From positions 992,001 to 1,056,000 of the forward strand of contig OW568864.1 in assembly GCA_938743325.2 (NCBI GenBank): a stretch of 64,000 nt of DNA, written 5' to 3'. Positions within the stretch are counted from its first letter, which is position 1. The number at the start of each line of letters is the position of its first letter. Positions 1 through 64,000 of the stretch are shown one piece after another. Under the pieces are notes generated by a model that saw only the letters and a list, made by a program, of their open reading frames with translations, was not told the DNA's origin and did no database searches. The DNA comes from Pycnococcus provasolii. Taxonomy: Eukaryota > Chlorophyta > Pseudoscourfieldiophyceae > Pseudoscourfieldiales > Pycnococcaceae. The position numbers and the translations under genes were made by a program.

Positions 1-1736
1 GCACGCAGCTCCTCGATAGCCTTGGGCGTAAATGGAAGCGAGCTCAGCTCGAGCGGCCTTAAGATGGCGTCGTAGCAGTTCGCGATGAATGTGTGGCGAC
101 GCGCGGGAATCGCGCCGTCTGCCGAAGAAGCGGTCACGCTAGATGACGCGGATGTAACCGCCTCCATCAGAGGTCTTAAAGCCTCGAGCATCAGCTCGTC
201 GAAGCGCTCAATGGCAACGTCCAGCGCGCCCTTGTCCTCAGTGGATGGTGCCGCCAACTGCGCCTCGACGAGCGCGTTCGCGATGCGCGCACCTTCCGTG
301 AGCGCGGGTGGTGCGCTGAGGTCGCGTGGCACGGCAAGCGTCGATCTCTTAAGCCGTACACCCCTCGCACGCAAGTCGTCCATTGCGCGGCTGTGTGCCG
401 TCACCTCGCACTTTTCCAGGCTTGCGACGAGCGGGTTTGTCGACGAGCCACTTCCCTCTTCGTGGAGCAGCACGCCGCCGATGAGACTCCGGTAGAAGCT
501 GAGCAAATTCACCATACGCAGGGCGCTATCTGGTGTCAGCGCCCTCCCACTTTGTGGTGCTAGGCTTTGCTCGACGCGAACTTGGAACGGGCGGCACACG
601 CCCTCCGCCACCTTGGCAAGCGCCATGGCGAGCGCCACCTTGGGCGAGGGCGCCCCGTCCGCTTCCGCATCCTCGGCGTCTGCTTCCGCCGCCGCCGCCG
701 CTTCGCCGTCGCCAGCTTCGTTCGTACCGACGAGTAGGGCATCGAGCAGCTCGCGCTCCGTCGCCATTGCCTGGTGCAGCCACCCGAGCATATCTCCGAC
801 GTATCGCAGAGGCTCGGCGGCATGCGCCTCGATCGGGCGGGGGACACCATCCGGACCGCCGCGAGTCAGTGCGGCAACAAAGCGTCGAAACACGGCGGAG
901 TGGCGAACGTTGGAAACTTCCTCGACACAGTATTGGAACAGCGCTGGTCGAGCGCGCAGGCTCGCCGCGGCGCGGCGCAGGCTTGGCGACACCTCCGGTG
1001 CCTCCACCTCGCCGAGTGCACGGCACCCAGCCTGCAGCCATCTGCAGAGTCGTTCGTAAGCCGACTCCTGGTGTGCTGCCATGCCGTCCATAAGCTCAAG
1101 TCCCGCGCGCTGGTGGTGCGTGCGCAGCAGCTGTCTGCAGTTGGCGTGAACGACACGAACTCGTGCGAGAGCTGCGAAAAACGCGTCACCTGGCGTGTCG
1201 AACGAGAGTGCAGCCACCTCCTCCGCCGTGAGCTGATATTTCTGCAGGAAGTCGGCGACGAGGTCCGTCTTTCGTGCGTTCACCGCGAGCTCCGTCTGCA
1301 GATTAGCCGCCGCTTCCGCGAGGCTTGCCGTCTGCGCGCGCGTCTCGCGCACCGAAGATGTCACAGCCGAGCACGCTCGTGCGATCTCCGCGATTTCCGT
1401 GTCGAGCGCGTCGAGCGCCTGGATTGCGGCTTCGGATGCGCGGAGATAGTCCTCGTTGATTTCCAGGCCACGCCGTTCGATGCCAAGACGAAGGGCACGT
1501 CGAGCGGCTTCAGCGGACGTGTTGACACCCTTGAAGACTGCGGGCGTGTTGGTGCCACCACCTGCAGAAGTAGACTTCGAGGAGTCGTCATCGTCGTTGC
1601 CTACAAGCCATGCTGAGGACGCCAAGGCGGAGGTTAAGGACGGTTCTTCGAGGCGCATGTCGAGGCACTTGCGCACCTTGCGCGCCAGCCCAGGCGGTAA
1701 AGACGACGACGACGACGGCGCCGAGGTGGACGCCAT
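1..1736 (-). CDS. COG6: Conserved oligomeric Golgi complex subunit 6, C-terminus off window
   Basis: COG6 is a subunit of lobe B of the COG tethering complex, which captures retrograde vesicles at the Golgi. The minus-strand frame opens at the ATG ending at 1736 (N-terminus MASTSAPSSSSS) and stays open for about 578 codons to the window edge, so the C-terminal part (the family is usually about 650-700 residues) is missing here. The N-terminal third is helical and heptad-rich (about residues 90-170, with LEINEDYLRASEAAIQALDA). Around residues 285-335 the family hallmark is clear: ALTRGGPDGVPRPIEAH followed by PLRYVGDMLGWLHQAMATE. LLSFYRSLIGG follows further on. No intron is visible. A TATA box sits about 210 nt upstream inside a block duplicated near 35.6 kb. 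The family call is from memory of these motifs and is strong. Confidence 0.9.
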   Translation of the reverse strand, partial: MASTSAPSSSSSLPPGLARKVRKCLDMRLEEPSLTSALASSAWLVGNDDDDSSKSTSAGGGTNTPAVFKGVNTSAEAARRALRLGIERRGLEINEDYLRASEAAIQALDALDTEIAEIARACSAVTSSVRETRAQTASLAEAAANLQTELAVNARKTDLVADFLQKYQLTAEEVAALSFDTPGDAFFAALARVRVVHANCRQLLRTHHQRAGLELMDGMAAHQESAYERLCRWLQAGCRALGEVEAPEVSPSLRRAAASLRARPALFQYCVEEVSNVRHSAVFRRFVAALTRGGPDGVPRPIEAHAAEPLRYVGDMLGWLHQAMATERELLDALLVGTNEAGDGEAAAAAEADAEDAEADGAPSPKVALAMALAKVAEGVCRPFQVRVEQSLAPQSGRALTPDSALRMVNLLSFYRSLIGGVLLHEEGSGSSTNPLVASLEKCEVTAHSRAMDDLRARGVRLKRSTLAVPRDLSAPPALTEGARIANALVEAQLAAPSTEDKGALDVAIERFDELMLEALRPLMEAVTSASSSVTASSADGAIPARRHTFIANCYDAILRPLELSSLPFTPKAIEELR

Positions 1737-1813
1737 GGTTGGTTGGTTTGTAATGGGAGGGAGGGAGATCGGGAGAAAAAATGGAAAACCTTAAACCTTA
1801 AAGGCATTGCCCC

Positions 1814-2040
1814 CTTCCGTTCCCCCGGACCTCTGGGCCCGGGCCCCGGGATTCCTCGTTGGTCCATTCTCTTGACCGGAGAGTGCAGGGCCCGCGGGAT
1901 CCCGCTCCGACGGCCTCTGAACTACGGTAGAAGAACTTCAATGGCACCTTTATAAGCGACGGCGTGGCGTCAGCGATCGTGAAAGACCCGACATGCTTGT
2001 GGGTCTGTGGGAAGGCGTCAAGAAGCCGCCGCGCCCGGCC
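1814..2040 (-). repeat. Dispersed promoter-like block, copy 1 (upstream of COG6)
   Basis: This block is closely similar to 35554-35798 in the same orientation, with small indels near its left end. It lies upstream of COG6 just as copy 2 lies upstream of the M20 dipeptidase gene. On the minus strand it carries a TATAAA motif, then the segment GAAGTTCTTCTACCGTAG and a GC-rich stretch with GGGCCC-type palindromes. No coding potential is shared between copies. It could be a duplicated core promoter and 5' UTR, or a short mobile element carrying a promoter. Confidence 0.75.
1949..1954 (-). promoter_or_regulatory. Putative TATA box for COG6
   Basis: The minus strand reads CGCTTATAAAGG, 213 nt upstream of the COG6 ATG. 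The same 12 bases occur in the second copy of the block upstream of the M20 gene. Function is inferred from position and motif only. Confidence 0.45.
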
Positions 2041-2339
2041 AACGGGGCGACGGCCCATTATATGTGGGAAAATGCAACTTTAGGGGCTTTCGGCGTGGGT
2101 TGTTGTTGTCAATTAACCAGTGCCCACATACATGTCAAATGACGCGCATCACACCCCATAAACGGGCAAGGACGTGGTGATCTTTGGCAATAGCCAGTGC
2201 GGGCGCGCCACCGCCCTGCTATGGGCCATGGCCACGTGGCGTGTGAGTTTGGCGATAGCCTGCTCACCGCCGGCCGAAGGGTTCCCTCGGGAGCCCGGCG
2301 GGTGCGCGAGGAGGGGTGGTGAACGAATTTTGGCGGAGA
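2041..2339. other. Intergenic spacer, nothing recognised
   Basis: This spacer lies between the promoter-like block of COG6 and the nuclease-like debris. I see no persuasive reading frame or RNA gene in it. Confidence 0.4.
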
Positions 2340-2610
2340 CGTCATGCGCGTGGTCGTGTTGGTAAATGTATATGCCTAATGGCGCATACAAAACCAACAA
2401 CAGGTCGTCGTATTCAGCTCGCTTCACTTTGCTCCATTTAGCAACCCAGGCTTTTTGGGAAGAATGGAATGATAATTGCGCCGACTTTACTTCGACGCGC
2501 CGAGGAGGAGACAGGGAGTACAGGAGCTTTACTTCGACGTCGTCGTCGCCGAAGCGCGTGAATATTACCACATGGGGGGCGCAGCCTTGCACAACATGGA
2601 GATGCCGCAC
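2340..2610 (-). pseudogene. Nuclease-like ORF remnant
   Basis: A minus-strand frame contains a stretch that reads like a conserved protein: PPRRVEVKSAQLSFHSSQ followed by KVKRAEYDDLLLVLYAPLG. The EVKSA piece and the hydrophobic strand after it are reminiscent of a PD-(D/E)XK nuclease core, but I cannot name the family. The frame continues past 2340 into sequence that looks non-coding, and no clear start context is present. It lies 5' of an HNH-like fragment on the opposite strand. Probably debris of a selfish element; it could instead be an exon of an unrecognised gene. Confidence 0.3.
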
Positions 2611-2879
2611 GACATGGACTCATGGAGAGGCGATCGAGACGACGGCCAACCGCCCGGTTCTTCAATTTCGCGAGCCTCGTTTGGAAACACGCGCGTCGCA
2701 ACCTTGGACCAAGTGCAGTTTTATGATCTATAATGTTGATCAATCGAAGGAGATGAGTAAGCATGTGGAAAAGGAAGTGCAGCTCGCTTTTCAGCTCAAG
2801 TCCAACGGGGCTCATTTGGCGTTATTCAACCGATGCCGCAATTCATCGTGGACGTCATCGGCGACCGACAGCAAGGAGA

Positions 2880-2976
2880 GCCGGAGTATCTATTCAGGAG
2901 ATTGCGGATGAGATGAAGAAGACGCGTCTCCTTTGTGCGAATTGTCATTTGGAGGAGACGCGGAACCGGCATGATA
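2880..2976 (+). pseudogene. HNH-endonuclease-like fragment
   Basis: One plus-strand frame reads IQEIADEMKKTRLLCANCHL, which matches the C-terminal half of an HNH nuclease motif (a CxxCH element preceded by a charged helix, as in many phage, viral and intronic HNH proteins). The first half of the HNH fold is not seen in frame upstream, and no full-length protein can be read. I interpret it as a remnant. Confidence 0.4.
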
Positions 2977-3038
2977 ATCCTCACCGATGCTGCCAACAAC
3001 CTCTCGCAAGATGCTCACCACGATCGATAAGGTGCTGA

Positions 3039-3284
3039 CAGCTAGCGTCGCGCGAATGGGAGAGACAGGGGGGCCAGCAACTGCAAGGCGCTTTGTTACT
3101 TGAACTCTTGAACCGCCGCTTTGGTGACGCGCCGCCGCTCGTCGACCACCAAGAGCTTGAGCAGGCTCTCATCGCCGCGACAAACTTCGACGACGAAACC
3201 GCCACGCAAATTGTTGCGTGCGCCCTGGACCTAAATCTACAAAGGGAAAGGACGTGTGAAAAATCTAGTAATAATAACATGTGA
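3039..3284 (+). CDS. Short unknown ORF, possibly a last exon
   Basis: After an in-frame stop, about 81 codons are open and protein-like (LELLNRRFGDAPPLVDHQEL, then a helix with FDDETATQIVACALDLNLQ) and end at TGA 3282-3284. No ATG lies at the start, so it would have to be a terminal exon or a decayed gene. It lies tail-to-tail with the next gene. I do not recognise the family. Confidence 0.25.
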   Translation, partial: QLASREWERQGGQQLQGALLLELLNRRFGDAPPLVDHQELEQALIAATNFDDETATQIVACALDLNLQRERTCEKSSNNNM

Positions 3285-3300
3285 ATGAACAACTTTTAAC

Positions 3301-4839
3301 TTAGGGTGCCTCGTCCGACGCGTCCTCGCGGCTCAGCCGGCTCTTGCGGGCCTGCGCCTGCGCGAACCCACGACGACCCGTGCTGAAACTCGGACGGTGC
3401 TGACGGACGAACATCGAGGAGGAACGACGGTCCATCGTGCGAGCAGGAGATAGCGGCTGCTGTGTGTCGAGGAGCGCCATGTCCAAGCCAGGGCCGTGCG
3501 GCAAGCTGACAGCCTCCTCTCTCTGCGTCGCGGCGGATTGCTGGGCTTGCCGAGATAAGCCGAGAGGACTGGGACCTGGACCAGCGGAGATTGAACGAGC
3601 GAGCGGAGTACGAGCCTGAGGGCTCGCCGCCTCCAGCGCGGCATTGCCGTGGTCTTCCTCCAAGCCATTCTCAGGAATGTGCACGTCGAGCTGGCTCAGA
3701 CTTCGTGTCGAAGTTGAGGGCGATTCAGGCCTTATGTCGCCGCCGCTACCACCGGCGACGGCGGAGCGTGCAAGCAACAGCCTTCTCGAGCTCGCTGAGC
3801 GCGTAGGCGTCTGGCGGCTTGGCGAAGCACCTGGAAGAGAATTTCTCGAACTCAGCGCGGGTGCCGATCCCGTGCGCGCCAACTTCGTGCCATCCTCAGC
3901 TGGAGATGGCGCGGAGGAAGATCTCACGCCGTCGTCACCATCTCCCTGCTTTGACGACATGCCACTGACGTGCAGGTCTCGTAGAATTGCAAACGTGAGC
4001 GGAAGGAAGTTGCGCATGTAGTCGTCGCTGCGCTGGGCGCGCAGCTCGCCGGTCGCGGTGAGGTTTACCGTTTCGTCCGCCCTGCGGAATACCTGCAGGT
4101 CCTTCTCCGCGCGGCGTGCAACGTAGCGCTGCTTTCCCTTGCTGGCGCGGCTGATCGTGGTCGGCGTCACGCTGAGCGTCGCCTCGCCTGTCGCCATAGA
4201 CGCGGGTGTCCACATCGCCGCACCACCGCTCTGTCCGAGAGGCACGTGAAAGTGGATCACCCTCGTTCTCTTCGGGTTGTTCGCGAGAAGGTCAGAGAGC
4301 CGAAAGTCGACCGATCCGAGCACGTGCTGCGTGCCGTCGCTCGTTGAAATGAGCGCAAACACGACCCTTCCGACGGAGCCGACCATGTTCGTGGGAAGTG
4401 CCATGGCATCGAGCGCGTGCGCTCTTCTTCGGTCAACGCCTTCCGGCCACTGCGCACGTTCTGTGATTGGCGTGTAGAATGCGCCATCTGCGCGCGGACA
4501 CGCGTTTCGTCTGTGCACGCACTGCCAGCCTTCCGGCAGCGTGCTCCTGGATCTGCTGAGTGTTCTCGCCGGCGACGTGGGACTCGTCGGGCTGTCCCTT
4601 CCCGACGATGCGAGCTGAATCGCATCGTCTTCCGTCTTGACGAGCACGGCTATTGACACGTTCCTTTCGAGCGTGACGTTTCGTCCGGATGCGTTTTTGA
4701 ACTTCAGGTGTGTCATGAACAGTTCCACGGGTCCGGCATCCTCGGTTGAGAATCCGCGCTGGAGGGCAAGCAGTGCGTCGGTTGAATTGCTGGAGGCGGC
4801 GACGACAGAAAGGCCGCAGCAAGCAGCACATCCAAACAT
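3301..4839 (-). CDS. Unknown protein with possible C2-like N-terminal domain
   Basis: The ORF encodes 512 residues and starts MFGCAACCGLSVVAASS. The N-terminal 250 residues look folded: a beta-rich segment (VELFMTHLKFKNASGRNVTL) and later GSVDFRLSDLLANNP before VIHFHVPLGQ, which resembles the strand order of a C2 or NT-C2 lipid-binding domain. After about residue 300 the chain becomes Ser/Pro/Arg-rich with many RS-like and SPxR sites, probably disordered and phosphorylated. No signal peptide is clear. The telomere-type repeat lies about 150 bp upstream of its start. The C2 reading is tentative. Confidence 0.6.
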   Translation of the reverse strand: MFGCAACCGLSVVAASSNSTDALLALQRGFSTEDAGPVELFMTHLKFKNASGRNVTLERNVSIAVLVKTEDDAIQLASSGRDSPTSPTSPARTLSRSRSTLPEGWQCVHRRNACPRADGAFYTPITERAQWPEGVDRRRAHALDAMALPTNMVGSVGRVVFALISTSDGTQHVLGSVDFRLSDLLANNPKRTRVIHFHVPLGQSGGAAMWTPASMATGEATLSVTPTTISRASKGKQRYVARRAEKDLQVFRRADETVNLTATGELRAQRSDDYMRNFLPLTFAILRDLHVSGMSSKQGDGDDGVRSSSAPSPAEDGTKLARTGSAPALSSRNSLPGASPSRQTPTRSASSRRLLLARSAVAGGSGGDIRPESPSTSTRSLSQLDVHIPENGLEEDHGNAALEAASPQARTPLARSISAGPGPSPLGLSRQAQQSAATQREEAVSLPHGPGLDMALLDTQQPLSPARTMDRRSSSMFVRQHRPSFSTGRRGFAQAQARKSRLSREDASDEAP

Positions 4840-4995
4840 AATCAGTCTAATCTATCGCAGCCTTACAAAACTTAGAGAGGTGGCTTTGACGACGACGGCG
4901 GCGGCGACGACGACGGCGGCCATTTGACAAGCAAGTCAACCGAAGTCACAACCGAAGGCGATAAAATAACTAAATAAGGGGGGAGGAGAATAGGA

Positions 4996-5037
4996 TTAGG
5001 GTTAGGGTTAGGGTTAGGGTTAGGGTTAGGGTTAGGG
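4996..5037 (+). repeat. Interstitial telomere-type repeat, (TTAGGG)7
   Basis: Seven uninterrupted TTAGGG units (42 bp) lie between the C2-like gene and the selenoprotein H gene. Partly degenerate TTAGGG-like strings occur elsewhere (near 6346, 13706 and 61056), but only this run is perfect. It may mark a healed break or a telomerase-mediated insertion. Confidence 0.9.
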
Positions 5038-5040
5038 GTT

Positions 5041-5519
5041 GGTTGTTACCATACATAGGAAGGCCTAGAGTCATAGATAGACTACATAAAGTGCATGCCC
5101 ATCACCGCCCTATGACGAAAAGAAAAGGACTGCAGAGGGCCGAGGGGAAACCACTCCCTGGCAGACTGTGCCACTGGGCACTGGGGCCGGAGGATCTATC
5201 CCGCGACCGGGCTGCCGGGGGATCGAATGAGCAAAATTGGCAAAATTGGTCGGCATAGGGGATTTTCTATCCGTTTGGTTTGCCGAAATTGCCCACCCCA
5301 ACCAATTTTCCCACCCATTTTCCTCACCCCAATTCCCCAAAAGCAGCAAAGCAGGCAGGCCCCAAGCAGGTCCCACTCACCCACCCTGGACAGTGTTGGC
5401 CCGTGGGTGGAGTTTGGTGTTTGCAAAGCAGAAATAAGAAATAAGACAGTGGGTGCCACCTCACCTTCCCCCTCCCAAACTCCCTTTCTGGACGCGTTCA
5501 TTCCCTCGTTCCCTGCGCC
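5041..5519. other. Intergenic region upstream of selenoprotein H
   Basis: This GC-mixed sequence has a tandem GCAAAATTG (5230-5248) and CCC-rich tracts. No gene is supported. It should contain the promoter of the selenoprotein gene, but I see no convincing TATA box. Confidence 0.4.
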
Positions 5520-6040
5520 ATGCCGAAGAAAATCCCGGGCCCGCCCCCGCCCCCGCCGCCCCCGCTGCGAGGAAAGGGCAAGAAGGCTGCAGCAGCAAAA
5601 ACGACAGTGAGCAAAACCGCCGCAGGCAAGGTGACGAAAGCCGCGAAGGCGAAGGCACCCGCCAAGTCACCCGCCAAATCACCCGCCAAGGCAGGAGGCA
5701 CACAGGTCTCCATCGAGGCGTGCAAGTCGTGAGGCGCGTTCAAAACGCGAGCTGCCAAGCTTGAAAAGGCGCTCGCGTCCGAGGGCATCTCATGCACAAT
5801 CAACGCGGACAAACCCAGGAAAGGGTGCTTCGAGGTGAAGGCGAAAGATAAAACTGTCATCAGCTGTAAGTTTGACTTTGTGCCTTTGAAAAGTCGCAAA
5901 AGTTGTCTTGTCCCTGACGAACCCACTCTCACACACGAAAACACGTGCTAACAGTGCTGGACATGCCCCGCCCGTTCACGAAGTTGAAGGCGCTTGATAT
6001 GGACGAGATTGCAGTGGAGGTGATCAAGGCGTGCAAATAA
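5520..6040 (+). CDS. SELENOH: Selenoprotein H (in-frame UGA = Sec, one intron)
   Basis: SELENOH is a small nuclear/nucleolar, thioredoxin-like redox protein. The ATG is at 5520. Codon 71 is TGA (5730-5732) within C-K-S-TGA, the CxxU redox motif of the family. The frame continues through INADKPRKGCFEVKAKD, the KPRRGSFEV block of SELENOH, up to 5865. A GTAAGT...AG intron (5866-5954) then joins to LLDMPRPFTKLKALDMDEI, another family hallmark, and TAA at 6038-6040. The predicted product is 143 residues, close to the usual 120-135. The N-terminus is Lys/Ala/Pro-rich (residues 15-60), fitting a nuclear protein. A SECIS-like hairpin follows in the 3' UTR. A standard gene caller would stop at residue 70. 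Confidence is high because the CxxU motif, both hallmark blocks, the splice site and the hairpin agree. Confidence 0.9.
5866..5954 (+). other. Spliceosomal intron of SELENOH (89 nt)
   Basis: The donor is GTAAGT and the acceptor GCTAACAG. Removing it restores the frame (phase 1, codon TTG) exactly between the KTVIS and LLDMPRPF parts of the family alignment. A CTAAC lies only a few bases from the acceptor; a CTGAC at about 5913 is an alternative branch point. It is not similar to the two homologous introns near 44.5 and 45.5 kb. Confidence 0.85.
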
Positions 6041-6127
6041 CTGCTGGCATTGTACGCGCGACAACAATGGCGTTATTTTTCACGTGAATAACGAAAGGTG
6101 GAGGTGTGTCTGAGCAGACGGAGTACA

Positions 6128-6196
6128 TGTGACGGCGCGCCGTTTAAAAATTTCTCCTACTTCGTGAGGAGAGAAAACGGCGCATTTGCCTGAGAA
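6128..6196 (+). promoter_or_regulatory. Putative SECIS element (form II) in SELENOH 3' UTR
   Basis: This lies 88 nt after the stop codon. The 5' core TGA (6130-6132) is followed by a perfect 9-bp helix (6137-6145 with 6175-6183), an unpaired A-run (6146-6150) at the apical bulge, a 7-bp mini-helix (6151-6157 with 6168-6174) and a 3' core GA (6192-6193). The distance from TGA to the A-run is 13 nt, as expected. A short ATTT bulge on the 3' side is unusual. The structure was folded by eye. Confidence 0.7.
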
Positions 6197-6199
6197 GAA

Positions 6200-7327
6200 A
6201 TGAAAACACTCCACGAGATTTGACCACCCCACGCTTTCACGAGTGTTACAATTGTTTGAACCATTCCACCCTTTCATGGCGCCTACTTTTTCCCGGTTTG
6301 TCCGGTCGTTCCGTTCCGCTGGGACATGATGGGGTAGTTGTTTTTTTATAACCCTAGCCCTAAAAACCCTAAAGTATGTTCCAGGATTGTTGTTAACAAC
6401 CACCACCACTTCCCAATCACCACCACCACCACCAACCAACAAGATAGCAGTCAGTCCTCAGCAAGAGGAGGAGGAGGAGGAGGAGGCGGGACCCAACCAC
6501 CATGGAGAAGAAGAATAGAAGAGCGACGGAATAACTGAATAAGACAACCTTTCACACGACGACGACAGGTGACATTGATGATTCGGAACAGGCTGACAGG
6601 GTCGGTCGGCAAACTTACAGTATATAACTTTTACCACTGTACCACAAGGCTTTTTTAACCCGCTCGCGCTCGAGAAAGAAAAACACAAAACACAAAGAAC
6701 AAAAACTCTACAACACAGTAGTACAGGTACCATAGACTAGTATGGTGGATCCCCCTATGGAGCACTTCTTTGTCCAGACAATGGCAAGAATACTACATAA
6801 GTACTACCTTGCCCACTGTAAACTACTGTACTGTTCACGACGTTGCTCCAGACAAAACAAGACGGTTGTGCAAGTTGCTTGTTGACGCGATTACAGTACA
6901 GTATTACCCGGTAGAACCAGTACAGTATTGAGCGAACATTTGATTGAGAGTTGCCTTTCACCAGAATACAGTAGGTTGCCTTCGAAGTTTGGGACAACAC
7001 AACAGGTTGCCTCATCAGAGCCCACTCCGAGAACAGGCGGGGAGTGGAGTGGAGTGGAGTTGACGTCCCGGCCGGGAGGTGACATAAGGCCGGTTGGAAA
7101 CAACAACGACCGCCAACAACAACCGCCAACAACAACCACGGTTTGTTTTCTTGGGAGTGTTTTTGGGAGGTTTCCGGAACGTAGTTTTACGCCGTCCTGT
7201 ACCTCATTGAGGAGAGGGAACATTCCATTATTTCCAAGTCTCATTTCTTCTTACCTTAAAAGGCCGTCGTCCTTATTGGTCCTTATTGCTGCGTCATTGG
7301 TGTTCTTGGTACTCTTACAGTAAGTTT
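6200..7327. other. Long intergenic region, low-complexity patches
   Basis: This stretch of about 1.1 kb holds AAAACCCTAAA-like and CCACCA-rich tracts (6340-6440), a GGAGGA tract (6468-6488) and GGAGT repeats (7040-7058). The short open frames here have no protein-like character. It presumably holds the 3' end of SELENOH and the promoter of the next gene. A CTTACAG just before 7321 could be an acceptor of a 5' UTR intron. Confidence 0.4.
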
Positions 7328-10300
7328 ATGGTGCTGCTGTCGACGTTAAGGAATAGTACGGGATCCACGGGATCCTCGGGATTGTTGGTTTCTGATCATG
7401 GGCCTTCCTCATCATCATCGTCATCCTCAATGCTGGGTGCCAGGCCTTCATCAATGGCCGGGCAGCAGGCATGGTCTTCGTCGTCGTCGTCGCCTCATAA
7501 CAACAACAACAACAACAGTGTCGTGTCGTCTGTGATTACGCCGCGAAACATCACCTTGCAAGGCCCCGCCCCTTCTCCTGTTCTGCTGAATACGCCGCGC
7601 GTCAACGCAGACGCGTCGTACATGGCAATGCTCAGGCCGACGACGGGGGCAAGACGGAGAGACGAACTCAGGAAAAAATACAAGCAACAGCAACAGCAAC
7701 CTCCAAACACTCCTCCGAGAGAGAGAGACCACCACCACCACCACCACCACCACCACCACCACAACTCAGAACCTTTCCTTCCGCCGACGCCGCCGTCGTC
7801 GCGGTCACCGAAGAAGCTGCAGCGCGCAAAAAGCCCAAAAGCGAAGCCGCCGATGCAGACTTCGTCGTCGCAAAACGCGCTGTCGCCGCCAAAGTCGGCG
7901 ATACGCACCATGCTGCCAGACTCGTGGAGGGAAGGACTTACGCGAATCAAAACAGCACACAGGGAATCCAGCTCGCTCAGAGACCAACTCAAGGAGCAGG
8001 AGCAAAAACACATGGGCGACGTTGCGCAGACACTAGCAGAGCTACTGGACATGGAAGCACACGCTGACGACGCCGCGGCGAGGCAGAGACTCAGCGAGAC
8101 GGCACGTGCGAGGCAGGCGGTTGTGTGGGCAAGCACACGAGACGCGGAGATTGCCAAGGCGGCAAACACCGCAAAGGCGGACATGGAAGCTCTGTGCCGC
8201 GCTGCCGACGCTCGCGAACGAGAAAGGAGAAGGATCGCAGAAGAGGTGAAAGGCCGCATCGCGGGTGCTCACAGGCGCGCTGGCGCGCGCTCGCTGGGAT
8301 CGACGCTCGATCCCGCGGATCTTCGGTCGGTGCGCAGTGCCGCGAAGCAGATGCAGGAACGCATGCGCCAACGCAAGGCGGAGCTTGACCTGTCGCGGAC
8401 GATGCGTGTGCGCGACCTCGAGGCGAAGCAGGTGTTTCGCATAGTCACACGTGCCGCGGCTTTTGAGGAGGCTTGCGCATTTGGCGAACTTGGACTGTAC
8501 CGTGCCGCCACAAGCGCCGCGATGGCGGTCTCCGAGGCTAGGCTGAGCCATGAGATGGCACGCGAGCGCGAGCATGCCAAAACCCTCGCGCAGCTGTTGG
8601 CGCAGACGGCGGAATTCCTCTCCGAAACGAGTACGGCGCTCGTGGACAATCGGTACGACAGAGCAGATGCAGAAATCGCAACCGCATTCCACGCAAGAAC
8701 GGGTTCTCACAAAATCAGCCTGAGCATGGACGAAATCGTCGAGCAAGCAATCGCACTTGCGGGCGCCGCGCGTGCAGGCGTCGCCGCAGACAGCGTGCGC
8801 GCACGCCGCGTCGACGCCGCCTGCGCAGCAGCTCGAGACGATGCAGCTGGAGCGAGAGCTCACGCGGAACGCGCCGCGGCGGAGGTTCTGCGCGAGCGCG
8901 ACGAGGCTGCAAGGCGCATGCAAGAGCTTGAGATGACGAATCGCAGGCTCAGCGCATCGCTTGCAGCCGCGCGCGAGCAGGCAAAGGAGGCACGCGCCAG
9001 ACGCGAGGATGCTGATGCGCTCGCCGATGAGCTGCAGCATAGATGCTCGAAGATTGCCAGCCAGCGTGGGGCGGCAGCTTTCTTTGAGATTGCTAAACTT
9101 GCGAGCGTCCCACAGGTGCAGTCGCTGCCACAGCCACGACCAGCGGACTCGGCAAGCAGCACGCCCGCGTATCCCACGCCAACGCCTCCAGCGGCTACGC
9201 CGCCGAAGTGGCGTCGCCCGGAAATGTCTCCTCCCATGCACAATGGCAGGCACATTGTGCGCGCCCCAATGTCGAAGCGGGAGGACTCGTGCAATCACTA
9301 CTCGCACACTCACCGTCGAGTCAGCCGCGATGGATCTGCGGGACTCGTCAGCGTGTCTGATGCGGAGGCTATCATAAGCCATTCGCCAAAATCATTCGGC
9401 AAGCATCAGGCAAGCGTGCATGACACGATGGATACGAGCAGCGTCGAGCGCCTCTACCTCGCTCGCGAGCGCCTTGGATCGATGAAATCAGCCGTGCGTC
9501 ACCTGCGACGAGACGTAGCGGACATGCAGGTGTCCTTTGGTGCCGAGCTCGCGAACCTTGCGGTGCACGTCGACACGGCGATGGGTTGCGCGCGGGTGAT
9601 CGCGGGCGACGCCGTCGCGGTGAATGCGCGCGCCAACGTCGCGGCTGCAGCGCACGTCACGCTTCGCCGCGTGCCACTTACCTGGGGCGTGGTTCGACCG
9701 ATGCTAAGCTCCGACCTGAATGACGCTGGGGTCAACTTCGCCACGCCTGGAATTACTGCGCATGGCGGCTTCAGCGGCTGCATCAGCGTGGCAGGAGTGC
9801 CTGGCAGCTGCACATTCGATCGCGTGGCATGCGCGGGAGGCTTACTCGACCTAGCCTCTCGCGAAGGCTGCGCAGCTCTCGCCACAGACGTTGCGCCGCT
9901 CGCTGCGCACGCACTGAGTGGAGGCCGATCGGCCGTATGGCTTGTTGGCGCTCAGCGTGGCGGGGCTACGACTACCGCAATTTCGTCATGCGGCGGAGAT
10001 GGGGCATTTGTCCTTGCCGCGCGCACGATGGCCGCGGAGGCGGAATCAGAGCGACGTGCTCGTGCGCTTGCCGCCTCTGTGGGAGCCGGTGGAGACTCCT
10101 CTGACGAGCAAGCGGTGCGCTTCGCAGTCTCACTTGTAGAGGTTAACGCCGCCGGCGTCGTCACCGATACGCTCACGGTGCAGGCTGCCGCCGCACATGC
10201 AGAGTGGCGCGTTCAGTCGTCGATGCGAGAGGCGCGAGCGCTGCTAACGGACTCGGGCGTTGAGGACGACGAGAGGCTGGAAGCTGGCGAGGCGGCTGCA

Positions 10301-10789
10301 CTTCTCCAACTGCGGCTTCTTGCCGACGCTGTGGGTGATTCGGCACGTTGCTTCACTGGCCCGCTACATTCCGCCTGCTTCGTTTGTGCGGGCACAGACG
10401 AACTCATGGCGTTCGTGGAAGCGGCGACTGTCGCTCGCCACCGGGCGACCGCGTCGGCGGCTGACCATCGCACGCGCGTTGGCGCAGCGACGCAGCGGCA
10501 CTTCGTTCTGCAGCTTATGGCTTGGCGACGCGATGGCAGCTCATCTGGTGTGCTGAGCGTCGTCGACGCAACACGCTTGAATCCGAGCGCCGCGCATCTG
10601 CCCCTTTGGAAGAGCGGATTTGGCGACACATCGAACGTCGTCGAGGATGATGATGCGCCTGACGCCTCCGTACTCGCCAATGCAGCGTTGGCTGATGCGC
10701 CGGGTGCGGTGATTGTCATGTGCCACGTTGCTGCAAGTGGGAACGCGATGGAAGCGCGTAACGTCTTATCTTCGTGGTCCAATTTGTAA
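7328..10789 (+). CDS. Kinesin-14-like protein with degenerate (nucleotide-free) motor domain
   Basis: The ATG at 7328 gives 1,153 residues in one exon. Layout: a low-complexity N-terminus with His, Gln and Asn runs, a long Ala/Arg/Glu-rich coiled coil (about residues 220-610), a Pro-rich linker, then about 410 residues that follow a C-terminal kinesin motor. The order is a neck helix (YLARERLGSMKSAVRHLRRD), then CTFDRVACAG in place of the TFDRVF strand, GAQRGGATTT where GQTGSGKT should be, TQRHFVLQL in place of the SSRSH switch I, VVDATRL for the DLAGSE switch II, and a final strand and helix (VIVMCHVAAS...NVLSSWSNL) matching the end of motors. The P-loop Lys and all three nucleotide motifs are lost while the fold outline remains, as in yeast Vik1/Cik1 partners of Kar3. 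It is convergent with the OTU gene. The pseudo-motor is an inference from spacing and residual motifs. Confidence 0.7.
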   Translation: MVLLSTLRNSTGSTGSSGLLVSDHGPSSSSSSSSMLGARPSSMAGQQAWSSSSSSPHNNNNNNSVVSSVITPRNITLQGPAPSPVLLNTPRVNADASYMAMLRPTTGARRRDELRKKYKQQQQQPPNTPPRERDHHHHHHHHHHHNSEPFLPPTPPSSRSPKKLQRAKSPKAKPPMQTSSSQNALSPPKSAIRTMLPDSWREGLTRIKTAHRESSSLRDQLKEQEQKHMGDVAQTLAELLDMEAHADDAAARQRLSETARARQAVVWASTRDAEIAKAANTAKADMEALCRAADARERERRRIAEEVKGRIAGAHRRAGARSLGSTLDPADLRSVRSAAKQMQERMRQRKAELDLSRTMRVRDLEAKQVFRIVTRAAAFEEACAFGELGLYRAATSAAMAVSEARLSHEMAREREHAKTLAQLLAQTAEFLSETSTALVDNRYDRADAEIATAFHARTGSHKISLSMDEIVEQAIALAGAARAGVAADSVRARRVDAACAAARDDAAGARAHAERAAAEVLRERDEAARRMQELEMTNRRLSASLAAAREQAKEARARREDADALADELQHRCSKIASQRGAAAFFEIAKLASVPQVQSLPQPRPADSASSTPAYPTPTPPAATPPKWRRPEMSPPMHNGRHIVRAPMSKREDSCNHYSHTHRRVSRDGSAGLVSVSDAEAIISHSPKSFGKHQASVHDTMDTSSVERLYLARERLGSMKSAVRHLRRDVADMQVSFGAELANLAVHVDTAMGCARVIAGDAVAVNARANVAAAAHVTLRRVPLTWGVVRPMLSSDLNDAGVNFATPGITAHGGFSGCISVAGVPGSCTFDRVACAGGLLDLASREGCAALATDVAPLAAHALSGGRSAVWLVGAQRGGATTTAISSCGGDGAFVLAARTMAAEAESERRARALAASVGAGGDSSDEQAVRFAVSLVEVNAAGVVTDTLTVQAAAAHAEWRVQSSMREARALLTDSGVEDDERLEAGEAAALLQLRLLADAVGDSARCFTGPLHSACFVCAGTDELMAFVEAATVARHRATASAADHRTRVGAATQRHFVLQLMAWRRDGSSSGVLSVVDATRLNPSAAHLPLWKSGFGDTSNVVEDDDAPDASVLANAALADAPGAVIVMCHVAASGNAMEARNVLSSWSNL

Positions 10790-10882
10790 AACCAAACGTA
10801 ATGATACGATTATTTTTGATTATTTTTTATTTATCGTAGTAACTTACCCGGGGTACCACAGTGCCTCGCAAGCTTGCAAGCT

Positions 10883-10985
10883 CATTGAATGTGGCGCCAT
10901 TGAATGGGCTGAACGGTGAGTGCGAATGGACGACCGTTGGACAAAGTACAGTAAGTCAAGTTCCATCACTGAATGAGCGATCTTA
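10883..10985 (-). repeat. 3'-end element, copy A (after OTU protease gene)
   Basis: On the minus strand it begins about 5 nt after the TAA of the OTU gene with TAAGATCGCTCATTCAG, then TTTGTCCAACGGTCGTCC and a series of CATTCA-like words. It is homologous to copies at 26071, 37249, 41433 and 55069. It fills most of the gap to the convergent kinesin-like gene. Confidence 0.85.
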
Positions 10986-10990
10986 GGATT

Positions 10991-12348
10991 TTACAAGTCG
11001 CGACTAGCTCGCTCGGGCACGCGTACGATAACCTCGCTCAGCGGGATGCTACATGCGAGCGGAGCTTGCGGCGTCGTGGGACTCGAAGATGTGCCACTAC
11101 GACGCCGAGGGCTCGTCCACCCGGCACCGTCTGCGCCCACGCCAACGTCACTCGTTCCCGCTCCGCCGCGAGCGCGTGGGCTCGGCGTGGCTGCGCTGCC
11201 GCCGGAGGGGAGCGAAGGAAGCACGGACGAAGGGAGTGGCGCGCAGCTCAGCCATCGCGTCAGGAGCTCCCGCTCACTGCCCATCTCGTCGGGGAGCAGG
11301 AAACGGACGGGCAGCGGACCACGCCTGTCGGCGAGTGGCAGGGTGGGAGTGGTTCCGTTGCTCCAGTCGCCGCGAACCATCGCGAGGAGGCTGTAGTGCC
11401 CGTTGTGGAAGAATACGCACGTGGGAACACGGCTGCAGCACTCCGAGTCGCGCCAGAGCAGCGGGAGGTAGATTCCCACAAGCCCCGCCATACGCGCCGT
11501 GGCCCCGCCGTACACGAGCAGCGGACGTCGCAGCACGTTAGCCAGCACGAAGCAGTGCACGTCGCTCAGGAAGGCGTGGCCTCGCCGCGACGTCGAAGAC
11601 GCCTTGCCGCGTGATCTGAACATCTCCAGCTCCTTCGTCCACTCTGCGGCAACGCTCTCGGGCGGCATGCCCGAGGAGAGCAGGCTCGCCTCGAAGCGCT
11701 TGTACACCTCGTGGCCAGCGGCGGCGGTCGCGGCGGCGCTTTCCTCGGACGTTGCACTGTCCGCGGACGTCGCCTCGGCCATCGTGCTCCAGACGGCACG
11801 CCGCAGCTCCTGGTCTGTGTCGTGCACGCCCCATACGCCGAGGCTGGCTGCGTGGCTCAGACAGTTCCCGTCGGGGAACGTTCGCACGACACAGAGCGGT
11901 GTGCACGAGGCGTCTGCGTTGATTGCCCCCTCGCGCTCCGCCAGGCGCTGCAGGCTTGGATCGCATAGGTCGAGGGCCGGCTGGAGGCGTGTGGCTGGCG
12001 AGATGGGCGTTGTCTGAGTTGTCTGAGTTGTCGTCGTCGGGAGTGGCGGTGGCGGTGGCGGCGGCGGCGGTGGTGTTGTGGGAGCGGTAGCCGCTTTGGA
12101 TGCGTCTATTGGTGCGCCTCCGACGATCGGCACGTCGCCTCTTCGCGGCAGCACAAGCGCGCCCCCCGACGGCGGCGCCTCCGGGTCAACGTGCGCGACT
12201 CCCCCCGGCACGCTGCTGACTGCGTCGTCCGCGAAGTAGTAGACTCCTCTTGCGCTTCTGCACAGCTGGCACCTTCTCAGCGAGCGCACGACGGCGGGTC
12301 TCGGCTGCGCGTCGATAGCCTCTGTGAGTTCATCTGCTGTCGCCACCC

Positions 12349-12393
<45 letters not shown>

Positions 12394-12586
12394 CCCCCGA
12401 AGGCGCCGACGACGACGTTCTCTTAACACCTTTTGAGACACCTTTCGTCAAAGCACCTCCTGAGGACCGACGCTTTTGAATAGTAGGACCTACTCTGCAA
12501 GACTCACTAGGAGGATGAGGTGCACTACCACCCGCAGCAGCAGCCTGCTGTGAGCGTTTCCGGGAAAGATTACCGGCCGAGGGCAT
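10991..12586 (-). CDS. OTU-domain deubiquitinase, A20/Cezanne type
   Basis: A cysteine protease predicted to cleave ubiquitin chains. It has 531 residues and starts MPSAGNLSRK. The N-terminal 230 residues are disordered with a run of 14 Asn (66-79) and a run of 10 Pro. The OTU core spans about residues 232-402. The nucleophile is in FPDGNCLSHA (Cys242), followed by WGVHDTDQELRRAVW, which matches WGVQDTDLVLRKAL of human A20. Next come FVLANVLRRPLLV and GIYLPLLW, and the general base is in HNGHYSLLA (His397). This arrangement separates it from Otubains and OTUD1/3/5. A small CxxC (residues 106-109) precedes the domain. The C-terminal tail is Pro/Ser-rich; no A20-type zinc fingers are visible. 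A 3'-end repeat directly follows the stop codon. Confidence 0.85.
12351..12392 (-). repeat. Coding trinucleotide repeat (14 Asn codons) in OTU gene
   Basis: (TTG)14 on the plus strand is read as AAC codons on the minus strand, giving poly-Asn in the disordered N-terminus. Confidence 0.95.
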
Positions 12587-12705
12587 GATGAGCCTCCTCC
12601 GAGCCTCTCTTGAGATGCAGATGCGGATGGAGATGGAACGAGAAAGAGCCGAAGTGACGCGCCGATGGGATGGGATGGGCTCCGAGGAAAACGATGCCTT
12701 CCTTC

Positions 12706-12729
12706 GGGGGGGGGGGGGGGGGGGGGGGG
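12706..12729 (+). repeat. Poly-G tract, 24 G
   Basis: An uninterrupted run of G about 120 bp upstream of the OTU start codon. Its exact length may be unreliable in the assembly. Confidence 0.9.
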
Positions 12730-12902
12730 CGGGGACTCGGAGAGGGGGACGCGCCCATTGGAGCCTGGGGGGGGGCAGAAGCCCTGGCCCACCTTGGGGA
12801 AGCCTATGTGTGGGGATCCACCCTAGGATGATCTCCCTCAGAATTTCCTCCTCCCCTCCTCTCCCGGAAGTTCTAAGGTTACCTTACCCGGTACCCGGTA
12901 TG

Positions 12903-13632
12903 TAGGAAGGGGGGTGGACAAAACCTGGGACAGCCAAGAAACCTGGGACAGCCCTGGTCGGCGAGAATGGTCGCAAAACGGATGAGTCTCAGACCTGGGT
13001 CTCAGGGGACTCCCGACCTGGGCCCCGACCAGAACTCCTTTTTCCAGGGTTCTGGTCGGAAGCCATGAACCAATTGCGCCGTCTTCATGGCGTCCTCCGC
13101 ACCGGCCTTAAGGCCGGTGATGTGCGACAACATGGCGCTCACAAGTGTTCGGAGAAGTGCTTGGGCACCAGCTGCACTGCTGTGGCAGCGCCATTGCGCC
13201 GCCGACGCTGATGCGTAGGCATCATGGGAAGAAGTGTGTCCCCGACCAAATAGGTCCATGTTATCGTCACGTGACCGCCGACCTATTTGGTCGGGGACAC
13301 ACTTCTTCCCATGATGCCTACGCATCAGCGTCGGCGGCGCAATGGCGCTGCCACAGCAGTGCAGCTGGTGCCCAAGCACTTCTCCGAACACTTGTGAGCG
13401 CCATGTTGTCGCACATCACCGGCCTTAAGGCCGGTGCGGAGGACGCCATGAAGACGGCGCAATTGGTTCATGGCTTCCGACCAGAACCCTGGAAAAAGGA
13501 GTTCTGGTCGGGGCCCAGGTCGGGAGTCCCCTGAGACCCAGGTCTGAGACTCATCCGTTTTGCGACCATTCTCGCCGACCAGGGCTGTCCCAGGTTTCTT
13601 GGCTGTCCCAGGTTTTGTCCACCCCCTTCCTA
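12903..13632. repeat. 730-bp near-perfect palindrome (inverted repeat, 25-nt spacer)
   Basis: The left arm (12903-13255) and right arm (13281-13632) are reverse complements over about 352 bp; the only difference I could see is one G in a G-run at the outer edge. The spacer (13256-13280) contains the palindrome GTCACGTGAC. Each arm also contains a 20-bp palindrome built on ACCGGCCTTAAGGCCGGT (13100-13119 and 13417-13436), an internal CCGACCAGAAC/GTTCTGGTCGG hairpin and a tandem CCTGGGACAGCC. No transposase motif and no clear target-site duplication is visible (flanks CCGGTATG and GAGGGGTT). It may be a foldback-type non-autonomous element or the source of a long hairpin RNA. Confidence 0.95.
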
Positions 13633-14271
13633 GAGGGGTTCTCCACCGTTCGCCTCTACTTCTACTTCGGAGTTGTCTCCCCTCTTCCTCGCCTCCTCGG
13701 GGAGGTAGCCCTAACCCTAGTTGTTGTTGTTGTTGTTAGGGTTTTGGGGGTTCCTTCATATGAGTAGGGGGTTCATTTCCTAGCTAGGGGTTTCATTTGG
13801 GTCACGTTTCTTGGTTCTTGGTTCTTTCAGTCACAGCCTCACAGGTCTGGGTACACGTTCGGTCCCATCCACCTGTGTGCTCACCTACGGTAAGTACCTT
13901 TACCTTACTGTAGACTCACCTTACTGTCAGGTATCAGGTCTGTCAGTGTCACGGTGTACTGTACCCTTAGTCTTGTTCTTATGTAGTAGTATGGACAAGT
14001 ACAGGTATGGACTACCTGTACACCACATTTAAGGAGTCAGCACAACACAACACAACACAACACAACAACAACAACAACACACTTGTAAACTACATAGGTC
14101 CAAGCTACTTGAGTTTGTTCGTACAGTAGTACTTATTATAATAAAAAAAGCAACTGAGCTATGTATGATGTATATATTTACACGGATGCATAATAATAAG
14201 AATAAGAATAAGAATAAGAATAAGAATAAGAATAAGAATAAATAGGCAACACCTATCCAATATCTACCTAT
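13633..14271. other. Intergenic region with microsatellites
   Basis: It contains a TTG run (13720-13737), a CACAA/CAACAA run (14041-14080) and an AATAAG run (14193-14242) just beyond the 3' end of PIEZO. No gene is supported. Confidence 0.5.
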
Positions 14272-17200
14272 TTATTGAAGATGGGCGTGCTGACCGCCGG
14301 AACGACGCGACGACGTGAAGCGCGACATCACGTGCTGATCACTCACAATTCGCATCAGCAGGCGGTAGAGCCTCGCCTCGTCGACGTGCTTGCTCGGGTA
14401 GTTGATCCCTCGCAGCGTTCTCATCGCCTGGCAAATGCCCTCGAGCTTCTCAGGGTGGCGCATCGCGTAGATGGGCGTCTCCGTCCACAGGTTCAAGAGA
14501 AATGCGCGAAGCAGTCCGTACCCCAAGGTTGTTATGATTGTTATGTACAGGATTCCAATTCCGTAGCTCGGCAAGCTGAGATTCTCCACCAAGCCTCGCA
14601 GGTAGCGATCACTGAACAGCACCATGCTCGCACCGTCCGTTCTACCACATATGCAGCTCACGAAACCGAGTGACGTGCGGCGCTCGCACGGCTCAACTGG
14701 AATCGAGCTTGCATTCAGCCCATCTTTTTTCGTATCATCGAACGGAGTAAGCGTCCAGTAAAGACCGCCAGCATTCACACTCGATCGAAGGGAAAGACGT
14801 ACATTCTGCATGTCGACCGGGGCGTCTCCATATGGCAGCCTGTGCAACTGACGTGGGGCGAGCGATAGCGGGTAAAGGCGATATGCCGTAGGAAGTGCAT
14901 TCCTCAGCTCAAGAGAAACGAAGTCGCCAATCACGTCAGGGGACGTGAACCCGGTGGTGGCTGTGGTATTTCGTACGCTCATGCCGTCTATAGCCTCGGC
15001 AAAGTACGCACACTGCTCCTTCGTCAAACGCACACCCACACTGGCATCCGGATTTCCGTAAGTGCCAGCTTGCGTCTCTGCCACTGCCGTTGAAGTTACC
15101 ACCGTCTCCGCACCGGGAGGCCCACGTCGCCGGAACGCGAATCGAATGGCCGCGACCGGGGGTCTCACCTTACCCTGAGCTGCCGCGAAGAGGCTGTCGC
15201 GAAGCGGCTTCAAGCCCTCAAGGCTCACGAAAAAGCCATCGTGGCTTGGCACTGCGTCCCACGTGGCACACTGGACTGTTGGCCCCGTTCCTACAGCCGC
15301 CACGCCGTAGGAGCGGACGGCACTTGCAACGGCGTCCACAGGATGTATGTAGCTTGTGCTCGGCAAGTCGACGCCAAGTGAAGATGACAGCGGCGGGAAT
15401 GGTATCAGGTCAAGCGTACGAGTTTGACTCGCCGTCGACGTCCAAGGTACATCGTCAGATGGCAGCAAATCTTCGGCAAGAACAGAAGATCTTTCGCTCA
15501 CGGGAATCTCGTATCGCATGCTGACGCTCATCATAGCCGCACCCACGGGATTCGGCGCGAGCGTCGGGTTGAGATCGGAGAAAAGCGCTATCGGAAGCAA
15601 CAGCACCAAAAGAAGCAGTCCGGCAAGTATCGTCCCCTGCCAGCACTTGCAGCACAGATTCTGCCTACGCACACCGTGCGTGTGGTCCATGTCGTCTCGC
15701 TTCGCATCGCGAAACAGCTTCGCAACGTGTACCTTGTGAGCCACCGTAACGAAGATGAGCCAGCTGAAGGGATCAAGGCAGGTGTCGGTGAATGTCCAGT
15801 CCAGAAGACTTGTGAGCTCCAGCACGAATGGCAATTTCGCGAACACGATATACCCGTAACCTATCATACGCCGCTTAAAGCAGCGCATGCAGCGCGGTAC
15901 AGGCGGCAATGCGAGAACAGACTTGCGAGGGTCCAATCCTCGAACCTTCAAGGCAACATCACCCACATCATATTGCCGCGAACTTCTGCGACCATCAGGG
16001 TCCCTCAACGCCAGCTCTGATCGCAAGTCAGCCGCACGTGCTTCCTCTCGCTCTACGTGATCAGGGACTCGAAAAAAGCTCTGATGCACTTCACTACTAG
16101 CCACGTAGCCGTAACGGATCTGCCTTGCCGACATGGCCATGTGAAGTGCGAAAAACGCGTAGTAAGTTCGGGTCTTCCAGTTGACGCTCAGCCGCACGCC
16201 CACGTCCGAAGACAGGTACGGCAGAATGAAGAAAAGCATCACGTGCACGACTGTAACTTCGATGCAGTGAAACACGACGCGAGCGCGCATGTCAATGCGC
16301 AAGTAGCATGCTCGATTTACGATAATCAGTGCAACATGCAGCATCGCCGCGACAACCGTGAACGCAGAGAAACGATTTGCGCGAAGGTCCTCGGAGAGCG
16401 GAAGTGCACTGTCATCAGGTCGAAAATCTCCCGCATATGCAATCGCCAGGGCAAGAAGAATGACTTCCACGAAGAAGATCGACGGGTACAGGTCAATGCC
16501 AGGCTTCAGGATTGCCTCCCCACCACTTTCCCTGACAAGGTCAATCGATGACTGTGCGTCCACAAAGGTAGCGAGGCGCCCAAGTTTGCCATGGGGCTCA
16601 CCGGATTTATCAGCATGAGAAACTGCGCGACTTCGACTTGGCGTTCTTGCCACAGACTCAACTGTCACACGACTCAATCTCGAGTACACGGCGTTCTGAG
16701 CCACGGTTCGATGCATGAAGCCGCCAATCAATTTCAGCGCAGCATTTGCGTATCTACGAAGTAGCGCGTTCGCTTTTCGTTGTACATTTGCTCTCCTTTT
16801 CTTAAAATTTCTGGTCGACCTTCTCTTGACATTTTCGTCGCCATCATTCTCTGACAGGCTTAATCCAACGCTCTCCACGGATATAGCTCTCTCGCGCGTC
16901 TCTTCGCGGCTCGTTGTGCCAGGTTTTCTCGAGCTCGGCACCTTAGCAGGTGTTCCGTGCCATCGATCCAGGCTCCTGTCGTGCCACAGGCCCTTCAAAT
17001 GTAGAGATCGTATGTGCAGTATGGTGAAGAAAAGCGAAAGCACGTCCAAAAGAAGATGCCGAAGCATCGACATGTGATGTGACTTCCACCCTCGCTTGCT
17101 TAGTGACCAAAATACATCCGCAGCACGAGCGTAGCTACTCTGGCTGTCGATCGAGCTTGCGTACGGCCAAGATCCCGATTCCGTCGCTGGACAGTACGGC

Positions 17201-20200
17201 TGTACGGATATGTACCAGCGGCGTGGATCGCCAATCAGGAAGCGCCCCTTCGGAACGAAGGCGAGCCGATCCACTACATCCTTCAGTGCATCGGGCGATT
17301 CCTTATGACCTGCCGTAGACAACAGTGCCCTGTTCTCTTGACTGGAAATCTCGTCAAAAGTGAAGCAGAAGGCGTCCATTTGAAACAAATAGCGATAAGC
17401 GAGCAAGAGCATGGAGTATGCTGCAAGCGTCAGCCATGCACGGCGAGGTGCGAGAGGATACTCCACCACGTAGTACAGCATAAGGGCACCAACTGGGAGG
17501 GCAGTAAGAAACGCGGCGTCATAAGCGGCAGCTGCGACGTACACAATCTGAACGTAAAGCTCCGTATGAGACAGAATGATCGAAGGGACTATCAACTTGA
17601 GTGTGATAAAAAGCCGCTCCGAAGCACCGTACAGTAAAGCAAGCACCGGGCGCTTTTGCTGCTCTGCCTTAGATTGCTCGACTTTAGATTCACTTCCGAA
17701 CGATGACTTTTGCAGCTTCCACATCTTCTCCAGCGTCTTCAGCTGCCGTGGGAAGAGCACCGGATCGATCAGGCGCTTTAAAAGTCGTAAGGAATGCCTG
17801 CACATGATTTCGATGAAATTTGCGGCTGCGACCAGCATCCCATAAGCACGCTCTCGGCGCTTTTTTGAGGCGAGAGGATCCCGCGCTTTACTTTTCGCCG
17901 AATCTTTGTTGCATTTTTGGCATACATGCTCAACAATAATCTCTTCGCCAATTTTGCCAAGGAAACCATCCTCGTGTCGTGCGCGCATTGATAATATGAT
18001 GCGGTAGCGCATTCCGGGAGTGCGAGAGAGTTGTACTAAATCGAGTGATGTATCCGACGTGCCTATTGGGCGGATGAGGTGCAGTACGCGATTGAAAGGC
18101 ACGCGCGCACCGTCAGCACTGCCATCAGCCATTAGCACACGACAGTGCTCGCCTAGATAGGCGGGCGCATCGCGCCGAAGTAGAATCTCATACATCTGGA
18201 CATCGCTCATTGGCATCCAGCGTAAACGTATCCCACCTTCATCGGTGCCGACGACGCCTCCGTCTCGCCACACGGGTACAGTATGATAAATACGATCCAC
18301 TGAAGTCGCGTTGGACGAGCCAAACTTGCCCGCACTCGGAGTGGCCACGGGTAAGTCGTCCTGCTGCGTGTCAATCACTGGCTGCCCCATATGCCCACGC
18401 CCACCGGCTTCTATTCTCTCATCCTCCTGCAACCAATTATCCACCATCGATGAACTTTCAGAGAGCTCGTCCAACATCATCTGTGCACGCTGCACGACAC
18501 GATTGACGCGTTTCTCCGATGCAAAGTCAAAGTTGCTGCTCCAGGCTTTCAGGCGTTTATGTGTCAGCAGGGGGACACCACCTTCGTCTACAGTCTCAAG
18601 ACTATTCGTATCGTCATCATCTTGGCAAAGGGCCATACTCTCGAGTCGTTGATACATCGAACATAGCAGAAATACGAGGATCGATATCGCTAGACCCTTG
18701 CCTAGTGCGAGAGCACTTTCCGCGCAAACAGGGTCAATCAGCAACTTATACTCATCTGTCGCATCAACGCTGCACCTACTCGCATAGAGGCGATACAGTC
18801 CAATCACGCTTGGCCACCGAACGCCACAGTTCCGAGTTCCTGGTGGACAGCGTGTGTCGTTGCGCGGCGTCACGAAAGGGTCGATGAGCTGATAACCTAG
18901 CTTGAGATATATGACAGCAATGTTGTAGCGAGCGAGGAGCCCGGAAATTGCGGTGCTTTCCAGTCGACGAGATTGCCGAAGTATGCAAAATGTCAAATGC
19001 AAAATAATGCCGTGGTAGCCTAGATTGATCAGGTCCGGGGTATAGGTCGAAGACAGGAGAAGAAGCTCGATCAGAAGTAGCATAATAGCGGTGTGATAAC
19101 CCTTGCGAACAACTAGTCTGTTCAAGACTTGCGTGGCGCTAAAGCTACTTTTTGCATGTCGCCACTTTGACGTTTCCACAGTCGACGCCAGTGTATTCGA
19201 TCGAAGTATCTGCATCGTCGAGCTCACTGGTTTTTCAAAAGCCTCGTCTGCGCTACGAATAAACCAACTGCTATGCACAACCCCGAAAGAAGCCGCAATC
19301 CCGAGCATGCTCTGCGTGGTTGTGTCACCGATAAATGGGGGCGCTTCATGATATGGGTCGCGTCCCACCGCAAAGCGCCAAGTCGCCTGCAAGATATAGT
19401 TTAGATCTGAGTAAAACGCATAGTATTGGTGGTATGCGCTTGGCATGACGTCAAAGGCCACGATGTACTGAAGCAGGAAAAGCAAGACGGAAATCTTCAC
19501 TATTTTATCGGATCCGATGCGGTCGAAGTACGAAAGTATGCCCTCCTTTTGGCCGCCAAATTCGTGGATGGATCTCACGCGCCCCTCTGGTCCAAGATTG
19601 GCCATGCGCACGTTGCGACGGCGCAGGGCCCATCCAATCACAAACGCGTATCCTATAGAAATAAAGTTGAGCGGGTAAAATGCAGCAACGATCACAAAGC
19701 ATTCCATTGGCAACCCCATCCAGTTCATCAGCAACGGCATGAACGAGTAGTTCTCAAGCCTGATGTGCTTTGGAATTCGTTCTGTGTGTTGCTTCGTAAA
19801 GAACATGAGGTATAGCATGCACATGTACACGAAGAACAAATACGGACGAATCGCATCGGAAACGGAAAGGCCGTCAACATTCTTAAGAGGCTCGCGCAGG
19901 GGAAGTACGGGGATACCAATCCATTGCCAGTCTAACGTAGCTTTAGTGGATACTGCGTCGAAGAGTGTAATCGAAGTGAGAGGGTTTCTGCAAATGAGAA
20001 CGAACATGATACGCACGATTCCAAAGATCATTGTTCGAAGGCAGAAGTGATTAAATGCTTCGTTGCTGTCGTGCGTGACCCGCGGCGCTAACTGTGCGGC
20101 GGCGGCTGAAACTGTCGCGAGAAGGCTTGAATGGCGCAACAAGTGGGCAACAAAGTACATGAGATAGCAAGCGTCGATCACACTTGGCCGGTAAGAGAGA

Positions 20201-23200
20201 CCTACCGCAATTGCCCAGTAAACAATCACGTTGCGAAGAGCACTTCGTGTAACCTCAAGGAAAAGCAGCCAACGGTACTTGGTCTTTTCATTGTTCACGA
20301 GATCTGCACTGCCCTTGATTTCAGAAGGATTTGAAGATGACGGAGGCACATCCAACACATGATCGCGTTCATGCCGCGACGAAATCTCGTCTTCGTGAGC
20401 ATCGTCATCACTAGCGGGTGTAACATAGCCGCTGCCCTCATCGCTGCTCAGATCCTTCTCACTCGTCGCGTCGTAGACAGGATTCGCAGAGTTTGCTTGT
20501 TCACCCTCTTTTTCATCATCTTTCACATTTGTCGCCCACGATTGCTTCGATGATGTTGGCGAAATTTGTGAGGAGTTGCAAGCTTGCCGGTCATTTCTTT
20601 CAATCCTTCTCTGGACATAGATCCGGTACCGAGTCTGCACGGCGCAAGCGGCTTCATCTTCTAGCTCATGTATGAAACTGATGTAATAATCCAAGCTAAG
20701 AAAGAGGACTAGCGGAAGCCAACGACTTCGATCGTGAAATTGACTTGCCGTGAGGTCCAAGAGCAAGCCGAAGAGTGCACCACCCATTCCCGCTGCGGAA
20801 GGCACTTGCTCGGAAAGCTCCCTTTCCACCTCGCCCTCGATAAAGTACGAAATCAGCATGTGCGCGGCAAAAAGGCGCGTCGCGTATCGAAGTGCGTAGC
20901 GAACGCGCATTCGTGAACTAATCCAGCTGGCGCTGTCCGTTACCTTCATGCGATCTGACAAGAGCGCGGGAACGACAATAAGCACGCCGGATAGCACGAG
21001 GACATCCACCGCACTTGCGCAGCTATTTCCGACACACGAGAGTTTTCGTCGACCCCACCATTCAGATCGATCTACAGCGCTCTTGGATTGTCCGCACTGC
21101 GTGAACACAAGCACGCACGCAGCTGCAACTACGGCACTTTCCACGCGGCACATTGCTAAGCGCGCATTACGCATCAACGATCGCATGTAAGGCGAAATCG
21201 TCTGCTTTGATGAAAACGCCGAAGCAATCCTATCATGGGTAGGTCGGAAGATGCCAATAAAGTTTTGCATGTGGTGTATGTCCTCCATTGCATGAGCTGG
21301 CTTGCTCATGCCAACTGATATTTCGAGCATAATTACCGCAAAGGCGAGTGTGATGAGCTCGCCGGCGGTTGGTTTGAGTCCAACGCAAAACACCAAGCTG
21401 CTCTCCTCGTCAAATTCCTGGGAGGTCATTCGTATCACCTGCTTGAGGGGTTGCCAGGAATAGCGCAGCAAGAGCTCCACGATTAGCAGGCTTCGCATGA
21501 CACGCAGGCGGAATGTGTCTTTTGCACCCAGCTCTCGCGTTGGCGCCATCACCCACGTCAGCAGGTAAAGCAAATGCAACGTCGGTAGTGCCTTGCTTGC
21601 TGCGGCATTACTGGCGCTCGACGAGCAACTCTGCGCTGACGAGGTACCTGCAGAATCGACAAGCGTAAGAACGAGAAGGCCGGTAAGTGGCACCAGCCAT
21701 ATCACGAATCGAATTCCGTAGCGAGATTTCAGTGTGATTTGCATGATACCAGACCAAACTGTTGTTTGCAACCTTTGAAGCTTTTTAAACGTGATCAATC
21801 CAATGCTCTGAAGATGTGTGCGTGGAGTCGAATCGCCCGACACAGTGCGTGCAAGGCTTGGTGACTTTGACGTGCGACTGCTCAACTCTGGTTTCCTTTC
21901 GCCTAGCACGTGCAGCAGATAGCACAGCGCGCCAATCAGTAGGGCTAAGAGAACTCGAAGAAAGTAGTTGGATCCGAGCCACGGGTACAAGTCGGGCCAA
22001 AGTTGAAAGCGAACGTAGCCGAAAAATGTACTGCCAATGCGGTAGGCCAGTTTGCCACAGGCATCAGAAGAACCTTTTTCAGACTCTGGAACTTGATTAT
22101 CGCACATCGTCCGTTCTGTAGCGCCGATTGACAGAAATATGGCAGATTGAACAAGAGCGGCGATCGAAACAATTACTGCACCATATCCATGCACACTTTT
22201 GCGAACACGGCCTGACACGAAAATCAAGGCGAGGCAAATGCCAAGAACGCCACGATAAGTCACAGCGATCATGAGCGAGGAGACGCGCGAAAGTGGCAGC
22301 CGCGCATGCTCCATGAAAAGCGCGACACTGCGCGGGAGGAATTGGATGAGATGCGGGGTGGATTTATCACGGCGCGGAATTTGTAGCAGGCGCAGGACGA
22401 TGAGCGACACGGCAGTTGCAGCACGGCTCAGCATACTCGGAACGTGCGCTCGCCGATTTGTCATCGCATTGCCCCTATCGTACATGTCCTCCGACGTATC
22501 GAAGAGCAGCAGGACATCGCGCTTGGCGGCATCGTGCGCGTATGCGTCGTATATCCCTGTAGCGTGTTGCAGAAAGAGCACGCCGCTTAACAACCATGCA
22601 AACGAGTTTGAACAAAACCAGTCGTGAGTTTGAGCAACGCCTTGCCGGGAGTAGGAAACGGACAGCGATCGTTTGCTTGGCACGCTGCGCAGCAGAATCG
22701 CCAAAGCCGCAAAGGCGGGCAGGGTAGCCTGAAGCAGCCCTGGCGCACTGGCGGCAGCGACGCATGCTGTGAGCGTGGCGAACGGCGCTGCATAAGGTGC
22801 GATGCGAACCGAGAGCTTCGTTGCAAGTTGCAGCAGACGGTTTCGTCTGCGGCGTCCGTTGCGGTACAGGGATGTCGCGACTGCAGCGCTAACGACGAAC
22901 GTGGCGGCATCTGGCCCGAACACCGCGCCCAGCGACCCGTGTCCTGACCACAGCCCGAAGAGTGTTCCAACGTCACCCACAGGTGCACTTGCAATGACCA
23001 GCGCTGCGTTGCTCACGGCAAGAGCGACGGCAGTCGCCGATGTCGCGGCGACAATCGGAATCGTTTGCATGCTATGCGGGAGCAATGCCACTATGAGGTA
23101 TAGCGCAGACACGGCGCTGCGAGTGCGAAAGAAGGCTGCGACAAATAGGACGACTGAGAGGCATATCTTCAGCAAGTGCAAGTGCAAGCCACCGCCGCCG

Positions 23201-23418
23201 CCGTCGTCGTCGTCCTCCTCCTCCTCCTCTTCTACTTCTGTTTCTTCTTCACCGCCGTCGTCGTCGTAACCATAGTCCTCTACTTCGTCGTCCAAGTCGT
23301 CCGCAGTGGAATCGTCGTCGGCACTTTTGGCGGTGAGGTACGTTTTCGATCGACTCTTGAGACCACGCTCGACGTCTGGCGCCGTCTCACCCAACACGTT
23401 CTCAGTCGTCAACATCAA
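14272..23418 (-). CDS. PIEZO: PIEZO-type mechanosensitive ion channel
   Basis: A very large membrane protein predicted to form a trimeric, stretch-gated cation channel. The single exon encodes 3,048 residues (family usually about 2,100-2,800). Residues 1-80 are acidic and soluble, then dozens of hydrophobic helices follow, separated by charged loops, as in the repeated four-helix blade units. The C-terminal third shows the family hallmarks: LPFVLELTSLLDWTFTDTCL, the equivalent of the conserved PFExRxxxDWxxTxTxL block, then an extracellular cap-like region rich in beta segments, a last transmembrane helix (YGIGILYITIITTLGYGLLRA) and the terminal ETPIYAMRHPEKLEGICQAM helix of the pore module. 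A Ser/Glu-rich insert (about residues 960-1040) is a likely regulatory loop. No intron is needed. Its start is divergent to the WH1 gene across a 720-bp gap. Confidence 0.93.
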   Translation of the reverse strand: MMLTTENVLGETAPDVERGLKSRSKTYLTAKSADDDSTADDLDDEVEDYGYDDDGGEEETEVEEEEEEDDDDGGGGGLHLHLLKICLSVVLFVAAFFRTRSAVSALYLIVALLPHSMQTIPIVAATSATAVALAVSNAALVIASAPVGDVGTLFGLWSGHGSLGAVFGPDAATFVVSAAVATSLYRNGRRRRNRLLQLATKLSVRIAPYAAPFATLTACVAAASAPGLLQATLPAFAALAILLRSVPSKRSLSVSYSRQGVAQTHDWFCSNSFAWLLSGVLFLQHATGIYDAYAHDAAKRDVLLLFDTSEDMYDRGNAMTNRRAHVPSMLSRAATAVSLIVLRLLQIPRRDKSTPHLIQFLPRSVALFMEHARLPLSRVSSLMIAVTYRGVLGICLALIFVSGRVRKSVHGYGAVIVSIAALVQSAIFLSIGATERTMCDNQVPESEKGSSDACGKLAYRIGSTFFGYVRFQLWPDLYPWLGSNYFLRVLLALLIGALCYLLHVLGERKPELSSRTSKSPSLARTVSGDSTPRTHLQSIGLITFKKLQRLQTTVWSGIMQITLKSRYGIRFVIWLVPLTGLLVLTLVDSAGTSSAQSCSSSASNAAASKALPTLHLLYLLTWVMAPTRELGAKDTFRLRVMRSLLIVELLLRYSWQPLKQVIRMTSQEFDEESSLVFCVGLKPTAGELITLAFAVIMLEISVGMSKPAHAMEDIHHMQNFIGIFRPTHDRIASAFSSKQTISPYMRSLMRNARLAMCRVESAVVAAACVLVFTQCGQSKSAVDRSEWWGRRKLSCVGNSCASAVDVLVLSGVLIVVPALLSDRMKVTDSASWISSRMRVRYALRYATRLFAAHMLISYFIEGEVERELSEQVPSAAGMGGALFGLLLDLTASQFHDRSRWLPLVLFLSLDYYISFIHELEDEAACAVQTRYRIYVQRRIERNDRQACNSSQISPTSSKQSWATNVKDDEKEGEQANSANPVYDATSEKDLSSDEGSGYVTPASDDDAHEDEISSRHERDHVLDVPPSSSNPSEIKGSADLVNNEKTKYRWLLFLEVTRSALRNVIVYWAIAVGLSYRPSVIDACYLMYFVAHLLRHSSLLATVSAAAAQLAPRVTHDSNEAFNHFCLRTMIFGIVRIMFVLICRNPLTSITLFDAVSTKATLDWQWIGIPVLPLREPLKNVDGLSVSDAIRPYLFFVYMCMLYLMFFTKQHTERIPKHIRLENYSFMPLLMNWMGLPMECFVIVAAFYPLNFISIGYAFVIGWALRRRNVRMANLGPEGRVRSIHEFGGQKEGILSYFDRIGSDKIVKISVLLFLLQYIVAFDVMPSAYHQYYAFYSDLNYILQATWRFAVGRDPYHEAPPFIGDTTTQSMLGIAASFGVVHSSWFIRSADEAFEKPVSSTMQILRSNTLASTVETSKWRHAKSSFSATQVLNRLVVRKGYHTAIMLLLIELLLLSSTYTPDLINLGYHGIILHLTFCILRQSRRLESTAISGLLARYNIAVIYLKLGYQLIDPFVTPRNDTRCPPGTRNCGVRWPSVIGLYRLYASRCSVDATDEYKLLIDPVCAESALALGKGLAISILVFLLCSMYQRLESMALCQDDDDTNSLETVDEGGVPLLTHKRLKAWSSNFDFASEKRVNRVVQRAQMMLDELSESSSMVDNWLQEDERIEAGGRGHMGQPVIDTQQDDLPVATPSAGKFGSSNATSVDRIYHTVPVWRDGGVVGTDEGGIRLRWMPMSDVQMYEILLRRDAPAYLGEHCRVLMADGSADGARVPFNRVLHLIRPIGTSDTSLDLVQLSRTPGMRYRIILSMRARHEDGFLGKIGEEIIVEHVCQKCNKDSAKSKARDPLASKKRRERAYGMLVAAANFIEIMCRHSLRLLKRLIDPVLFPRQLKTLEKMWKLQKSSFGSESKVEQSKAEQQKRPVLALLYGASERLFITLKLIVPSIILSHTELYVQIVYVAAAAYDAAFLTALPVGALMLYYVVEYPLAPRRAWLTLAAYSMLLLAYRYLFQMDAFCFTFDEISSQENRALLSTAGHKESPDALKDVVDRLAFVPKGRFLIGDPRRWYISVQPYCPATESGSWPYASSIDSQSSYARAADVFWSLSKRGWKSHHMSMLRHLLLDVLSLFFTILHIRSLHLKGLWHDRSLDRWHGTPAKVPSSRKPGTTSREETRERAISVESVGLSLSENDGDENVKRRSTRNFKKRRANVQRKANALLRRYANAALKLIGGFMHRTVAQNAVYSRLSRVTVESVARTPSRSRAVSHADKSGEPHGKLGRLATFVDAQSSIDLVRESGGEAILKPGIDLYPSIFFVEVILLALAIAYAGDFRPDDSALPLSEDLRANRFSAFTVVAAMLHVALIIVNRACYLRIDMRARVVFHCIEVTVVHVMLFFILPYLSSDVGVRLSVNWKTRTYYAFFALHMAMSARQIRYGYVASSEVHQSFFRVPDHVEREEARAADLRSELALRDPDGRRSSRQYDVGDVALKVRGLDPRKSVLALPPVPRCMRCFKRRMIGYGYIVFAKLPFVLELTSLLDWTFTDTCLDPFSWLIFVTVAHKVHVAKLFRDAKRDDMDHTHGVRRQNLCCKCWQGTILAGLLLLVLLLPIALFSDLNPTLAPNPVGAAMMSVSMRYEIPVSERSSVLAEDLLPSDDVPWTSTASQTRTLDLIPFPPLSSSLGVDLPSTSYIHPVDAVASAVRSYGVAAVGTGPTVQCATWDAVPSHDGFFVSLEGLKPLRDSLFAAAQGKVRPPVAAIRFAFRRRGPPGAETVVTSTAVAETQAGTYGNPDASVGVRLTKEQCAYFAEAIDGMSVRNTTATTGFTSPDVIGDFVSLELRNALPTAYRLYPLSLAPRQLHRLPYGDAPVDMQNVRLSLRSSVNAGGLYWTLTPFDDTKKDGLNASSIPVEPCERRTSLGFVSCICGRTDGASMVLFSDRYLRGLVENLSLPSYGIGILYITIITTLGYGLLRAFLLNLWTETPIYAMRHPEKLEGICQAMRTLRGINYPSKHVDEARLYRLLMRIVSDQHVMSRFTSSRRSGGQHAHLQ

Positions 23419-24139
23419 CGGAAGTTGATTTCTCCGTGATTTCAGAACAGACTAGGATACGACCCTTCAGGACAGAATACAACTCACTCACTCACCTATG
23501 GACAGGAGAAGCCATGCGGAATTCGAATGACGCAAACATGTGGTGTGTGACTGCGAGCTGGTTGGTTGTCGTCCACGTCAACAGGCGCAAAGAAAAAGAA
23601 AAGGAAGGAAAAGGAGAAGAAAACGGCGTGCGCTTTCTCGGCGCAACAAACAAAGCAGGCCCATGGAAAAGGCCAAAAGGCGCGCGCCACTTGACAGACC
23701 ACCTGTAAAGTTACATACCACCTGACAGTCAGCCTGACCACCTAGGAGGAGAAGCAGACTCACAAAGCAGACACACAAAGCAAGTACAAAGTACAAAGTA
23801 CAAAGCAGATATACATACACACGCTGACTGACGCTGTGCTGTCTGTGCATTCCATGTGCATGATGAGGAGGCCATTCATGAATCACCATTCACCAGAGAC
23901 GTACCTTTAAGGTACACGCGCGCAATACCACTAAGAACTACTGTTTTACCATGCTTGACAACGTTGGCGTATTACCACATGTTTTGTGGTATAAATACTC
24001 CGTTACATGCTGCACATACATACGACACGTTTCGCTCTCTCTCTCTTTCCTTTCTGCGACCAGCTGTGGCCGCAGCCCGCAAGCAAACACGTTGGTCCCA
24101 AACGTTTGCCCATCTATAGGTACATAACTTGCCATCGAC
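23419..24139. other. Divergent intergenic region between PIEZO and WH1-like gene
   Basis: About 720 bp serving as promoters for both genes. It includes a purine-rich AAGAAAAGG tract (23586-23618), a tandem AAGTACAAAGTACAAAGTAC (23780-23800) and two CCATTCA words near 23871-23896 that resemble part of the 3'-end element but are too short to call a copy. Confidence 0.5.
23990..23997 (+). promoter_or_regulatory. Putative TATA box of the WH1-like gene
   Basis: TATAAATA lies 150 nt upstream of the ATG at 24140, implying a 5' UTR of roughly 120 nt. It is the clearest canonical TATA box in the window. Confidence 0.6.
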
Positions 24140-25882
24140 ATGGACGACGCCAATGCGCCCACGCCAGTCGTGTCCATGCCGCGTGCGCCGCTCGCGGCGA
24201 TATTCGCGGAAGATGACGCGGAAGTGAACGCCGCCGATGCCGCGTTCACGTACAAACCGGCGGCACCTGCCGGGCAAGCGCAGGCGAACAACCAAAGTGC
24301 AACGGAGAGTCACGCACAAAACGCGGGAGCGGCGACGGCGACGGCGCAAGGGGGGGGTCTGAAGCAGGCTGCCATGGCGCACGGGTGTGCGCTCGCTCAC
24401 GTTTACGTCGACAACGCTCCGGCGGGAGTCGCAGGTGCAGCGCTGCTCTACCACGACGTCAACCAAACTGTCACGCTTCTCGTCTACGACCCGAACAAAC
24501 GGCCTCTCGTCGCGAAACCTCTGCATAGTCACGGAGACGATGCGCTTGCGCCGCAGAAAAACACAAGCGCGAACGACGGGGTTTACGTGTCATTCTCGGA
24601 AGGCGGGAGAAGGTGGTCGCTGCTATACCGAGCAGAGGCGGACTGGGTGGCGTTCGCGCGCAACGCCGTGCTGCTCCGTGCAGCCGCGTCGAAGGCCAAC
24701 GCCGTGCAGGCGATCGCCGGTACAGCCGATGAGACGGCGCTTATCGCAAGACATGGGGATACGGTTCAAGCGCGTGTGTTCGCATGGCGCGTGCCAATTG
24801 CAGGGAACGCAACGCCGGTGCTCGTGCCGGATGCCTCGCCATTCCATGAAAGCGCCGCCGCGGGGTCCAAGCTAGATCTCGCAGAAGGCCAAGGAGATTC
24901 CACGGGCAGTCTCGTTCTCGCACTCGAGGGATGTCCGAAAGGTGCACGACGCGCCGTGGCAATCTATGACGCGGACTCGCTCGTTCTCTGGGACGTGGAG
25001 GTGCTCAAGTTAAAGAAGCGGCGAGGGTCATCGTTGAGCGGGGGTGATGCGCAGACTTCGACGCAGGTTGCCAGCTCGCCGGCGGAGGCTGAGTCACCCT
25101 CCCTCCCACCTCTGCAGTCACCATCGCCGCAGTCGTCATCATTCGCCGCAGAGTCACCACCGCCGCCGCAGAGCGCATCTTTGGCTGACGATTCGGCGTC
25201 GAGCGGCAGCTTGGCAGAACGCATGGCGCGCGTAAGCGCAATGGGCGGACGTGGCGGCATGGGAATCGCAATGGCAATCAATCCTCGTGCTCGCTCGATG
25301 AGCGCTGGATCTGAGAGTGCCGTCTCAGAAGAAGAAGCCGAGCAGCCGATGGTGCCAGCTGCAGAACCTGGTGTAGAACCGGCTGCAGAGGCCGCAGAAC
25401 CTGTACAACAACAACATGGTGAAGAGGAAACACCGGCGACCAAGTCTCACGCATTGTCGGCGGCGACATCTGCACCACCTGTCGTCTCCTCAGCACAACC
25501 TACCACGCCGCCATCACCTCTCTTACCAGACAGAGTGGCAAATGCAGCACACGTCGTGACGTCTTCAGCATCCACCGAATCCCGAACGACGTCGCCAGCG
25601 TGGTGGTATGGGCCTTGTGTGAATCGAGCAGATGCGCCAACAGACGAAACTTCGTTGGTCAAGCTAACGTCTCGTGTAGAGGAGACGCACGCTCTTGTCC
25701 ACCGTGCACTGGGGGGAGCCATTTCAGCAGCTATTACTGCGCGTGGCGATTCATTCCTAGCGGAAATTCAGTGGCCCGAGGATGACATGCCCCTCGTACG
25801 CGGCGACGTGGAGCGGCTATTGCGCGACGCATTCGAAGCTGCGGCGGAGACTGCAAGACGCGCCCTGGCAGAATCGACGTGA
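24140..25882 (+). CDS. FKBP15/WAFL-like protein with WH1-like domain, no FKBP domain
   Basis: The single exon encodes 580 residues starting MDDANAPTPVVSMPRAPL. The first 190 residues follow the N-terminus of FKBP15 (WAFL), an endosome/actin-linked protein: a short LAAIFAEDDAE motif and FTYKPA, a linker, then a WH1-like fold (about 75-190) with VTLLVYDPNKRPLVAK and GVYVSFSEGGRRWSLLYRAE, where FKBP15 has FYDDQRQNWSIMFE. A second beta segment follows (VQARVFAWRVPI). In FKBP15 an FKBP prolyl isomerase and a long coiled coil come next; here they are replaced by a Ser/Pro/Ala-rich disordered region (residues 300-500) and a short C-terminal helix (TSRVEETHALVHRALGGAIS). It may act as a proline-rich-ligand adaptor. 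Assignment is from N-terminal pattern only. Confidence 0.6.
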   Translation: MDDANAPTPVVSMPRAPLAAIFAEDDAEVNAADAAFTYKPAAPAGQAQANNQSATESHAQNAGAATATAQGGGLKQAAMAHGCALAHVYVDNAPAGVAGAALLYHDVNQTVTLLVYDPNKRPLVAKPLHSHGDDALAPQKNTSANDGVYVSFSEGGRRWSLLYRAEADWVAFARNAVLLRAAASKANAVQAIAGTADETALIARHGDTVQARVFAWRVPIAGNATPVLVPDASPFHESAAAGSKLDLAEGQGDSTGSLVLALEGCPKGARRAVAIYDADSLVLWDVEVLKLKKRRGSSLSGGDAQTSTQVASSPAEAESPSLPPLQSPSPQSSSFAAESPPPPQSASLADDSASSGSLAERMARVSAMGGRGGMGIAMAINPRARSMSAGSESAVSEEEAEQPMVPAAEPGVEPAAEAAEPVQQQHGEEETPATKSHALSAATSAPPVVSSAQPTTPPSPLLPDRVANAAHVVTSSASTESRTTSPAWWYGPCVNRADAPTDETSLVKLTSRVEETHALVHRALGGAISAAITARGDSFLAEIQWPEDDMPLVRGDVERLLRDAFEAAAETARRALAEST

Positions 25883-26070
25883 AAGATGATGAAGTAGATG
25901 TAGCAGGAAAACATTCTTTTAGTGTACCCTAGTAGATGTGACTCACGAGCCATGATGTTGATGCACGGTTGGCGGCGATGGCGGCCACAATAACGACAAC
26001 AAGCGCAAGCGGAGCTGTCACGATGCCAACGAAAAGCGCCCTGATATAACCTTAGTGCTATCTAAAAAAA

Positions 26071-26172
26071 GCGCCATGAATGGCTCCATTGAACGGGCTG
26101 AAAGTTGAATGTGAATGGCGTGAATGGACGACCATTGGACAAAGTAAAGTACATTCCATTACTGAATTAGAA
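26071..26172 (-). repeat. 3'-end element, copy B (after cyclophilin gene)
   Basis: On the minus strand it starts about 15 nt after the TAA of the cyclophilin gene with TAATTCAGTAATGGAATG, then TTTGTCCAATGGTCGTCC and CATTCA-like words, and ends in a T-run. It lies in the gap to the convergent WH1-like gene. Confidence 0.85.
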
Positions 26173-26184
26173 CATTTAGCACAT

Positions 26185-27435
26185 TTACGATATCTGTCGG
26201 CACGAGTCAATACGCGCTCCAGCGGATGCAGTGGTTTCCTTGCCCATGGCGAGCGCATTGACCTGGTTCATCACGCTCATGCCATCAAGCAGCTCGCCGA
26301 ATATGACGTAGCTGCCGTCGAGGTGCGGCGCGGGATTCATAACCACGCTAAAGTGACCAGTGTTTGTATCCGGGCCAGCATTCGCAACAGACAGCAGACC
26401 TGGTCGATCGTGGCGCAATTTGAGGCCACCTTGGTCGTCCGGGAAGGCTCGGCCGCGGTATTCGCCAACCGCTGCCTGCGCGGCTTGAACACCAGCCTGA
26501 TTGATGAATGCGTCAATGATGCGATAGAAGGGCGCATTGGCGAATGTGTACGGCTTGCCTAGCTCTCCTGTGCACATCAGCCTAAAATTTTCCGCTGCAT
26601 GTGGGCTGTCAATGGCATAAAGAACAAAGCTAACCTCGCCGATCGGTTGGCCTTTGATCGAGACGTCCATGGCCACGCGCGGATTGCGCTGATCATCGCG
26701 TCGTTTGAAGCGTTCTGCGCTGACGCGCTTTGCCTCTTCGCGCAATCTGACGCGAGCCGTTGTAGTAGCACAGCTGCCTGACGTCCAGGGTATGGATGGC
26801 GAACGTGCAGCGGGCGCCTTGACTCGCTCTGTAGAACTCTTAGGGTCAACCTCCAGTGCAACTAGGGCGTGCTTGTTCCAGCAGCTTCCGCGTGGCATAC
26901 CACTGCACCCTTCGCTATCGTGAGGGCAGAACACGAAGGTGTTGCACCGATCATTCTGTGCGCACTGCCTCGCACACTCCGTCGCTGACGCCTTGATGTT
27001 ATTGGGTCCCCAGACGATCGCGTCGCCTGTGTAGTCTGCGTGCACCTCCCCGTCACAAGTCGTCTCTCCAAATCTCCACTGCGTCGCGTCTGCATCGTGT
27101 TCGTCAGTCGCATAGCTCGTCTGTTTCACTGCAGTCGTCGTCGTTGTCGCTGGCGCACTCGCGCGCGCTCCTTGCAAGGTATGAGAGTACGCCGCTCCCG
27201 CTGCTTGCTCTTCGACGTGCTGCTCGTGCTGCTGCTGCTGGTCGTTCTCCTCGGGTGCGGCGTCTGCCCAGCACGAGGCTGCTATGTACGTGGCCGCGAA
27301 TGCGACTACGAATGCGACTAGGAGCACGGCCGGGTGTTTGGCGAGTCTCTTGAGTGCGCCTTTGTTTCCGAGATTGTCGCGGCCATAGTAGTCATCAGGG
27401 TCGTGGCCGAGATCGTTCGCGCGACCGGCGCCCAT
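26185..27435 (-). CDS. Membrane-anchored cyclophilin with PAN/apple-like domain
   Basis: A peptidyl-prolyl isomerase predicted in the secretory pathway. I chose the ATG ending at 27435 (MGAGRANDLGHDPDD), which gives 416 residues; an upstream frame extension is basic and unlikely. Order: cytosolic 34 residues, signal anchor (35-55), Gln/Thr-rich stalk, a Cys-rich module (about 126-195, GPNNIKASATECARQCAQ with six or more Cys) like a PAN/apple domain, then the cyclophilin fold (255-416). The catalytic Arg305 (FYRII), Phe310 and Gln313 are kept (AFINQAG), as are VANAGPDTNTGHFSV and LDGSYVIFG. The Trp that binds cyclosporin in CypA is His371 and the CypA active-site His126 is Tyr376, so drug binding and perhaps activity should differ. 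Divergent from the MFS gene. The 3' end carries a repeat element. Confidence 0.85.
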   Translation of the reverse strand: MGAGRANDLGHDPDDYYGRDNLGNKGALKRLAKHPAVLLVAFVVAFAATYIAASCWADAAPEENDQQQQHEQHVEEQAAGAAYSHTLQGARASAPATTTTTAVKQTSYATDEHDADATQWRFGETTCDGEVHADYTGDAIVWGPNNIKASATECARQCAQNDRCNTFVFCPHDSEGCSGMPRGSCWNKHALVALEVDPKSSTERVKAPAARSPSIPWTSGSCATTTARVRLREEAKRVSAERFKRRDDQRNPRVAMDVSIKGQPIGEVSFVLYAIDSPHAAENFRLMCTGELGKPYTFANAPFYRIIDAFINQAGVQAAQAAVGEYRGRAFPDDQGGLKLRHDRPGLLSVANAGPDTNTGHFSVVMNPAPHLDGSYVIFGELLDGMSVMNQVNALAMGKETTASAGARIDSCRQIS

Positions 27436-27842
27436 GACAGGAGTTTGGAGTTTGGGAAAGGGAAGTTTGGAGGGGAGGGGAGGAGAAGGAAGGGGAGGGA
27501 AAAGCCGGAAAAGCCTTTTTAACTTTTTTTTTAAGGTTCTCAAGTTTAGCAACGTCACATCTGTATCTCGAGCGATTCTCGTTGGATTCTCTCATATAGA
27601 CTTGAAATCTCTCGGCGGACGCATCGGCATCGGCGCATCGGCATCGGCGCATCAGCTCCACATCAGATACTCAGTGATACTTCTCTTAATAGTCACGCCG
27701 GTACGCGCTTCGTCTCCTCTTTGCTCTTCGCTCTTCGCTCTTTGGTGGGCCTCAGCTGTTCTCATGTTGCACTCTTAACTCCACAATAATTCGACGTGAT
27801 ACCGAGCCGTTTGCTAGCGCAGGGACGGCGTGGCCGTTGAGC
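27436..27842. other. Divergent promoter region, cyclophilin / MFS transporter
   Basis: 407 bp between two start codons. It has a GGAGGGGAGGGG-type purine tract next to the cyclophilin start, a tandem GGCATCGGCGCATC (27628-27652) and CTTCGCTCTT repeats. No gene is supported. Confidence 0.5.
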
Positions 27843-29201
27843 ATGACATCGAGCTCGACGGATGCACTCGCGCTGCTCAAGCTGCAGTACGACGCGCCGA
27901 GAGGACTCAGGGACACGTGGCTGCTCTGGGGACTACCCAGGGATGTTCGCAGGCACTTGCTCGCCGTCTTCTTTGTGTGGATCGCCGCCACATGCGTACC
28001 CGTCCTGCCCGTGTATACAGAGCAAACATGTGTTGGGCGATGCTGCGAAAACAGCGAAACGGCGTGGCGCGCAGACTTTCCTCCGGAGCGTGGCTCAGTT
28101 GCCTACGACTTTGGCTTGTACTGCGGCAAGCACTCTGCCACTGCCGTCGGCGCGTTCCGTTCGTCTTACTTTGGAGGCTGCCTTATAGGTGCTGTACTCG
28201 GCGGCGTGTTGGCCGATCGCTACGGCCGCAGGTCTGTCGTATACGTCGCCTCGGTGCTGCTGACTGTGGCCACCGCCTCATCCACCATCGCGCCTGGGCC
28301 GCGCGTCTACGCGATGGTTCGATTTATTGCCGGCGGCACGCAGACGGCGCTGTGCCTTGCAGCTTATGTGTTAGGCCTTGAGGCGCTTCAAGACTCGTGG
28401 CAAGCGCCAATTGGCGCAGGCCTATTCATGTCCACTTTCTCGGTTGGGCAGGTGGTGCTGAATGCCTCAGCTCGGCTCATCACGAGCTGGAGATACCTTT
28501 CCCTCTTCGTTGCCGTGCAGATTATCATAACCACGCTCGTGGGCTCGTCGTATATTAAGGAGAGCCCGCGGTGGGTCACGGCGACGGCGAATGCATCAAT
28601 CACCTCCACCACGAAGTTGGCGGAGGAGGGGGAGGCGAGCAGATTGCGCGAGCCGCATGCCGACGTGGGCAGTCAACCTCGATGGGGCACACTTGCGCCG
28701 ATGATGCTCGTCTGGCTCAGCATAAGCAGCACCTTCTACGGACTTACGCTTTCGACGGGCTCCATGGTTGGCAACTTATATTGGGTTGCATTTGGCTCCG
28801 CAGCTGTCGAGTTACCAGCCGCGCTCCTTGCAGGAAGCTTGCGATTTCGCAGAGATGGAGATGCAGGTGGCAAGCTTAAGCTAGCCACCTGCATCTCCAT
28901 CATCTGTGGTGGTATTACGTGTGGCATAAGCCACATTGCACCCGAATCTGCGCAAACGCACACCGCCACGATCGCCAAATTCTTCTTCGCGCTCTCGTTC
29001 AACTTCGTCTACCCGTTCACGATGCACATATTCGCCAATCCGTCAACACGTACTCGGGTCATGGGCCTGTGTCTTTCCAGCTCTCGTTTCGGCGCGATGA
29101 TCAGCCCAATTCTCATCGCGCGCGTCGGTCTGAAGGACGCGTACGCCGTCTTCGGATACACAGCTTTCGTTGCGTCTGTGCTTGCGTACTTCTTGGTGTA
29201 A
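27843..29201 (+). CDS. Major facilitator superfamily transporter, SLC22-like
   Basis: A membrane carrier of about 452 residues from ATG 27843 (MTSSSTDALALLKLQYD). Hydrophobic helices alternate with short loops in the 12-helix MFS pattern. The first helix (LLAVFFVWIAATCVPVLPVY) is followed by a Cys-containing extracellular loop. Between helices 2 and 3 the signature GGVLADRYGRRSVVYV is present. The central cytosolic loop carries SSYIKESPRWVTATA, the ESPRW motif common in organic cation/anion (SLC22) and sugar carriers. The substrate cannot be told from sequence. The next gene on the same strand starts 192 bp downstream. Confidence 0.85.
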   Translation: MTSSSTDALALLKLQYDAPRGLRDTWLLWGLPRDVRRHLLAVFFVWIAATCVPVLPVYTEQTCVGRCCENSETAWRADFPPERGSVAYDFGLYCGKHSATAVGAFRSSYFGGCLIGAVLGGVLADRYGRRSVVYVASVLLTVATASSTIAPGPRVYAMVRFIAGGTQTALCLAAYVLGLEALQDSWQAPIGAGLFMSTFSVGQVVLNASARLITSWRYLSLFVAVQIIITTLVGSSYIKESPRWVTATANASITSTTKLAEEGEASRLREPHADVGSQPRWGTLAPMMLVWLSISSTFYGLTLSTGSMVGNLYWVAFGSAAVELPAALLAGSLRFRRDGDAGGKLKLATCISIICGGITCGISHIAPESAQTHTATIAKFFFALSFNFVYPFTMHIFANPSTRTRVMGLCLSSSRFGAMISPILIARVGLKDAYAVFGYTAFVASVLAYFLV

Positions 29202-29393
29202 TTTTGTAACTTAACCTTCGCCAGCTACGGAGTGGTGACGACCGCGAGGCCATCACGTATGTACTGAAAATCCAACACTGTATAGGGTACTTTCCTTTCG
29301 AGAGATTGTCACAAAATCCCATTCTGACCAGGTTGAGTTTTCGGGGTTCCCCTCAGGTTCTGCCCTGTTTTTCTGCCCGGCATTTTTTGACAC

Positions 29394-32219
29394 ATGGCGG
29401 ACGAGGATAAGCGCGCCGCCGCGCGAGCGCGCCGCCAGAGCGCGAAGGAGAAGAGGTCGGCGCGGCGCGGCGCGGGGAAAGGAAAGGCGGAGGGTGTGCC
29501 CAGCGTCGCCGCTGCTTCGTTCCCGGACGTGCCAGTACCCTCAGCGCCGGCTGTTCGCCTCCCAGCTATGCTGAATCCACGCCAGCGTTCGGGCCTGCAC
29601 CGTTTCGCCGAGCGACGTCAGCTTTGTCACGTATCGGCTGACCTTCCGGACGAACGGCGTGTGCTCGTACTGGCGACGAGCGAGCGTGAAGTGCCCGACG
29701 TCACGAGCGACGAGGCACAGGAGAAAGAGGAGCGGGAGGTGGACGACGCAGCTGCCTGCGAGCTCGTGCGGGCCAAACTCGGTCCAAATGCTGCGGGTCT
29801 CTCCGCCATGGATATGTCCAACGACGCGGATATGGCTCCACCGCAACGTAACGACAGCACAGCAAAGCCACCGCCGCCTCACTTGGTTTCCGCTGGCGCA
29901 TTCGCGACCGCGAGCCTGCCGCTCATCGAACTGGAACAAAAAGCGGAGGAGGAAGAGGCGGCAACCGCCGTGGCCTCAGGTGCAGTGCGCGGCGAGGGAC
30001 GCATTCTCAAGCCACTCGCGCTCGCAGAGAGCCACATCGGGTTCATGGGACGACACGTTCTGACGCTACACCGCGCGGGTGGTGCTGCCGTGCCTCTTCC
30101 TGCACATGCCATCACGCCGCACGACATCGTCCACGTGCGCCTCGCCAAAAACGCCACCGGCGGCGAAGGTGACGCGAGCGGAAACGAGCCGCTGTGTTCC
30201 GGCGTAGTGAGCCGACTGACGGACAGCAGTATCTCCGTTATGTGCGACGATCTTTCCGAGAGTGCGGCGGATGCAGTCTCGAAGCTTGCTGATGGCTCGT
30301 GGATGGCCAACCTCCGGCTTGAGAAGGTTGCAAACGAGACGACGTATCAGCGATATCGCAAGGCGATGCAGATGCTCTCTCGGTGCGACGAAGACTCAGC
30401 AGGCGAAGGGCCAACTCCCGTTGGCCTTCCCGTCGCTGAAGTTGCGTTTGGAAGGCGCATTCCACGGCTCGATGCAAAGCTCTTTGCTGAGCTCGAGGCT
30501 TGTCGCGAGGCTGAACCGTCGACTGTACAGTCTCTGCCAGGCGACGGCGAGGAGACGCCGGGCCCTTCTCTACGATTCTTTTTCAATCCGCGCCTTGACG
30601 AATCGCAGCGCCGAGCGGTGACACGTGCGCTCGCATGCGGCGAGGTGGCGCTCGTCCACGGCCCTCCAGGGACGGGGAAGACAACAACTCTCGTCGAGCT
30701 GATTTTGCAGATGGTCGTGCGACAGCGCAGGCGCATTCTCGTGAGCTGCGCAAGCAACGCTGCGGTGGACAATCTTTGCGAGCGGCTGCACCGCGCACTG
30801 TCCGCTCTCGTAACTGGCGGCGCCGCCGCGGAAGTGGCCGCGAGTGCAACGGAGCGTGACATGGCATTGTCGGCAAAGGCACTTGAGGGCCTGCATCCGA
30901 GCCAGGCGCTCGTTCGCGTGGGACACGTCTCGCGCCTGCACGAATCGGTTCTGACGTGTGCACTGGAGTATCGCGTTGACAAAAGCCATCAGATGGAGCT
31001 TGCACGCGACATCAAGACTGAGATGAACAGCCTCCACAAGAAGCTCTACGGTGGTGATGGAAAATCTCGCATCCCATTCGCGGAGCGACGGGCCATGCGC
31101 GGCGAGTACAAGACTCTCCGCAAGGAGTATGGCAAGCGCTGCGCAATGGCATCGGATGATGTGCTCGGGAGCTGCCGTATCTGCTGCACGACGCTTTCCA
31201 CGGCACTTGGTGGCAATTTGCAGAAGTTTTTGTCCCATCGGCGCAATGTTTCGACGGACCCTTCTCAAAAGGTGGACGGCTCCTTCTTTGACGTTTGCGT
31301 GATCGACGAGGCGGCTCAGGCGCTCGAGGTGGCATGCTGGGGTGCCTTGCTGCAGTCTCCGCGGTGCGTCCTTGCTGGTGACCACCACCAGCTTCCACCG
31401 ACGGTGACTTCGGCAGATGCATGCAAGCGCGGGTTCGACGTTACGCTCTTCTCGAGATTGATGTCGATGCGAGGATCGGAGTCCTTTTCGCAGATGCTGG
31501 AGGTGCAGTATCGTATGCACCACTCGATCATGGACTGGAGCTCGCGTGAATTCTACGGATGCCAGCTCGTGGCCGATCCTAGTGTCTATCACCACGCGCT
31601 CTGGCGCTCCCCCGAAGTGAAGATGCCCGCAATTGTTTTCGTCGACACGTCCGGCGTGGACGGATGCGAGGAAGCTGAGGACGATGCGGGTAGCCGCATG
31701 AATCGCGGCGAGGCGGCAATTGCGCTAGAGTACGCGTGCGCCCTTTGTGGCATCGTGACGCGTCACAGCCGCGCAAGGGGCGGAGGTGGCGACGATGCCG
31801 GTGCTGCTGCGATCGTCGACGGCATCGGCACGCTTACGCCTCGCGATGTCGGCGTGATCGCTCCGTACAACGCTCAGGTGGCGCTGCTGAAGGAGTTGCG
31901 ATCAGAGTACGCAAGTGCGTACGGCGCCAGCGTGGAGGCGCTCGAGGTATCCACCGTGGACAGCTTCCAAGGTCGCGAGAAGGCGGCCATTGTACTGACG
32001 CTCGTGCGGTCGAATTCCCAAGGCGAGGTAGGATTCCTCAGCGACGCTCGACGCCTGAACGTCGCCATCACGCGCGCGCAGCGGCACCTGTGCGTGATCG
32101 CCGACGGCGGCTGCGTCGGAAGCAGGAACGCCTTCCTAAAGCGCGTGATGGCTCACCTTGAGGAGCGTGCCGACTACCGGTGCGGGGATGAGCTACTTCC
32201 GCTCGACGACACATTGTAG
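29394..32219 (+). CDS. UPF1-like SF1B helicase, IGHMBP2/SMUBP2 type
   Basis: An ATP-dependent 5'-to-3' RNA/DNA helicase. It has 941 residues in one exon. The Arg/Lys/Ala-rich N-terminus (residues 1-45) could bind nucleic acid. A beta-barrel stalk region precedes the motor. Motifs in order: Q-like LDESQRRAVTRAL, Walker A GPPGTGKTTTLVELI (about 422), Ia SCASNAAVDNL, II IDEAAQALE (about 638), III GDHHQLPPTV, IV QYRMHHSIMDW (about 704), V STVDSFQGREKAAIVLTLVR (about 857) and VI LNVAITRAQRHL (about 890). All catalytic residues are kept. IGHMBP2 relatives act in tRNA and ribosome-associated RNA handling; the R3H and zinc-finger modules of animal IGHMBP2 are absent here, so the exact orthology among SMUBP2, SETX and UPF1 relatives is open. 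Confidence 0.88.
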   Translation: MADEDKRAAARARRQSAKEKRSARRGAGKGKAEGVPSVAAASFPDVPVPSAPAVRLPAMLNPRQRSGLHRFAERRQLCHVSADLPDERRVLVLATSEREVPDVTSDEAQEKEEREVDDAAACELVRAKLGPNAAGLSAMDMSNDADMAPPQRNDSTAKPPPPHLVSAGAFATASLPLIELEQKAEEEEAATAVASGAVRGEGRILKPLALAESHIGFMGRHVLTLHRAGGAAVPLPAHAITPHDIVHVRLAKNATGGEGDASGNEPLCSGVVSRLTDSSISVMCDDLSESAADAVSKLADGSWMANLRLEKVANETTYQRYRKAMQMLSRCDEDSAGEGPTPVGLPVAEVAFGRRIPRLDAKLFAELEACREAEPSTVQSLPGDGEETPGPSLRFFFNPRLDESQRRAVTRALACGEVALVHGPPGTGKTTTLVELILQMVVRQRRRILVSCASNAAVDNLCERLHRALSALVTGGAAAEVAASATERDMALSAKALEGLHPSQALVRVGHVSRLHESVLTCALEYRVDKSHQMELARDIKTEMNSLHKKLYGGDGKSRIPFAERRAMRGEYKTLRKEYGKRCAMASDDVLGSCRICCTTLSTALGGNLQKFLSHRRNVSTDPSQKVDGSFFDVCVIDEAAQALEVACWGALLQSPRCVLAGDHHQLPPTVTSADACKRGFDVTLFSRLMSMRGSESFSQMLEVQYRMHHSIMDWSSREFYGCQLVADPSVYHHALWRSPEVKMPAIVFVDTSGVDGCEEAEDDAGSRMNRGEAAIALEYACALCGIVTRHSRARGGGGDDAGAAAIVDGIGTLTPRDVGVIAPYNAQVALLKELRSEYASAYGASVEALEVSTVDSFQGREKAAIVLTLVRSNSQGEVGFLSDARRLNVAITRAQRHLCVIADGGCVGSRNAFLKRVMAHLEERADYRCGDELLPLDDTL

Positions 32220-32269
32220 AAATAACACAATAAAGTATTGTATTAAATTCTTTTGTACGACTTGTGTCC

Positions 32270-32700
32270 CTAAAGCTCACTCGCATCACGGCCAGAACGG
32301 CTGCCCTCACGCGATCGTTGCGATATGTCGTAGAGCAGGTCAACGTACGCTAAGTGGCAGGTCGCAAAAGCCTCGACGCGGACGTACTCATCGGGGCTGT
32401 GAACACGGTGCTCGGGAAGAGAGCAACCAAGGCTGTTCACTCGATCGTTCGCGCCGCTCACCCCACGGAATAATAGTCTTCACTCCTCCTTGTGTGTGCC
32501 CACCCCAAACGCCAACGACGTCGAGGCTGGGGCGGAGCCAGCGGCGCTCGTGCTTTGCGAAGGACGTCTCGCCGAATGTGCCACCGGGCAAGCCGCGAAG
32601 CGCCAGAGTGAGATCGGTGCTGTCATCCGCATCCCCAAGCCTTGCCCCCGCGTCATTGAATGCCGCACGAGTCGCTTCATCCGGCATGACGACGTCATCG
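32270..32700 (-). pseudogene. M20 dipeptidase gene, C-terminal piece
   Basis: Two minus-strand stretches belong to the C-terminal half of an M20 (CNDP2/carnosinase-type) peptidase. At 32466-32700 one frame reads VMPDEATRAAFNDAGARL, then RRWLRPSLDVVGVWGGHTQ and VKTIIP, the run that enters the lid domain. At 32270-32422, in another frame, LPEHRVHSPDEYVRVEAF matches the final metal-site segment (the usual HSPNE block) and ends at TAA. In relatives roughly 130 residues lie between these two; here only 44 nt do, so about 350 nt appear deleted. The N-terminal half lies 1.8 kb away at 34503-35450. Taken together the gene looks broken, unless the assembly is wrong. Confidence 0.65.
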
Positions 32701-32754
32701 TCCTCCCCTTTCCGACGACGGTGACGATCACTCCACCTTGCCGCAATGCCGCCC

Positions 32755-32795
32755 ACCCGCCCGCCCGCCCGCCCGCCCGCCCGCCCGCCCGCCCG
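32755..32795 (+). repeat. (CCCG)n microsatellite
   Basis: About ten CCGC/CCCG units next to the inner boundary of the M20 C-terminal piece. Confidence 0.9.
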
Positions 32796-33390
32796 GCCAG
32801 GTGGGCACATAAAACCTTGTACATGAAGCAAAAAACTCTTATATACACTAAAGTATTACCCGCCATTGAAAAAGGTTTGTTCTGGAATGGCACGACCGGG
32901 ATCCCCAGCGGAAAACAATTTGCTTGGACAAAATCCGTGAGACCAACGAGGTGTCCCGGTCCAGCTTGAAGTGCGCGAGTTAATGCGGCATTTGGAGTAA
33001 CCGAAACTGCACCGTTAGCACGACGATTGACAAGAAGTGGGTGAAGTAGCCTTAAGTCGACCTCCCGTGACCTTAAACTCAAGAGTCAAGACGTTGTCTG
33101 ACGTTTTTCAAGACGTTTTTTTTTCGTTTTTGCTTTGGTGATGGATTCGGGTTTTAGTAATCAAGACGTGTTTTTGCGGGGGGATTCGTGTTTTAGAAGA
33201 ACTCAAGACGATTCTTTTCCCGTTATTTTCTGCTTTAGAAATATCCCGACCTAACTGACCGGAGGTTGAAATTCGCGGAGTTCCGTCGGGGGAACCTCCT
33301 CGGATTTTCAAATGCTCTGCTCCCGGCCCCAAGGCCGTCCCCCCGCCTTCCGCAAACAAAATAATCTTGTCACAAGATTATTAAGACGCC
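32796..33390. other. Foreign-looking block inside split M20 locus, left part
   Basis: A minus-strand stretch (about 32870-33040) reads protein-like (VSVTPNAALTRALQAGPGHL, then LTDFVQANCFPLGIPVV) but I cannot identify it. At 33100-33240 two imperfect 40-nt copies of a GGATTCGxGTTTTAG...CAAGACG unit occur. A short perfect palindrome follows at 33360. Confidence 0.4.
33360..33382. repeat. 23-nt palindrome (11-bp stem, 1-nt centre)
   Basis: AATAATCTTGT and ACAAGATTATT around a single C. It lies just 5' of the plus-strand ORF. It could be an element terminus or a transcription-related hairpin. Confidence 0.85.
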
Positions 33391-34113
33391 ATGCCGACCC
33401 TGGCGTCGGCATGGCGTCGGCGTCGGCATGTCGACGCTGCAGCCGTATGCGCACACAACGCACCAACGCCTGCGGTGAACCTGCCAAGGCTGGCGGTCTT
33501 TTTCACGCTCAGCCTCACGGAGCTGGGGTGCTTCGACGAACCTATACCCTGATTCTGATACGTGCTCACAAACTTCTTCGACAAAATGTGCTGCAACTGG
33601 TTTCCCATCGAGGTGATCCTAGAAGGGCGCAAGCACTGGCACGACCACGGCGTTGGGCCGCGCATCGTCGCGTACGACTTCGCAAATATTCTGCGTGTTG
33701 GAGGAGGCGTTGATTGCGACGTGACGAGCAACCTAAGTGACGTAGATGTCGCCGCGTTTCAGAAACTTCTATGGTCAACTGCCGTTCCTCTGCTTTGCAA
33801 TGCGCTGGGTGGCGTGGACGTTCCACATGTCATAAAGAATGCCGGCGACGATCTCGACTTGCTCGTGAGAGAGCTAGCTTATGCCGCTGCGCCTCACGCG
33901 TTAAGTCGCAACTTGCATGATTGTGAAGCTGACAGCGCCGTTGCTCACGTGCGTGCCTACTCCGCGGACGTGAGTTCGTCAAAGCCGTCGAGCAAGCTCG
34001 CGCAGGACGAGTGGGCTTGGCGCAACGGTTGGTTTTTGGAGAAAGCCAGTACACCACTTCACGTGTCGTGGGTGTCCAAGTCGCCAGATTTGTGTCACCT
34101 TCTCGATGTATGA
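33391..34113 (+). pseudogene. Transposon-like ORF interrupted by two in-frame TGA
   Basis: From ATG 33391 one frame is open for 53 codons (ending FFTLSLTELGCFDEPIP), crosses two TGA codons three bases apart (33552 and 33558) and stays open for a further 183 codons to 34113. The second part has clear protein character: LTNFFDKMCCNWFPIEVILE, GRKHWHDHGVGPRIVAYDFA and WAWRNGWFLEKA. The WHDHGVGPR...AYDFA segment faintly recalls the YDxAC region of KDZ-type transposases, but this is a weak guess. It sits on the opposite strand inside the interval that splits the M20 dipeptidase gene, as an insertion would. A very short intron around the stops is not supported by splice sites. Confidence 0.4.
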
Positions 34114-34502
34114 TATTTTTTTTGTAAGATATGACCGTTTACATGGTAAGTACTTCGTGGCGTCTTCCACGTTCTGTCGCTCTTCGTACGACATGGCGGC
34201 GTCGCCAACGTTGAGTCCACTCTTAAGCGCTTCGGTGCCCGTCGGCATCCACCTTCCTTTGGGCGGCACGCGTCTTCCTGCGGTCGTCCACACCTCTCTC
34301 CATGCCCATGACCTCCCCGAGGCTCGTATCGGAGCCCTGCGCCGAGACTTGGCATTGAGCACCGCACCTCATGTACGTGCGGGATTCCATGTGGAAGCTG
34401 CTTGGGAGCTCTGGGATGGTGGTGATGTCCGGCAGCTGCGGCTGCGCCTCTTTCCACGCCTCGAGCTGGTTGAAGAAGCCGGCGACGTTCACGACGACAA
34501 TA
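34114..34502. other. Sequence between insertion-like ORF and M20 N-terminal piece
   Basis: On the minus strand, just past the M20 piece, one frame continues (VVNVAGFFNQLEAWKEAQ, then LPDITTIPELPSSFHMESR) after a one-base shift at a run of six C/G, and a third frame reads EALKSGLNVGDAAMSYEERQ further on. These might be decayed M20 sequence or another small gene. I cannot decide. Confidence 0.35.
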
Positions 34503-35450
34503 CCCCCCGTACATGCCACTATGTACATCGCGATTCGCGGTTGAAACTTCGAGCTCGATCGACGCAGCGCCACGATTGCCAAGCATGATGCCTGGAACAT
34601 CAAGTGACGGCTGCATGCCGTCGGTGCTGACGACGTAGTCCGATCTCAGAAGCTCGGAGATGTTTGGCTGTGCGAGCCACGCGCCGAGGTGCGGCGATAA
34701 CACCTCCTCCTGTCCCTCGAGCAGCAACTTAACGTTCGAAGGGAGTGCCGAGTTGGCGCACAGTTTCGCAAGCTGCTCGCCGTCCGCGGTGACGCCGGCA
34801 AGCTTCTCGCCGGGTGGCGCCATAGATGCACCTCGTGACTTTGCGAGCGCGGTTGGAGCATCGTCGTGTGTTCGGAGCATCGCCTCGACCGCGCGTAGCA
34901 GCGGGACGACGCCCGCTCCCTTGTTGTCGCTCGCCCCACGGCCGTGCAGTTTGGTTCCATCCTCAGACGGCGTGAGGGTGTATGGCTCCGTCTTCCAGTT
35001 GGGCGGCTGAACCGCAGGTTGCACGTCGAAGTGCCCGTAGAACAGCACCGTCGGCTTCGCCTTGTTGTTCCCGCACGAGGCTGTGATTGCGCCGTGCAGT
35101 GGTAGCTCGTGATATGCCGCGTCGTTGAATCCAATATCTCGCAGGTACTTCACCAAAGCGTCTGCGGCGAGTTTCACGTCGTTTGCCTTGCTCGCGTCTG
35201 CGGATACGGATGCGTGCTTGACGAATGCCGCAAGCACGTCAACTGAGGCGTCGCGGTGTTCCGCGAGCCACGTTTGCGCCCGAATGGCGTGCGGCGTTGC
35301 ATCGCCCGCGTCTGTGAGGTACGGCGTCCAGTGACTAGAGAGTGGGCGGAGGCCGACGCGAGCAGACGCCGAAGAAGCAGCGACGTAAGTCCATAAGGTG
35401 ACCACCAAGGCCACTACAGCGAGGAATGGGAAGACTCCGACATTGAGCAT
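34503..35450 (-). pseudogene. M20 dipeptidase gene, N-terminal piece
   Basis: This piece starts with ATG at 35450 and a signal-anchor-like N-terminus (LNVGVFPFLAVVALVVTLWT). It then follows zinc peptidases of family M20: LFYGHFDVQPA (first metal-site His/Asp), GRGASDNKGAG (bridging Asp), LLEGQEEVLSP (catalytic Glu) and STANRDVHSGMYGG at the end of the catalytic half. An insert of about 40 residues (THDDAPTALAKSRGASMAPP onward) precedes the Glu motif. After HSGMYGG the frame is lost at a six-base G run (34503-34508); a GT there could also be a splice donor. The C-terminal half lies beyond a 1.8-kb block and lacks part of the domain. It would hydrolyse dipeptides if expressed whole. Confidence 0.65.
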
Positions 35451-35553
35451 GAGGCGAGACGTTAGTTAGTTATGATTGCCAAAACACTTTATTGAAAAAT
35501 CGGATGCGAAAAGTGAAAGTTCCCGGAAATGGGACAGACGTTACGCACATTTT

Positions 35554-35798
35554 GTTCCGTTCCCTTTCCCCCGGACCTCTGTGGGCCTCTGGGCCCGGGA
35601 TTCCTCGTTGGTCGATTCTCCATAAACGGAGAGTGCAGGGCCCGCGGGAATGGCGGGATCCCGCTCCGACGGCCTTTGAACTACGGTAGAAGAACTTCAA
35701 TGGCACCTTTATAAGCGACGGCGTGGCGTCAGCGATCGTGAAAGACCCGACGTGCTTGTGGGTCTGTGGGATGGCGTCAAGTCGCCGCCGCGCCCGGC
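35554..35798 (-). repeat. Dispersed promoter-like block, copy 2 (upstream of M20 gene)
   Basis: Closely similar to 1814-2040, same orientation relative to the downstream gene, starting 104 bp upstream of the M20 ATG (78 bp in the COG6 copy). The most conserved part runs from GGGATTCCTCGTTGG to GCGTCAAG, about 200 bp, with the TATA motif inside. Differences are a few substitutions and short indels in the GC-rich left part. Confidence 0.75.
35708..35713 (-). promoter_or_regulatory. Putative TATA box for M20 dipeptidase gene
   Basis: CGCTTATAAAGG on the minus strand, 258 nt upstream of the ATG at 35450 and identical to the motif in copy 1. Confidence 0.45.
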
Positions 35799-35990
35799 CG
35801 ACGACACACGTGCCGACTGCCGAACGGCTCGCCCTAGGGTTGCCCCATGATACGCGTCGCCGGGAGACTACATCGCACTCGGGGTGGACACCACGCCGTA
35901 CCCGCAGAGCATCCCCAGGACGTCACCGGACAGACCCGTGGAAAGGATTTCCGGTACACGTATTCGTGGGAGAGGGTACGTAAGGGCGGC

Positions 35991-36110
35991 GCACGCGGAG
36001 CAGGCGGAGAAGGCGGAGAAGGCGGAGGCGGAGAAGGCGGAGCACGCGGAGCACGCGGAGCACGCGCAGCACGCGGAGCACGCGGAGCAGGCGAAGCAGC
36101 GCAGGCGCAG
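35991..36110 (+). repeat. GCGGAGxxG 9-mer tandem array
   Basis: Units of GCGGAGAAG, GCGGAGCAC and GCGGAGCAG follow each other for about 120 bp. Although open in several frames, it shows only repeat-driven coding (AEK/AEH units). Confidence 0.85.
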
Positions 36111-36193
36111 GAGCATGAGGCGCAAGCAACCCTCAGGCGGCAGCTCGGGAAGTACCTCGAACCGTCGCAGGGGTCTCCCGGGAGACCAAAAAT

Positions 36194-36316
36194 CGGGAGC
36201 TCCCAGGAGAGGGGGGTGGCTCCCAGGAGTCTCGGGAGCTCCCAGGAGCTCCCGAGACCCCCCGGGAGCTCCCGGGAGCTGCCGGAGACCCCCCCGGGAG
36301 CTCCCGGGAGCTCCCG
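36194..36316. repeat. Array of GGGAGCTCCC palindromes
   Basis: At least seven palindromic GGGAGCTCCC or one-base variants (CCGGGAGCTCCCGG, CAGGAGCTCCCG) lie within 125 bp, directly at the point where kinesin homology stops. The unit can fold into many alternative hairpins. Confidence 0.9.
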
Positions 36317-36318
36317 TG

Positions 36319-36798
36319 CAAAAGTACGACGTTGCGGCCAGTCGCCTTCATCTGCTCGAGGGCGTTGTGCGCAACTCTCGGAAACACGCCCCATTCAGGG
36401 TCCAAGCCGCCACCTTCGGGTATCTTGAGGCTCTCCTCGAAGTTTGGGCCGAACATGGTGTGCGTCTTGCCGGTGCCAGACTGCCCGTAAGCGAAGAAGA
36501 GCGAGTGCGCCTTTCCCTCGACAAAGTTTTCAATCAGTGCCGGAATCATCGTGTCGTACGCCGATTCTTGGTCCGCCTCGGGTCGCACGACGCCTTTCAT
36601 GTAGCTGTACTTCGTCGACTCTTTGCTGAGCATGAGTTGCGTTCCAAGCGTCACGCTTTCTGCGTCGAACGACTCGATTCCCTTTTCGACGGCTTCTCCA
36701 TCGACGTCGTGGTCCGTGGTTACGCCTGACGACGCCTGCGGTCTGATTTTCACAAAAATCGAGCACGGCTTGAGGTCCTCTTTCTTAGGCTTCGGCAT
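36319..36798 (-). pseudogene. Kinesin motor domain, truncated N-terminal half
   Basis: From the ATG ending at 36798 the minus strand encodes MPKPKKEDLKPCSIFVKIRP, the first strand of a kinesin motor, then YSYMKGVVRPEADQESAYDT and an intact P-loop (FFAYGQSGTGKTHTMFGP) and helix (FPRVAHNALEQMK). Similarity ends at ATGRNVVLL (36319), where the sequence becomes the palindrome array. The second half of the motor (switch I and II, microtubule-binding helices) and any tail are absent in this window. Some 160 residues of a 330-residue motor remain. Either the gene was cut by the repeats or this is a transposed fragment. Its start codon overlaps that of the plus-strand gene next door. Confidence 0.6.
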
Positions 36799-37246
36799 GG
36801 CGAAAAGCGCGGCGCTCTTTAAGAGCGAGGGCGACGACGAGTCCGCCGCTGCTGCCGAGAGTATGCTAGGCGAGGAGAAGACGCAGTTCTGGACCCTCGT
36901 GCAGGCAGCCACGACGTTCGAGGGGAAGAGCGACTACGCGTCCATTTACAAATTCGCAAGTGGCCGTGAGGCTGAACTCAAGGAGTCGTGCGATAGGGAT
37001 AAGCCTCTGCGCGAGAAATACACGGACGAAAGCAGGTACGAACTGTTCGTCGGCGACGGCATCGCGCTTGAGATTTGCAGGGACTGCATTCCGGAAGCGC
37101 TGAAAACGGACGAAATGATGGCGCAGTACCAGAAGATTCACGAAGGCTTTAAGAGCCAAATTGACATCTGTTCGTCCATCGTCTCCATGCGGCTTGATCC
37201 GTACGAGTGGAGGCACGACTTCCAGCTCGAGCTAGGGATGTTTTAG
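36797..37246 (+). CDS. Unknown 149-residue acidic protein
   Basis: ATG 36797 to TAG 37244-37246. The protein (MAKSAALFKSEGDDESAAAA, then FWTLVQAATTFEGKSDYASI and helical segments to EWRHDFQLELGMF) is hydrophilic and probably all-helical, without membrane segments or recognisable motifs. Its ATG overlaps by two bases the minus-strand start codon of the truncated kinesin, so the two would share a zero-length divergent promoter; the kinesin is probably not functional. The 3'-end element begins 2 nt after the stop codon, which supports this as a true gene end. Confidence 0.55.
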   Translation: MAKSAALFKSEGDDESAAAAESMLGEEKTQFWTLVQAATTFEGKSDYASIYKFASGREAELKESCDRDKPLREKYTDESRYELFVGDGIALEICRDCIPEALKTDEMMAQYQKIHEGFKSQIDICSSIVSMRLDPYEWRHDFQLELGMF

Positions 37247-37248
37247 CC

Positions 37249-37316
37249 TGAGATCCCTCATTCAGTAATGAAGTATACTTTACTCTGTCCAACGGTAATC
37301 CATTCACGTCATGTTA
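37249..37316 (+). repeat. 3'-end element, copy C (after 149-residue gene)
   Basis: Begins TGAGATCCCTCATTCAG two bases after the TAG stop, continues AAGTATACTTTACTCTGTCC and one CCATTCAC, then diverges. It is the shortest copy, identical to copy D over about the first 45 bp. It lies in the gap to the convergent TTD14-like gene. Confidence 0.85.
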
Positions 37317-37467
37317 ACCAGCGGCCAAGAGCCAGAGTTGCAGGGAGGTGAACCTTAAGGTATGGGTGTGGGTGTAGTAGTCTTGGCTTAGAGCGAGAAA
37401 GTAGTTTTTGAAAGTTTGAGAAAGTAGTATTGATTTTGACTTACACTGAATTGTAAGGTAACTTACG

Positions 37468-38988
37468 TCAAGCCTTGAGGAAAACGCCCGCAAGCACGGG
37501 CTCCAAGTAAGCACGGTCGGACGTCACCTCCTTTCCGATGTGCGCGCCGATCGCACCCTTCAGCTCAATGGAGCTGCTCAGCGACTGCGCGTTCGTGTTC
37601 AAGAAGCTCTCACCCTTGAGCTTAGCAGGTGCCTCGTACGTTTCAAGAGAGCAGAAGAGGTTCGTCTCCTTGCCGTTCTCGATGCCTGGTACCGTGAACG
37701 TTCGGCACGTCTTAATGATGAGCGATGCGTCCGGATCCGCGTGATGCTCAATCGCAGTCTCGTAATCGCGCTTAGCCAACATGCGCTCCACCTGGTAATG
37801 ATCGCTCGGACGCGCAAGGCGGTGCACGTAATTCTCTCCCGTGCCATCAGTCTCGCGCATCGTCACACATGCAACCACCCCCTCGCTCGCCCACTGCTTG
37901 CTCTTCAGATAAGTGCGAGTGACGCGCGATGCCACGTGATTGTCGGGGATGCACTTCAAGGCGTCGACATGTTCAACGCGGAAGCGGCGCCTTACATCAG
38001 AGGCTGACTCTGGCAACCCAACCACCTCAGCGATCGCCTGCGTCACTCTGCGTATTTTCCCGGTGAAGTCCGTCGAGTTGTCCACCACGAAGTGTCGCGG
38101 ATGACCTTTCCATGCCTTCTGCGTCTTCTCGTCGAGCGCCGCCGCCTCCTCGGCTGTCTCCAAGCGAGCAGCATTGTTTGCGGTTGTGTAAGAGCTCTCA
38201 GCGCCCACCGCGGCGGAGACGAGGTGCACGATAGCGTCGTAACGCTGAAACGCTTGTTCTGGCGTGAGCTTAAACTGGGAGAGCGCCTGAGAGTAAACGT
38301 CGTCGGATATGTATGCCCGCAGATCTGCCACGCCACGGTCGCACACAATCACCGCCGGCTCGTCTCGGCTAAGTGCGAGCGCAATGAGCGACTCTTCCAA
38401 CGATATCGAGAGCGAGACTATGCCCTCCTGGAAGATGTTGAGAGTGTCAACCGTCCACGGCTTGGCACCGGTGAACGTTGGCCTTGCTCCTGTGCTGATG
38501 AGTATAGTAGCCGCCTCGGGTGACGCATAAACGCGGAATCCCAGCGCTGAAAGCCTCTCGTTGAGGTGGCTGAGGCCTGTTGACTTGCCTCCGCACGGGC
38601 CACCTGTAAGCACGATCACGTACACTGGGTGTCCGCTCTTCGTGTGTATGTGAGCGTTCGTCTCAATCGCCTCCTTCCCACCTTTCCCAGCAAAGTCGAA
38701 CGTCTCTGTAAGGTTGCGAAGCGCCTTAAGGCTGACGAAGTCGGCGTGTATCGCCTTGGTGGCCCATACGGCGGCTGCGCGTCCCCAGTGAACTCGGCTT
38801 CGCGGCGTGCCCGCGTCCCCGCCCGCGGCGTGGGTGGAGCCAGCCGCTCCGCCGTGTTCCGCTGAGTATCGCGACCAGTAGTAGTACCCGAGCGAGAGCG
38901 CCGCAGAGGCCGCCGCCGCAGAGGAAGCGACCCAGAAGGTGAGTCCCAACCCAGAGTCTCTTACCTGAGACGTGCGGGACGCCATCAT
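37468..38988 (-). CDS. TTD14-like P-loop NTPase with CYTH-like C-terminal domain
   Basis: Related to Drosophila TTD14, a GTP- and phosphoinositide-binding trafficking protein. The best start is the tandem ATG at 38986-38988 or 38983-38985 (MMASRTSQVRDSG), giving about 506 residues. A hydrophobic stretch (about 17-36) suggests a membrane anchor. Then VYVIVLTGGPCGGKSTGLSH (P-loop at about 128-136), VYASPEAATILISTGARP, VIVCDRGVADLRAYIS, IVHLVSAAVGAESSYTTANN and HFVVDNSTDFTGKIRRVTQA match the AAA_28/TTD14 block nearly motif by motif. The C-terminal 200 residues (RRRFRVEHVDALKCIP onward, with paired Glu/Arg strands) fit a CYTH-like phosphate-binding barrel. Confidence 0.82.
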   Translation of the reverse strand: MMASRTSQVRDSGLGLTFWVASSAAAASAALSLGYYYWSRYSAEHGGAAGSTHAAGGDAGTPRSRVHWGRAAAVWATKAIHADFVSLKALRNLTETFDFAGKGGKEAIETNAHIHTKSGHPVYVIVLTGGPCGGKSTGLSHLNERLSALGFRVYASPEAATILISTGARPTFTGAKPWTVDTLNIFQEGIVSLSISLEESLIALALSRDEPAVIVCDRGVADLRAYISDDVYSQALSQFKLTPEQAFQRYDAIVHLVSAAVGAESSYTTANNAARLETAEEAAALDEKTQKAWKGHPRHFVVDNSTDFTGKIRRVTQAIAEVVGLPESASDVRRRFRVEHVDALKCIPDNHVASRVTRTYLKSKQWASEGVVACVTMRETDGTGENYVHRLARPSDHYQVERMLAKRDYETAIEHHADPDASLIIKTCRTFTVPGIENGKETNLFCSLETYEAPAKLKGESFLNTNAQSLSSSIELKGAIGAHIGKEVTSDRAYLEPVLAGVFLKA

Positions 38989-39296
38989 CAGCAACGCCAA
39001 ACGTGAAGCAAAAATCAGTGATGGAGCGATGTGATGCGATGGGAACACCCAAGAAAACGAAAGTCGGAGGGGATCCGTCGTTGCCGTCGTCAAATGTTGG
39101 CAATTAAGATTGGCGATGCATGTGCCTGTGCATGTGTGTGTTCTGCGGCCTTGCCCATGCGGCCGCTCACTCCCTGCACGGATGTGGGTTGGTGAAGGAG
39201 TTCGCTCGGGACCCTGAAACAAAAACAAGCTCGCTCAATCATCAGCCTCAGCATCAGCCCTTGTTGGATTTGTCATTTTCATCAGCTAGCTTGTTG

Positions 39297-41435
39297 ATGG
39301 CGCTGGCCATGGATCCCATGGGTTCTAAGCAGCTTGGAGGCGTTCCCACTGGCAACTCTAGTGGTAGGCGTGGTTCTTCACAGTACCACGGGGACAAGGA
39401 ATTTCGTTCGCCACTTTGGGTCTTTATGCGCATATGCGTGATTATTATCACAATCCTCGTTTTAGCCGTCGTCGTCCTCATCATCTCGTACCCGATTACG
39501 CTGCGCATGTACAGCGGACGTCTGCCGCAGGAGTTGCGGCCGATCTCCGAGCTCTACCGGGCGGTGGACGCGAACGTGCCGTTCGACGTCGCCGGGCTTT
39601 TCGGAACGGTGGAGGAAGTGGGGAACGCCGAGGATGATATTCAGGCTGAATCGAAGCAAACAACACTAGACGACGACGTCGCAGAAGTACGAGAGGAGCC
39701 CAAGCCACCCACACGACCTGTGGTGGACGTTGACCCGCACTTGGAAACGACGACGACGACGACTGAGATGCTGCAGAAGCCTATGAGCAAGAAACAGCGC
39801 GCAAAGGAGAAGGCGATTCGCGCTCAGCAGAAGGCCAAATACGCTGCGCTGATCGGCAAGATCGCAACTGAGGGTGCTAAGTCGTTCGGCATGTCTGACG
39901 CGGAAACGGGCAAGCCTATCGTCTTCGACGTCCCTGAAAGTTCGACAGCACCGTGCACGGACCCTCAGGGCTATGATCCGGCACCTAAGATAGCGCTTGT
40001 GGTCTTAGCACCTTTCGGCGCAAATGCGACGTCGGAGTGGCTCGCTGGCGAGGACAAAGGAGCAGTGCACATGACGATGGTCGTGGAGGACTTGCCATAC
40101 CGCTCTCCTTCCAATGGGTGGAAGCAAGCTCTGGGAGGCAAGTGCGAACATGCGCTTGAACACGCGGGGGATGACGGAGACATGGACGAGGACGAGCGCG
40201 TTGCTGTGGCTTTGGATGCGGGACTCAAGCTGGCCGCGAAGAATCATGGCAGCCACAACCCCGTGGCAACAGCTGGGGCGAATCGGCCGCGCGCAGGACT
40301 GCTTGGCCGCGCGAAGCAGGCTGCAGAGCCCGAGGTCCTGAGATGCGAGGAGGGCATCCTGGCCGCGGCGCGAGCAAGCACTCCGCAGGCGGCGGTACTC
40401 GAAGCGGCGGCTAAGGCTGCACAGGCTGGCGGCGCCGATGTGCTTTGCCTCAGGACGGCTACGGCTGGCGAGTCTGGTGGAACAAGGAGAAGGAGACGAC
40501 TTCTGCAGGAGGAAGGGCAGGAACAAGACGAGCAGGACGAGCAGGATGGGAGCACGCCGATGGCGTCGGAAGCGCAGTTAGAGTCGTCGCCGAATCCCAC
40601 CTCAGATCGCGATCAGTCGTCGTGGATTGCGCATGCACAGAGCTTCTTCAAGGCGTATCCTCGTCTCGGCATTCTTGGTCTCGGCCACAGCTCGACAACC
40701 GGAGGTGGGCAATTTGACAAGAGGTTTGGCCGACGTCATATTGACGACGTGGCAAAGCTTGTCAAAGAGGGCCTTAGCGAGACGAGGTGTCCGACGCCGC
40801 GAGGAAAGAGAAGGGGGGTTGCGACAGGAATGTGTCCACCGCCAGCTGCGGTGCGGCCGACAGCGTGCTCCTCGGCACCGGACGCGCAGGCTAGTCACAA
40901 CGCTCGAACGGACTTGGATGGCGGTCCCAACGTGATGTGTGCTCCGATCCAAACGCGTGCTGACGACGTTGCGAGGAGCTGTGGAGCACCTCCCTCGTCC
41001 CGATTTCACTTCGCCACGCGCGTGGCGGGCCCAAACGAGGGTGGATCTGCACCTATATGCATTCGGCTCAAGGCGCTGAAAGCTGCGGGCGGCATTGACC
41101 ATCTTGGGCACAAGAGAGGTGCGGGAGCGTGGGCCGGTGCCCTCGATTACGAGCTGGGCTTGTTGTCGCTACGTGCGTGGAGGCGTGGATATTCAACAGC
41201 AAGTGCCGTGATTCGTGGTGCCGAAGCACCGCCCGAGCACGCCTGGCGTGCAGCGAAATTAGCTGGAAAGCTCGCTGACGTACGTGCCAAGGGACAGATT
41301 GTTGCTCACGACCTTCTCTACAAGCTCTGGGTGGACCACGGAACACCGATCGTGCGTCACGTGGCGACCGCAAACGGACGTCTTGATTCATTTTCCATCA
41401 AGGAGGACTTTGACGTTGCCTCGATATTGGACTGA
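39297..41435 (+). CDS. Type II membrane protein, possibly glycosyltransferase-like
   Basis: ATG 39297 (MALAMDPMGSKQLGG) gives 712 residues; an upstream in-frame ATG at 39120 is possible but reads like UTR. One transmembrane helix (about 43-65, FMRICVIIITILVLAVVVLI) follows a short basic N-terminus, so the bulk should be luminal. A charged Lys-rich stem follows (KKQRAKEKAIRAQQKAKYA). The C-terminal half has a DYELGLLSLRAWRRGYSTA segment that resembles the acceptor-side motif of GT2-type glycosyltransferases (DxELxLRAWxxGY), but no DxD donor motif is obvious. Its TGA stop is also the first TGA of a 3'-end element. Confidence 0.6.
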   Translation: MALAMDPMGSKQLGGVPTGNSSGRRGSSQYHGDKEFRSPLWVFMRICVIIITILVLAVVVLIISYPITLRMYSGRLPQELRPISELYRAVDANVPFDVAGLFGTVEEVGNAEDDIQAESKQTTLDDDVAEVREEPKPPTRPVVDVDPHLETTTTTTEMLQKPMSKKQRAKEKAIRAQQKAKYAALIGKIATEGAKSFGMSDAETGKPIVFDVPESSTAPCTDPQGYDPAPKIALVVLAPFGANATSEWLAGEDKGAVHMTMVVEDLPYRSPSNGWKQALGGKCEHALEHAGDDGDMDEDERVAVALDAGLKLAAKNHGSHNPVATAGANRPRAGLLGRAKQAAEPEVLRCEEGILAAARASTPQAAVLEAAAKAAQAGGADVLCLRTATAGESGGTRRRRRLLQEEGQEQDEQDEQDGSTPMASEAQLESSPNPTSDRDQSSWIAHAQSFFKAYPRLGILGLGHSSTTGGGQFDKRFGRRHIDDVAKLVKEGLSETRCPTPRGKRRGVATGMCPPPAAVRPTACSSAPDAQASHNARTDLDGGPNVMCAPIQTRADDVARSCGAPPSSRFHFATRVAGPNEGGSAPICIRLKALKAAGGIDHLGHKRGAGAWAGALDYELGLLSLRAWRRGYSTASAVIRGAEAPPEHAWRAAKLAGKLADVRAKGQIVAHDLLYKLWVDHGTPIVRHVATANGRLDSFSIKEDFDVASILD

Positions 41436-41523
41436 GATCCCTCATTCAGTAATGAAGTATACTTTACTCTGTCCAGCGGTTGTCCATTCACACCATTCAG
41501 CCCATTCACCGGTGCCATTCACT
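41433..41523 (+). repeat. 3'-end element, copy D (contains the stop codon)
   Basis: Starts at the TGA stop of the membrane-protein gene: TGAGATCCCTCATTCAG, then the TACTTTACTCTGTCC segment, GTCCATTCACACCATTCAG and CCCATTCACCGGTGCC. Four to five CATTCA words are present. It lies in the gap to the convergent acidic-protein gene. Confidence 0.88.
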
Positions 41524-41672
41524 GCGCGTTTTTGTTCATGGCGCAGGTGATTTCAATTTCGACTTGAATGTTTTATACCTTAAGTTACTTGTTCATCAGA
41601 CGTCGTCGTCGCAAAGTGTGACGTCTTCTTCTTATTCGTATATTCGGCTCACGTTCACGTGCTGGAGCAGCT

Positions 41673-43019
41673 TCATTTGCGCGGCATGATGTCGTCACGA
41701 GTGCCGTGGTGGGTGTCGTCTCCCCTCACGAGCATCGCTGCCTTCTGACTTATCTCTTTGTCAGCCTGAAGTTTGTTATATTTCGATATCCCTACCGTCT
41801 GGACGACGTGCTCGTAGGCAATTGCAAGTGCCTGCTGGAGTGTTTCCGCACGAGCAGCCTCCGCGCGTATGCACAGGTCCTCCGCGAGATGACGCAGGCG
41901 AGAGAGCGACAGCACGCACTCCGTCGCAATGGTCGCATCATCAGACGCGCATTTCGGCAGCTGGAATGCGGAATCCGGTTCCCCGTCGTCAATGACCATT
42001 GCTGCCATCGTCTCCGTCTGAGGTTCTGACGCTACTGGTAGAGTCATGTAGGAAGGATTCTCGTTGCGCGCATTGCTCTTCTCACTCAGCTCCCGAACAC
42101 TGTTGTCGTTCTTGTCGCCGTCATCCTCGCCAGCGTCGTCCTCGCCGTCATCATCATCGCTCTTGTTGCGCACATGCTCCTCACTCGGCTCCTGAGCAAT
42201 GTTGTCGCTGTTGTTATTGTCGTTGCCGTCATCATCGAGCATGTTCTTCTCACTCGGCTCGTGAACAATGTTGTTGTTGTTGCCACCATCATTGTCGCCA
42301 CCAGCATTGTCCTCGCCGTCGTCACCGCCGTTGTTGTATTGCACATTCTTCTTCTCACTCGGCTCGTGAACACTGTCGTCATTGTTTTCGTCAATGACCA
42401 TCGCTGCAGTCGTCGTCGCAATCAAAAGTTCTTCTGACTCAGATGGTAGTGCCACGGAAGAGAGATTCTTGTTGTGCTGCACATTGTTCTTCTCCTCCTC
42501 ACTCGGACTCAGACGACCGCGATCACTGACATTGTTGTGGTCGCCACTATTCTCATCGTTGCTGTTGTTATCCATATTGTCGTCTCCGCTCGTGTCCTCC
42601 TGTTCGTCGTCGCTAAGTGCAAAGTCTGCAAACTTACTTTTCTTGCTTTGTTGCTGCATGGCGAACGAAGCACGCGGCGGTCGTTTCGCTGGGATTGACA
42701 CTCGAGCGCGTGTCGTCCCCCCTTTCTCGTTCGCGCGACTCATCGATGATGTTTTCTTCAAGCTCGCAGAACCATGAGCACCACCACTACGAGCACCACC
42801 ACCACCACGAGTCGCACCACCTGTTGGTTCATCATTATGATTCAGATCTCCTCCTCCTCCACCACCTAAAGAGCCAAAGAGGTCGTTGTCGTCATCATCC
42901 ACCATACAGCCAGGTTGTTGTTGTACAGGTACACGACCATCACCACCACCACCACGACCACCAAGTCCTCCTAATCCACCCAAGTCCGAGTCATTGGAAA
43001 CATCTAGCTGCTGCGACAT
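41673..43019 (-). CDS. Acidic low-complexity protein, probably nuclear
   Basis: 448 residues from ATG 43019 (MSQQLDVSNDSDLGGL). Gly-rich N-terminus, then a basic patch (RARVSIPAKRPPRASF, KKSKFADFALSDDEQE) that could be a nuclear signal followed by a CK2-type acidic site. The middle (150-330) consists of diverged repeats around VHEPSEK and MVIDENNDD separated by Asp/Asn/Gly runs. The last 110 residues are helical (LSLSRLRHLAEDLCIRAEAA). No family recognised. Repeats and poly-Asp/Asn suggest slippage-driven growth. Confidence 0.6.
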   Translation of the reverse strand: MSQQLDVSNDSDLGGLGGLGGRGGGGDGRVPVQQQPGCMVDDDDNDLFGSLGGGGGGDLNHNDEPTGGATRGGGGARSGGAHGSASLKKTSSMSRANEKGGTTRARVSIPAKRPPRASFAMQQQSKKSKFADFALSDDEQEDTSGDDNMDNNSNDENSGDHNNVSDRGRLSPSEEEKNNVQHNKNLSSVALPSESEELLIATTTAAMVIDENNDDSVHEPSEKKNVQYNNGGDDGEDNAGGDNDGGNNNNIVHEPSEKNMLDDDGNDNNNSDNIAQEPSEEHVRNKSDDDDGEDDAGEDDGDKNDNSVRELSEKSNARNENPSYMTLPVASEPQTETMAAMVIDDGEPDSAFQLPKCASDDATIATECVLSLSRLRHLAEDLCIRAEAARAETLQQALAIAYEHVVQTVGISKYNKLQADKEISQKAAMLVRGDDTHHGTRDDIMPRK

Positions 43020-43216
43020 GCCAAAAAATAAATAAATAATAAAAATGAGGTGTGTGACAAAAATGGTGAAGTGAAATACTGTACCTTGCTGAGGTGGACC
43101 TGCTTCGTGCCTGCTTTGGCAAAAGTTCGGAAAAGTTCGGAAACGTTCGTTTTCGGGGTTTGATCATTTCCCGCGTGCGTAGTACTATCGTGCGCATTTA
43201 TTTATTTTTTCTCGTC

Positions 43217-44571
43217 ATGGCGGACTTGCTCGCCGACTTACTCGCGGACTCCGACTCCGATGACCACCTCGACGACAACGCGGGTGCTGCCACTGCTGCT
43301 GCTGCGGCGGCGGTTGGTTCCATGGGTGGTGGTGCTGCTGCTGCTGCACCTGCGGATGGTGCTGGGGAAATGCCAGCTCATCCCCTTGGTGGTGGTGGTG
43401 CCTTGCATGCTGCGCCTGCGCCTGCGCCTGCGCCTGATGCCGCCGCATCAGACACAACATGGCCAGCGCCGCCCGAACTGCCGCCGGATAAACCGACCAA
43501 AGCGAGACGAAGGTGGGTACCGCCCGAGTTTGACCTCGAGGTTGGCGCGGGCGTGGAGGAGGAGGAAGCTGACGAAAACAGAACGATTCCCAAGAAAAAA
43601 CCAAGAGTCGCGAGTAAAGACACGACGAAAGCCAAGAGTCAAAAGCAAACGAAAAAACGACAACAAGGAGACGGCGCTGCACTACCGACGCTGAGTGAAG
43701 TTGATCACATGAAGTTGCCCGACATCAGGACTGCGCTGAAGGAACTTGGAATTCCATCGTCGGGACTTAAGGTTGACGTGTCCAGGCGACTCAAAGAAGC
43801 AATCACTGCCAGAAGAGACGATGGAGCGGCAAAGGCGCACGATGACGACGACGACGAAAAAGACGACGCGACGGTGAAGAAGCATGCGCAAAAGCGCGTC
43901 GCGAATACGGCGTCTCCATCTCCGGCAACTGCCGCCTTCCTCTCACCAACGCCTGCCACTCGCGACGCGATGGCGAAGCAGCCTCCCGCACAGCGCGTCA
44001 CAACAACAACAACGGCCGCACGAAGAACTGGCACCGCCGCTCCTCAGAAAAAGCCAGCCTTGCTTGAGGAGTTGCTGACGGCCGCTTCCGACGACGATGA
44101 TATGTCTCCATCTCCGGCAACTGCCGCCTTCCTCTCACCAACGCCTGCCACTCGCGACGCGACGGCGAAGCAGCCTCCCGCACAGCGCGTCACAATTACA
44201 CCAACACCAACGGCGGTAACTGCCGCAGGAAGAACTGGCACCGCCGCTCCTCAGAAAAAGCCAGCCTTGCTTGAGGAGTTGCTGACGTTCGCTTCCGACG
44301 ACGATGATATGTCTCCATCTCCGGCAACTGCCGCCTTCGTCTCACCAACGCCTGCCACTCGCGATCTGCCAACCCCGCCGACGAGGCCCACACCGTCGAT
44401 TTCGCAGAGACCTAGCCAGTACAACTCAGATCCGGCGGTAGCGGATAAGCCAAAGACGGTAAGTCGACCTCGAACCAGCCGTGGTAGACAAACGACAATT
44501 ACTAACCTAACACCGAAAATGAAACGAAACAGACATTTGGCGCGTTCTTCTCGCAGAAGCGCAGACATTAA
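43217..44571 (+). CDS. SAP-domain protein with C-terminal PIP-box-like end (spliced)
   Basis: ATG 43217 (MADLLADLLADSDSDD). The spliced model (exon 1 to 44458, intron 44459-44532, exon 2 to TAA 44571) gives 426 residues. A SAP helix-turn-helix for AT-rich DNA lies at about 160-196 (DHMKLPDIRTALKELGIP, SSGLKVDVSRRLKEAI), after a basic KKKPRVASK nuclear-signal-like stretch. Three tandem repeats follow. Splicing ends the protein with KTTFGAFFSQKRRH, whose TxFxxFF pattern resembles a PCNA-interacting box such as the C-terminus of POLD3 (first position Lys, not Gln). Without splicing the frame runs into unlikely sequence to 44650. Suggested role: chromatin or replication-linked; this is inference. 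Confidence 0.7.
43913..44365 (+). repeat. Tandem coding repeat in SAP-domain gene (2.3 units)
   Basis: Units start at about 43913, 44105 and 44312 (192 and 207 nt, then partial). Each encodes SPSPATAAFLSPTPATRD, a QPPAQRVT linker and PALLEELLTAASDDDDM. The units are nearly identical, indicating recent duplication or homogenisation. Confidence 0.9.
44459..44532 (+). other. Intron 1 of the introner-like pair (SAP gene, 74 nt)
   Basis: Donor GTAAGT, branch sequence TTACTAAC, acceptor AACAG, phase 0. Most of its length aligns with the intron of the tocopherol methyltransferase gene at 45446-45530: shared AACCAGCC, GTGG, GACAAT, TACTAACCTAAC, CCGAAAA and CGAAACAG in the same order. Confidence 0.75.
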
Positions 44572-44652
44572 AATAGCTTGTAAAATTTTGTATCAACGTA
44601 ATGTAACACAAACAACATCTCCAATGAACGACGCAAAATGGGGTCGTTGATT

Positions 44653-45709
44653 TTAATCAGCAGCATTTGGCTTCCTCGCCGTGATGACGCCAAATTTGAT
44701 GACGCCACGACGGTAACCGAGCTGCATCAGAGGCATCACGAGAGCACCCTGCAGCGTTTTGGGACCTGCGCGAAGAACGCCCGTCAAACCCTGCGGTGTG
44801 AGCGCCGTACCAATCACCGCGAGCCAGAACCAGCTCACCTCGTCACTCCAGTCAGTCGTGCGCACGTCTTCCATACCCTCCTTCTCGAAGAGATCCTTGT
44901 AGTCTGCGACACTACACCACTTTGGAAGATAGTACGCGTCACAGATACGATCCAGGATGAGCTGCTCGTCCCAAGACAGGCTAGTCTCGCCAGGTGCGAG
45001 GTCGCGGTGGCACCACGTGACGACGATGACGCGACCACCAGGCGCGGTGACACGGCACAGCTCGTTCACAAACTGTGGCTTGGTCGGCATATGCTCGCCG
45101 CTCTCCATGGACCACACGAGGTCGTAGCTCCCGCTATCGAACGGCATGTTCATCGCGTCCGCAACCTGAAGGGATACCTTGTCACCAAGTCCAGCACTCG
45201 CGTTCAGCTCATTTCCGCGCGCCGCCTGCCTTGGACTTAGTGTCACAGCATCCATCGTTGCGCCGTACTTCTTAGCGATGTATCGCGAGCTCCCACCTAT
45301 GCCACACCCGACGTCAACGCCGCGCGATACGGAGGAGACGTCCGCAAAACGCAGTGCCTCCTCGATCATGTCCACCTGTGCCTGCTGGTGGTCGAGGCGT
45401 AGCGTTCCGTTTGGGTAGTACCCGTGGTGCATGTGCTCACCCCACCTGTTTCGTTTTCGGCGTTAGGTTAGTACTTATTGTCTGCCTGCCTGCCTGCCTG
45501 CCACAGGCTGGTTAGAGATGAACTTCTTACATGGATTCCCACAGCTCGCTCGACTCGTCGTAGAAGTCGCCGATGCCAGCCTTCAGCTCATCTATGGATC
45601 GCTCCGCCGCGCGAGCTCTGACCCTCCTGGTGCTTCCTTTCGCAGTGACCGACAAACGTAGCCGAGCGCACCTTCCGTGCGCGAGTAACCGTGCCGACGC
45701 CGTCGCCAT
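44653..45709 (-). CDS. VTE4: Gamma-tocopherol C-methyltransferase, plastid (spliced)
   Basis: Uses S-adenosylmethionine to methylate gamma- to alpha-tocopherol in the plastid. Exon 1 runs from ATG 45709 to 45531, exon 2 from 45445 to TAA 44653; total 323 residues. Residues 1-35 form a basic, Ser/Ala-rich transit peptide. Exon 1 ends GIGDFYDESSELWES and exon 2 continues WGEHMHHGYYPNG, which together rebuild the conserved DxSSxxWExxWGxHMHHGYY block of VTE4. SAM motif I is GVDVGCGIGGSSRYIAKKYG (about 102-121), with LSPRQAARGNEL, DAMNMPFDSGSYDLVWSMES and PGGRVIVVTWCHRDL following. VTE4 and related plastid methyltransferases are close, so MPBQ/other substrates are not excluded. It is convergent with the SAP gene (gap 81 bp). 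Confidence 0.88.
45446..45530 (-). other. Intron 2 of the introner-like pair (VTE4, 85 nt)
   Basis: Donor GTAAGAAG, branch AGTACTAACC, acceptor AACAG, phase 2. Homologous to the SAP-gene intron at 44459-44532, from CTCTAACCAGCC to CGAAACAG. It differs by an expanded GGCA microsatellite and a 4-nt indel in the 3' part. Confidence 0.85.
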
Positions 45710-46017
45710 GATCACAGTAACCGTTTCCGGCTGATTGCTTGATATTGACTGGGGAGGGAATCTCGCCACGCTTCCGGGGCGGGAGCCGGGGGGGACTTTG
45801 GGGATCCCGGTCGCGCATCATAACGGCATTTCTATAACCAGCTCTGTAAACTCTCTTAACGACTGTTGTGGTTCGCGCCCGCCATGGCGGCTTCTTCCAG
45901 AAGCCTGAAGAGTCCGCCTTTCGGTGCGAGTCCGACGCAACATTCGCGAGCCAGAGGAGCGGCCGGCACGTCCGCCTTGTGTCGCCGACGGAAATGACAT
46001 AATGATCAAACCGAAGC

Positions 46018-46395
46018 CAAATCGGCTGGGTGGCCGACGGATCCGCTCTCGACGCACGTGGCAAGCAGAACCTCGTGATCACGCCGGGTGCGAAACTGGA
46101 ACGCGACATGACGCGCGCCAACGGATCCATGCACGACATTCTCAAATTTCTCGCCGCCCACGTGGACGAGTGGGACTCCTCGACGGAGGACGTGGCACGG
46201 CGCGATTTCCGGTCGCAGACTCATGCGAAGGAAATGCGTGGCATCGATGCTTGGAAGCGCCGCTTCCCGAACTCGACCTACGAGTGGCCAGGCGAGCAGA
46301 ACGGCATTGTTGCTCGTGCTCTTATTCGCTCTCTGTCCGTTCGCAATGCTAACAGCACGATCCAAGCTGCTCGAACTCTCTTCATTTGGGAGTAA
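46018..46395 (+). CDS. Unknown small protein, start unresolved
   Basis: One plus-strand frame is open from after a TGA at 46003 to TAA 46393-46395 and looks coding: QNLVITPGAKLERDMTRANG, DILKFLAAHVDEWDSSTED, then EWPGEQNGIVARALIRSLS. There is no ATG near its beginning. Just upstream (45883 on) another frame has a start, MAASSRSLKSPPFGASP, and a third reads FFQKPEESAFRCESDATF, so an unrecognised intron or a frameshift probably lies at 45990-46020. No known family. Confidence 0.45.
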   Translation, partial: QIGWVADGSALDARGKQNLVITPGAKLERDMTRANGSMHDILKFLAAHVDEWDSSTEDVARRDFRSQTHAKEMRGIDAWKRRFPNSTYEWPGEQNGIVARALIRSLSVRNANSTIQAARTLFIWE

Positions 46396-46720
46396 CCATT
46401 GTAGAGGTTTCTAACCAACTTAAAAAACTTAAAAAAACTAAAATATTTATGCACATTTTATCATAACACTGTTTACTATTTCGTGATATGGGAATATTAA
46501 TGTATTTACTCTTTTGTATCCGTGCATATCTTCTATTATTGCTTCCGGACATACTTTTTCTATTTCATCTACCATTTTAATCCTACCATAATAGGATTAT
46601 ACTAGTTATTCTGCACAATTTCTTTAACAATAAATTTTAGATATAGTTAAAAAATTTGTGTAATGCTTTCTTTAACAATAAATCTGTGTAATGGTAGCTT
46701 GCATTCATTCTGCGATCAAA
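46396..46720. other. AT-rich islet
   Basis: About 300 bp of roughly 70% A+T in a window that is otherwise GC-rich. It contains direct repeats of CTTTAACAATAAAT and TGTGTAATG near 46620-46690. It lies between a plus-strand unknown gene and the convergent hydrolase-SAP gene. Organelle- or element-derived DNA is possible; I recognise no organellar gene. Confidence 0.7.
46447..46575 (-). CDS. 42-codon AT-rich ORF of unknown origin
   Basis: Within the AT-rich islet a minus-strand ATG opens a 42-residue frame (MVDEIEKVCPEAIIEDMHGY, then KRVNTLIFPYHEIVN, ending KCA). Amino acid usage looks natural despite the AT-rich DNA (AUA, AAA and GAA codons), unlike neighbouring genes. It may be a fragment of a larger foreign gene. 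Confidence 0.3.
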   Translation of the reverse strand: MVDEIEKVCPEAIIEDMHGYKRVNTLIFPYHEIVNSVMIKCA

Positions 46721-46812
46721 AGCTGAAGCGAACTACCTGTCGATTTCTGAACAACGGGAGGGGGGTGGAGGAGGCGGACATGAAAACGACAGAGTTCCAT
46801 AACTCGAAAACT

Positions 46813-47919
46813 TTACAAAGGCTTCTTGCCTAGAAGCGCGTTCACCAAGTCGATCTTCTCGCTACAGCCCGCCGTCGACACGCCTCGCGACGCGCACAGC
46901 GCCTTAAGCTCTTTGATGCTCATTGCGCGCAGGTCGTCCTCCGAAGGCGCAGGGGCCGACGCCGGTGGCGGCGCCGCGCCATCATCCTCGCCGAGGCATC
47001 CGCGAAGCAACTGCGAAACCGCATCTGACCACTCGCGTCCAGCGACGATAAGAACGTCGTTGTGCGACGCCGTGGGGAAGATCAGCTTGCGCTTGCGCGG
47101 GTGAGGCAGCGCATTCGCGCAGTCGTGCGCCTGCTTCACAGGAACAATTTCGTCGCGTTCGCCGTGCAGCACTAGCGCGGGAATGTTCGCCAACTTGCAC
47201 TTTGCGAGCGTGTTCATGGGATCCGGCGAGTTCTGCAACAACTGCGCGCCCGCGGGTCCCAACATCATGACGATCGACGAAACCATAGGAAGTTCCGTGA
47301 TGCTCATGAGCCCGCTGTCCACGACAAGGCCTGCAACAGCCGGTAAGCCGTCCTTCGCTGAGTTAGCGGCGACGTGCACGGCAGACGCCGCGCCGATGGA
47401 GCGGCCGATGGTGACGATCGGACCGCGCACACCTGCGGTTGCGAGGATTGCGGGAGCCGCCCTGGCGATGTCCGCGGCGTCTGGGCACAGCTTCGTTAGG
47501 GATGGACTGCCGGTACTCCATCCGTAGCCGCGGTAGTCCACGCTCAGGACGGCGTAGTTGATCTTGTGGAACACGTCAACAAACGTGCCAAGGTCGGTGC
47601 ACACCTCAGCGTTTCCGTGGAAGTAGAGCACGACGCCCGTCTTCTCACCGTCAGTCGTTTCAGGCAGGTAGAGGCGGTACCCCACCTTCGCCTTGTCACC
47701 TTCTGCTCCCACGTCGATGGTTCCGTCGCGCACGCGTCCTTCGTTTTCGCCGTACTGCTTGGGCGCGCTTCGCGCGTTGAAAGCGAACTGCGCAATGAGC
47801 GGGTGTGACCAGAGCGATCCCGCGCCGTTGTCACCTCCAAGCAGGCCTTGCAGGAACGCCATGGGGTCCCCTCCTGCACCTCCTGCTCCACCAGGTCCTC
47901 CGAAAGGCGGCTGCGCCAT
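46813..47919 (-). CDS. Alpha/beta hydrolase with C-terminal SAP domain
   Basis: 368 residues from the ATG ending at 47919 (MAQPPFGGPGGAGG). The hydrolase part (about 60-310) has the oxyanion strand VVLYFHGNAEVCTD, YAVLSVDYRGYGWSTGSPS, nucleophile elbow GRSIGAASA (Ser174), acid in LHGERDEIVP (Asp256) and base in TASHNDVL (His286), so the triad is complete. The GNAE and YRGYGxSxG pattern is like the ABHD17/ABHD13 (BEM46) group, which includes depalmitoylases. An acidic linker leads to a SAP motif (329-363, LRAMSIKELKALCASRGVST, EKIDLVNALLG). This pairing of a serine hydrolase with a SAP DNA-binding motif is unusual. The long N-terminal frame extension upstream of 47919 is not used in this model. 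Confidence 0.82.
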   Translation of the reverse strand: MAQPPFGGPGGAGGAGGDPMAFLQGLLGGDNGAGSLWSHPLIAQFAFNARSAPKQYGENEGRVRDGTIDVGAEGDKAKVGYRLYLPETTDGEKTGVVLYFHGNAEVCTDLGTFVDVFHKINYAVLSVDYRGYGWSTGSPSLTKLCPDAADIARAAPAILATAGVRGPIVTIGRSIGAASAVHVAANSAKDGLPAVAGLVVDSGLMSITELPMVSSIVMMLGPAGAQLLQNSPDPMNTLAKCKLANIPALVLHGERDEIVPVKQAHDCANALPHPRKRKLIFPTASHNDVLIVAGREWSDAVSQLLRGCLGEDDGAAPPPASAPAPSEDDLRAMSIKELKALCASRGVSTAGCSEKIDLVNALLGKKPL

Positions 47920-48073
47920 GCTTCGAGATTCGACTTGCTTTCCGTGAAAATGAAGAAAAGGACGGAGAGGTCCACGTTTAGGGGTTAGAAATGGAATTTG
48001 TTTAGGGGTTCCAGTGAGGTTGTTCCGTGTTCCACGCTCTTCGACCATTCTTCTTCTTCTCCTTCTCCCTTCT

Positions 48074-49633
48074 ATGGCACCCCTCGCCCTCGCGGCAGGC
48101 ATGGCGTGCACGTCGTCGAAATCACGCTCAGGCTCAGGCTCTTTTCAGAAGTCTTTGTCCCAGGTGCCTGGTAAGAGACGTGGTGGTCCACTTCGCCGGC
48201 CTGCTCCATCCACGTCCACGTTGCTGCCTGCTACTGGACGTGCCTTCTCGTGCTCGCGTGTTCTTAGCGTCTTTCGCGTCATCAACCTCCCTTCACGTTC
48301 ACGAAGTTCAAAGGCAGTCGCTTCTTCTTCGCCGATCTCTCAGTCTCAGCCGCTCAGTCTTGATGGCTCAGAAAATCGTTCAGAAACACTCGTCGAAGCG
48401 CTCGTTGATGTACTGGGCTCGCACGTCGCGGCGACGGAGGCAATAAGCAGGGCGGCGCAACTGCGACTGCGCAAGCCAGAGCACGTGCGCGCCATCGCGA
48501 AGGCACTCACCGACGTGCTTGGAGGCGGCGATGCGATGGTCTCAGCCGTCAGCCGCAGTCCAGCGCTACTGCTGTGCAGCGCCACCTCCGTGCGGACTGC
48601 GCTACCAGCAATTGCGCACGCACTTGAAAGCCTGCAGAGTGCGATGCTCGAGGAGAATCCTGACGCCGAGGTGGAGGAGGTGGAGGACGTCGTTGCCGAC
48701 TTAGTCGTGAAGGTGCCGAGCATTTTGCAGGTGTCGCCGGCGGGAGCGCGTGCGTCGGCTGACGCACTTCGTGTCGCGCTTGGGGCGACCCTCGCGCACG
48801 AGGTTGTGTCGCGCTCGCCGCGCCTGCTTTGCTCGCGTGCCGCGACACTCACAGAGAGCGCGGATGCCTGCGTTCGAGTGCTCGGATTGAGCGAGTCTAC
48901 AGAACTCATCAGGCGAACGCCTAGCGTGCTACGATCCAAGGCGGCGACAATTGAGGCGGCGGCGGGCTTCTTCCGCGAAACATTCGGGGAGGAGCAGATG
49001 CAGGACATGCTCGGTCGAAATGTGAGCATTCTTGGCACGAAGCGCGCGACGTTGGAGGGATCGTGGCAAGCTTGGCGAGACGACGTCTTCGGCGGCGACA
49101 GGGAAGCGGCACTTGATTTTGTCACCAAGCGCCCGCAGCTTCTTCGATCGAAAGGCGAGAGCATCGTCGGGTCCGTGCGCGTGGTACACGAAAGGCTGCT
49201 ACGACGTGAACCTGAAAAGCACTTCAAAGACGGCGGCGGCGACGACGGCGACGGCGACGGCGACGACGATAGTGCACTCAACCCCGACGACGTGCTTGCG
49301 GCGCTACGCAAGATTGGTCCGTATGCCGCGACGTGCAAGCCGGAGCACATTTCGGGTGTGATTGACGCGCTTAGTGGTGCGATGGGAAGCGCAGGTGCCG
49401 CAAGGAACACATGCCTAAGCTACCCGCGCGTCCTCTCGCTGCACCCTGGAACACTAAGATCGCGCCTGACGGTGCTAGAGAGCGCGCTCGACGATCGCCT
49501 GGGAGGAAACTCGGTGGACGAACGACGCCGTCTTCTATCGGAATCCTCCAGCACAGTTGGCCGACTTCTGCGAGAAAGCTTCGACGTAACCAATGCACGC
49601 GCATTTGCTGACAAGTTGTGTGAAGACGTGTAA
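48074..49633 (+). CDS. mTERF-family organelle gene-expression factor
   Basis: 519 residues from ATG 48074 (MAPLALAAGMACTSSKSR). mTERF proteins bind organellar nucleic acids through stacked three-helix repeats. An N-terminal Ser/Arg-rich region of about 90 residues fits a plastid or mitochondrial transit peptide. Then repeats with the typical SP/TPxxL pattern occur: AVSRSPALLLCSATSVRTAL, VVSRSPRLLCSRAATLTESA, LIRRTPSVLRSKAATIEAAA, FVTKRPQLLRSKGESIVGSV and LSYPRVLSLHPGTLRSRLTV. An Asp/Gly-rich insert (DDGDGDGDDD) separates the last ones. The organelle cannot be decided from sequence. Confidence 0.85.
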   Translation: MAPLALAAGMACTSSKSRSGSGSFQKSLSQVPGKRRGGPLRRPAPSTSTLLPATGRAFSCSRVLSVFRVINLPSRSRSSKAVASSSPISQSQPLSLDGSENRSETLVEALVDVLGSHVAATEAISRAAQLRLRKPEHVRAIAKALTDVLGGGDAMVSAVSRSPALLLCSATSVRTALPAIAHALESLQSAMLEENPDAEVEEVEDVVADLVVKVPSILQVSPAGARASADALRVALGATLAHEVVSRSPRLLCSRAATLTESADACVRVLGLSESTELIRRTPSVLRSKAATIEAAAGFFRETFGEEQMQDMLGRNVSILGTKRATLEGSWQAWRDDVFGGDREAALDFVTKRPQLLRSKGESIVGSVRVVHERLLRREPEKHFKDGGGDDGDGDGDDDSALNPDDVLAALRKIGPYAATCKPEHISGVIDALSGAMGSAGAARNTCLSYPRVLSLHPGTLRSRLTVLESALDDRLGGNSVDERRRLLSESSSTVGRLLRESFDVTNARAFADKLCEDV

Positions 49634-49730
49634 AGTAATAGTTAAAAAAGTGAATAAACGCTGTTGTTCCAGCGCGCAGTTGGTTACAGTGACCAGAACG
49701 TAGGAAGGGAAGACGGTTGGGGGTTACAAA

Positions 49731-49749
49731 GGGGGGGGGGGGGGGGGGG
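49731..49749 (+). repeat. Poly-G tract, 19 G
   Basis: In the 180-bp gap between the convergent mTERF and UBC9 genes. The length is likely assembly-dependent. Confidence 0.9.
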
Positions 49750-49813
49750 AGGGCGGAAAGGCTGCTGATGTGAGTCGCTCGTGTTCCAACCGTGGTGCGT
49801 ACTTGTGTGCTTC

Positions 49814-50293
49814 TTAGAAGTTGGATGGGTACTTTTTCGCCTGGCTCTTCACTCTGCGCGTATACTCTGCTCGATTCTGCGTGTACAGCATGTAGCTTTC
49901 GCTCTGCGCGGGTGAGTTGGGGTTCGCGTTGTCGAGCAGGTCCTGGATACCAAGCAGGATCTGCTTGACGGTGATGGAAGGCCTCCAGTCTTCGTCCTCG
50001 TTGAGGATCGAGAGGCACACGGTTCCGGACGGATACACGTTAGGGTGGAAGAAGTCCTTGGGAAACTTCGCCTTCGGCGGCTTGGACGGGTACTCGTCAC
50101 TGAACTCGAGCGTGACTGGGAAGTACCCCCCTTCCCACGGCGTGTTATCCTTCCCCGGGATTGTGCACTGCCACCTCATCATGTTCTGCGACGCGTCAGG
50201 CAGCGTCTCCGGCTTCGCCACGAACCCGAACGGCTTGTCCTTTCTCCAAGCCTTGCGCTCCTCCGCGATGCGACCGCGCGCTATGCCCGACAT
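49814..50293 (-). CDS. UBC9: SUMO-conjugating enzyme UBC9
   Basis: E2 enzyme that transfers SUMO to lysines. 159 residues from the ATG ending at 50293 ([19 protein letters not shown]), the family's characteristic start and its usual length (157-160). Conserved blocks include [37 protein letters not shown] and [18 protein letters not shown] with the catalytic Cys at 93, the same position as in human UBC9. Then [19 protein letters not shown]. The frame continues upstream of 50293 but the MSGIA start is unambiguous. Confidence 0.97.
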
Positions 50294-50903
50294 GAGAACG
50301 GAGGCGAGAACGAGTGAGCAAAAACTGGGATCCCGGCAGCCGGGCTGCCGGGGGCGGGAACGGAAGCAGGAAAAGGGGGGGGAGCGTGAGCAGGAAAAAA
50401 AACAAAACACGCGAATTCAATTCGGGGTTCGCCCACGACCAGAGGGGACAAGGTGAGGGGACACCAATTTGAGGTCAAGTAGTCTATGTACCTCAGGAGC
50501 TCAGGCTCAGCCAGTCAGGGGGAACCGCCCACCAGATGGTGGAACCAGTTTCTTTTTATCAGGGAGAGCCTTGGGGAGAGGTAAAAGAAATAACGCCAAA
50601 TGGACGAAGATCAGGCGAAGGCACGACGATCGTGACGTTGGACGGGACGAGATGAGACGACGCATGATATTATTACTACGATACACACATGGTACTGTAA
50701 CTATGGTGACACGGTCAGATGTCGATTTTTTGTAGTTGGTATTATACCTTTAGGGATAAAAAGGATTTTTTTGTTACTGATGTTACGAGTCTAGTTTTTC
50801 TTAGAAGCAGGGTCGGTCGGTAAGCTTAAGCTTAAGCTTACCGGGGTACGTATTTTTTAAAACAAGGCCAATTTCATAAGAGCCATTTCATTCACGCAAA
50901 TGT
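50294..50903. other. Intergenic region between UBC9 and PI4K gamma
   Basis: 610 bp with a GGGAACGGAAGCAGGAAAAGG purine tract near UBC9 and a TAAGCTTAAGCTTAAGCTTA run (50821-50840) close to the PI4K stop. No gene is supported. Confidence 0.45.
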
Positions 50904-53678
50904 TCAAGCGTGCATCTCCGCGCAGTACTCCTCCAGCAAATTCGTCAGCGCACTCACGTAAGCGGCGTGGTCGGAAGATCCCTCCGACATCTCCGACGCA
51001 GAAACCTGAAGCGCGCGTTTGCTGAGCTTTTCGAGCGGCGAACGTCCGCCAAACTCGCGCTGCATCACACCCGCGATGTCCGCGGGTGTCATGCCGTGAG
51101 CCGCGCACACCTTCAGGCACGTCGTGCACGTTCGCACCACGTGAGCGCACGCGGGACGAAGGGGCAGGCCGTGGCGACTGAGGAGCGCGAGGTCCACCTC
51201 CGAGTCGAGCGCGGCGATGTACTCGAGATCCTCCTTCGAGAAAGGCTCGTTCGCCTGAGGCCACCAAGCCCACTCGAACGTGAGGTCTGCCAATGACGCG
51301 GGAAAGGCGTAGCCGTTGTCGATCGGCACGAGGCGGTACCTTCCCTTGTTGTCCGAGAAGCTCTTGCTCTTGGGGCGACCGTCGATCGTGTCCTCCATGC
51401 TGCTGCGATCGTGCATGATCCACTTCTCGAAGTTGCCCATGCCGTCGTTGTCGTCGTCGTCGTCGTAGCGTAGCGGGCTGTTGGGCGCACTGCTGCCGCC
51501 TTCGTCGCTCACGCTGCCGCTACCAAAAGCGACGTCGCTGTCGTCCACAACCAGAACGTTCCCGCCGTGGCGATCGCACTGCGCAATCCTCATGTCCAGG
51601 ATGGCGATGCCGTGAACATCCTGCGTCAGGAACAGGCTCGGCGAGATCTCCTCCGCGTCACCGACGCTGTGAACAAATTCCTGCAGTGCACCACGCTTGA
51701 CACCGCCGCGCGAACCAGCTCCCGCGGCGGAGCAGCGAAGGTTGACGAGCGCGGTGGCGGGAACTCCAGCGCGGCCGCCGTGGTCAATCAGGTAAGCCGC
51801 CACCTCGTTCGCCGCGCCGTCGCCAACACGGGAGCCGCGCTTTAGGCCCTCGACCGTGCTTTCGTTGCGCATGCGACCACCGAGAATGGACATGCCGCCG
51901 CCGCTCCAGCTCTGGCTCAGCATCGACGTCGAGGAGCCTGAGAACGTCATGTCATCGCGGCCTGGCACCCCCACGCCGCTGTCATCGTCCGCGTTGCCTC
52001 CCGAGCGCTCGCGGCGACGCGGATTGTTGCGAGCGAGCGGCTCCTCGTCCTCCGGCTTGAACACAGCCACAACCTTGCCACCGTCACCCTTGAGGAAGTA
52101 GGCGCCTCCGGTACCCGCCTTGGACAGGCTCGGCTGGTACCCGTTGGACAGCCCAATCTGAGCCTGTCGCAGCGCGTGCGAGAGGCTTCCCGCGTGTGAG
52201 AGCGTCGACGGGCTACGGGCCGTTGACGGGCTGCTGGGCCCGGCGGACGACGGCGGCGTGTTGTCCGACGGTGGTGAGTCCGTTGACATGTTGCTGCTCC
52301 CCTGCCGATAAACGGCACGGTGAAGACGGCCAGTGAACAGCGGGCTCGTCGACTCGGAGGATGCAGCGGGCGCCGCCGCCGCGGCGGCTGCGGCGGCTGC
52401 GCCGTTGCTCAGCCGTCGGACGAAAGGTCGCCCTTTCGGCGGCGGCGGGATGGCAATGGACGCTGTCGTTGCAGTATTATTGTCGTCGCTGGAGCCGTTG
52501 TTGTTGTTGGAGTTGCTGCTGCTGCTGCTGTTGTTGTTGTTGGCAAGACCGTCTTCGTTGGCAGAGTCGCCACCCACGAACGGCAGCATCTCCTCCTCGT
52601 CCTCGCTCAGCACCGTCTCCGGCACAATGTCAAGCGTCAGCTCCGTGACGCCGTGCTCGATTCCGTAGTCGATGAGAGGCGTGTCGTTCCACTCGAGGCG
52701 GCGTCCGCTGCCGTGCACCACCACGGCATCAGTCTCCGCGAGAGGAACGCCGCGTGCACGCTCGATTTTCTCCCTCAGAGACATGGTCGACTCCGAAGAC
52801 GTGACGCTGAGCTCCATGAGCTGCGTTCCCTTGCCGCCCCGGCCCCGGCTGCTGCCACGATCCGTCCCTCCAGCCGACAGGTCGTCCGTAGTCGCGGCGG
52901 CACCTCGCACGCGCACCTTGGCGGACTTGCGCACGACAAGGTGGAAAACGGTCGAGCCCATTCCGGACGGCAGCTCGCTAATCAGCAGCTCGTCCTGGAG
53001 CGGCTGGCCGTTGCCGAGAAGCTGCTGCCGGCTCCTCTCCACGCCCGTCATCTCGGAGAGGCGATCCTTGAGGTCCGCGACACGTCCCTCGTCGTTGAGC
53101 AGCACCTGATGCTCGCGCTCGACGAGACTGCTGTCGAGCGCCTTGACGCGCACCCACATGAGGTCCTTGAGATTCACGCAGATGTGTGCAAACTGCTGAG
53201 AGCTCGCGCTCTGCCGCATGTTGCTGCCGCCGCCGCCGCTCGCCGTTTCGCCGAGCGACTTGAGGCTGTCCGACGATCCTCCGGGCGCGGGTAGAAGGCC
53301 GGCAAGGTTTTCGCTGCTGAGGCTGCTCACCATCTGCATGCCGTTTCCATTCGACTGGTGCCCCGTTCGAACGAGCAGGTCTATGCCAGTGATTGGTTGC
53401 TTGGGAAGCAGCTGCACGCTAGACACGCGCCCATCCGCGAGCGTCGACGAGACGTACAGCGAGATGTCGTCGCGGCTTCCGAGGCGAGGTAGTTGCGGTG
53501 CGGTGTTGTCGTCGTCGTGGTCGACGTTGGCGAGTAGGCTGAGGTGGCGGTTTGGCGAGGAGATGGCTTTGACCGGCGTCGTGGTGGTGGTGGTGGTAGT
53601 GTCTTCAACAGGTGGTGGTGGTGATAGCGACTGTTGCTGTTCGAGAGGTGCACTTTCTGTCGTGGTGATGGTTGTCAT
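50904..53678 (-). CDS. Phosphatidylinositol 4-kinase gamma-like, two ubiquitin-like domains
   Basis: A plant-type UbDK gamma: type II PI4-kinase fold behind ubiquitin-like (UBL) domains; some plant members phosphorylate proteins, not lipids. 924 residues from ATG 53678. The Thr/Ser/Gln-rich N-terminus is disordered. UBL1 (about 167-250) has EVRVADLKDRLSEMTG-like and RQQLLGNGQPLQDE segments; UBL2 (about 285-355) has RREKIERARGVPL-like and GRRLEWNDTPLIDYGI. A low-complexity Asn/Ser/Ala linker follows. The kinase (about 515-860) has GTGGAYFLKGDGGKVVAVFK (ATP loop and Lys), QCDRHGGNVLV (catalytic Asp) and VPIDNGYAFP (metal Asp). FEWAWWPQANEPF matches the plant family's xWxxWPQA block. Short acidic inserts interrupt the kinase. 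Confidence 0.88.
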   Translation of the reverse strand: MTTITTTESAPLEQQQSLSPPPPVEDTTTTTTTTPVKAISSPNRHLSLLANVDHDDDNTAPQLPRLGSRDDISLYVSSTLADGRVSSVQLLPKQPITGIDLLVRTGHQSNGNGMQMVSSLSSENLAGLLPAPGGSSDSLKSLGETASGGGGSNMRQSASSQQFAHICVNLKDLMWVRVKALDSSLVEREHQVLLNDEGRVADLKDRLSEMTGVERSRQQLLGNGQPLQDELLISELPSGMGSTVFHLVVRKSAKVRVRGAAATTDDLSAGGTDRGSSRGRGGKGTQLMELSVTSSESTMSLREKIERARGVPLAETDAVVVHGSGRRLEWNDTPLIDYGIEHGVTELTLDIVPETVLSEDEEEMLPFVGGDSANEDGLANNNNSSSSSNSNNNNGSSDDNNTATTASIAIPPPPKGRPFVRRLSNGAAAAAAAAAAPAASSESTSPLFTGRLHRAVYRQGSSNMSTDSPPSDNTPPSSAGPSSPSTARSPSTLSHAGSLSHALRQAQIGLSNGYQPSLSKAGTGGAYFLKGDGGKVVAVFKPEDEEPLARNNPRRRERSGGNADDDSGVGVPGRDDMTFSGSSTSMLSQSWSGGGMSILGGRMRNESTVEGLKRGSRVGDGAANEVAAYLIDHGGRAGVPATALVNLRCSAAGAGSRGGVKRGALQEFVHSVGDAEEISPSLFLTQDVHGIAILDMRIAQCDRHGGNVLVVDDSDVAFGSGSVSDEGGSSAPNSPLRYDDDDDNDGMGNFEKWIMHDRSSMEDTIDGRPKSKSFSDNKGRYRLVPIDNGYAFPASLADLTFEWAWWPQANEPFSKEDLEYIAALDSEVDLALLSRHGLPLRPACAHVVRTCTTCLKVCAAHGMTPADIAGVMQREFGGRSPLEKLSKRALQVSASEMSEGSSDHAAYVSALTNLLEEYCAEMHA

Positions 53679-55068
53679 GATGATGGCTGTGGCGAGAGGA
53701 GGAGGGCAACGGAATGAAAAAGAAAAAGAAAAGGCTTTTATGTCCCAATAATGTCCGCACAGTTCCCACGCTCACACGCCTCCCCCGAGGCCGCGCGGCG
53801 CGAAGCACCGAGTGCGAACACCTTTTTCCTTTGGGTCGGTCAAAGTTGTTTCGTGATGTTGTGTTGTGTCAATTGCAATTGACACAGCCACACACACACA
53901 CAGACAGAAGAAGTTTTGCCTCAAGCAGTAGTGATTGATCCCCCACAAAGAAGAAGACAAAGAACAAGATGAAAAGATGGCAAAGATGGAGATAGATGAC
54001 AGGAAAGTGGAGGAAAGGGTACGGGGTGGGAATGGAAATGGAGGCAGGTGCGAATACCAAAGGGAGCAGTCGGTGACGCAGATGCCGAAGAGGGGTACAC
54101 ACCCTGAGCCTGAGGGAATACTGTAAATGAGGGCAGTGCAATGGCCGCAGGGTCCGGTAGACCGGGTCCAGGCAGCAGGGCCGGGTCTGAGAGCACCGAG
54201 AAGAAGGACAGAATTCGGTTCGGCCCCTTCTTCCCCTCAGCTGTTCTCGTCCCAACGTTTCTTCCTTCCCGAAGCCGAGGAGGGGAGAAGACCGGGCTGC
54301 ACTGAGGTTGGGGGGCAACAAAGAACTCGTCAAAGAAAGAGGGGAAAGAAACTCCTCTCGCTCTCGTTTAGTTAAGTCGTGCTGTCGTGGATTTTCCCCT
54401 CTTTTTCCCCTCTTTTTTCTCTCTTTCGGCTCTGTCAGACTAAGAACTACCAATACGATCTCGCGTCGTATTCAGACGCTGTCAGTCTGTCCAGGTGGCA
54501 GGGGTTTTTGGGTTGGTTGCCCCTGTGCTTGGTTTTAGGTGGTTCCTTCCGCCCATCCCTCTCCTCCTCTCTCTCCACCTGGTTGTTGACGCGTCAAACA
54601 GTCCAGTTACTACCTCTTCTGGTCAAGGTTGAGGGAGGAGAACTCCATGCGTCACTCACTCCAAGCGGCGACGCGCTTCGATATCGAGTTATTTTCCTAC
54701 CGTTTGGACGCGAATTTACACACTTGAAAAAAACGTCGGAATTGCTGCAGACGCCTTAACGACGTTGCACCGTACCGCGAGATCCAGACACATCGCTCCA
54801 TTGTCTACGCAACAAAATGCACTTCTAGAAATCAACGAAATCTCAATCAATTTCCAGAAAACCCACCATCCAGAACAAAGAAGCTTCTCAGCGAAGTCTC
54901 TCGTAACCAAAGCATCCGACACGTCACGGATTCGGAGGGAATCTAAACCAGGCTGTCTATCTCAGGGGATACAGTCGAGTGGTCCAAGTTAGGTCCGAGC
55001 GCGACCGGGATCCCGAAACTCCCCCCGACTAAAAAATGGAATGGTTCTACAGCGGGTCCCCGTAACCC
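53679..55068. other. Long intergenic region
   Basis: About 1.4 kb with low-complexity patches (AGAAAAAGAAAAAG near 53716, CACACA near 53889, GGAAAGGGTACGGGG near 54010, CTCTTTTTCCCC near 54400). The longest open frames here are compositional. From about 54640 the base composition is more even and could hold a short unrecognised exon, but I find nothing to support one. Confidence 0.4.
53866..53885. repeat. 20-bp perfect palindrome
   Basis: GTGTCAATTGCAATTGACAC upstream of the PI4K gene. It could be a site for a dimeric DNA-binding protein. Confidence 0.8.
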
Positions 55069-55160
55069 GAATGGCACCGGTGAATGGGCTGAATGGTGAA
55101 AGTGAATGGTGTGAATGGACGACCGTTGGACAAACTAATGTTACTGAATAAGGGATCTCA
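55069..55160 (-). repeat. 3'-end element, copy E (contains the stop codon of PIF1)
   Basis: On the minus strand it starts at the TGA stop of the PIF1 gene: TGAGATCCCTTATTCAG, TTTGTCCAACGGTCGTCC, then five CATTCA-like words and CCGGTGCCATTC. It is the fullest copy and shares CATTCAGCCCATTCACCGG with copy D. It is the only copy not located between convergent genes. Confidence 0.88.
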
Positions 55161-57722
55161 GTTCTCGTATTTTTTCTCCCAGCTGCTGAACGTGCTGTTC
55201 ATGCGATACAGCTCAAGCCACTCGCGGCGGGCATCAGGTGCCACGAGCGGCGCCCACCACAGAGGACATTCGCGCGCCAAAAATGCGTCCGTCGTCTTGG
55301 TGTCAACGGCGAGGTGAAATTTCGACGCGAGCAGGTTGCTGCGCACGGAGCTTGGGCTGTAGTTTCGAACCTCGAGACCCTTCGTCTCTCTCGCGCGGCT
55401 CAGCGCAACGTAAGCCTGGCCTTGCTCGAAGCACCCTCGGAGGTCCACAGTGACGCGATCGAGGCTCTGGCCCTGCGCCTTGTGAACCGTAAGAGCCCAC
55501 GCGAGGCGAAGTGGCACCTGCTTGCGCTTTGCAATGCCGACGAGGTACAGCTCCACCTCGAACGTCTCCGGATGCACGCATTTTATCCGTCCGTTGGCAA
55601 ATTGAACCACGGGGTACTCGCACGCCGCCTCCCTCTTCTCCTCCGCCTCCTTCTTCTTCAGCAACGCTAGCTTCTCCCAAGCCGCGCCAGAGCCTGCTAC
55701 AGCGGTGGTGGAATCTACTAGATCTTCGCCACGTGCCATTTTGAAGTCCTCGGGCGATACGTCGAAGAGTGCGGCTTCCAGCTTTGTCGGCGTTGACTCA
55801 TCAACCGCCGCCGCCGCCGCCGCCGCTCCCTTTTCCGATTTCACTTCCCCCGGCGTCTGCATTCCCATTCCGAGCCGAGCATTCCACTCAGAAATGCTCG
55901 AGGCAAACCCAATCACAACGCCACGACTGCCGTTGACGAGCTTCATATGTGGGGGCACGAACATACCGTCGTCGTCGTCGTCGTCGTCGCCGACGCCGTC
56001 GTTCTTACCCATGCGAATTTCTGGGCCACCACTCGCATTTCCCATGGCCTCGTTCTTCGTGAGCATCACCTGCGCGCCAACTCGCATCTCCACCTTTGCC
56101 GGCGCGCGCACGGACATGTCCCCGTCAAGAACCTGCCGCAGGCGCTCACGAGCCCGAGAATCTTGGTGGTCCGTGGGTGACACCTCGTCTGCCGCCTCGT
56201 AAATGTGCTCCGTGCTCGCATCAAGTGCGCGCAGGTTGCTCGTGTTCTCGTCGTCAACTTGGCGATTCATGCAGTAAAGCACCGTCGGCTTGATCCCGTT
56301 CTCCTCGTCCAGCGTGCGGACGACACGATTCAGCAGATTATGGACGTCGCGGTGATTGCCCTCGCCATTGCGCAGCTGGCTCAGAGCAAGCACAAAACCA
56401 TGCTCCTTTTGTCGGAATATCCTCTTCAGCAGCACGGTCTCGAACTTCGCCTCGCGCCAGCACGCTGTCTGGAACGCAAACTTGCCGGAAAGCTCCGTCA
56501 TCTCAAACGGGGTGTTTTGCATGGCATCGCTGTCCCTGCTATCCCGCCGCGCCGCCTGTCCGTTCACGAGGTTTGATACCGTTGCCGGTGGAGCGGACTT
56601 CACGCTGAACGAGCGGCGCGCCGTAATGGGCGGCAGCTGCGCAAAGTCGCCGCAGAAGATGAGCTGAATGCCTCCAAACGGCGCGTTGGGATTCTTGCGA
56701 ATGCTGCGAACCACGGAGTCGAGCCAGTCTAGGTAGTTGGCGGCAACCATTCCAATCTCATCAATAACGAGCGCTTGCAGCTTCAACCACTTCTTCGCTG
56801 GCACGTGCCCTCGGCATTTCTGGAAATCCTTCACCACGGTTGGAACGCCCGCTCCAGCTAGGCTGTGCAGCGTCTGGCCACCCACGTTGACAGCCGCGAC
56901 GCCCGTGGGTGCGCACACCGCGACGTGATCGTGTCCGTAACGACGCTTCAGGTCTTCTACCACACTTCGTAGCACGACGGACTTTCCCGTGCCCGCGACA
57001 CCGGTGAAGAAAACGTTGCGCCCAGCGCGGCACGCCTCGAGCACGCCGAGCTGCGTCTCGTCAAGCTGCACGTCCACTTCCGCCGTTCGCGACGGCAGGC
57101 TGCCGGCGCCAGCGGCACCGCTTTTGTGTGTTTGCGAGCGATTATGCAGCGACGCCGACGCACTCAAACCCGCGCGCACGTGGCGGTGGCTCACCTGAAA
57201 GTCCGCGCGAGACAGCAGAGTCGGCTTCGCCGCCATCCCAACCGCCACGGACGATGGTGCAGCAGCAGCATACCCAGCTTGCCGCGCGTTCTTAATATCC
57301 TGTAACTTTTGCTTACGCCACACCGGGTCCGCCCAGTTCTGCTTCTGCCCTTGCCTTGGAGCTGGCGTCGGCGTCGGCGAGCTGGTCAAGTCGATCACTT
57401 GCATCGTTTTCGCTGGTTGGTGTGGTAGCTGTGCAGCAGCACTGTTCTCCTCCGTGCGTCGCCGTTGTGTTGCGGCTGGTGGAGGTTCGCTCTCCTCGAT
57501 GCCGTCGTCGAGGCAGATGACGGCGTGTTCGTTCGCGTGCTGCTCCTTCGTTTCGCCGAGCCACCACTGCGCTTCCATTTTTGTCGCAAATCCCTTGAAT
57601 TTGGAGTCGGAGAATCCCTTCACGCTCGCTTCGCAGTCGGTCCAGTTATCGAATATTCCTTTTGTGCGTCCGCATGCGACTGCGTAGAAGGCGGGCGCCT
57701 TGCGCTTCGTGCCACCCGCCAT
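55158..57722 (-). CDS. PIF1: PIF1 helicase with N-terminal RNase H1-type hybrid-binding domain
   Basis: 854 residues from the ATG ending at 57722 (MAGGTKRKAPAFYAVACG). Residues 11-57 (FYAVACGRTKGIFDNWTDCE, KGFSDSKFKGFATKMEAQWW) form the small RNA:DNA-hybrid-binding module of RNase H1, also found in caulimovirus P6. After a Pro/Gln-rich linker comes an SF1B PIF1 core: Walker A FTGVAGTGKSVVLRSVVEDL (about 237-245), LVIDEIGMVAANYLDWLDSV, IFCGDFAQLPPITARR (motif III), then RVPLRLAWALTVHKAQGQSL and GQAYVALSRARETKGLEV at motifs V-VI. PIF1 enzymes unwind G-quadruplexes and RNA:DNA hybrids, so the domain pair is functionally logical. An insert with Asp runs and one with poly-Ala interrupts the second core domain. 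The stop codon lies in a 3'-end repeat. Confidence 0.9.
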   Translation of the reverse strand: MAGGTKRKAPAFYAVACGRTKGIFDNWTDCEASVKGFSDSKFKGFATKMEAQWWLGETKEQHANEHAVICLDDGIEESEPPPAATQRRRTEENSAAAQLPHQPAKTMQVIDLTSSPTPTPAPRQGQKQNWADPVWRKQKLQDIKNARQAGYAAAAPSSVAVGMAAKPTLLSRADFQVSHRHVRAGLSASASLHNRSQTHKSGAAGAGSLPSRTAEVDVQLDETQLGVLEACRAGRNVFFTGVAGTGKSVVLRSVVEDLKRRYGHDHVAVCAPTGVAAVNVGGQTLHSLAGAGVPTVVKDFQKCRGHVPAKKWLKLQALVIDEIGMVAANYLDWLDSVVRSIRKNPNAPFGGIQLIFCGDFAQLPPITARRSFSVKSAPPATVSNLVNGQAARRDSRDSDAMQNTPFEMTELSGKFAFQTACWREAKFETVLLKRIFRQKEHGFVLALSQLRNGEGNHRDVHNLLNRVVRTLDEENGIKPTVLYCMNRQVDDENTSNLRALDASTEHIYEAADEVSPTDHQDSRARERLRQVLDGDMSVRAPAKVEMRVGAQVMLTKNEAMGNASGGPEIRMGKNDGVGDDDDDDDGMFVPPHMKLVNGSRGVVIGFASSISEWNARLGMGMQTPGEVKSEKGAAAAAAAVDESTPTKLEAALFDVSPEDFKMARGEDLVDSTTAVAGSGAAWEKLALLKKKEAEEKREAACEYPVVQFANGRIKCVHPETFEVELYLVGIAKRKQVPLRLAWALTVHKAQGQSLDRVTVDLRGCFEQGQAYVALSRARETKGLEVRNYSPSSVRSNLLASKFHLAVDTKTTDAFLARECPLWWAPLVAPDARREWLELYRMNSTFSSWEKKYEN

Positions 57723-58118
57723 GAACACGCACCAAGACGCCAAAGTAACCCTCCTAACCCCGCCAAAATAAGACGACACGGCACTAATAATCCTGACGAT
57801 TCAAAAATGGAAAGGGAAGACGACAAGGATGCGCGAAGCAGGCGGCAAAGCAGGGCGAGCAGGGGGAGGGGGGGGGGGATCCCAAACGAGCGAGAAGGGA
57901 AGAAAACCCCCAATCCATTCCATTCCATTCAAGAGAGGGATCCCCAACCAGGGAGGGACCACCTAAGGTAGGGAGGGGCCAGTTCACCCGTTAGCCCGTT
58001 GGGTTTTATCGTAGACTTTTAGGGTTCTCCCTCCCTCCCTCCCCAACGCCTCTTCAGCATCTTCTGCTTTGTTTTTTGTTCTTCTCCATTTTCAAGTTTC
58101 CGGGTCGCGTTTTTAACC
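57723..58118. other. Divergent promoter region, PIF1 / NUP98
   Basis: 396 bp between two start codons, with a GGGGGAGGGGGGG tract (57858-57880), CATTCCATTCCATTC (57915-57929) and CCTCCCTCCCTCCC (58026-58041). No gene is supported. Confidence 0.5.
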
Positions 58119-60977
58119 ATGGCGTTCCCGGGAGCGAGCGCGTTCGGCGCGCCGAGCCCCAACCCGTTCGGCGCAGCAGCCAGCCCGTTCGGGGCACCCG
58201 CGCAGCAGCAACCCGCATCGCCGTTCGGCGCACCCGCGCAGCAGCAACCCGCATCGCCGTTCGGGGCACCCGCGCAGCAGCAGCAGCAGCAGCAGCAGCA
58301 GCCCTTCGGTGGCGGCGCAGGCCCTTTCGGCGCGCCCGCGCAGCAGCCAGCAGCCTCGCCGTTTGGTGCACCGGCTGCAAGCCCGTTCGGCGCGCCAGCT
58401 GGAGGAGCACCCGCGACGCCTGGTGCGTTCGGCGCGCCAGCCGGAGGTGGCATGTTTGGTGGAATCGCGCCAACCACCTCCGCGGCACAGCCGGCGTCGC
58501 CGTTCGGAGCCGCCCCGGGTGCCACCACCGCGTTTGGGGCGCCAGGTGCGCAGCCTGGGGCGAACGCCTTCGCAGGCTTCGGTGCCACGGGATCTGCGCA
58601 GGCCGGCAGCCCGTTCGGAGCTGCCCAAACGCCCAATCCCAACGTCTTTGGCGGTGCTCAGCCGCAACTCGGTGCAGCCGCCGGCCCCGCCGCGCCGGCG
58701 GGCAGCGGCTCTCGTGCGGTCCCGTACCAGCCAACAACCGAGACGGAGAGCAGCCAGCAGGGAGCACAGAGCACGTGCAAGCTGCACCACATCTCCGCCA
58801 TGAACCCTACTTACTCGAGGATGAGCCAGGAGGAGCTGCGTTACGAGGACTACAAGGCGGGTTGCCGAGGAGGTTCCGGTCAGCACCAGGGTGTGGCTGG
58901 TGCGGCACCTGCCATGGGGGCGTTTGGCCAGCCAGCGGCGCAGCCAACCACCTCCCCGTTTGGTCAGCCGGCGGCACAGCCAACCGCCTCCCCGTTTGGT
59001 CAGCCGGCGGCACAGCCAGCAGCCGGTGGGCTCTTCGGACAGCCGGCGGCCGCTTCCACCTCGCCATTTGGCCAACCCCAGGTGGCGGCGCAGCCAGCCG
59101 GCGGGCTCTTCGGACAGCCGCAGGCTGGCGCGCAGGCGCGGCCGGCGAATCCGTTCGGACAGCCGGCGGCGCAGCCTGCCGCCTCTCCGTTTGGTCAGCC
59201 GGCGGCCACTTCCACCTCACCGTTTGGGCAGCCTGCTGCGAACCCGTTCGGCGCGCCAGCTCCTGCCGGCGGCGCAAACCCGTTCGGCGCGCCAGCCACG
59301 TCGTCGCCGTTCGGGGCGGCGGCACCGCCCGCCACGCCGGGATCGAATCCATTCGGCGCTCCAGGCGGTGCTGCCGGCGGTGGCCTGTTTGGCGGTGGTG
59401 CGGCACAGCCAGCAGCTGGCTCCAACCCGTTTGCGGCACAGCAGCCGGCGCAAGCTGCGCCAGGTGGGTTATTTGGAGGTGTCTCTGCTGCGCCCACACA
59501 GAACCTGTTTGGTGGCATGCAGGCACCGGCGACGCAGCCGGCTGGTGGGCTCTTCGGTGCACAGGCTCCCGCGCAGCAACCGGCAGCAGGCGGACTCTTC
59601 GGCGCGCCCACGCCGGCGCCCACCACATCGCCAGGTGCCGGTCCTTTCGGGACAACCGCGGCAGTATCGAGCGGTCCTTTCGCCACGCCGGCGACCAGTG
59701 CGCCGTTGTTCGGAGGTGCAGGTGCCGCCGCACCCGCCACCGGCGGTCTTTTCGGTGCGAGCACGCCCGCACTCGGCGGGGCGGCAGGCGGTGGCCTGTT
59801 CGGTGGCCTTCAGCAACCCGCACAGCCAGCTGGGGGAGCCTTTGGCAGCGCACTAGCTCAGCCAGCGCCTGCTGGTGGTCTTTTCGGGGCTGCACAGCCA
59901 GCTGGCGGCGGCTTGTTCGGAGGTACCGCCGCACCCGTCGGCGGCAGCCTTTTCGCACAACCCGCAAGCGCACCCGCCGCCCTCCCACCGGTGGTGACAC
60001 CGACTGTGAGCAGCTCGCCGTACGGGAATATGCCCCCACCCCTCAAGCTCGAGGAGCCGGGGGGAATAGCGGGACTCGGCCCGGCCCCAGCACCAACGCC
60101 ACCGCCACCGTCGACGCCCGGGAATCTGGTCAGTGTGCAGCTGACGCCTGGCATATCCGCCTCGGCGCACCTTCACGCGCTCCGTGGCGCCGGCGCCACG
60201 TCCACGGAAATTTCCTCGGCTGACGCCGTGGGTGGCTCAGGCCCAATTCCGAGCCGCCCGGATCCGCGCGCGCTGCTGCTACGCACGACGGCGCTGCCTC
60301 CGGAGGAGGAAGAGGAGGAGGAGGATCGAGTTGGGGGAGAGGCTGCGGAGGAGGCGAGGGAGAGGATGAGAGGTGGAGTTAGCGGTACGGCGTCGCTTGC
60401 CCCTGCAACCACGCCGTCACCACCCCACGCGTCGGCGGCCAAGATCACACAGTCGACTGTGCCCGAGTCCGACGCGGGATCGGCTGGGCTGAATGAGCTG
60501 GCGGAGGGCGACCTGGACAAATACCTGCCGGTGATCACGGACAGTCACTACTATACCGTGCCGTCCATGGACGAGCTCGTGCGTCGGCTTCGCGAGCACG
60601 GCCCGTCGGCATTAAAGCGCGTGGATAATTTTGCGTTTGGGAGGCACGACTACGGCGAGGTGCGTTTCGATGGCTCGGTGGACGTCACCGGCCTTCGTCT
60701 GCAGGAGCTTGTGAAATTCGAGCGAAAGGGCGAGGTGATTGGCTACCCCGACGGAACGAGACGCCCGAGATTTGGCGAGGGTCTTCACCGCTCGGCAACG
60801 GTGGAGCTGCTCGGCGTGTTTAAGCTTGACAAGGCGACTCGCCAGCCTGTGAAGGATGCGGCTGCGATCAGCAAGTTTGAGTCCAAGCTCAGAGCTTCGA
60901 TTCGGAAGGAGCGCGGCGAGTTCATCGGCTACGACCCGCGCGAAGGTCGCTGGACGTTCCGCGTGAAGGCTTTTTAA
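58119..60977 (+). CDS. NUP98: NUP98-type FG nucleoporin ending at the autoproteolysis site
   Basis: Scaffold-bound FG nucleoporin that forms the permeability barrier and binds mRNA export factors. 952 residues from ATG 58119. About 600 residues are Ala/Pro/Gln-rich FG repeats (SPFGAPA, GGLFGQPAA, many GLFG and PFG). A GLEBS motif for RAE1/GLE2 (about 208-248, CKLHHISAMNPTYSRMSQEE, LRYEDYKAG) lies after the first FG block. The C-terminal autoproteolytic domain spans about 785-952: DLDKYLPVITDSHYYTVPSM, NFAFGRHDYGEVRFDGSVDV, GLHRSATVELLGVFKLDKAT and FIGYDPREGRWTFRVKAF followed directly by TAA. In NUP98 the chain is cut after HF; here the protein simply ends at that Phe and the preceding His is Ala. 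Confidence 0.93.
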   Translation: MAFPGASAFGAPSPNPFGAAASPFGAPAQQQPASPFGAPAQQQPASPFGAPAQQQQQQQQQPFGGGAGPFGAPAQQPAASPFGAPAASPFGAPAGGAPATPGAFGAPAGGGMFGGIAPTTSAAQPASPFGAAPGATTAFGAPGAQPGANAFAGFGATGSAQAGSPFGAAQTPNPNVFGGAQPQLGAAAGPAAPAGSGSRAVPYQPTTETESSQQGAQSTCKLHHISAMNPTYSRMSQEELRYEDYKAGCRGGSGQHQGVAGAAPAMGAFGQPAAQPTTSPFGQPAAQPTASPFGQPAAQPAAGGLFGQPAAASTSPFGQPQVAAQPAGGLFGQPQAGAQARPANPFGQPAAQPAASPFGQPAATSTSPFGQPAANPFGAPAPAGGANPFGAPATSSPFGAAAPPATPGSNPFGAPGGAAGGGLFGGGAAQPAAGSNPFAAQQPAQAAPGGLFGGVSAAPTQNLFGGMQAPATQPAGGLFGAQAPAQQPAAGGLFGAPTPAPTTSPGAGPFGTTAAVSSGPFATPATSAPLFGGAGAAAPATGGLFGASTPALGGAAGGGLFGGLQQPAQPAGGAFGSALAQPAPAGGLFGAAQPAGGGLFGGTAAPVGGSLFAQPASAPAALPPVVTPTVSSSPYGNMPPPLKLEEPGGIAGLGPAPAPTPPPPSTPGNLVSVQLTPGISASAHLHALRGAGATSTEISSADAVGGSGPIPSRPDPRALLLRTTALPPEEEEEEEDRVGGEAAEEARERMRGGVSGTASLAPATTPSPPHASAAKITQSTVPESDAGSAGLNELAEGDLDKYLPVITDSHYYTVPSMDELVRRLREHGPSALKRVDNFAFGRHDYGEVRFDGSVDVTGLRLQELVKFERKGEVIGYPDGTRRPRFGEGLHRSATVELLGVFKLDKATRQPVKDAAAISKFESKLRASIRKERGEFIGYDPREGRWTFRVKAF

Positions 60978-61308
60978 CAGTAACAAAAAAACTATTTGGT
61001 AGTACTACATACCGTATCTCCATCCTACGATAGTTGGGCTAAGATAGAAATGCCGATTAGGGTTGGGGTTAAGTGCCCTTTCCCCGGCTGCCCGGCAGCC
61101 TGGGAGAGAGAGACCTCAAGGCCGTCTTAGGAATAGGCCCCGGACGGGCGTTACCCGTCCCGTCAACCTGTCCCGTCACCCGTCCCCTTTTTCCGTCTCC
61201 CCATAGCGTGCTCCGCCTTAAGCCGTCTCTCACTCTCCAACCAACAGGTGTGGTTTAACCAAACTTAACTTAAAACTTAAAACTTTTTGTGCGGCTTTTA
61301 GTACTCCC
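60978..61308. other. Intergenic region between NUP98 and hot-dog gene
   Basis: 331 bp with a TTAGGGTTGGGGTT string (61057-61070) and repeated CCCGTCxxCC words (61150-61190). No gene is supported. Confidence 0.45.
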
Positions 61309-62358
61309 ATGTCCGTCCTGCCCCCCAGCCTGTATACCCCCTCCACGCTCGACAGCCGCGGCCGGCGCCTCTCGCCCGTGTACGACGCATACAGGATAGC
61401 CGAGCAGCTGAACGTGCCCGTCGAAGGACTCGCCGGCTCTGGCGCGTCAAGTGACAACCTCGTCGAAGACGGGGTCGACCCGAGATTTCCTAACGCCAAG
61501 CTCCCGCCCATCGCAATCGGAACGGAGCTGACAGTCACGCACAAGGTGGCGTCGGAGGACCTCGCCGCGTCGGCGCGATCAGGTGGTGTGGTCGCAATGT
61601 CCACCTCAAGGCTGCTCGAGGTGATTGAGAGCGCGTGCGTTGACTGCGTCAAACCTTTCGTCGAGGCGGGATTTATCACCATCGGCTCGTGCGTGCAGAT
61701 ACGGCACACCACGCCTGTGCCAGAAGGGTGCGTCATACAGGTGAAAGTCGTGCTGTCTCAAAAGTTGCGCCGTGCTCTCACCTTCGACGTAAGGGTGGTA
61801 TTCGCCACCAACCCTGGAAACGTCGTCGCGAAAGGCTTCCACCAGCGCAGTTACCTGAAGCTCTCGGAAATCGAGGAAAAGCTGGTGCAAAAAGACAAGG
61901 AGCGTCGCGTGCTCGCGCCAGGTCTCGAGGGAATGGCCGTTCACTACATCGGGCCTGCCAACACCGTCGGTGTTGGGCAAGGCGCGCGCGAGGCCAGCCT
62001 CGTCTCATCTGCAGTCACCACGTCCACGCTCATGAAGTGGTGCGAGGAGGCATGCATCAACGCGCTGGAGGAAGTGCTTCCTCCAGGCCAAACGTCCGTG
62101 GGTGGCTCCATGCTCATCACGCACCAAGCAGCCGCCTTGCAGGGCATGGTCATCGAGTGCAAGGCGAAGCTCTCGACGATGGATAAGCGCAAGCTCACGT
62201 TCGAGGTCTGGGCTAACGATCGGTCAGAACTTGTCGCCAAGGCTACGCACGTGCGTTTCCTTGTGCTGAAGGAGGACTTCGAGCGCCATGCACAGGCGTC
62301 GCTTGTCGAGCAGGCGAGCAACGCGGAGGAGCTCGCGGAGCTCGCCTCGGTCGTGTGA
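61309..62358 (+). CDS. Tandem hot-dog protein, fluoroacetyl-CoA-thioesterase-like
   Basis: 349 residues from ATG 61309 (MSVLPPSLYTPSTLDSRG). Two hot-dog units can be seen. Unit 1 (about 70-190): IGTELTVTHKVASEDLAASA, STSRLLEVIESACVDCVKPF, GSCVQIRHTTPVPEGCVIQV. Unit 2 (about 210-335): GAREASLVSSAVTTSTLMKW, CEEACINALEEVLPPGQTSV, ITHQAAALQGMVIECKAKL. The pattern of a helix with E(A/S)AC followed by PxGxTSVGxxxxIxHxxxxxxGxxI is that of the FlK thioesterase-like family, in which Thr, Glu and His form the active site; Glu and His are present in both units and Ser/Thr varies. The substrate is unknown. Normally such proteins dimerise from single units; here the dimer is encoded in one chain. Confidence 0.7.
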   Translation: MSVLPPSLYTPSTLDSRGRRLSPVYDAYRIAEQLNVPVEGLAGSGASSDNLVEDGVDPRFPNAKLPPIAIGTELTVTHKVASEDLAASARSGGVVAMSTSRLLEVIESACVDCVKPFVEAGFITIGSCVQIRHTTPVPEGCVIQVKVVLSQKLRRALTFDVRVVFATNPGNVVAKGFHQRSYLKLSEIEEKLVQKDKERRVLAPGLEGMAVHYIGPANTVGVGQGAREASLVSSAVTTSTLMKWCEEACINALEEVLPPGQTSVGGSMLITHQAAALQGMVIECKAKLSTMDKRKLTFEVWANDRSELVAKATHVRFLVLKEDFERHAQASLVEQASNAEELAELASVV

Positions 62359-62539
62359 AGGAGAGTAAAACCGTATGTAAAACGTCTTGTATGTTTCCGC
62401 TAACGACTTGAAAGCGCGCAAAGTGGAAGGGTTGTCGGTTCGGTAAGTTAGTGATTTACAAAAATGGATTTGTTTCGCTTTTCAGCTTACAGTATGTACA
62501 TAATTGTCGGAAACTCGGAAAAAGAAATGTTCGGTCGCA

Positions 62540-64000
62540 TCACGAAACGACTCCAGGTGTGATGCCGGTAAAGTCGCCCGTATTCGCGCGAACGCGTGCA
62601 AACGTTGCGACGGACTTCAGCATGCCAATGCGACGGCGAAGCAGAATCTGCTTCAGCACGCCTACGCCGCGAAGGTGCGGCACGAGAATCACTCGCGCGT
62701 AAGACCAGTCTTGGTGACATGTAGGTCTCTCAAACCATTGTGATGCGACCATCTCCGCCCAGTTGAGCACGTTAAGATACGTCTCCTCGGGAAGCGACTG
62801 CTGATACTTTATGCTAGCGTCCATTCTGCCTGACATCATGAGATGGTGTAGCAGTGTTGCATTGATGCCTACTGCTACCGACTCATTTGTCGCGTCTCCA
62901 GAGCTCAAAGCGATCGTTGCCAGCTCGTGAAAGCGTGTGTGTATCTCAGTACGCACACTCTGAACCACAGCTTCGTACACAATCTGCTGAGTAATCGCGG
63001 CGTGGAAGCGGTAGAATTTGGAGAAGCTGTGCCCGCGTGCATCTTCTCCGCGACGACGCACTTCGACGTCATCCTCGCTATGCAAAGCCAGAGTCGACAG
63101 CACTGCCACGTGAGGATCGTCAGTCTCCGCGCTGATCTGGACTAGATATCCTTCGTCTTCCAGACGCTCGAGTGACTCTGCCAAGACTTGTGGTGTAATG
63201 TCGCGAGATCCCATGATGCGATGTAGCGCGTTGGCACTGACGACACCAACAATACTGCACGTTCGCAGCACATTCGCATCATCCTTGTCGAGCACGTCAA
63301 GCGCCGCAATTTGCTTCGCACGTACAATGAATGGGGACGTGATGACGGCGGTCAGCTTCGATGGAGGAATAGTGAATTTGACTGTGCCCTTGTCGACTGC
63401 AAGCAGGCCACTCGCGTGACATTCGAGAGTCCAGTTCTGCAGGCTACTAGGATTACCCGCAGATCTTTCGTGGAGAATATCAACCACGTCCCTGTCAACG
63501 AGCTCCGCTCCCAGCTGGTCGCAAATGATGAGGTGCGCCCCATCAGTGTCCACACCTCTGAGTTGGACCCAGAGCCCGTTGCGATCGGCGGTATCGCGGA
63601 GGAATTTTGTTTTAGATGTATTGTGTTGCCCCATGGGACGCATTGCAAGAACAAAGCAAACGCGCGGCAGCGGCGCCTGAATCAACTCGACGAGCATCAT
63701 AAAACCCTCGCTGCTCAAAGCTGCCACACCGTCAATCGTGCATAAAATTGGTCGAACCTGAGAAGCAGCGCCAAGCGCGGTGAGCGTTGCGTAGAGCAGC
63801 TCCCTTTGCAGAGCAGCTGCCGAGCTTGCGTCACCGAGTAAAATGTTGCTCTTCACCTTCGTCAACGCCACTATCATGTTGCCCATGACACTAAGAAGTT
63901 CTAATCGGCGATGCTCCTCGGCTGTTAGGAGCATCTCCTCCGTACTCTTCACCAACGATAATGCCGACGATAGCACGTGGAACCATGGTGCGATCGGGTT
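62540..64000 (-). CDS. Soluble adenylyl cyclase (ADCY10)-like ATPase region, 5' end off window
   Basis: The minus-strand frame is open from the right edge (NPIAPWFHVLSSALSL) to the stop at 62540, about 486 residues, with no upstream limit, so the N-terminal part of the gene lies outside. The visible chain resembles the NACHT/AAA-like regulatory region behind the catalytic domains of ADCY10 and bacterial adenylyl cyclases: the PWFHVL entry, PILCTIDGVAALSSEGFMML (Walker B-like), ERSAGNPSSLQNWTLECHAS (sensor segment) and DANVLRTCSIVGVVSANALH (winged-helix-like), followed by helical repeats. The cyclase domains and P-loop would be outside. A ciliary or bicarbonate-sensing role is only an inference; other STAND ATPases share these motifs. 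Confidence 0.55.
   Translation of the reverse strand, partial: NPIAPWFHVLSSALSLVKSTEEMLLTAEEHRRLELLSVMGNMIVALTKVKSNILLGDASSAAALQRELLYATLTALGAASQVRPILCTIDGVAALSSEGFMMLVELIQAPLPRVCFVLAMRPMGQHNTSKTKFLRDTADRNGLWVQLRGVDTDGAHLIICDQLGAELVDRDVVDILHERSAGNPSSLQNWTLECHASGLLAVDKGTVKFTIPPSKLTAVITSPFIVRAKQIAALDVLDKDDANVLRTCSIVGVVSANALHRIMGSRDITPQVLAESLERLEDEGYLVQISAETDDPHVAVLSTLALHSEDDVEVRRRGEDARGHSFSKFYRFHAAITQQIVYEAVVQSVRTEIHTRFHELATIALSSGDATNESVAVGINATLLHHLMMSGRMDASIKYQQSLPEETYLNVLNWAEMVASQWFERPTCHQDWSYARVILVPHLRGVGVLKQILLRRRIGMLKSVATFARVRANTGDFTGITPGVVS

Follow-up and report, generated by a model that had tools for sequence, protein, structure and literature searches.

Introns, promoters and poly(A) sites are known to arise from mobile elements. 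TE-derived poly(A) sites were reportedly treated by Lee, Ji and Tian in 2008. MITEs and non-autonomous hAT-like elements are recognized by 8-bp duplications, short TIRs and subterminal repeats. Oriented insertion next to a gene is known for Tn7, which inserts downstream of glmS.

MITEs and hAT-like elements are treated in PMC4763223 and PMC3260210. Introners, as described in PMC9860276, are transposon-like elements that create introns; many of their families have TIRs and/or 3-9 bp duplications, and marine algae are among their hosts. In human, some gene 3' ends derive from TE sequence, and the copies concerned show a strong sense bias (PMC3517506, in excerpt); TE-derived termination and poly(A) sites are the subject of a review (PMC3554611, in excerpt). 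In the titles and abstract openings that make up most of the literature surveyed, no transposon family is described as docked in sense at stop codons.

Here we describe a repeat family found in a window of 64,000 nt, i.e., the whole stretch of DNA that was analyzed (G000:C4:992001-1056000), and followed through the genome to which it belongs (32.3 Mb in 46 contigs). The genome is compact, eukaryotic judging from its proteins, and probably algal; near-identical proteins occur only in ENA entries, and the nearest relatives with a species name are from green algae and Prymnesium. We report the structure of the element, its position and orientation relative to genes, and a model for its possible use as a gene end.

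The repeat family is a non-autonomous TIR transposon

The window contains five copies of the repeat, designated A to E (Table 1). All were found at the places given in a preliminary description of this DNA, and their spans were refined by alignment to typed left-end composites; copy B proved much longer than described. The core common to the five copies is far above chance: the core word has 5 matches in the window at up to 3 mismatches, and none of 100 shuffles contained any match. Copy D spans consensus positions 1-137 and has therefore lost about 14 nt inside.

Table 1. Copies of the repeat in the window and the ORFs that end at them
Feature	Positions in window	Strand	Description	Sense stop and its offset from the first element base
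Copy A	10891-10986	-	Left-end fragment, 96 nt, CTAAGATCGC subfamily; exact left end	TAA of the OTU protease, -7
Host ORF of copy A	10991-12586	-	OTU-like cysteine protease	
Copy B	25937-26179	-	Degenerate left-end fragment, reaches consensus position 263	TAA of the cyclophilin ORF, -8
Host ORF of copy B	26185-27558	-	PAN and cyclophilin	
Copy C	37248-37307	+	Left-end fragment, 60 nt (L055)	TAG of the host ORF, -4
Host ORF of copy C	36623-37246	+	Without Pfam match	
Copy D	41432-41554	+	Left-end fragment, 123 nt (L056)	Own TGA (41433-41435) closes the host ORF, +1
Host ORF of copy D	39120-41435	+	Without Pfam match	
Copy E	55069-55161	-	Left-end fragment, consensus 1-103 (L022)	Own TGA (55160-55158) closes the PIF1-helicase ORF, +1
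Host ORF of copy E	55158-57779	-	RNase H1 N-terminal domain and PIF1 helicase	

No hit was obtained when the window was scanned against Rfam and for tRNAs. Other repeats in the window include a 347-nt inverted repeat (12910-13626) that is 100% complementary with a 23-nt spacer and is either a foldback element of recent origin or an artefact of assembly; a 151-nt direct repeat (1894-2044 and 35653-35803), 96% identical and with only these 2 copies in the genome, too few to serve as a control family; and near-identical tandem copies of about 100-150 nt inside or beside an ORF (43912-44412).

The element had initially been taken to be about 95 bp long. Walking along longer copies revealed full-length elements of 972-1030 bp (in L078, L081, L083, L088 and L089), of which the 95 bp are the left end. 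The left terminus, CTGAGATCCCTCATTCAG, and the right terminus read inward, CTAGGATCGCTCATTCAA, are identical at 14 of 18 bases, i.e., they are imperfect TIRs; read in the forward direction, the last bases of the full-length copies are TTGAATGARCGATCCTAG. An 8-bp target duplication is exact in four of the five full-length copies (GTTTAGAT, AAAAAAAC, CTTTTTGG and CTTGGCGT), and the flanks of the fifth match at 7 of 8 positions (CAAAAAAG/CAAAAAAA). In the left flanks of 49 copies of one subfamily, the target octamer is 64-86% A/T at -7 to -2, and positions -8 and -1 show some preference for G/C.

The word CATTCA occurs 9-11 times in each of the five full-length copies, where it is confined to the first ~105 and the last ~92 nt and is absent from the interior of ~770-850 nt. 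Since CATTCA lies near both ends only, we regard it as a subterminal repeat and not as the mark of a regulon. No long ORF common to the five full-length copies was found. One copy, L092, is a 120-bp internally deleted derivative with both ends, and no clean target duplication was found flanking it. The TIRs, the 8-bp duplications, the subterminal repeats, the lack of a common ORF and this internally deleted derivative identify the family as a non-autonomous, non-coding TIR transposon that is MITE-like.

An 8-bp duplication and subterminal repeats are features of the hAT superfamily. Both are present here, and by these two features the element is hAT-like. A genome search with PF05699, the hAT dimerisation domain, gave one weak match, and no left end of the element was found in the 5 kb around it. 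Merlin-like elements have an IS1595-type DDE transposase, and a genome search with the corresponding PF12762 gave 0 matches. At a separate locus (L091, G000:C6:395000-396900), a short element terminates in an exact right end; its left end is similar, its interior is unrelated, and it lies about 36 nt after a TAA. It may belong to a second family that shares these termini.

The genome contains 87 exact matches to the strict core pattern, 92 to the left end CTGAGATCCCTCATTCAG and 44 to the related left end CTAAGATYGCTCATTCAG, and none to the reversed-pattern control of any of the three. The two left-end patterns are mutually exclusive, so at least 136 copies exist, and degenerate ones such as copy B are extra. 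Exact right ends number only 8 in the genome (reversed-pattern control, 0), compared with 92 left ends of the same subfamily. A similar imbalance was seen in 20 loci picked by their interior, a subset of 42 interior-segment matches chosen by neither end: the left end was present within 15 nt in 19 of the 20 and the right end in 7 (Fisher p 1.4e-4).

Most copies examined have kept the left end and lost the right end to a variable extent, together with its target duplication. Truncation of the right end is graded, from 43 nt to full length. A lower limit of retained length near 43 nt would mark a functional unit: none of 30 loci with exact left ends is truncated between 18 and 42 nt, but the next anchor, TCCA, is present in 78 of the 92 left ends and missing in 14, one of which (L043) was read. 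No clear target duplication was found at the truncation points of 41 copies, which suggests that the right end was probably lost after insertion, along with flanking DNA. Near-duplicates at these points comprised 1 exact (0.05 expected), 1 with one mismatch (0.4 expected) and 9 with two mismatches (3.0 expected), that is, 11 of 41 at up to 2 mismatches versus ~3.4 expected, a small unexplained excess; the exact one (L064) falls in a part of the element to which it is similar. Copy age was not significantly correlated with length (Spearman -0.25, p 0.09, n=49). In L026, CCCTAA-type (telomere-like) runs occur close to the truncated end of the element, and in L009 similar CACCCTA runs occur just past it.

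A fixed left end combined with right-end truncation graded down to 43 nt is also the pattern expected of an antisense LINE/SINE-type retroelement: its left end would correspond to the 3' end of the RNA, target-primed behind the stop codon, and its truncated right end to a truncated 5' end. Such an origin is very improbable given the TIRs, the CATTCA words at both ends and the constant 8-bp duplications of the full-length copies, and it also conflicts with the internal deletion of L092, which has both ends, and with truncation points that have no clear duplication. The retroelement reading, to which graded truncation had led, was dropped when the full-length ends showed TIRs and 8-bp duplications.

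Position and orientation of the left end at stop codons

In the window, every copy adjoins a stop codon in the sense of the gene that it follows, as first noticed (offsets in Table 1), and in copies D and E the TGA of the host protein is indeed the first TGA of the element. The ORF list also agrees with the placement of four of the five copies between convergent genes: copies A to D lie between converging ORFs, and copy E is in a head-to-tail arrangement. Where their domains are known (copies A, B and E), the host genes are unrelated, as had been stated.

The host ORF of copy D corresponds to protein P0082 (100% identical) and that of copy E to protein P0083 (99% identical), each with the same final residue. 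The ends at D and E are therefore probably not assembly errors, bearing in mind that P0082 and P0083 are ENA entries and give no independent support if derived from the same assembly. Inspection of a few C-termini indicated that the host frame of copy E stops just past the part common to PIF1 helicases. This ORF is a PIF1 helicase fused with an RNase H1 N-terminal (Cauli_VI) domain.

For the genome-wide analysis, gene calls were based on codon usage learned from 134 ORFs of this genome (60,347 codons). Thirty loci were chosen solely by the exact 18-base left end, from contigs C1-C8 in list order and not at random; some of them also occur in other sets. A sense coding stop lies at -31..+18 in 20 of these 30 loci. 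The corresponding value for random non-coding positions in loci L001-L068 is 6.3%, and it is 3.3% when positions outside both coding sequence and the element in the 30 loci are weighted by target preference. Docking thus goes beyond what target preference explains. Under a looser rule, 24 of the same 30 loci have a stop in -54..+18 at a coding score of at least 9; among the rest, L051 is weak, three have their stops at -100, -169 and -274, and L044 and L065 have no ORF.

A larger set comprised 63 copies whose left end is intact, obtained by deduplication from four differently biased searches. L069 and L070 were excluded, and copies whose alignment starts past consensus position 4 were dropped; L014, L018, L023, L031-L033, L035, L036, L089 and the second L015 copy are among those left out. 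By the codon-score test, 55 of the 63 have an upstream sense ORF, with a stop in -31..+18 in 44 copies and in -60..+18 in 47. The placement at stop codons thus extends from the window to the genome, and copies are not scattered. Eight copies (L007, L015, L048(+), L054, L064, L077, L080 and L084) lie more than 60 nt from the called stop (-97 to -306). Three of the 8 uncalled copies (L001, L010 and L012) follow long open frames that end at -7, -6 and -16 and score below the threshold, and five (L021, L044, L051, L065 and L073) have no convincing upstream sense ORF; L044 and L073 follow an antisense ORF.

Other samples gave the same picture. The best upstream frame is sense in 28 of 31 core-pattern copies and antisense in L018, L021 and L032, and the five full-length copies are all sense to a gene, with stops at -58 to +1. 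Loose and strict gene rules disagree for some copies; for example, L009 and L049 are head-to-tail or convergent, and the stop of L015 is at -90 or -297, depending on the rule. The family sits mostly just 3' of stop codons, with its left end toward the stop and in the sense of the gene.

Geometry might in principle generate much of this arrangement, if insertion were random, hits in coding sequence were purged and the short gaps after stop codons were the sole room left. The loci read do look gene-dense, and an element in a convergent gap is necessarily sense to one of the two genes, so further tests of polarity were needed. In convergent gaps in which both stops were called, the left end is nearer its stop in 21 of 23 truncated copies, and the medians within the same gaps are 9 nt for the left end and 140 nt for the right end (Wilcoxon p 3e-5). 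Head-to-tail gaps contain 17 sense and 2 reversed copies (L044 and, weakly, L065) under the loose rule (two-sided p 7e-4), and 8 sense and 1 reversed copy (L044) under the strict rule. These polarities, the docking of 20 of 30 loci compared with 6.3% of random non-coding positions, and the presence of 136 exact left ends as opposed to 8 right ends all speak against geometry as the sole cause, an explanation that we consider improbable and largely refuted. At each of the loci L015 and L048, two copies share one gap and face each other.

A stop codon and a possible 3'-end signal in the left end

Depending on the frame, an ORF that enters the element is closed at +1, at +18 or only far downstream, and the stop at +1 is TGA or TAA. 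Among the 63 copies, 11 ORFs enter the element; 10 of these end at +1, one ends at +18 and none uses the third frame (binomial probability of at least 10 of 11 at one third each, 1.3e-4). L073 was left out of this count because its antisense frame scores higher. When the ambiguous L051 (stop at 191) is counted as a third-frame case, the result is 10 of 12 (5.4e-4). L089, which is not among the 63, also ends at +1. This frame bias shows that the outcome of insertion is subject to a selective filter.

In 18 interior-picked copies, the left 60 nt are 91% conserved and the interior is 95-97% conserved, and 14 copies of the other subfamily showed no left-biased conservation. Positions 1-18 are 98% identical and positions 19-36 are 87% identical in the 49-copy subfamily, many members of which had been selected by those same 18 bases. 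Conservation of the left end thus does not exceed that of the interior, and purifying selection on it is unsupported. A look for poly(A) signals among k-mers after ordinary stops of this genome gave a weak result: TGTAA was mildly enriched (16 of 56 ends, 7.8 expected) but is present in neither left-end consensus, and the left end showed no recognisable known signal.

RNA structure was likewise assessed. Fold z-scores in 5 copies ranged from -1.55 to 0.88, giving no indication of structure, and a folded consensus, as considered in the preliminary description, found no support in covariation (0 of 6 predicted pairs in 12 copies). These results bear on the proposal that CATTCA words mark a post-transcriptional regulon, i.e., that a common 3'-UTR regulatory element was spread by copying of 3' ends. 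Many unrelated genes do carry the repeat in sense at their 3' end, as a regulon would have it. The words belong, however, to both ends of the transposon, no RNA structure covaries, and copies truncated at 43-65 nt are without most of the CATTCA words; we consider a regulon of this kind extremely improbable, and the earlier proposal is not supported.

Our model, in which we place confidence about evenly balanced between acceptance and doubt, is that genes tolerate the left end of this non-autonomous TIR transposon as their 3' end and probably make use of it. Insertions would happen near the 3' ends of genes, at octamers rich in A/T, and the survivors would have the left end first, because the terminal CTRA would provide an immediate in-frame stop when an insertion falls within the last codons, and because the first few dozen nucleotides may carry a directional 3'-end signal for cleavage/polyadenylation or termination. 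With such a signal in the left end, the displaced native 3' end would not be needed; sense insertions after the stop would be tolerated or used, and antisense insertions would be lost. The distal part would then be free to delete, and the left-end stub would remain as 3' UTR.

A stronger form of this model is that the insertions are portable gene ends, bringing an in-frame stop and a directional 3'-end signal, and that at least 100 unrelated genes may have been re-ended in this way. We advance this form tentatively and with somewhat less than even confidence. The mobile 3'-UTR cassette first envisaged is in part borne out: the element is mobile, judging from the TIRs, the 8-bp duplications and L092, and it is located at gene 3' ends mostly in sense, whereas a function at the 3' end is something we infer. 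A role as terminator or insulator is possible.

The main rival of a functional left end is oriented targeting, in which a transposase complex would be guided to gene 3' ends and would insert the left end first. The cue could be something common to gene ends, for instance chromatin or the machinery of 3' processing, and the left end would be functionless, kept since deletions reaching it would hit coding sequence. This explanation accommodates docking in excess of the target-preference expectation, the five full-length copies that are already in sense with stops at -58 to +1, and a left end without special conservation. Nevertheless, the A/T-rich octamer has no obvious direction and hence offers no cue for orientation, the bias of 10 of 11 frames toward +1, which shows a selective filter at work, is left unexplained, and 13 of the 63 copies either lie at a distance from any called stop or follow no convincing sense ORF. 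On balance, we regard oriented targeting as rather unlikely, although it deserves more weight than the other alternatives discussed above. The family allows a direct test of targeting versus selection, as the two predict differing patterns among new insertions. A single TIR family docked with polarity at many stop codons, at distances of tens of nucleotides or less, would constitute a natural mass experiment on the replacement of gene 3' ends and on the tolerance of compact genomes to mobile DNA.

Comparison with known systems

Like MITEs and hAT-like elements, this family has an 8-bp duplication, TIRs and subterminal repeats, is non-coding and includes a derivative formed by internal deletion. 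Unlike them, it docks with polarity at stop codons and has lost one end in most copies. Its insertions resemble those of Tn7 at attTn7 in being oriented and just 3' of a gene; Tn7, however, uses one site and a dedicated targeting protein, whereas this family is found at many genes.

The gene ends derived from TEs in human involve several families (Alu, LTR, L1 and others) and mapped 3' ends (PMC3517506, PMC3554611). In contrast, the present case is a single TIR family, located within tens of nucleotides of the stop, whose use as a gene 3' end is predicted from genome sequence.

Introners, as described in PMC9860276, share with this family the properties of being non-autonomous, having many copies and carrying TIRs and/or duplications. 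Many unrelated genes receive an RNA-processing signal from introners (PMC9860276), and we propose that they may receive one from this family as well. The two differ in location: introners are inside genes and are spliced out (PMC9860276), whereas 47 of 63 copies of this family are within -60..+18 of a sense stop, and no role in splicing was seen for them. If its function is real, this family would be the gene-end counterpart of introners.
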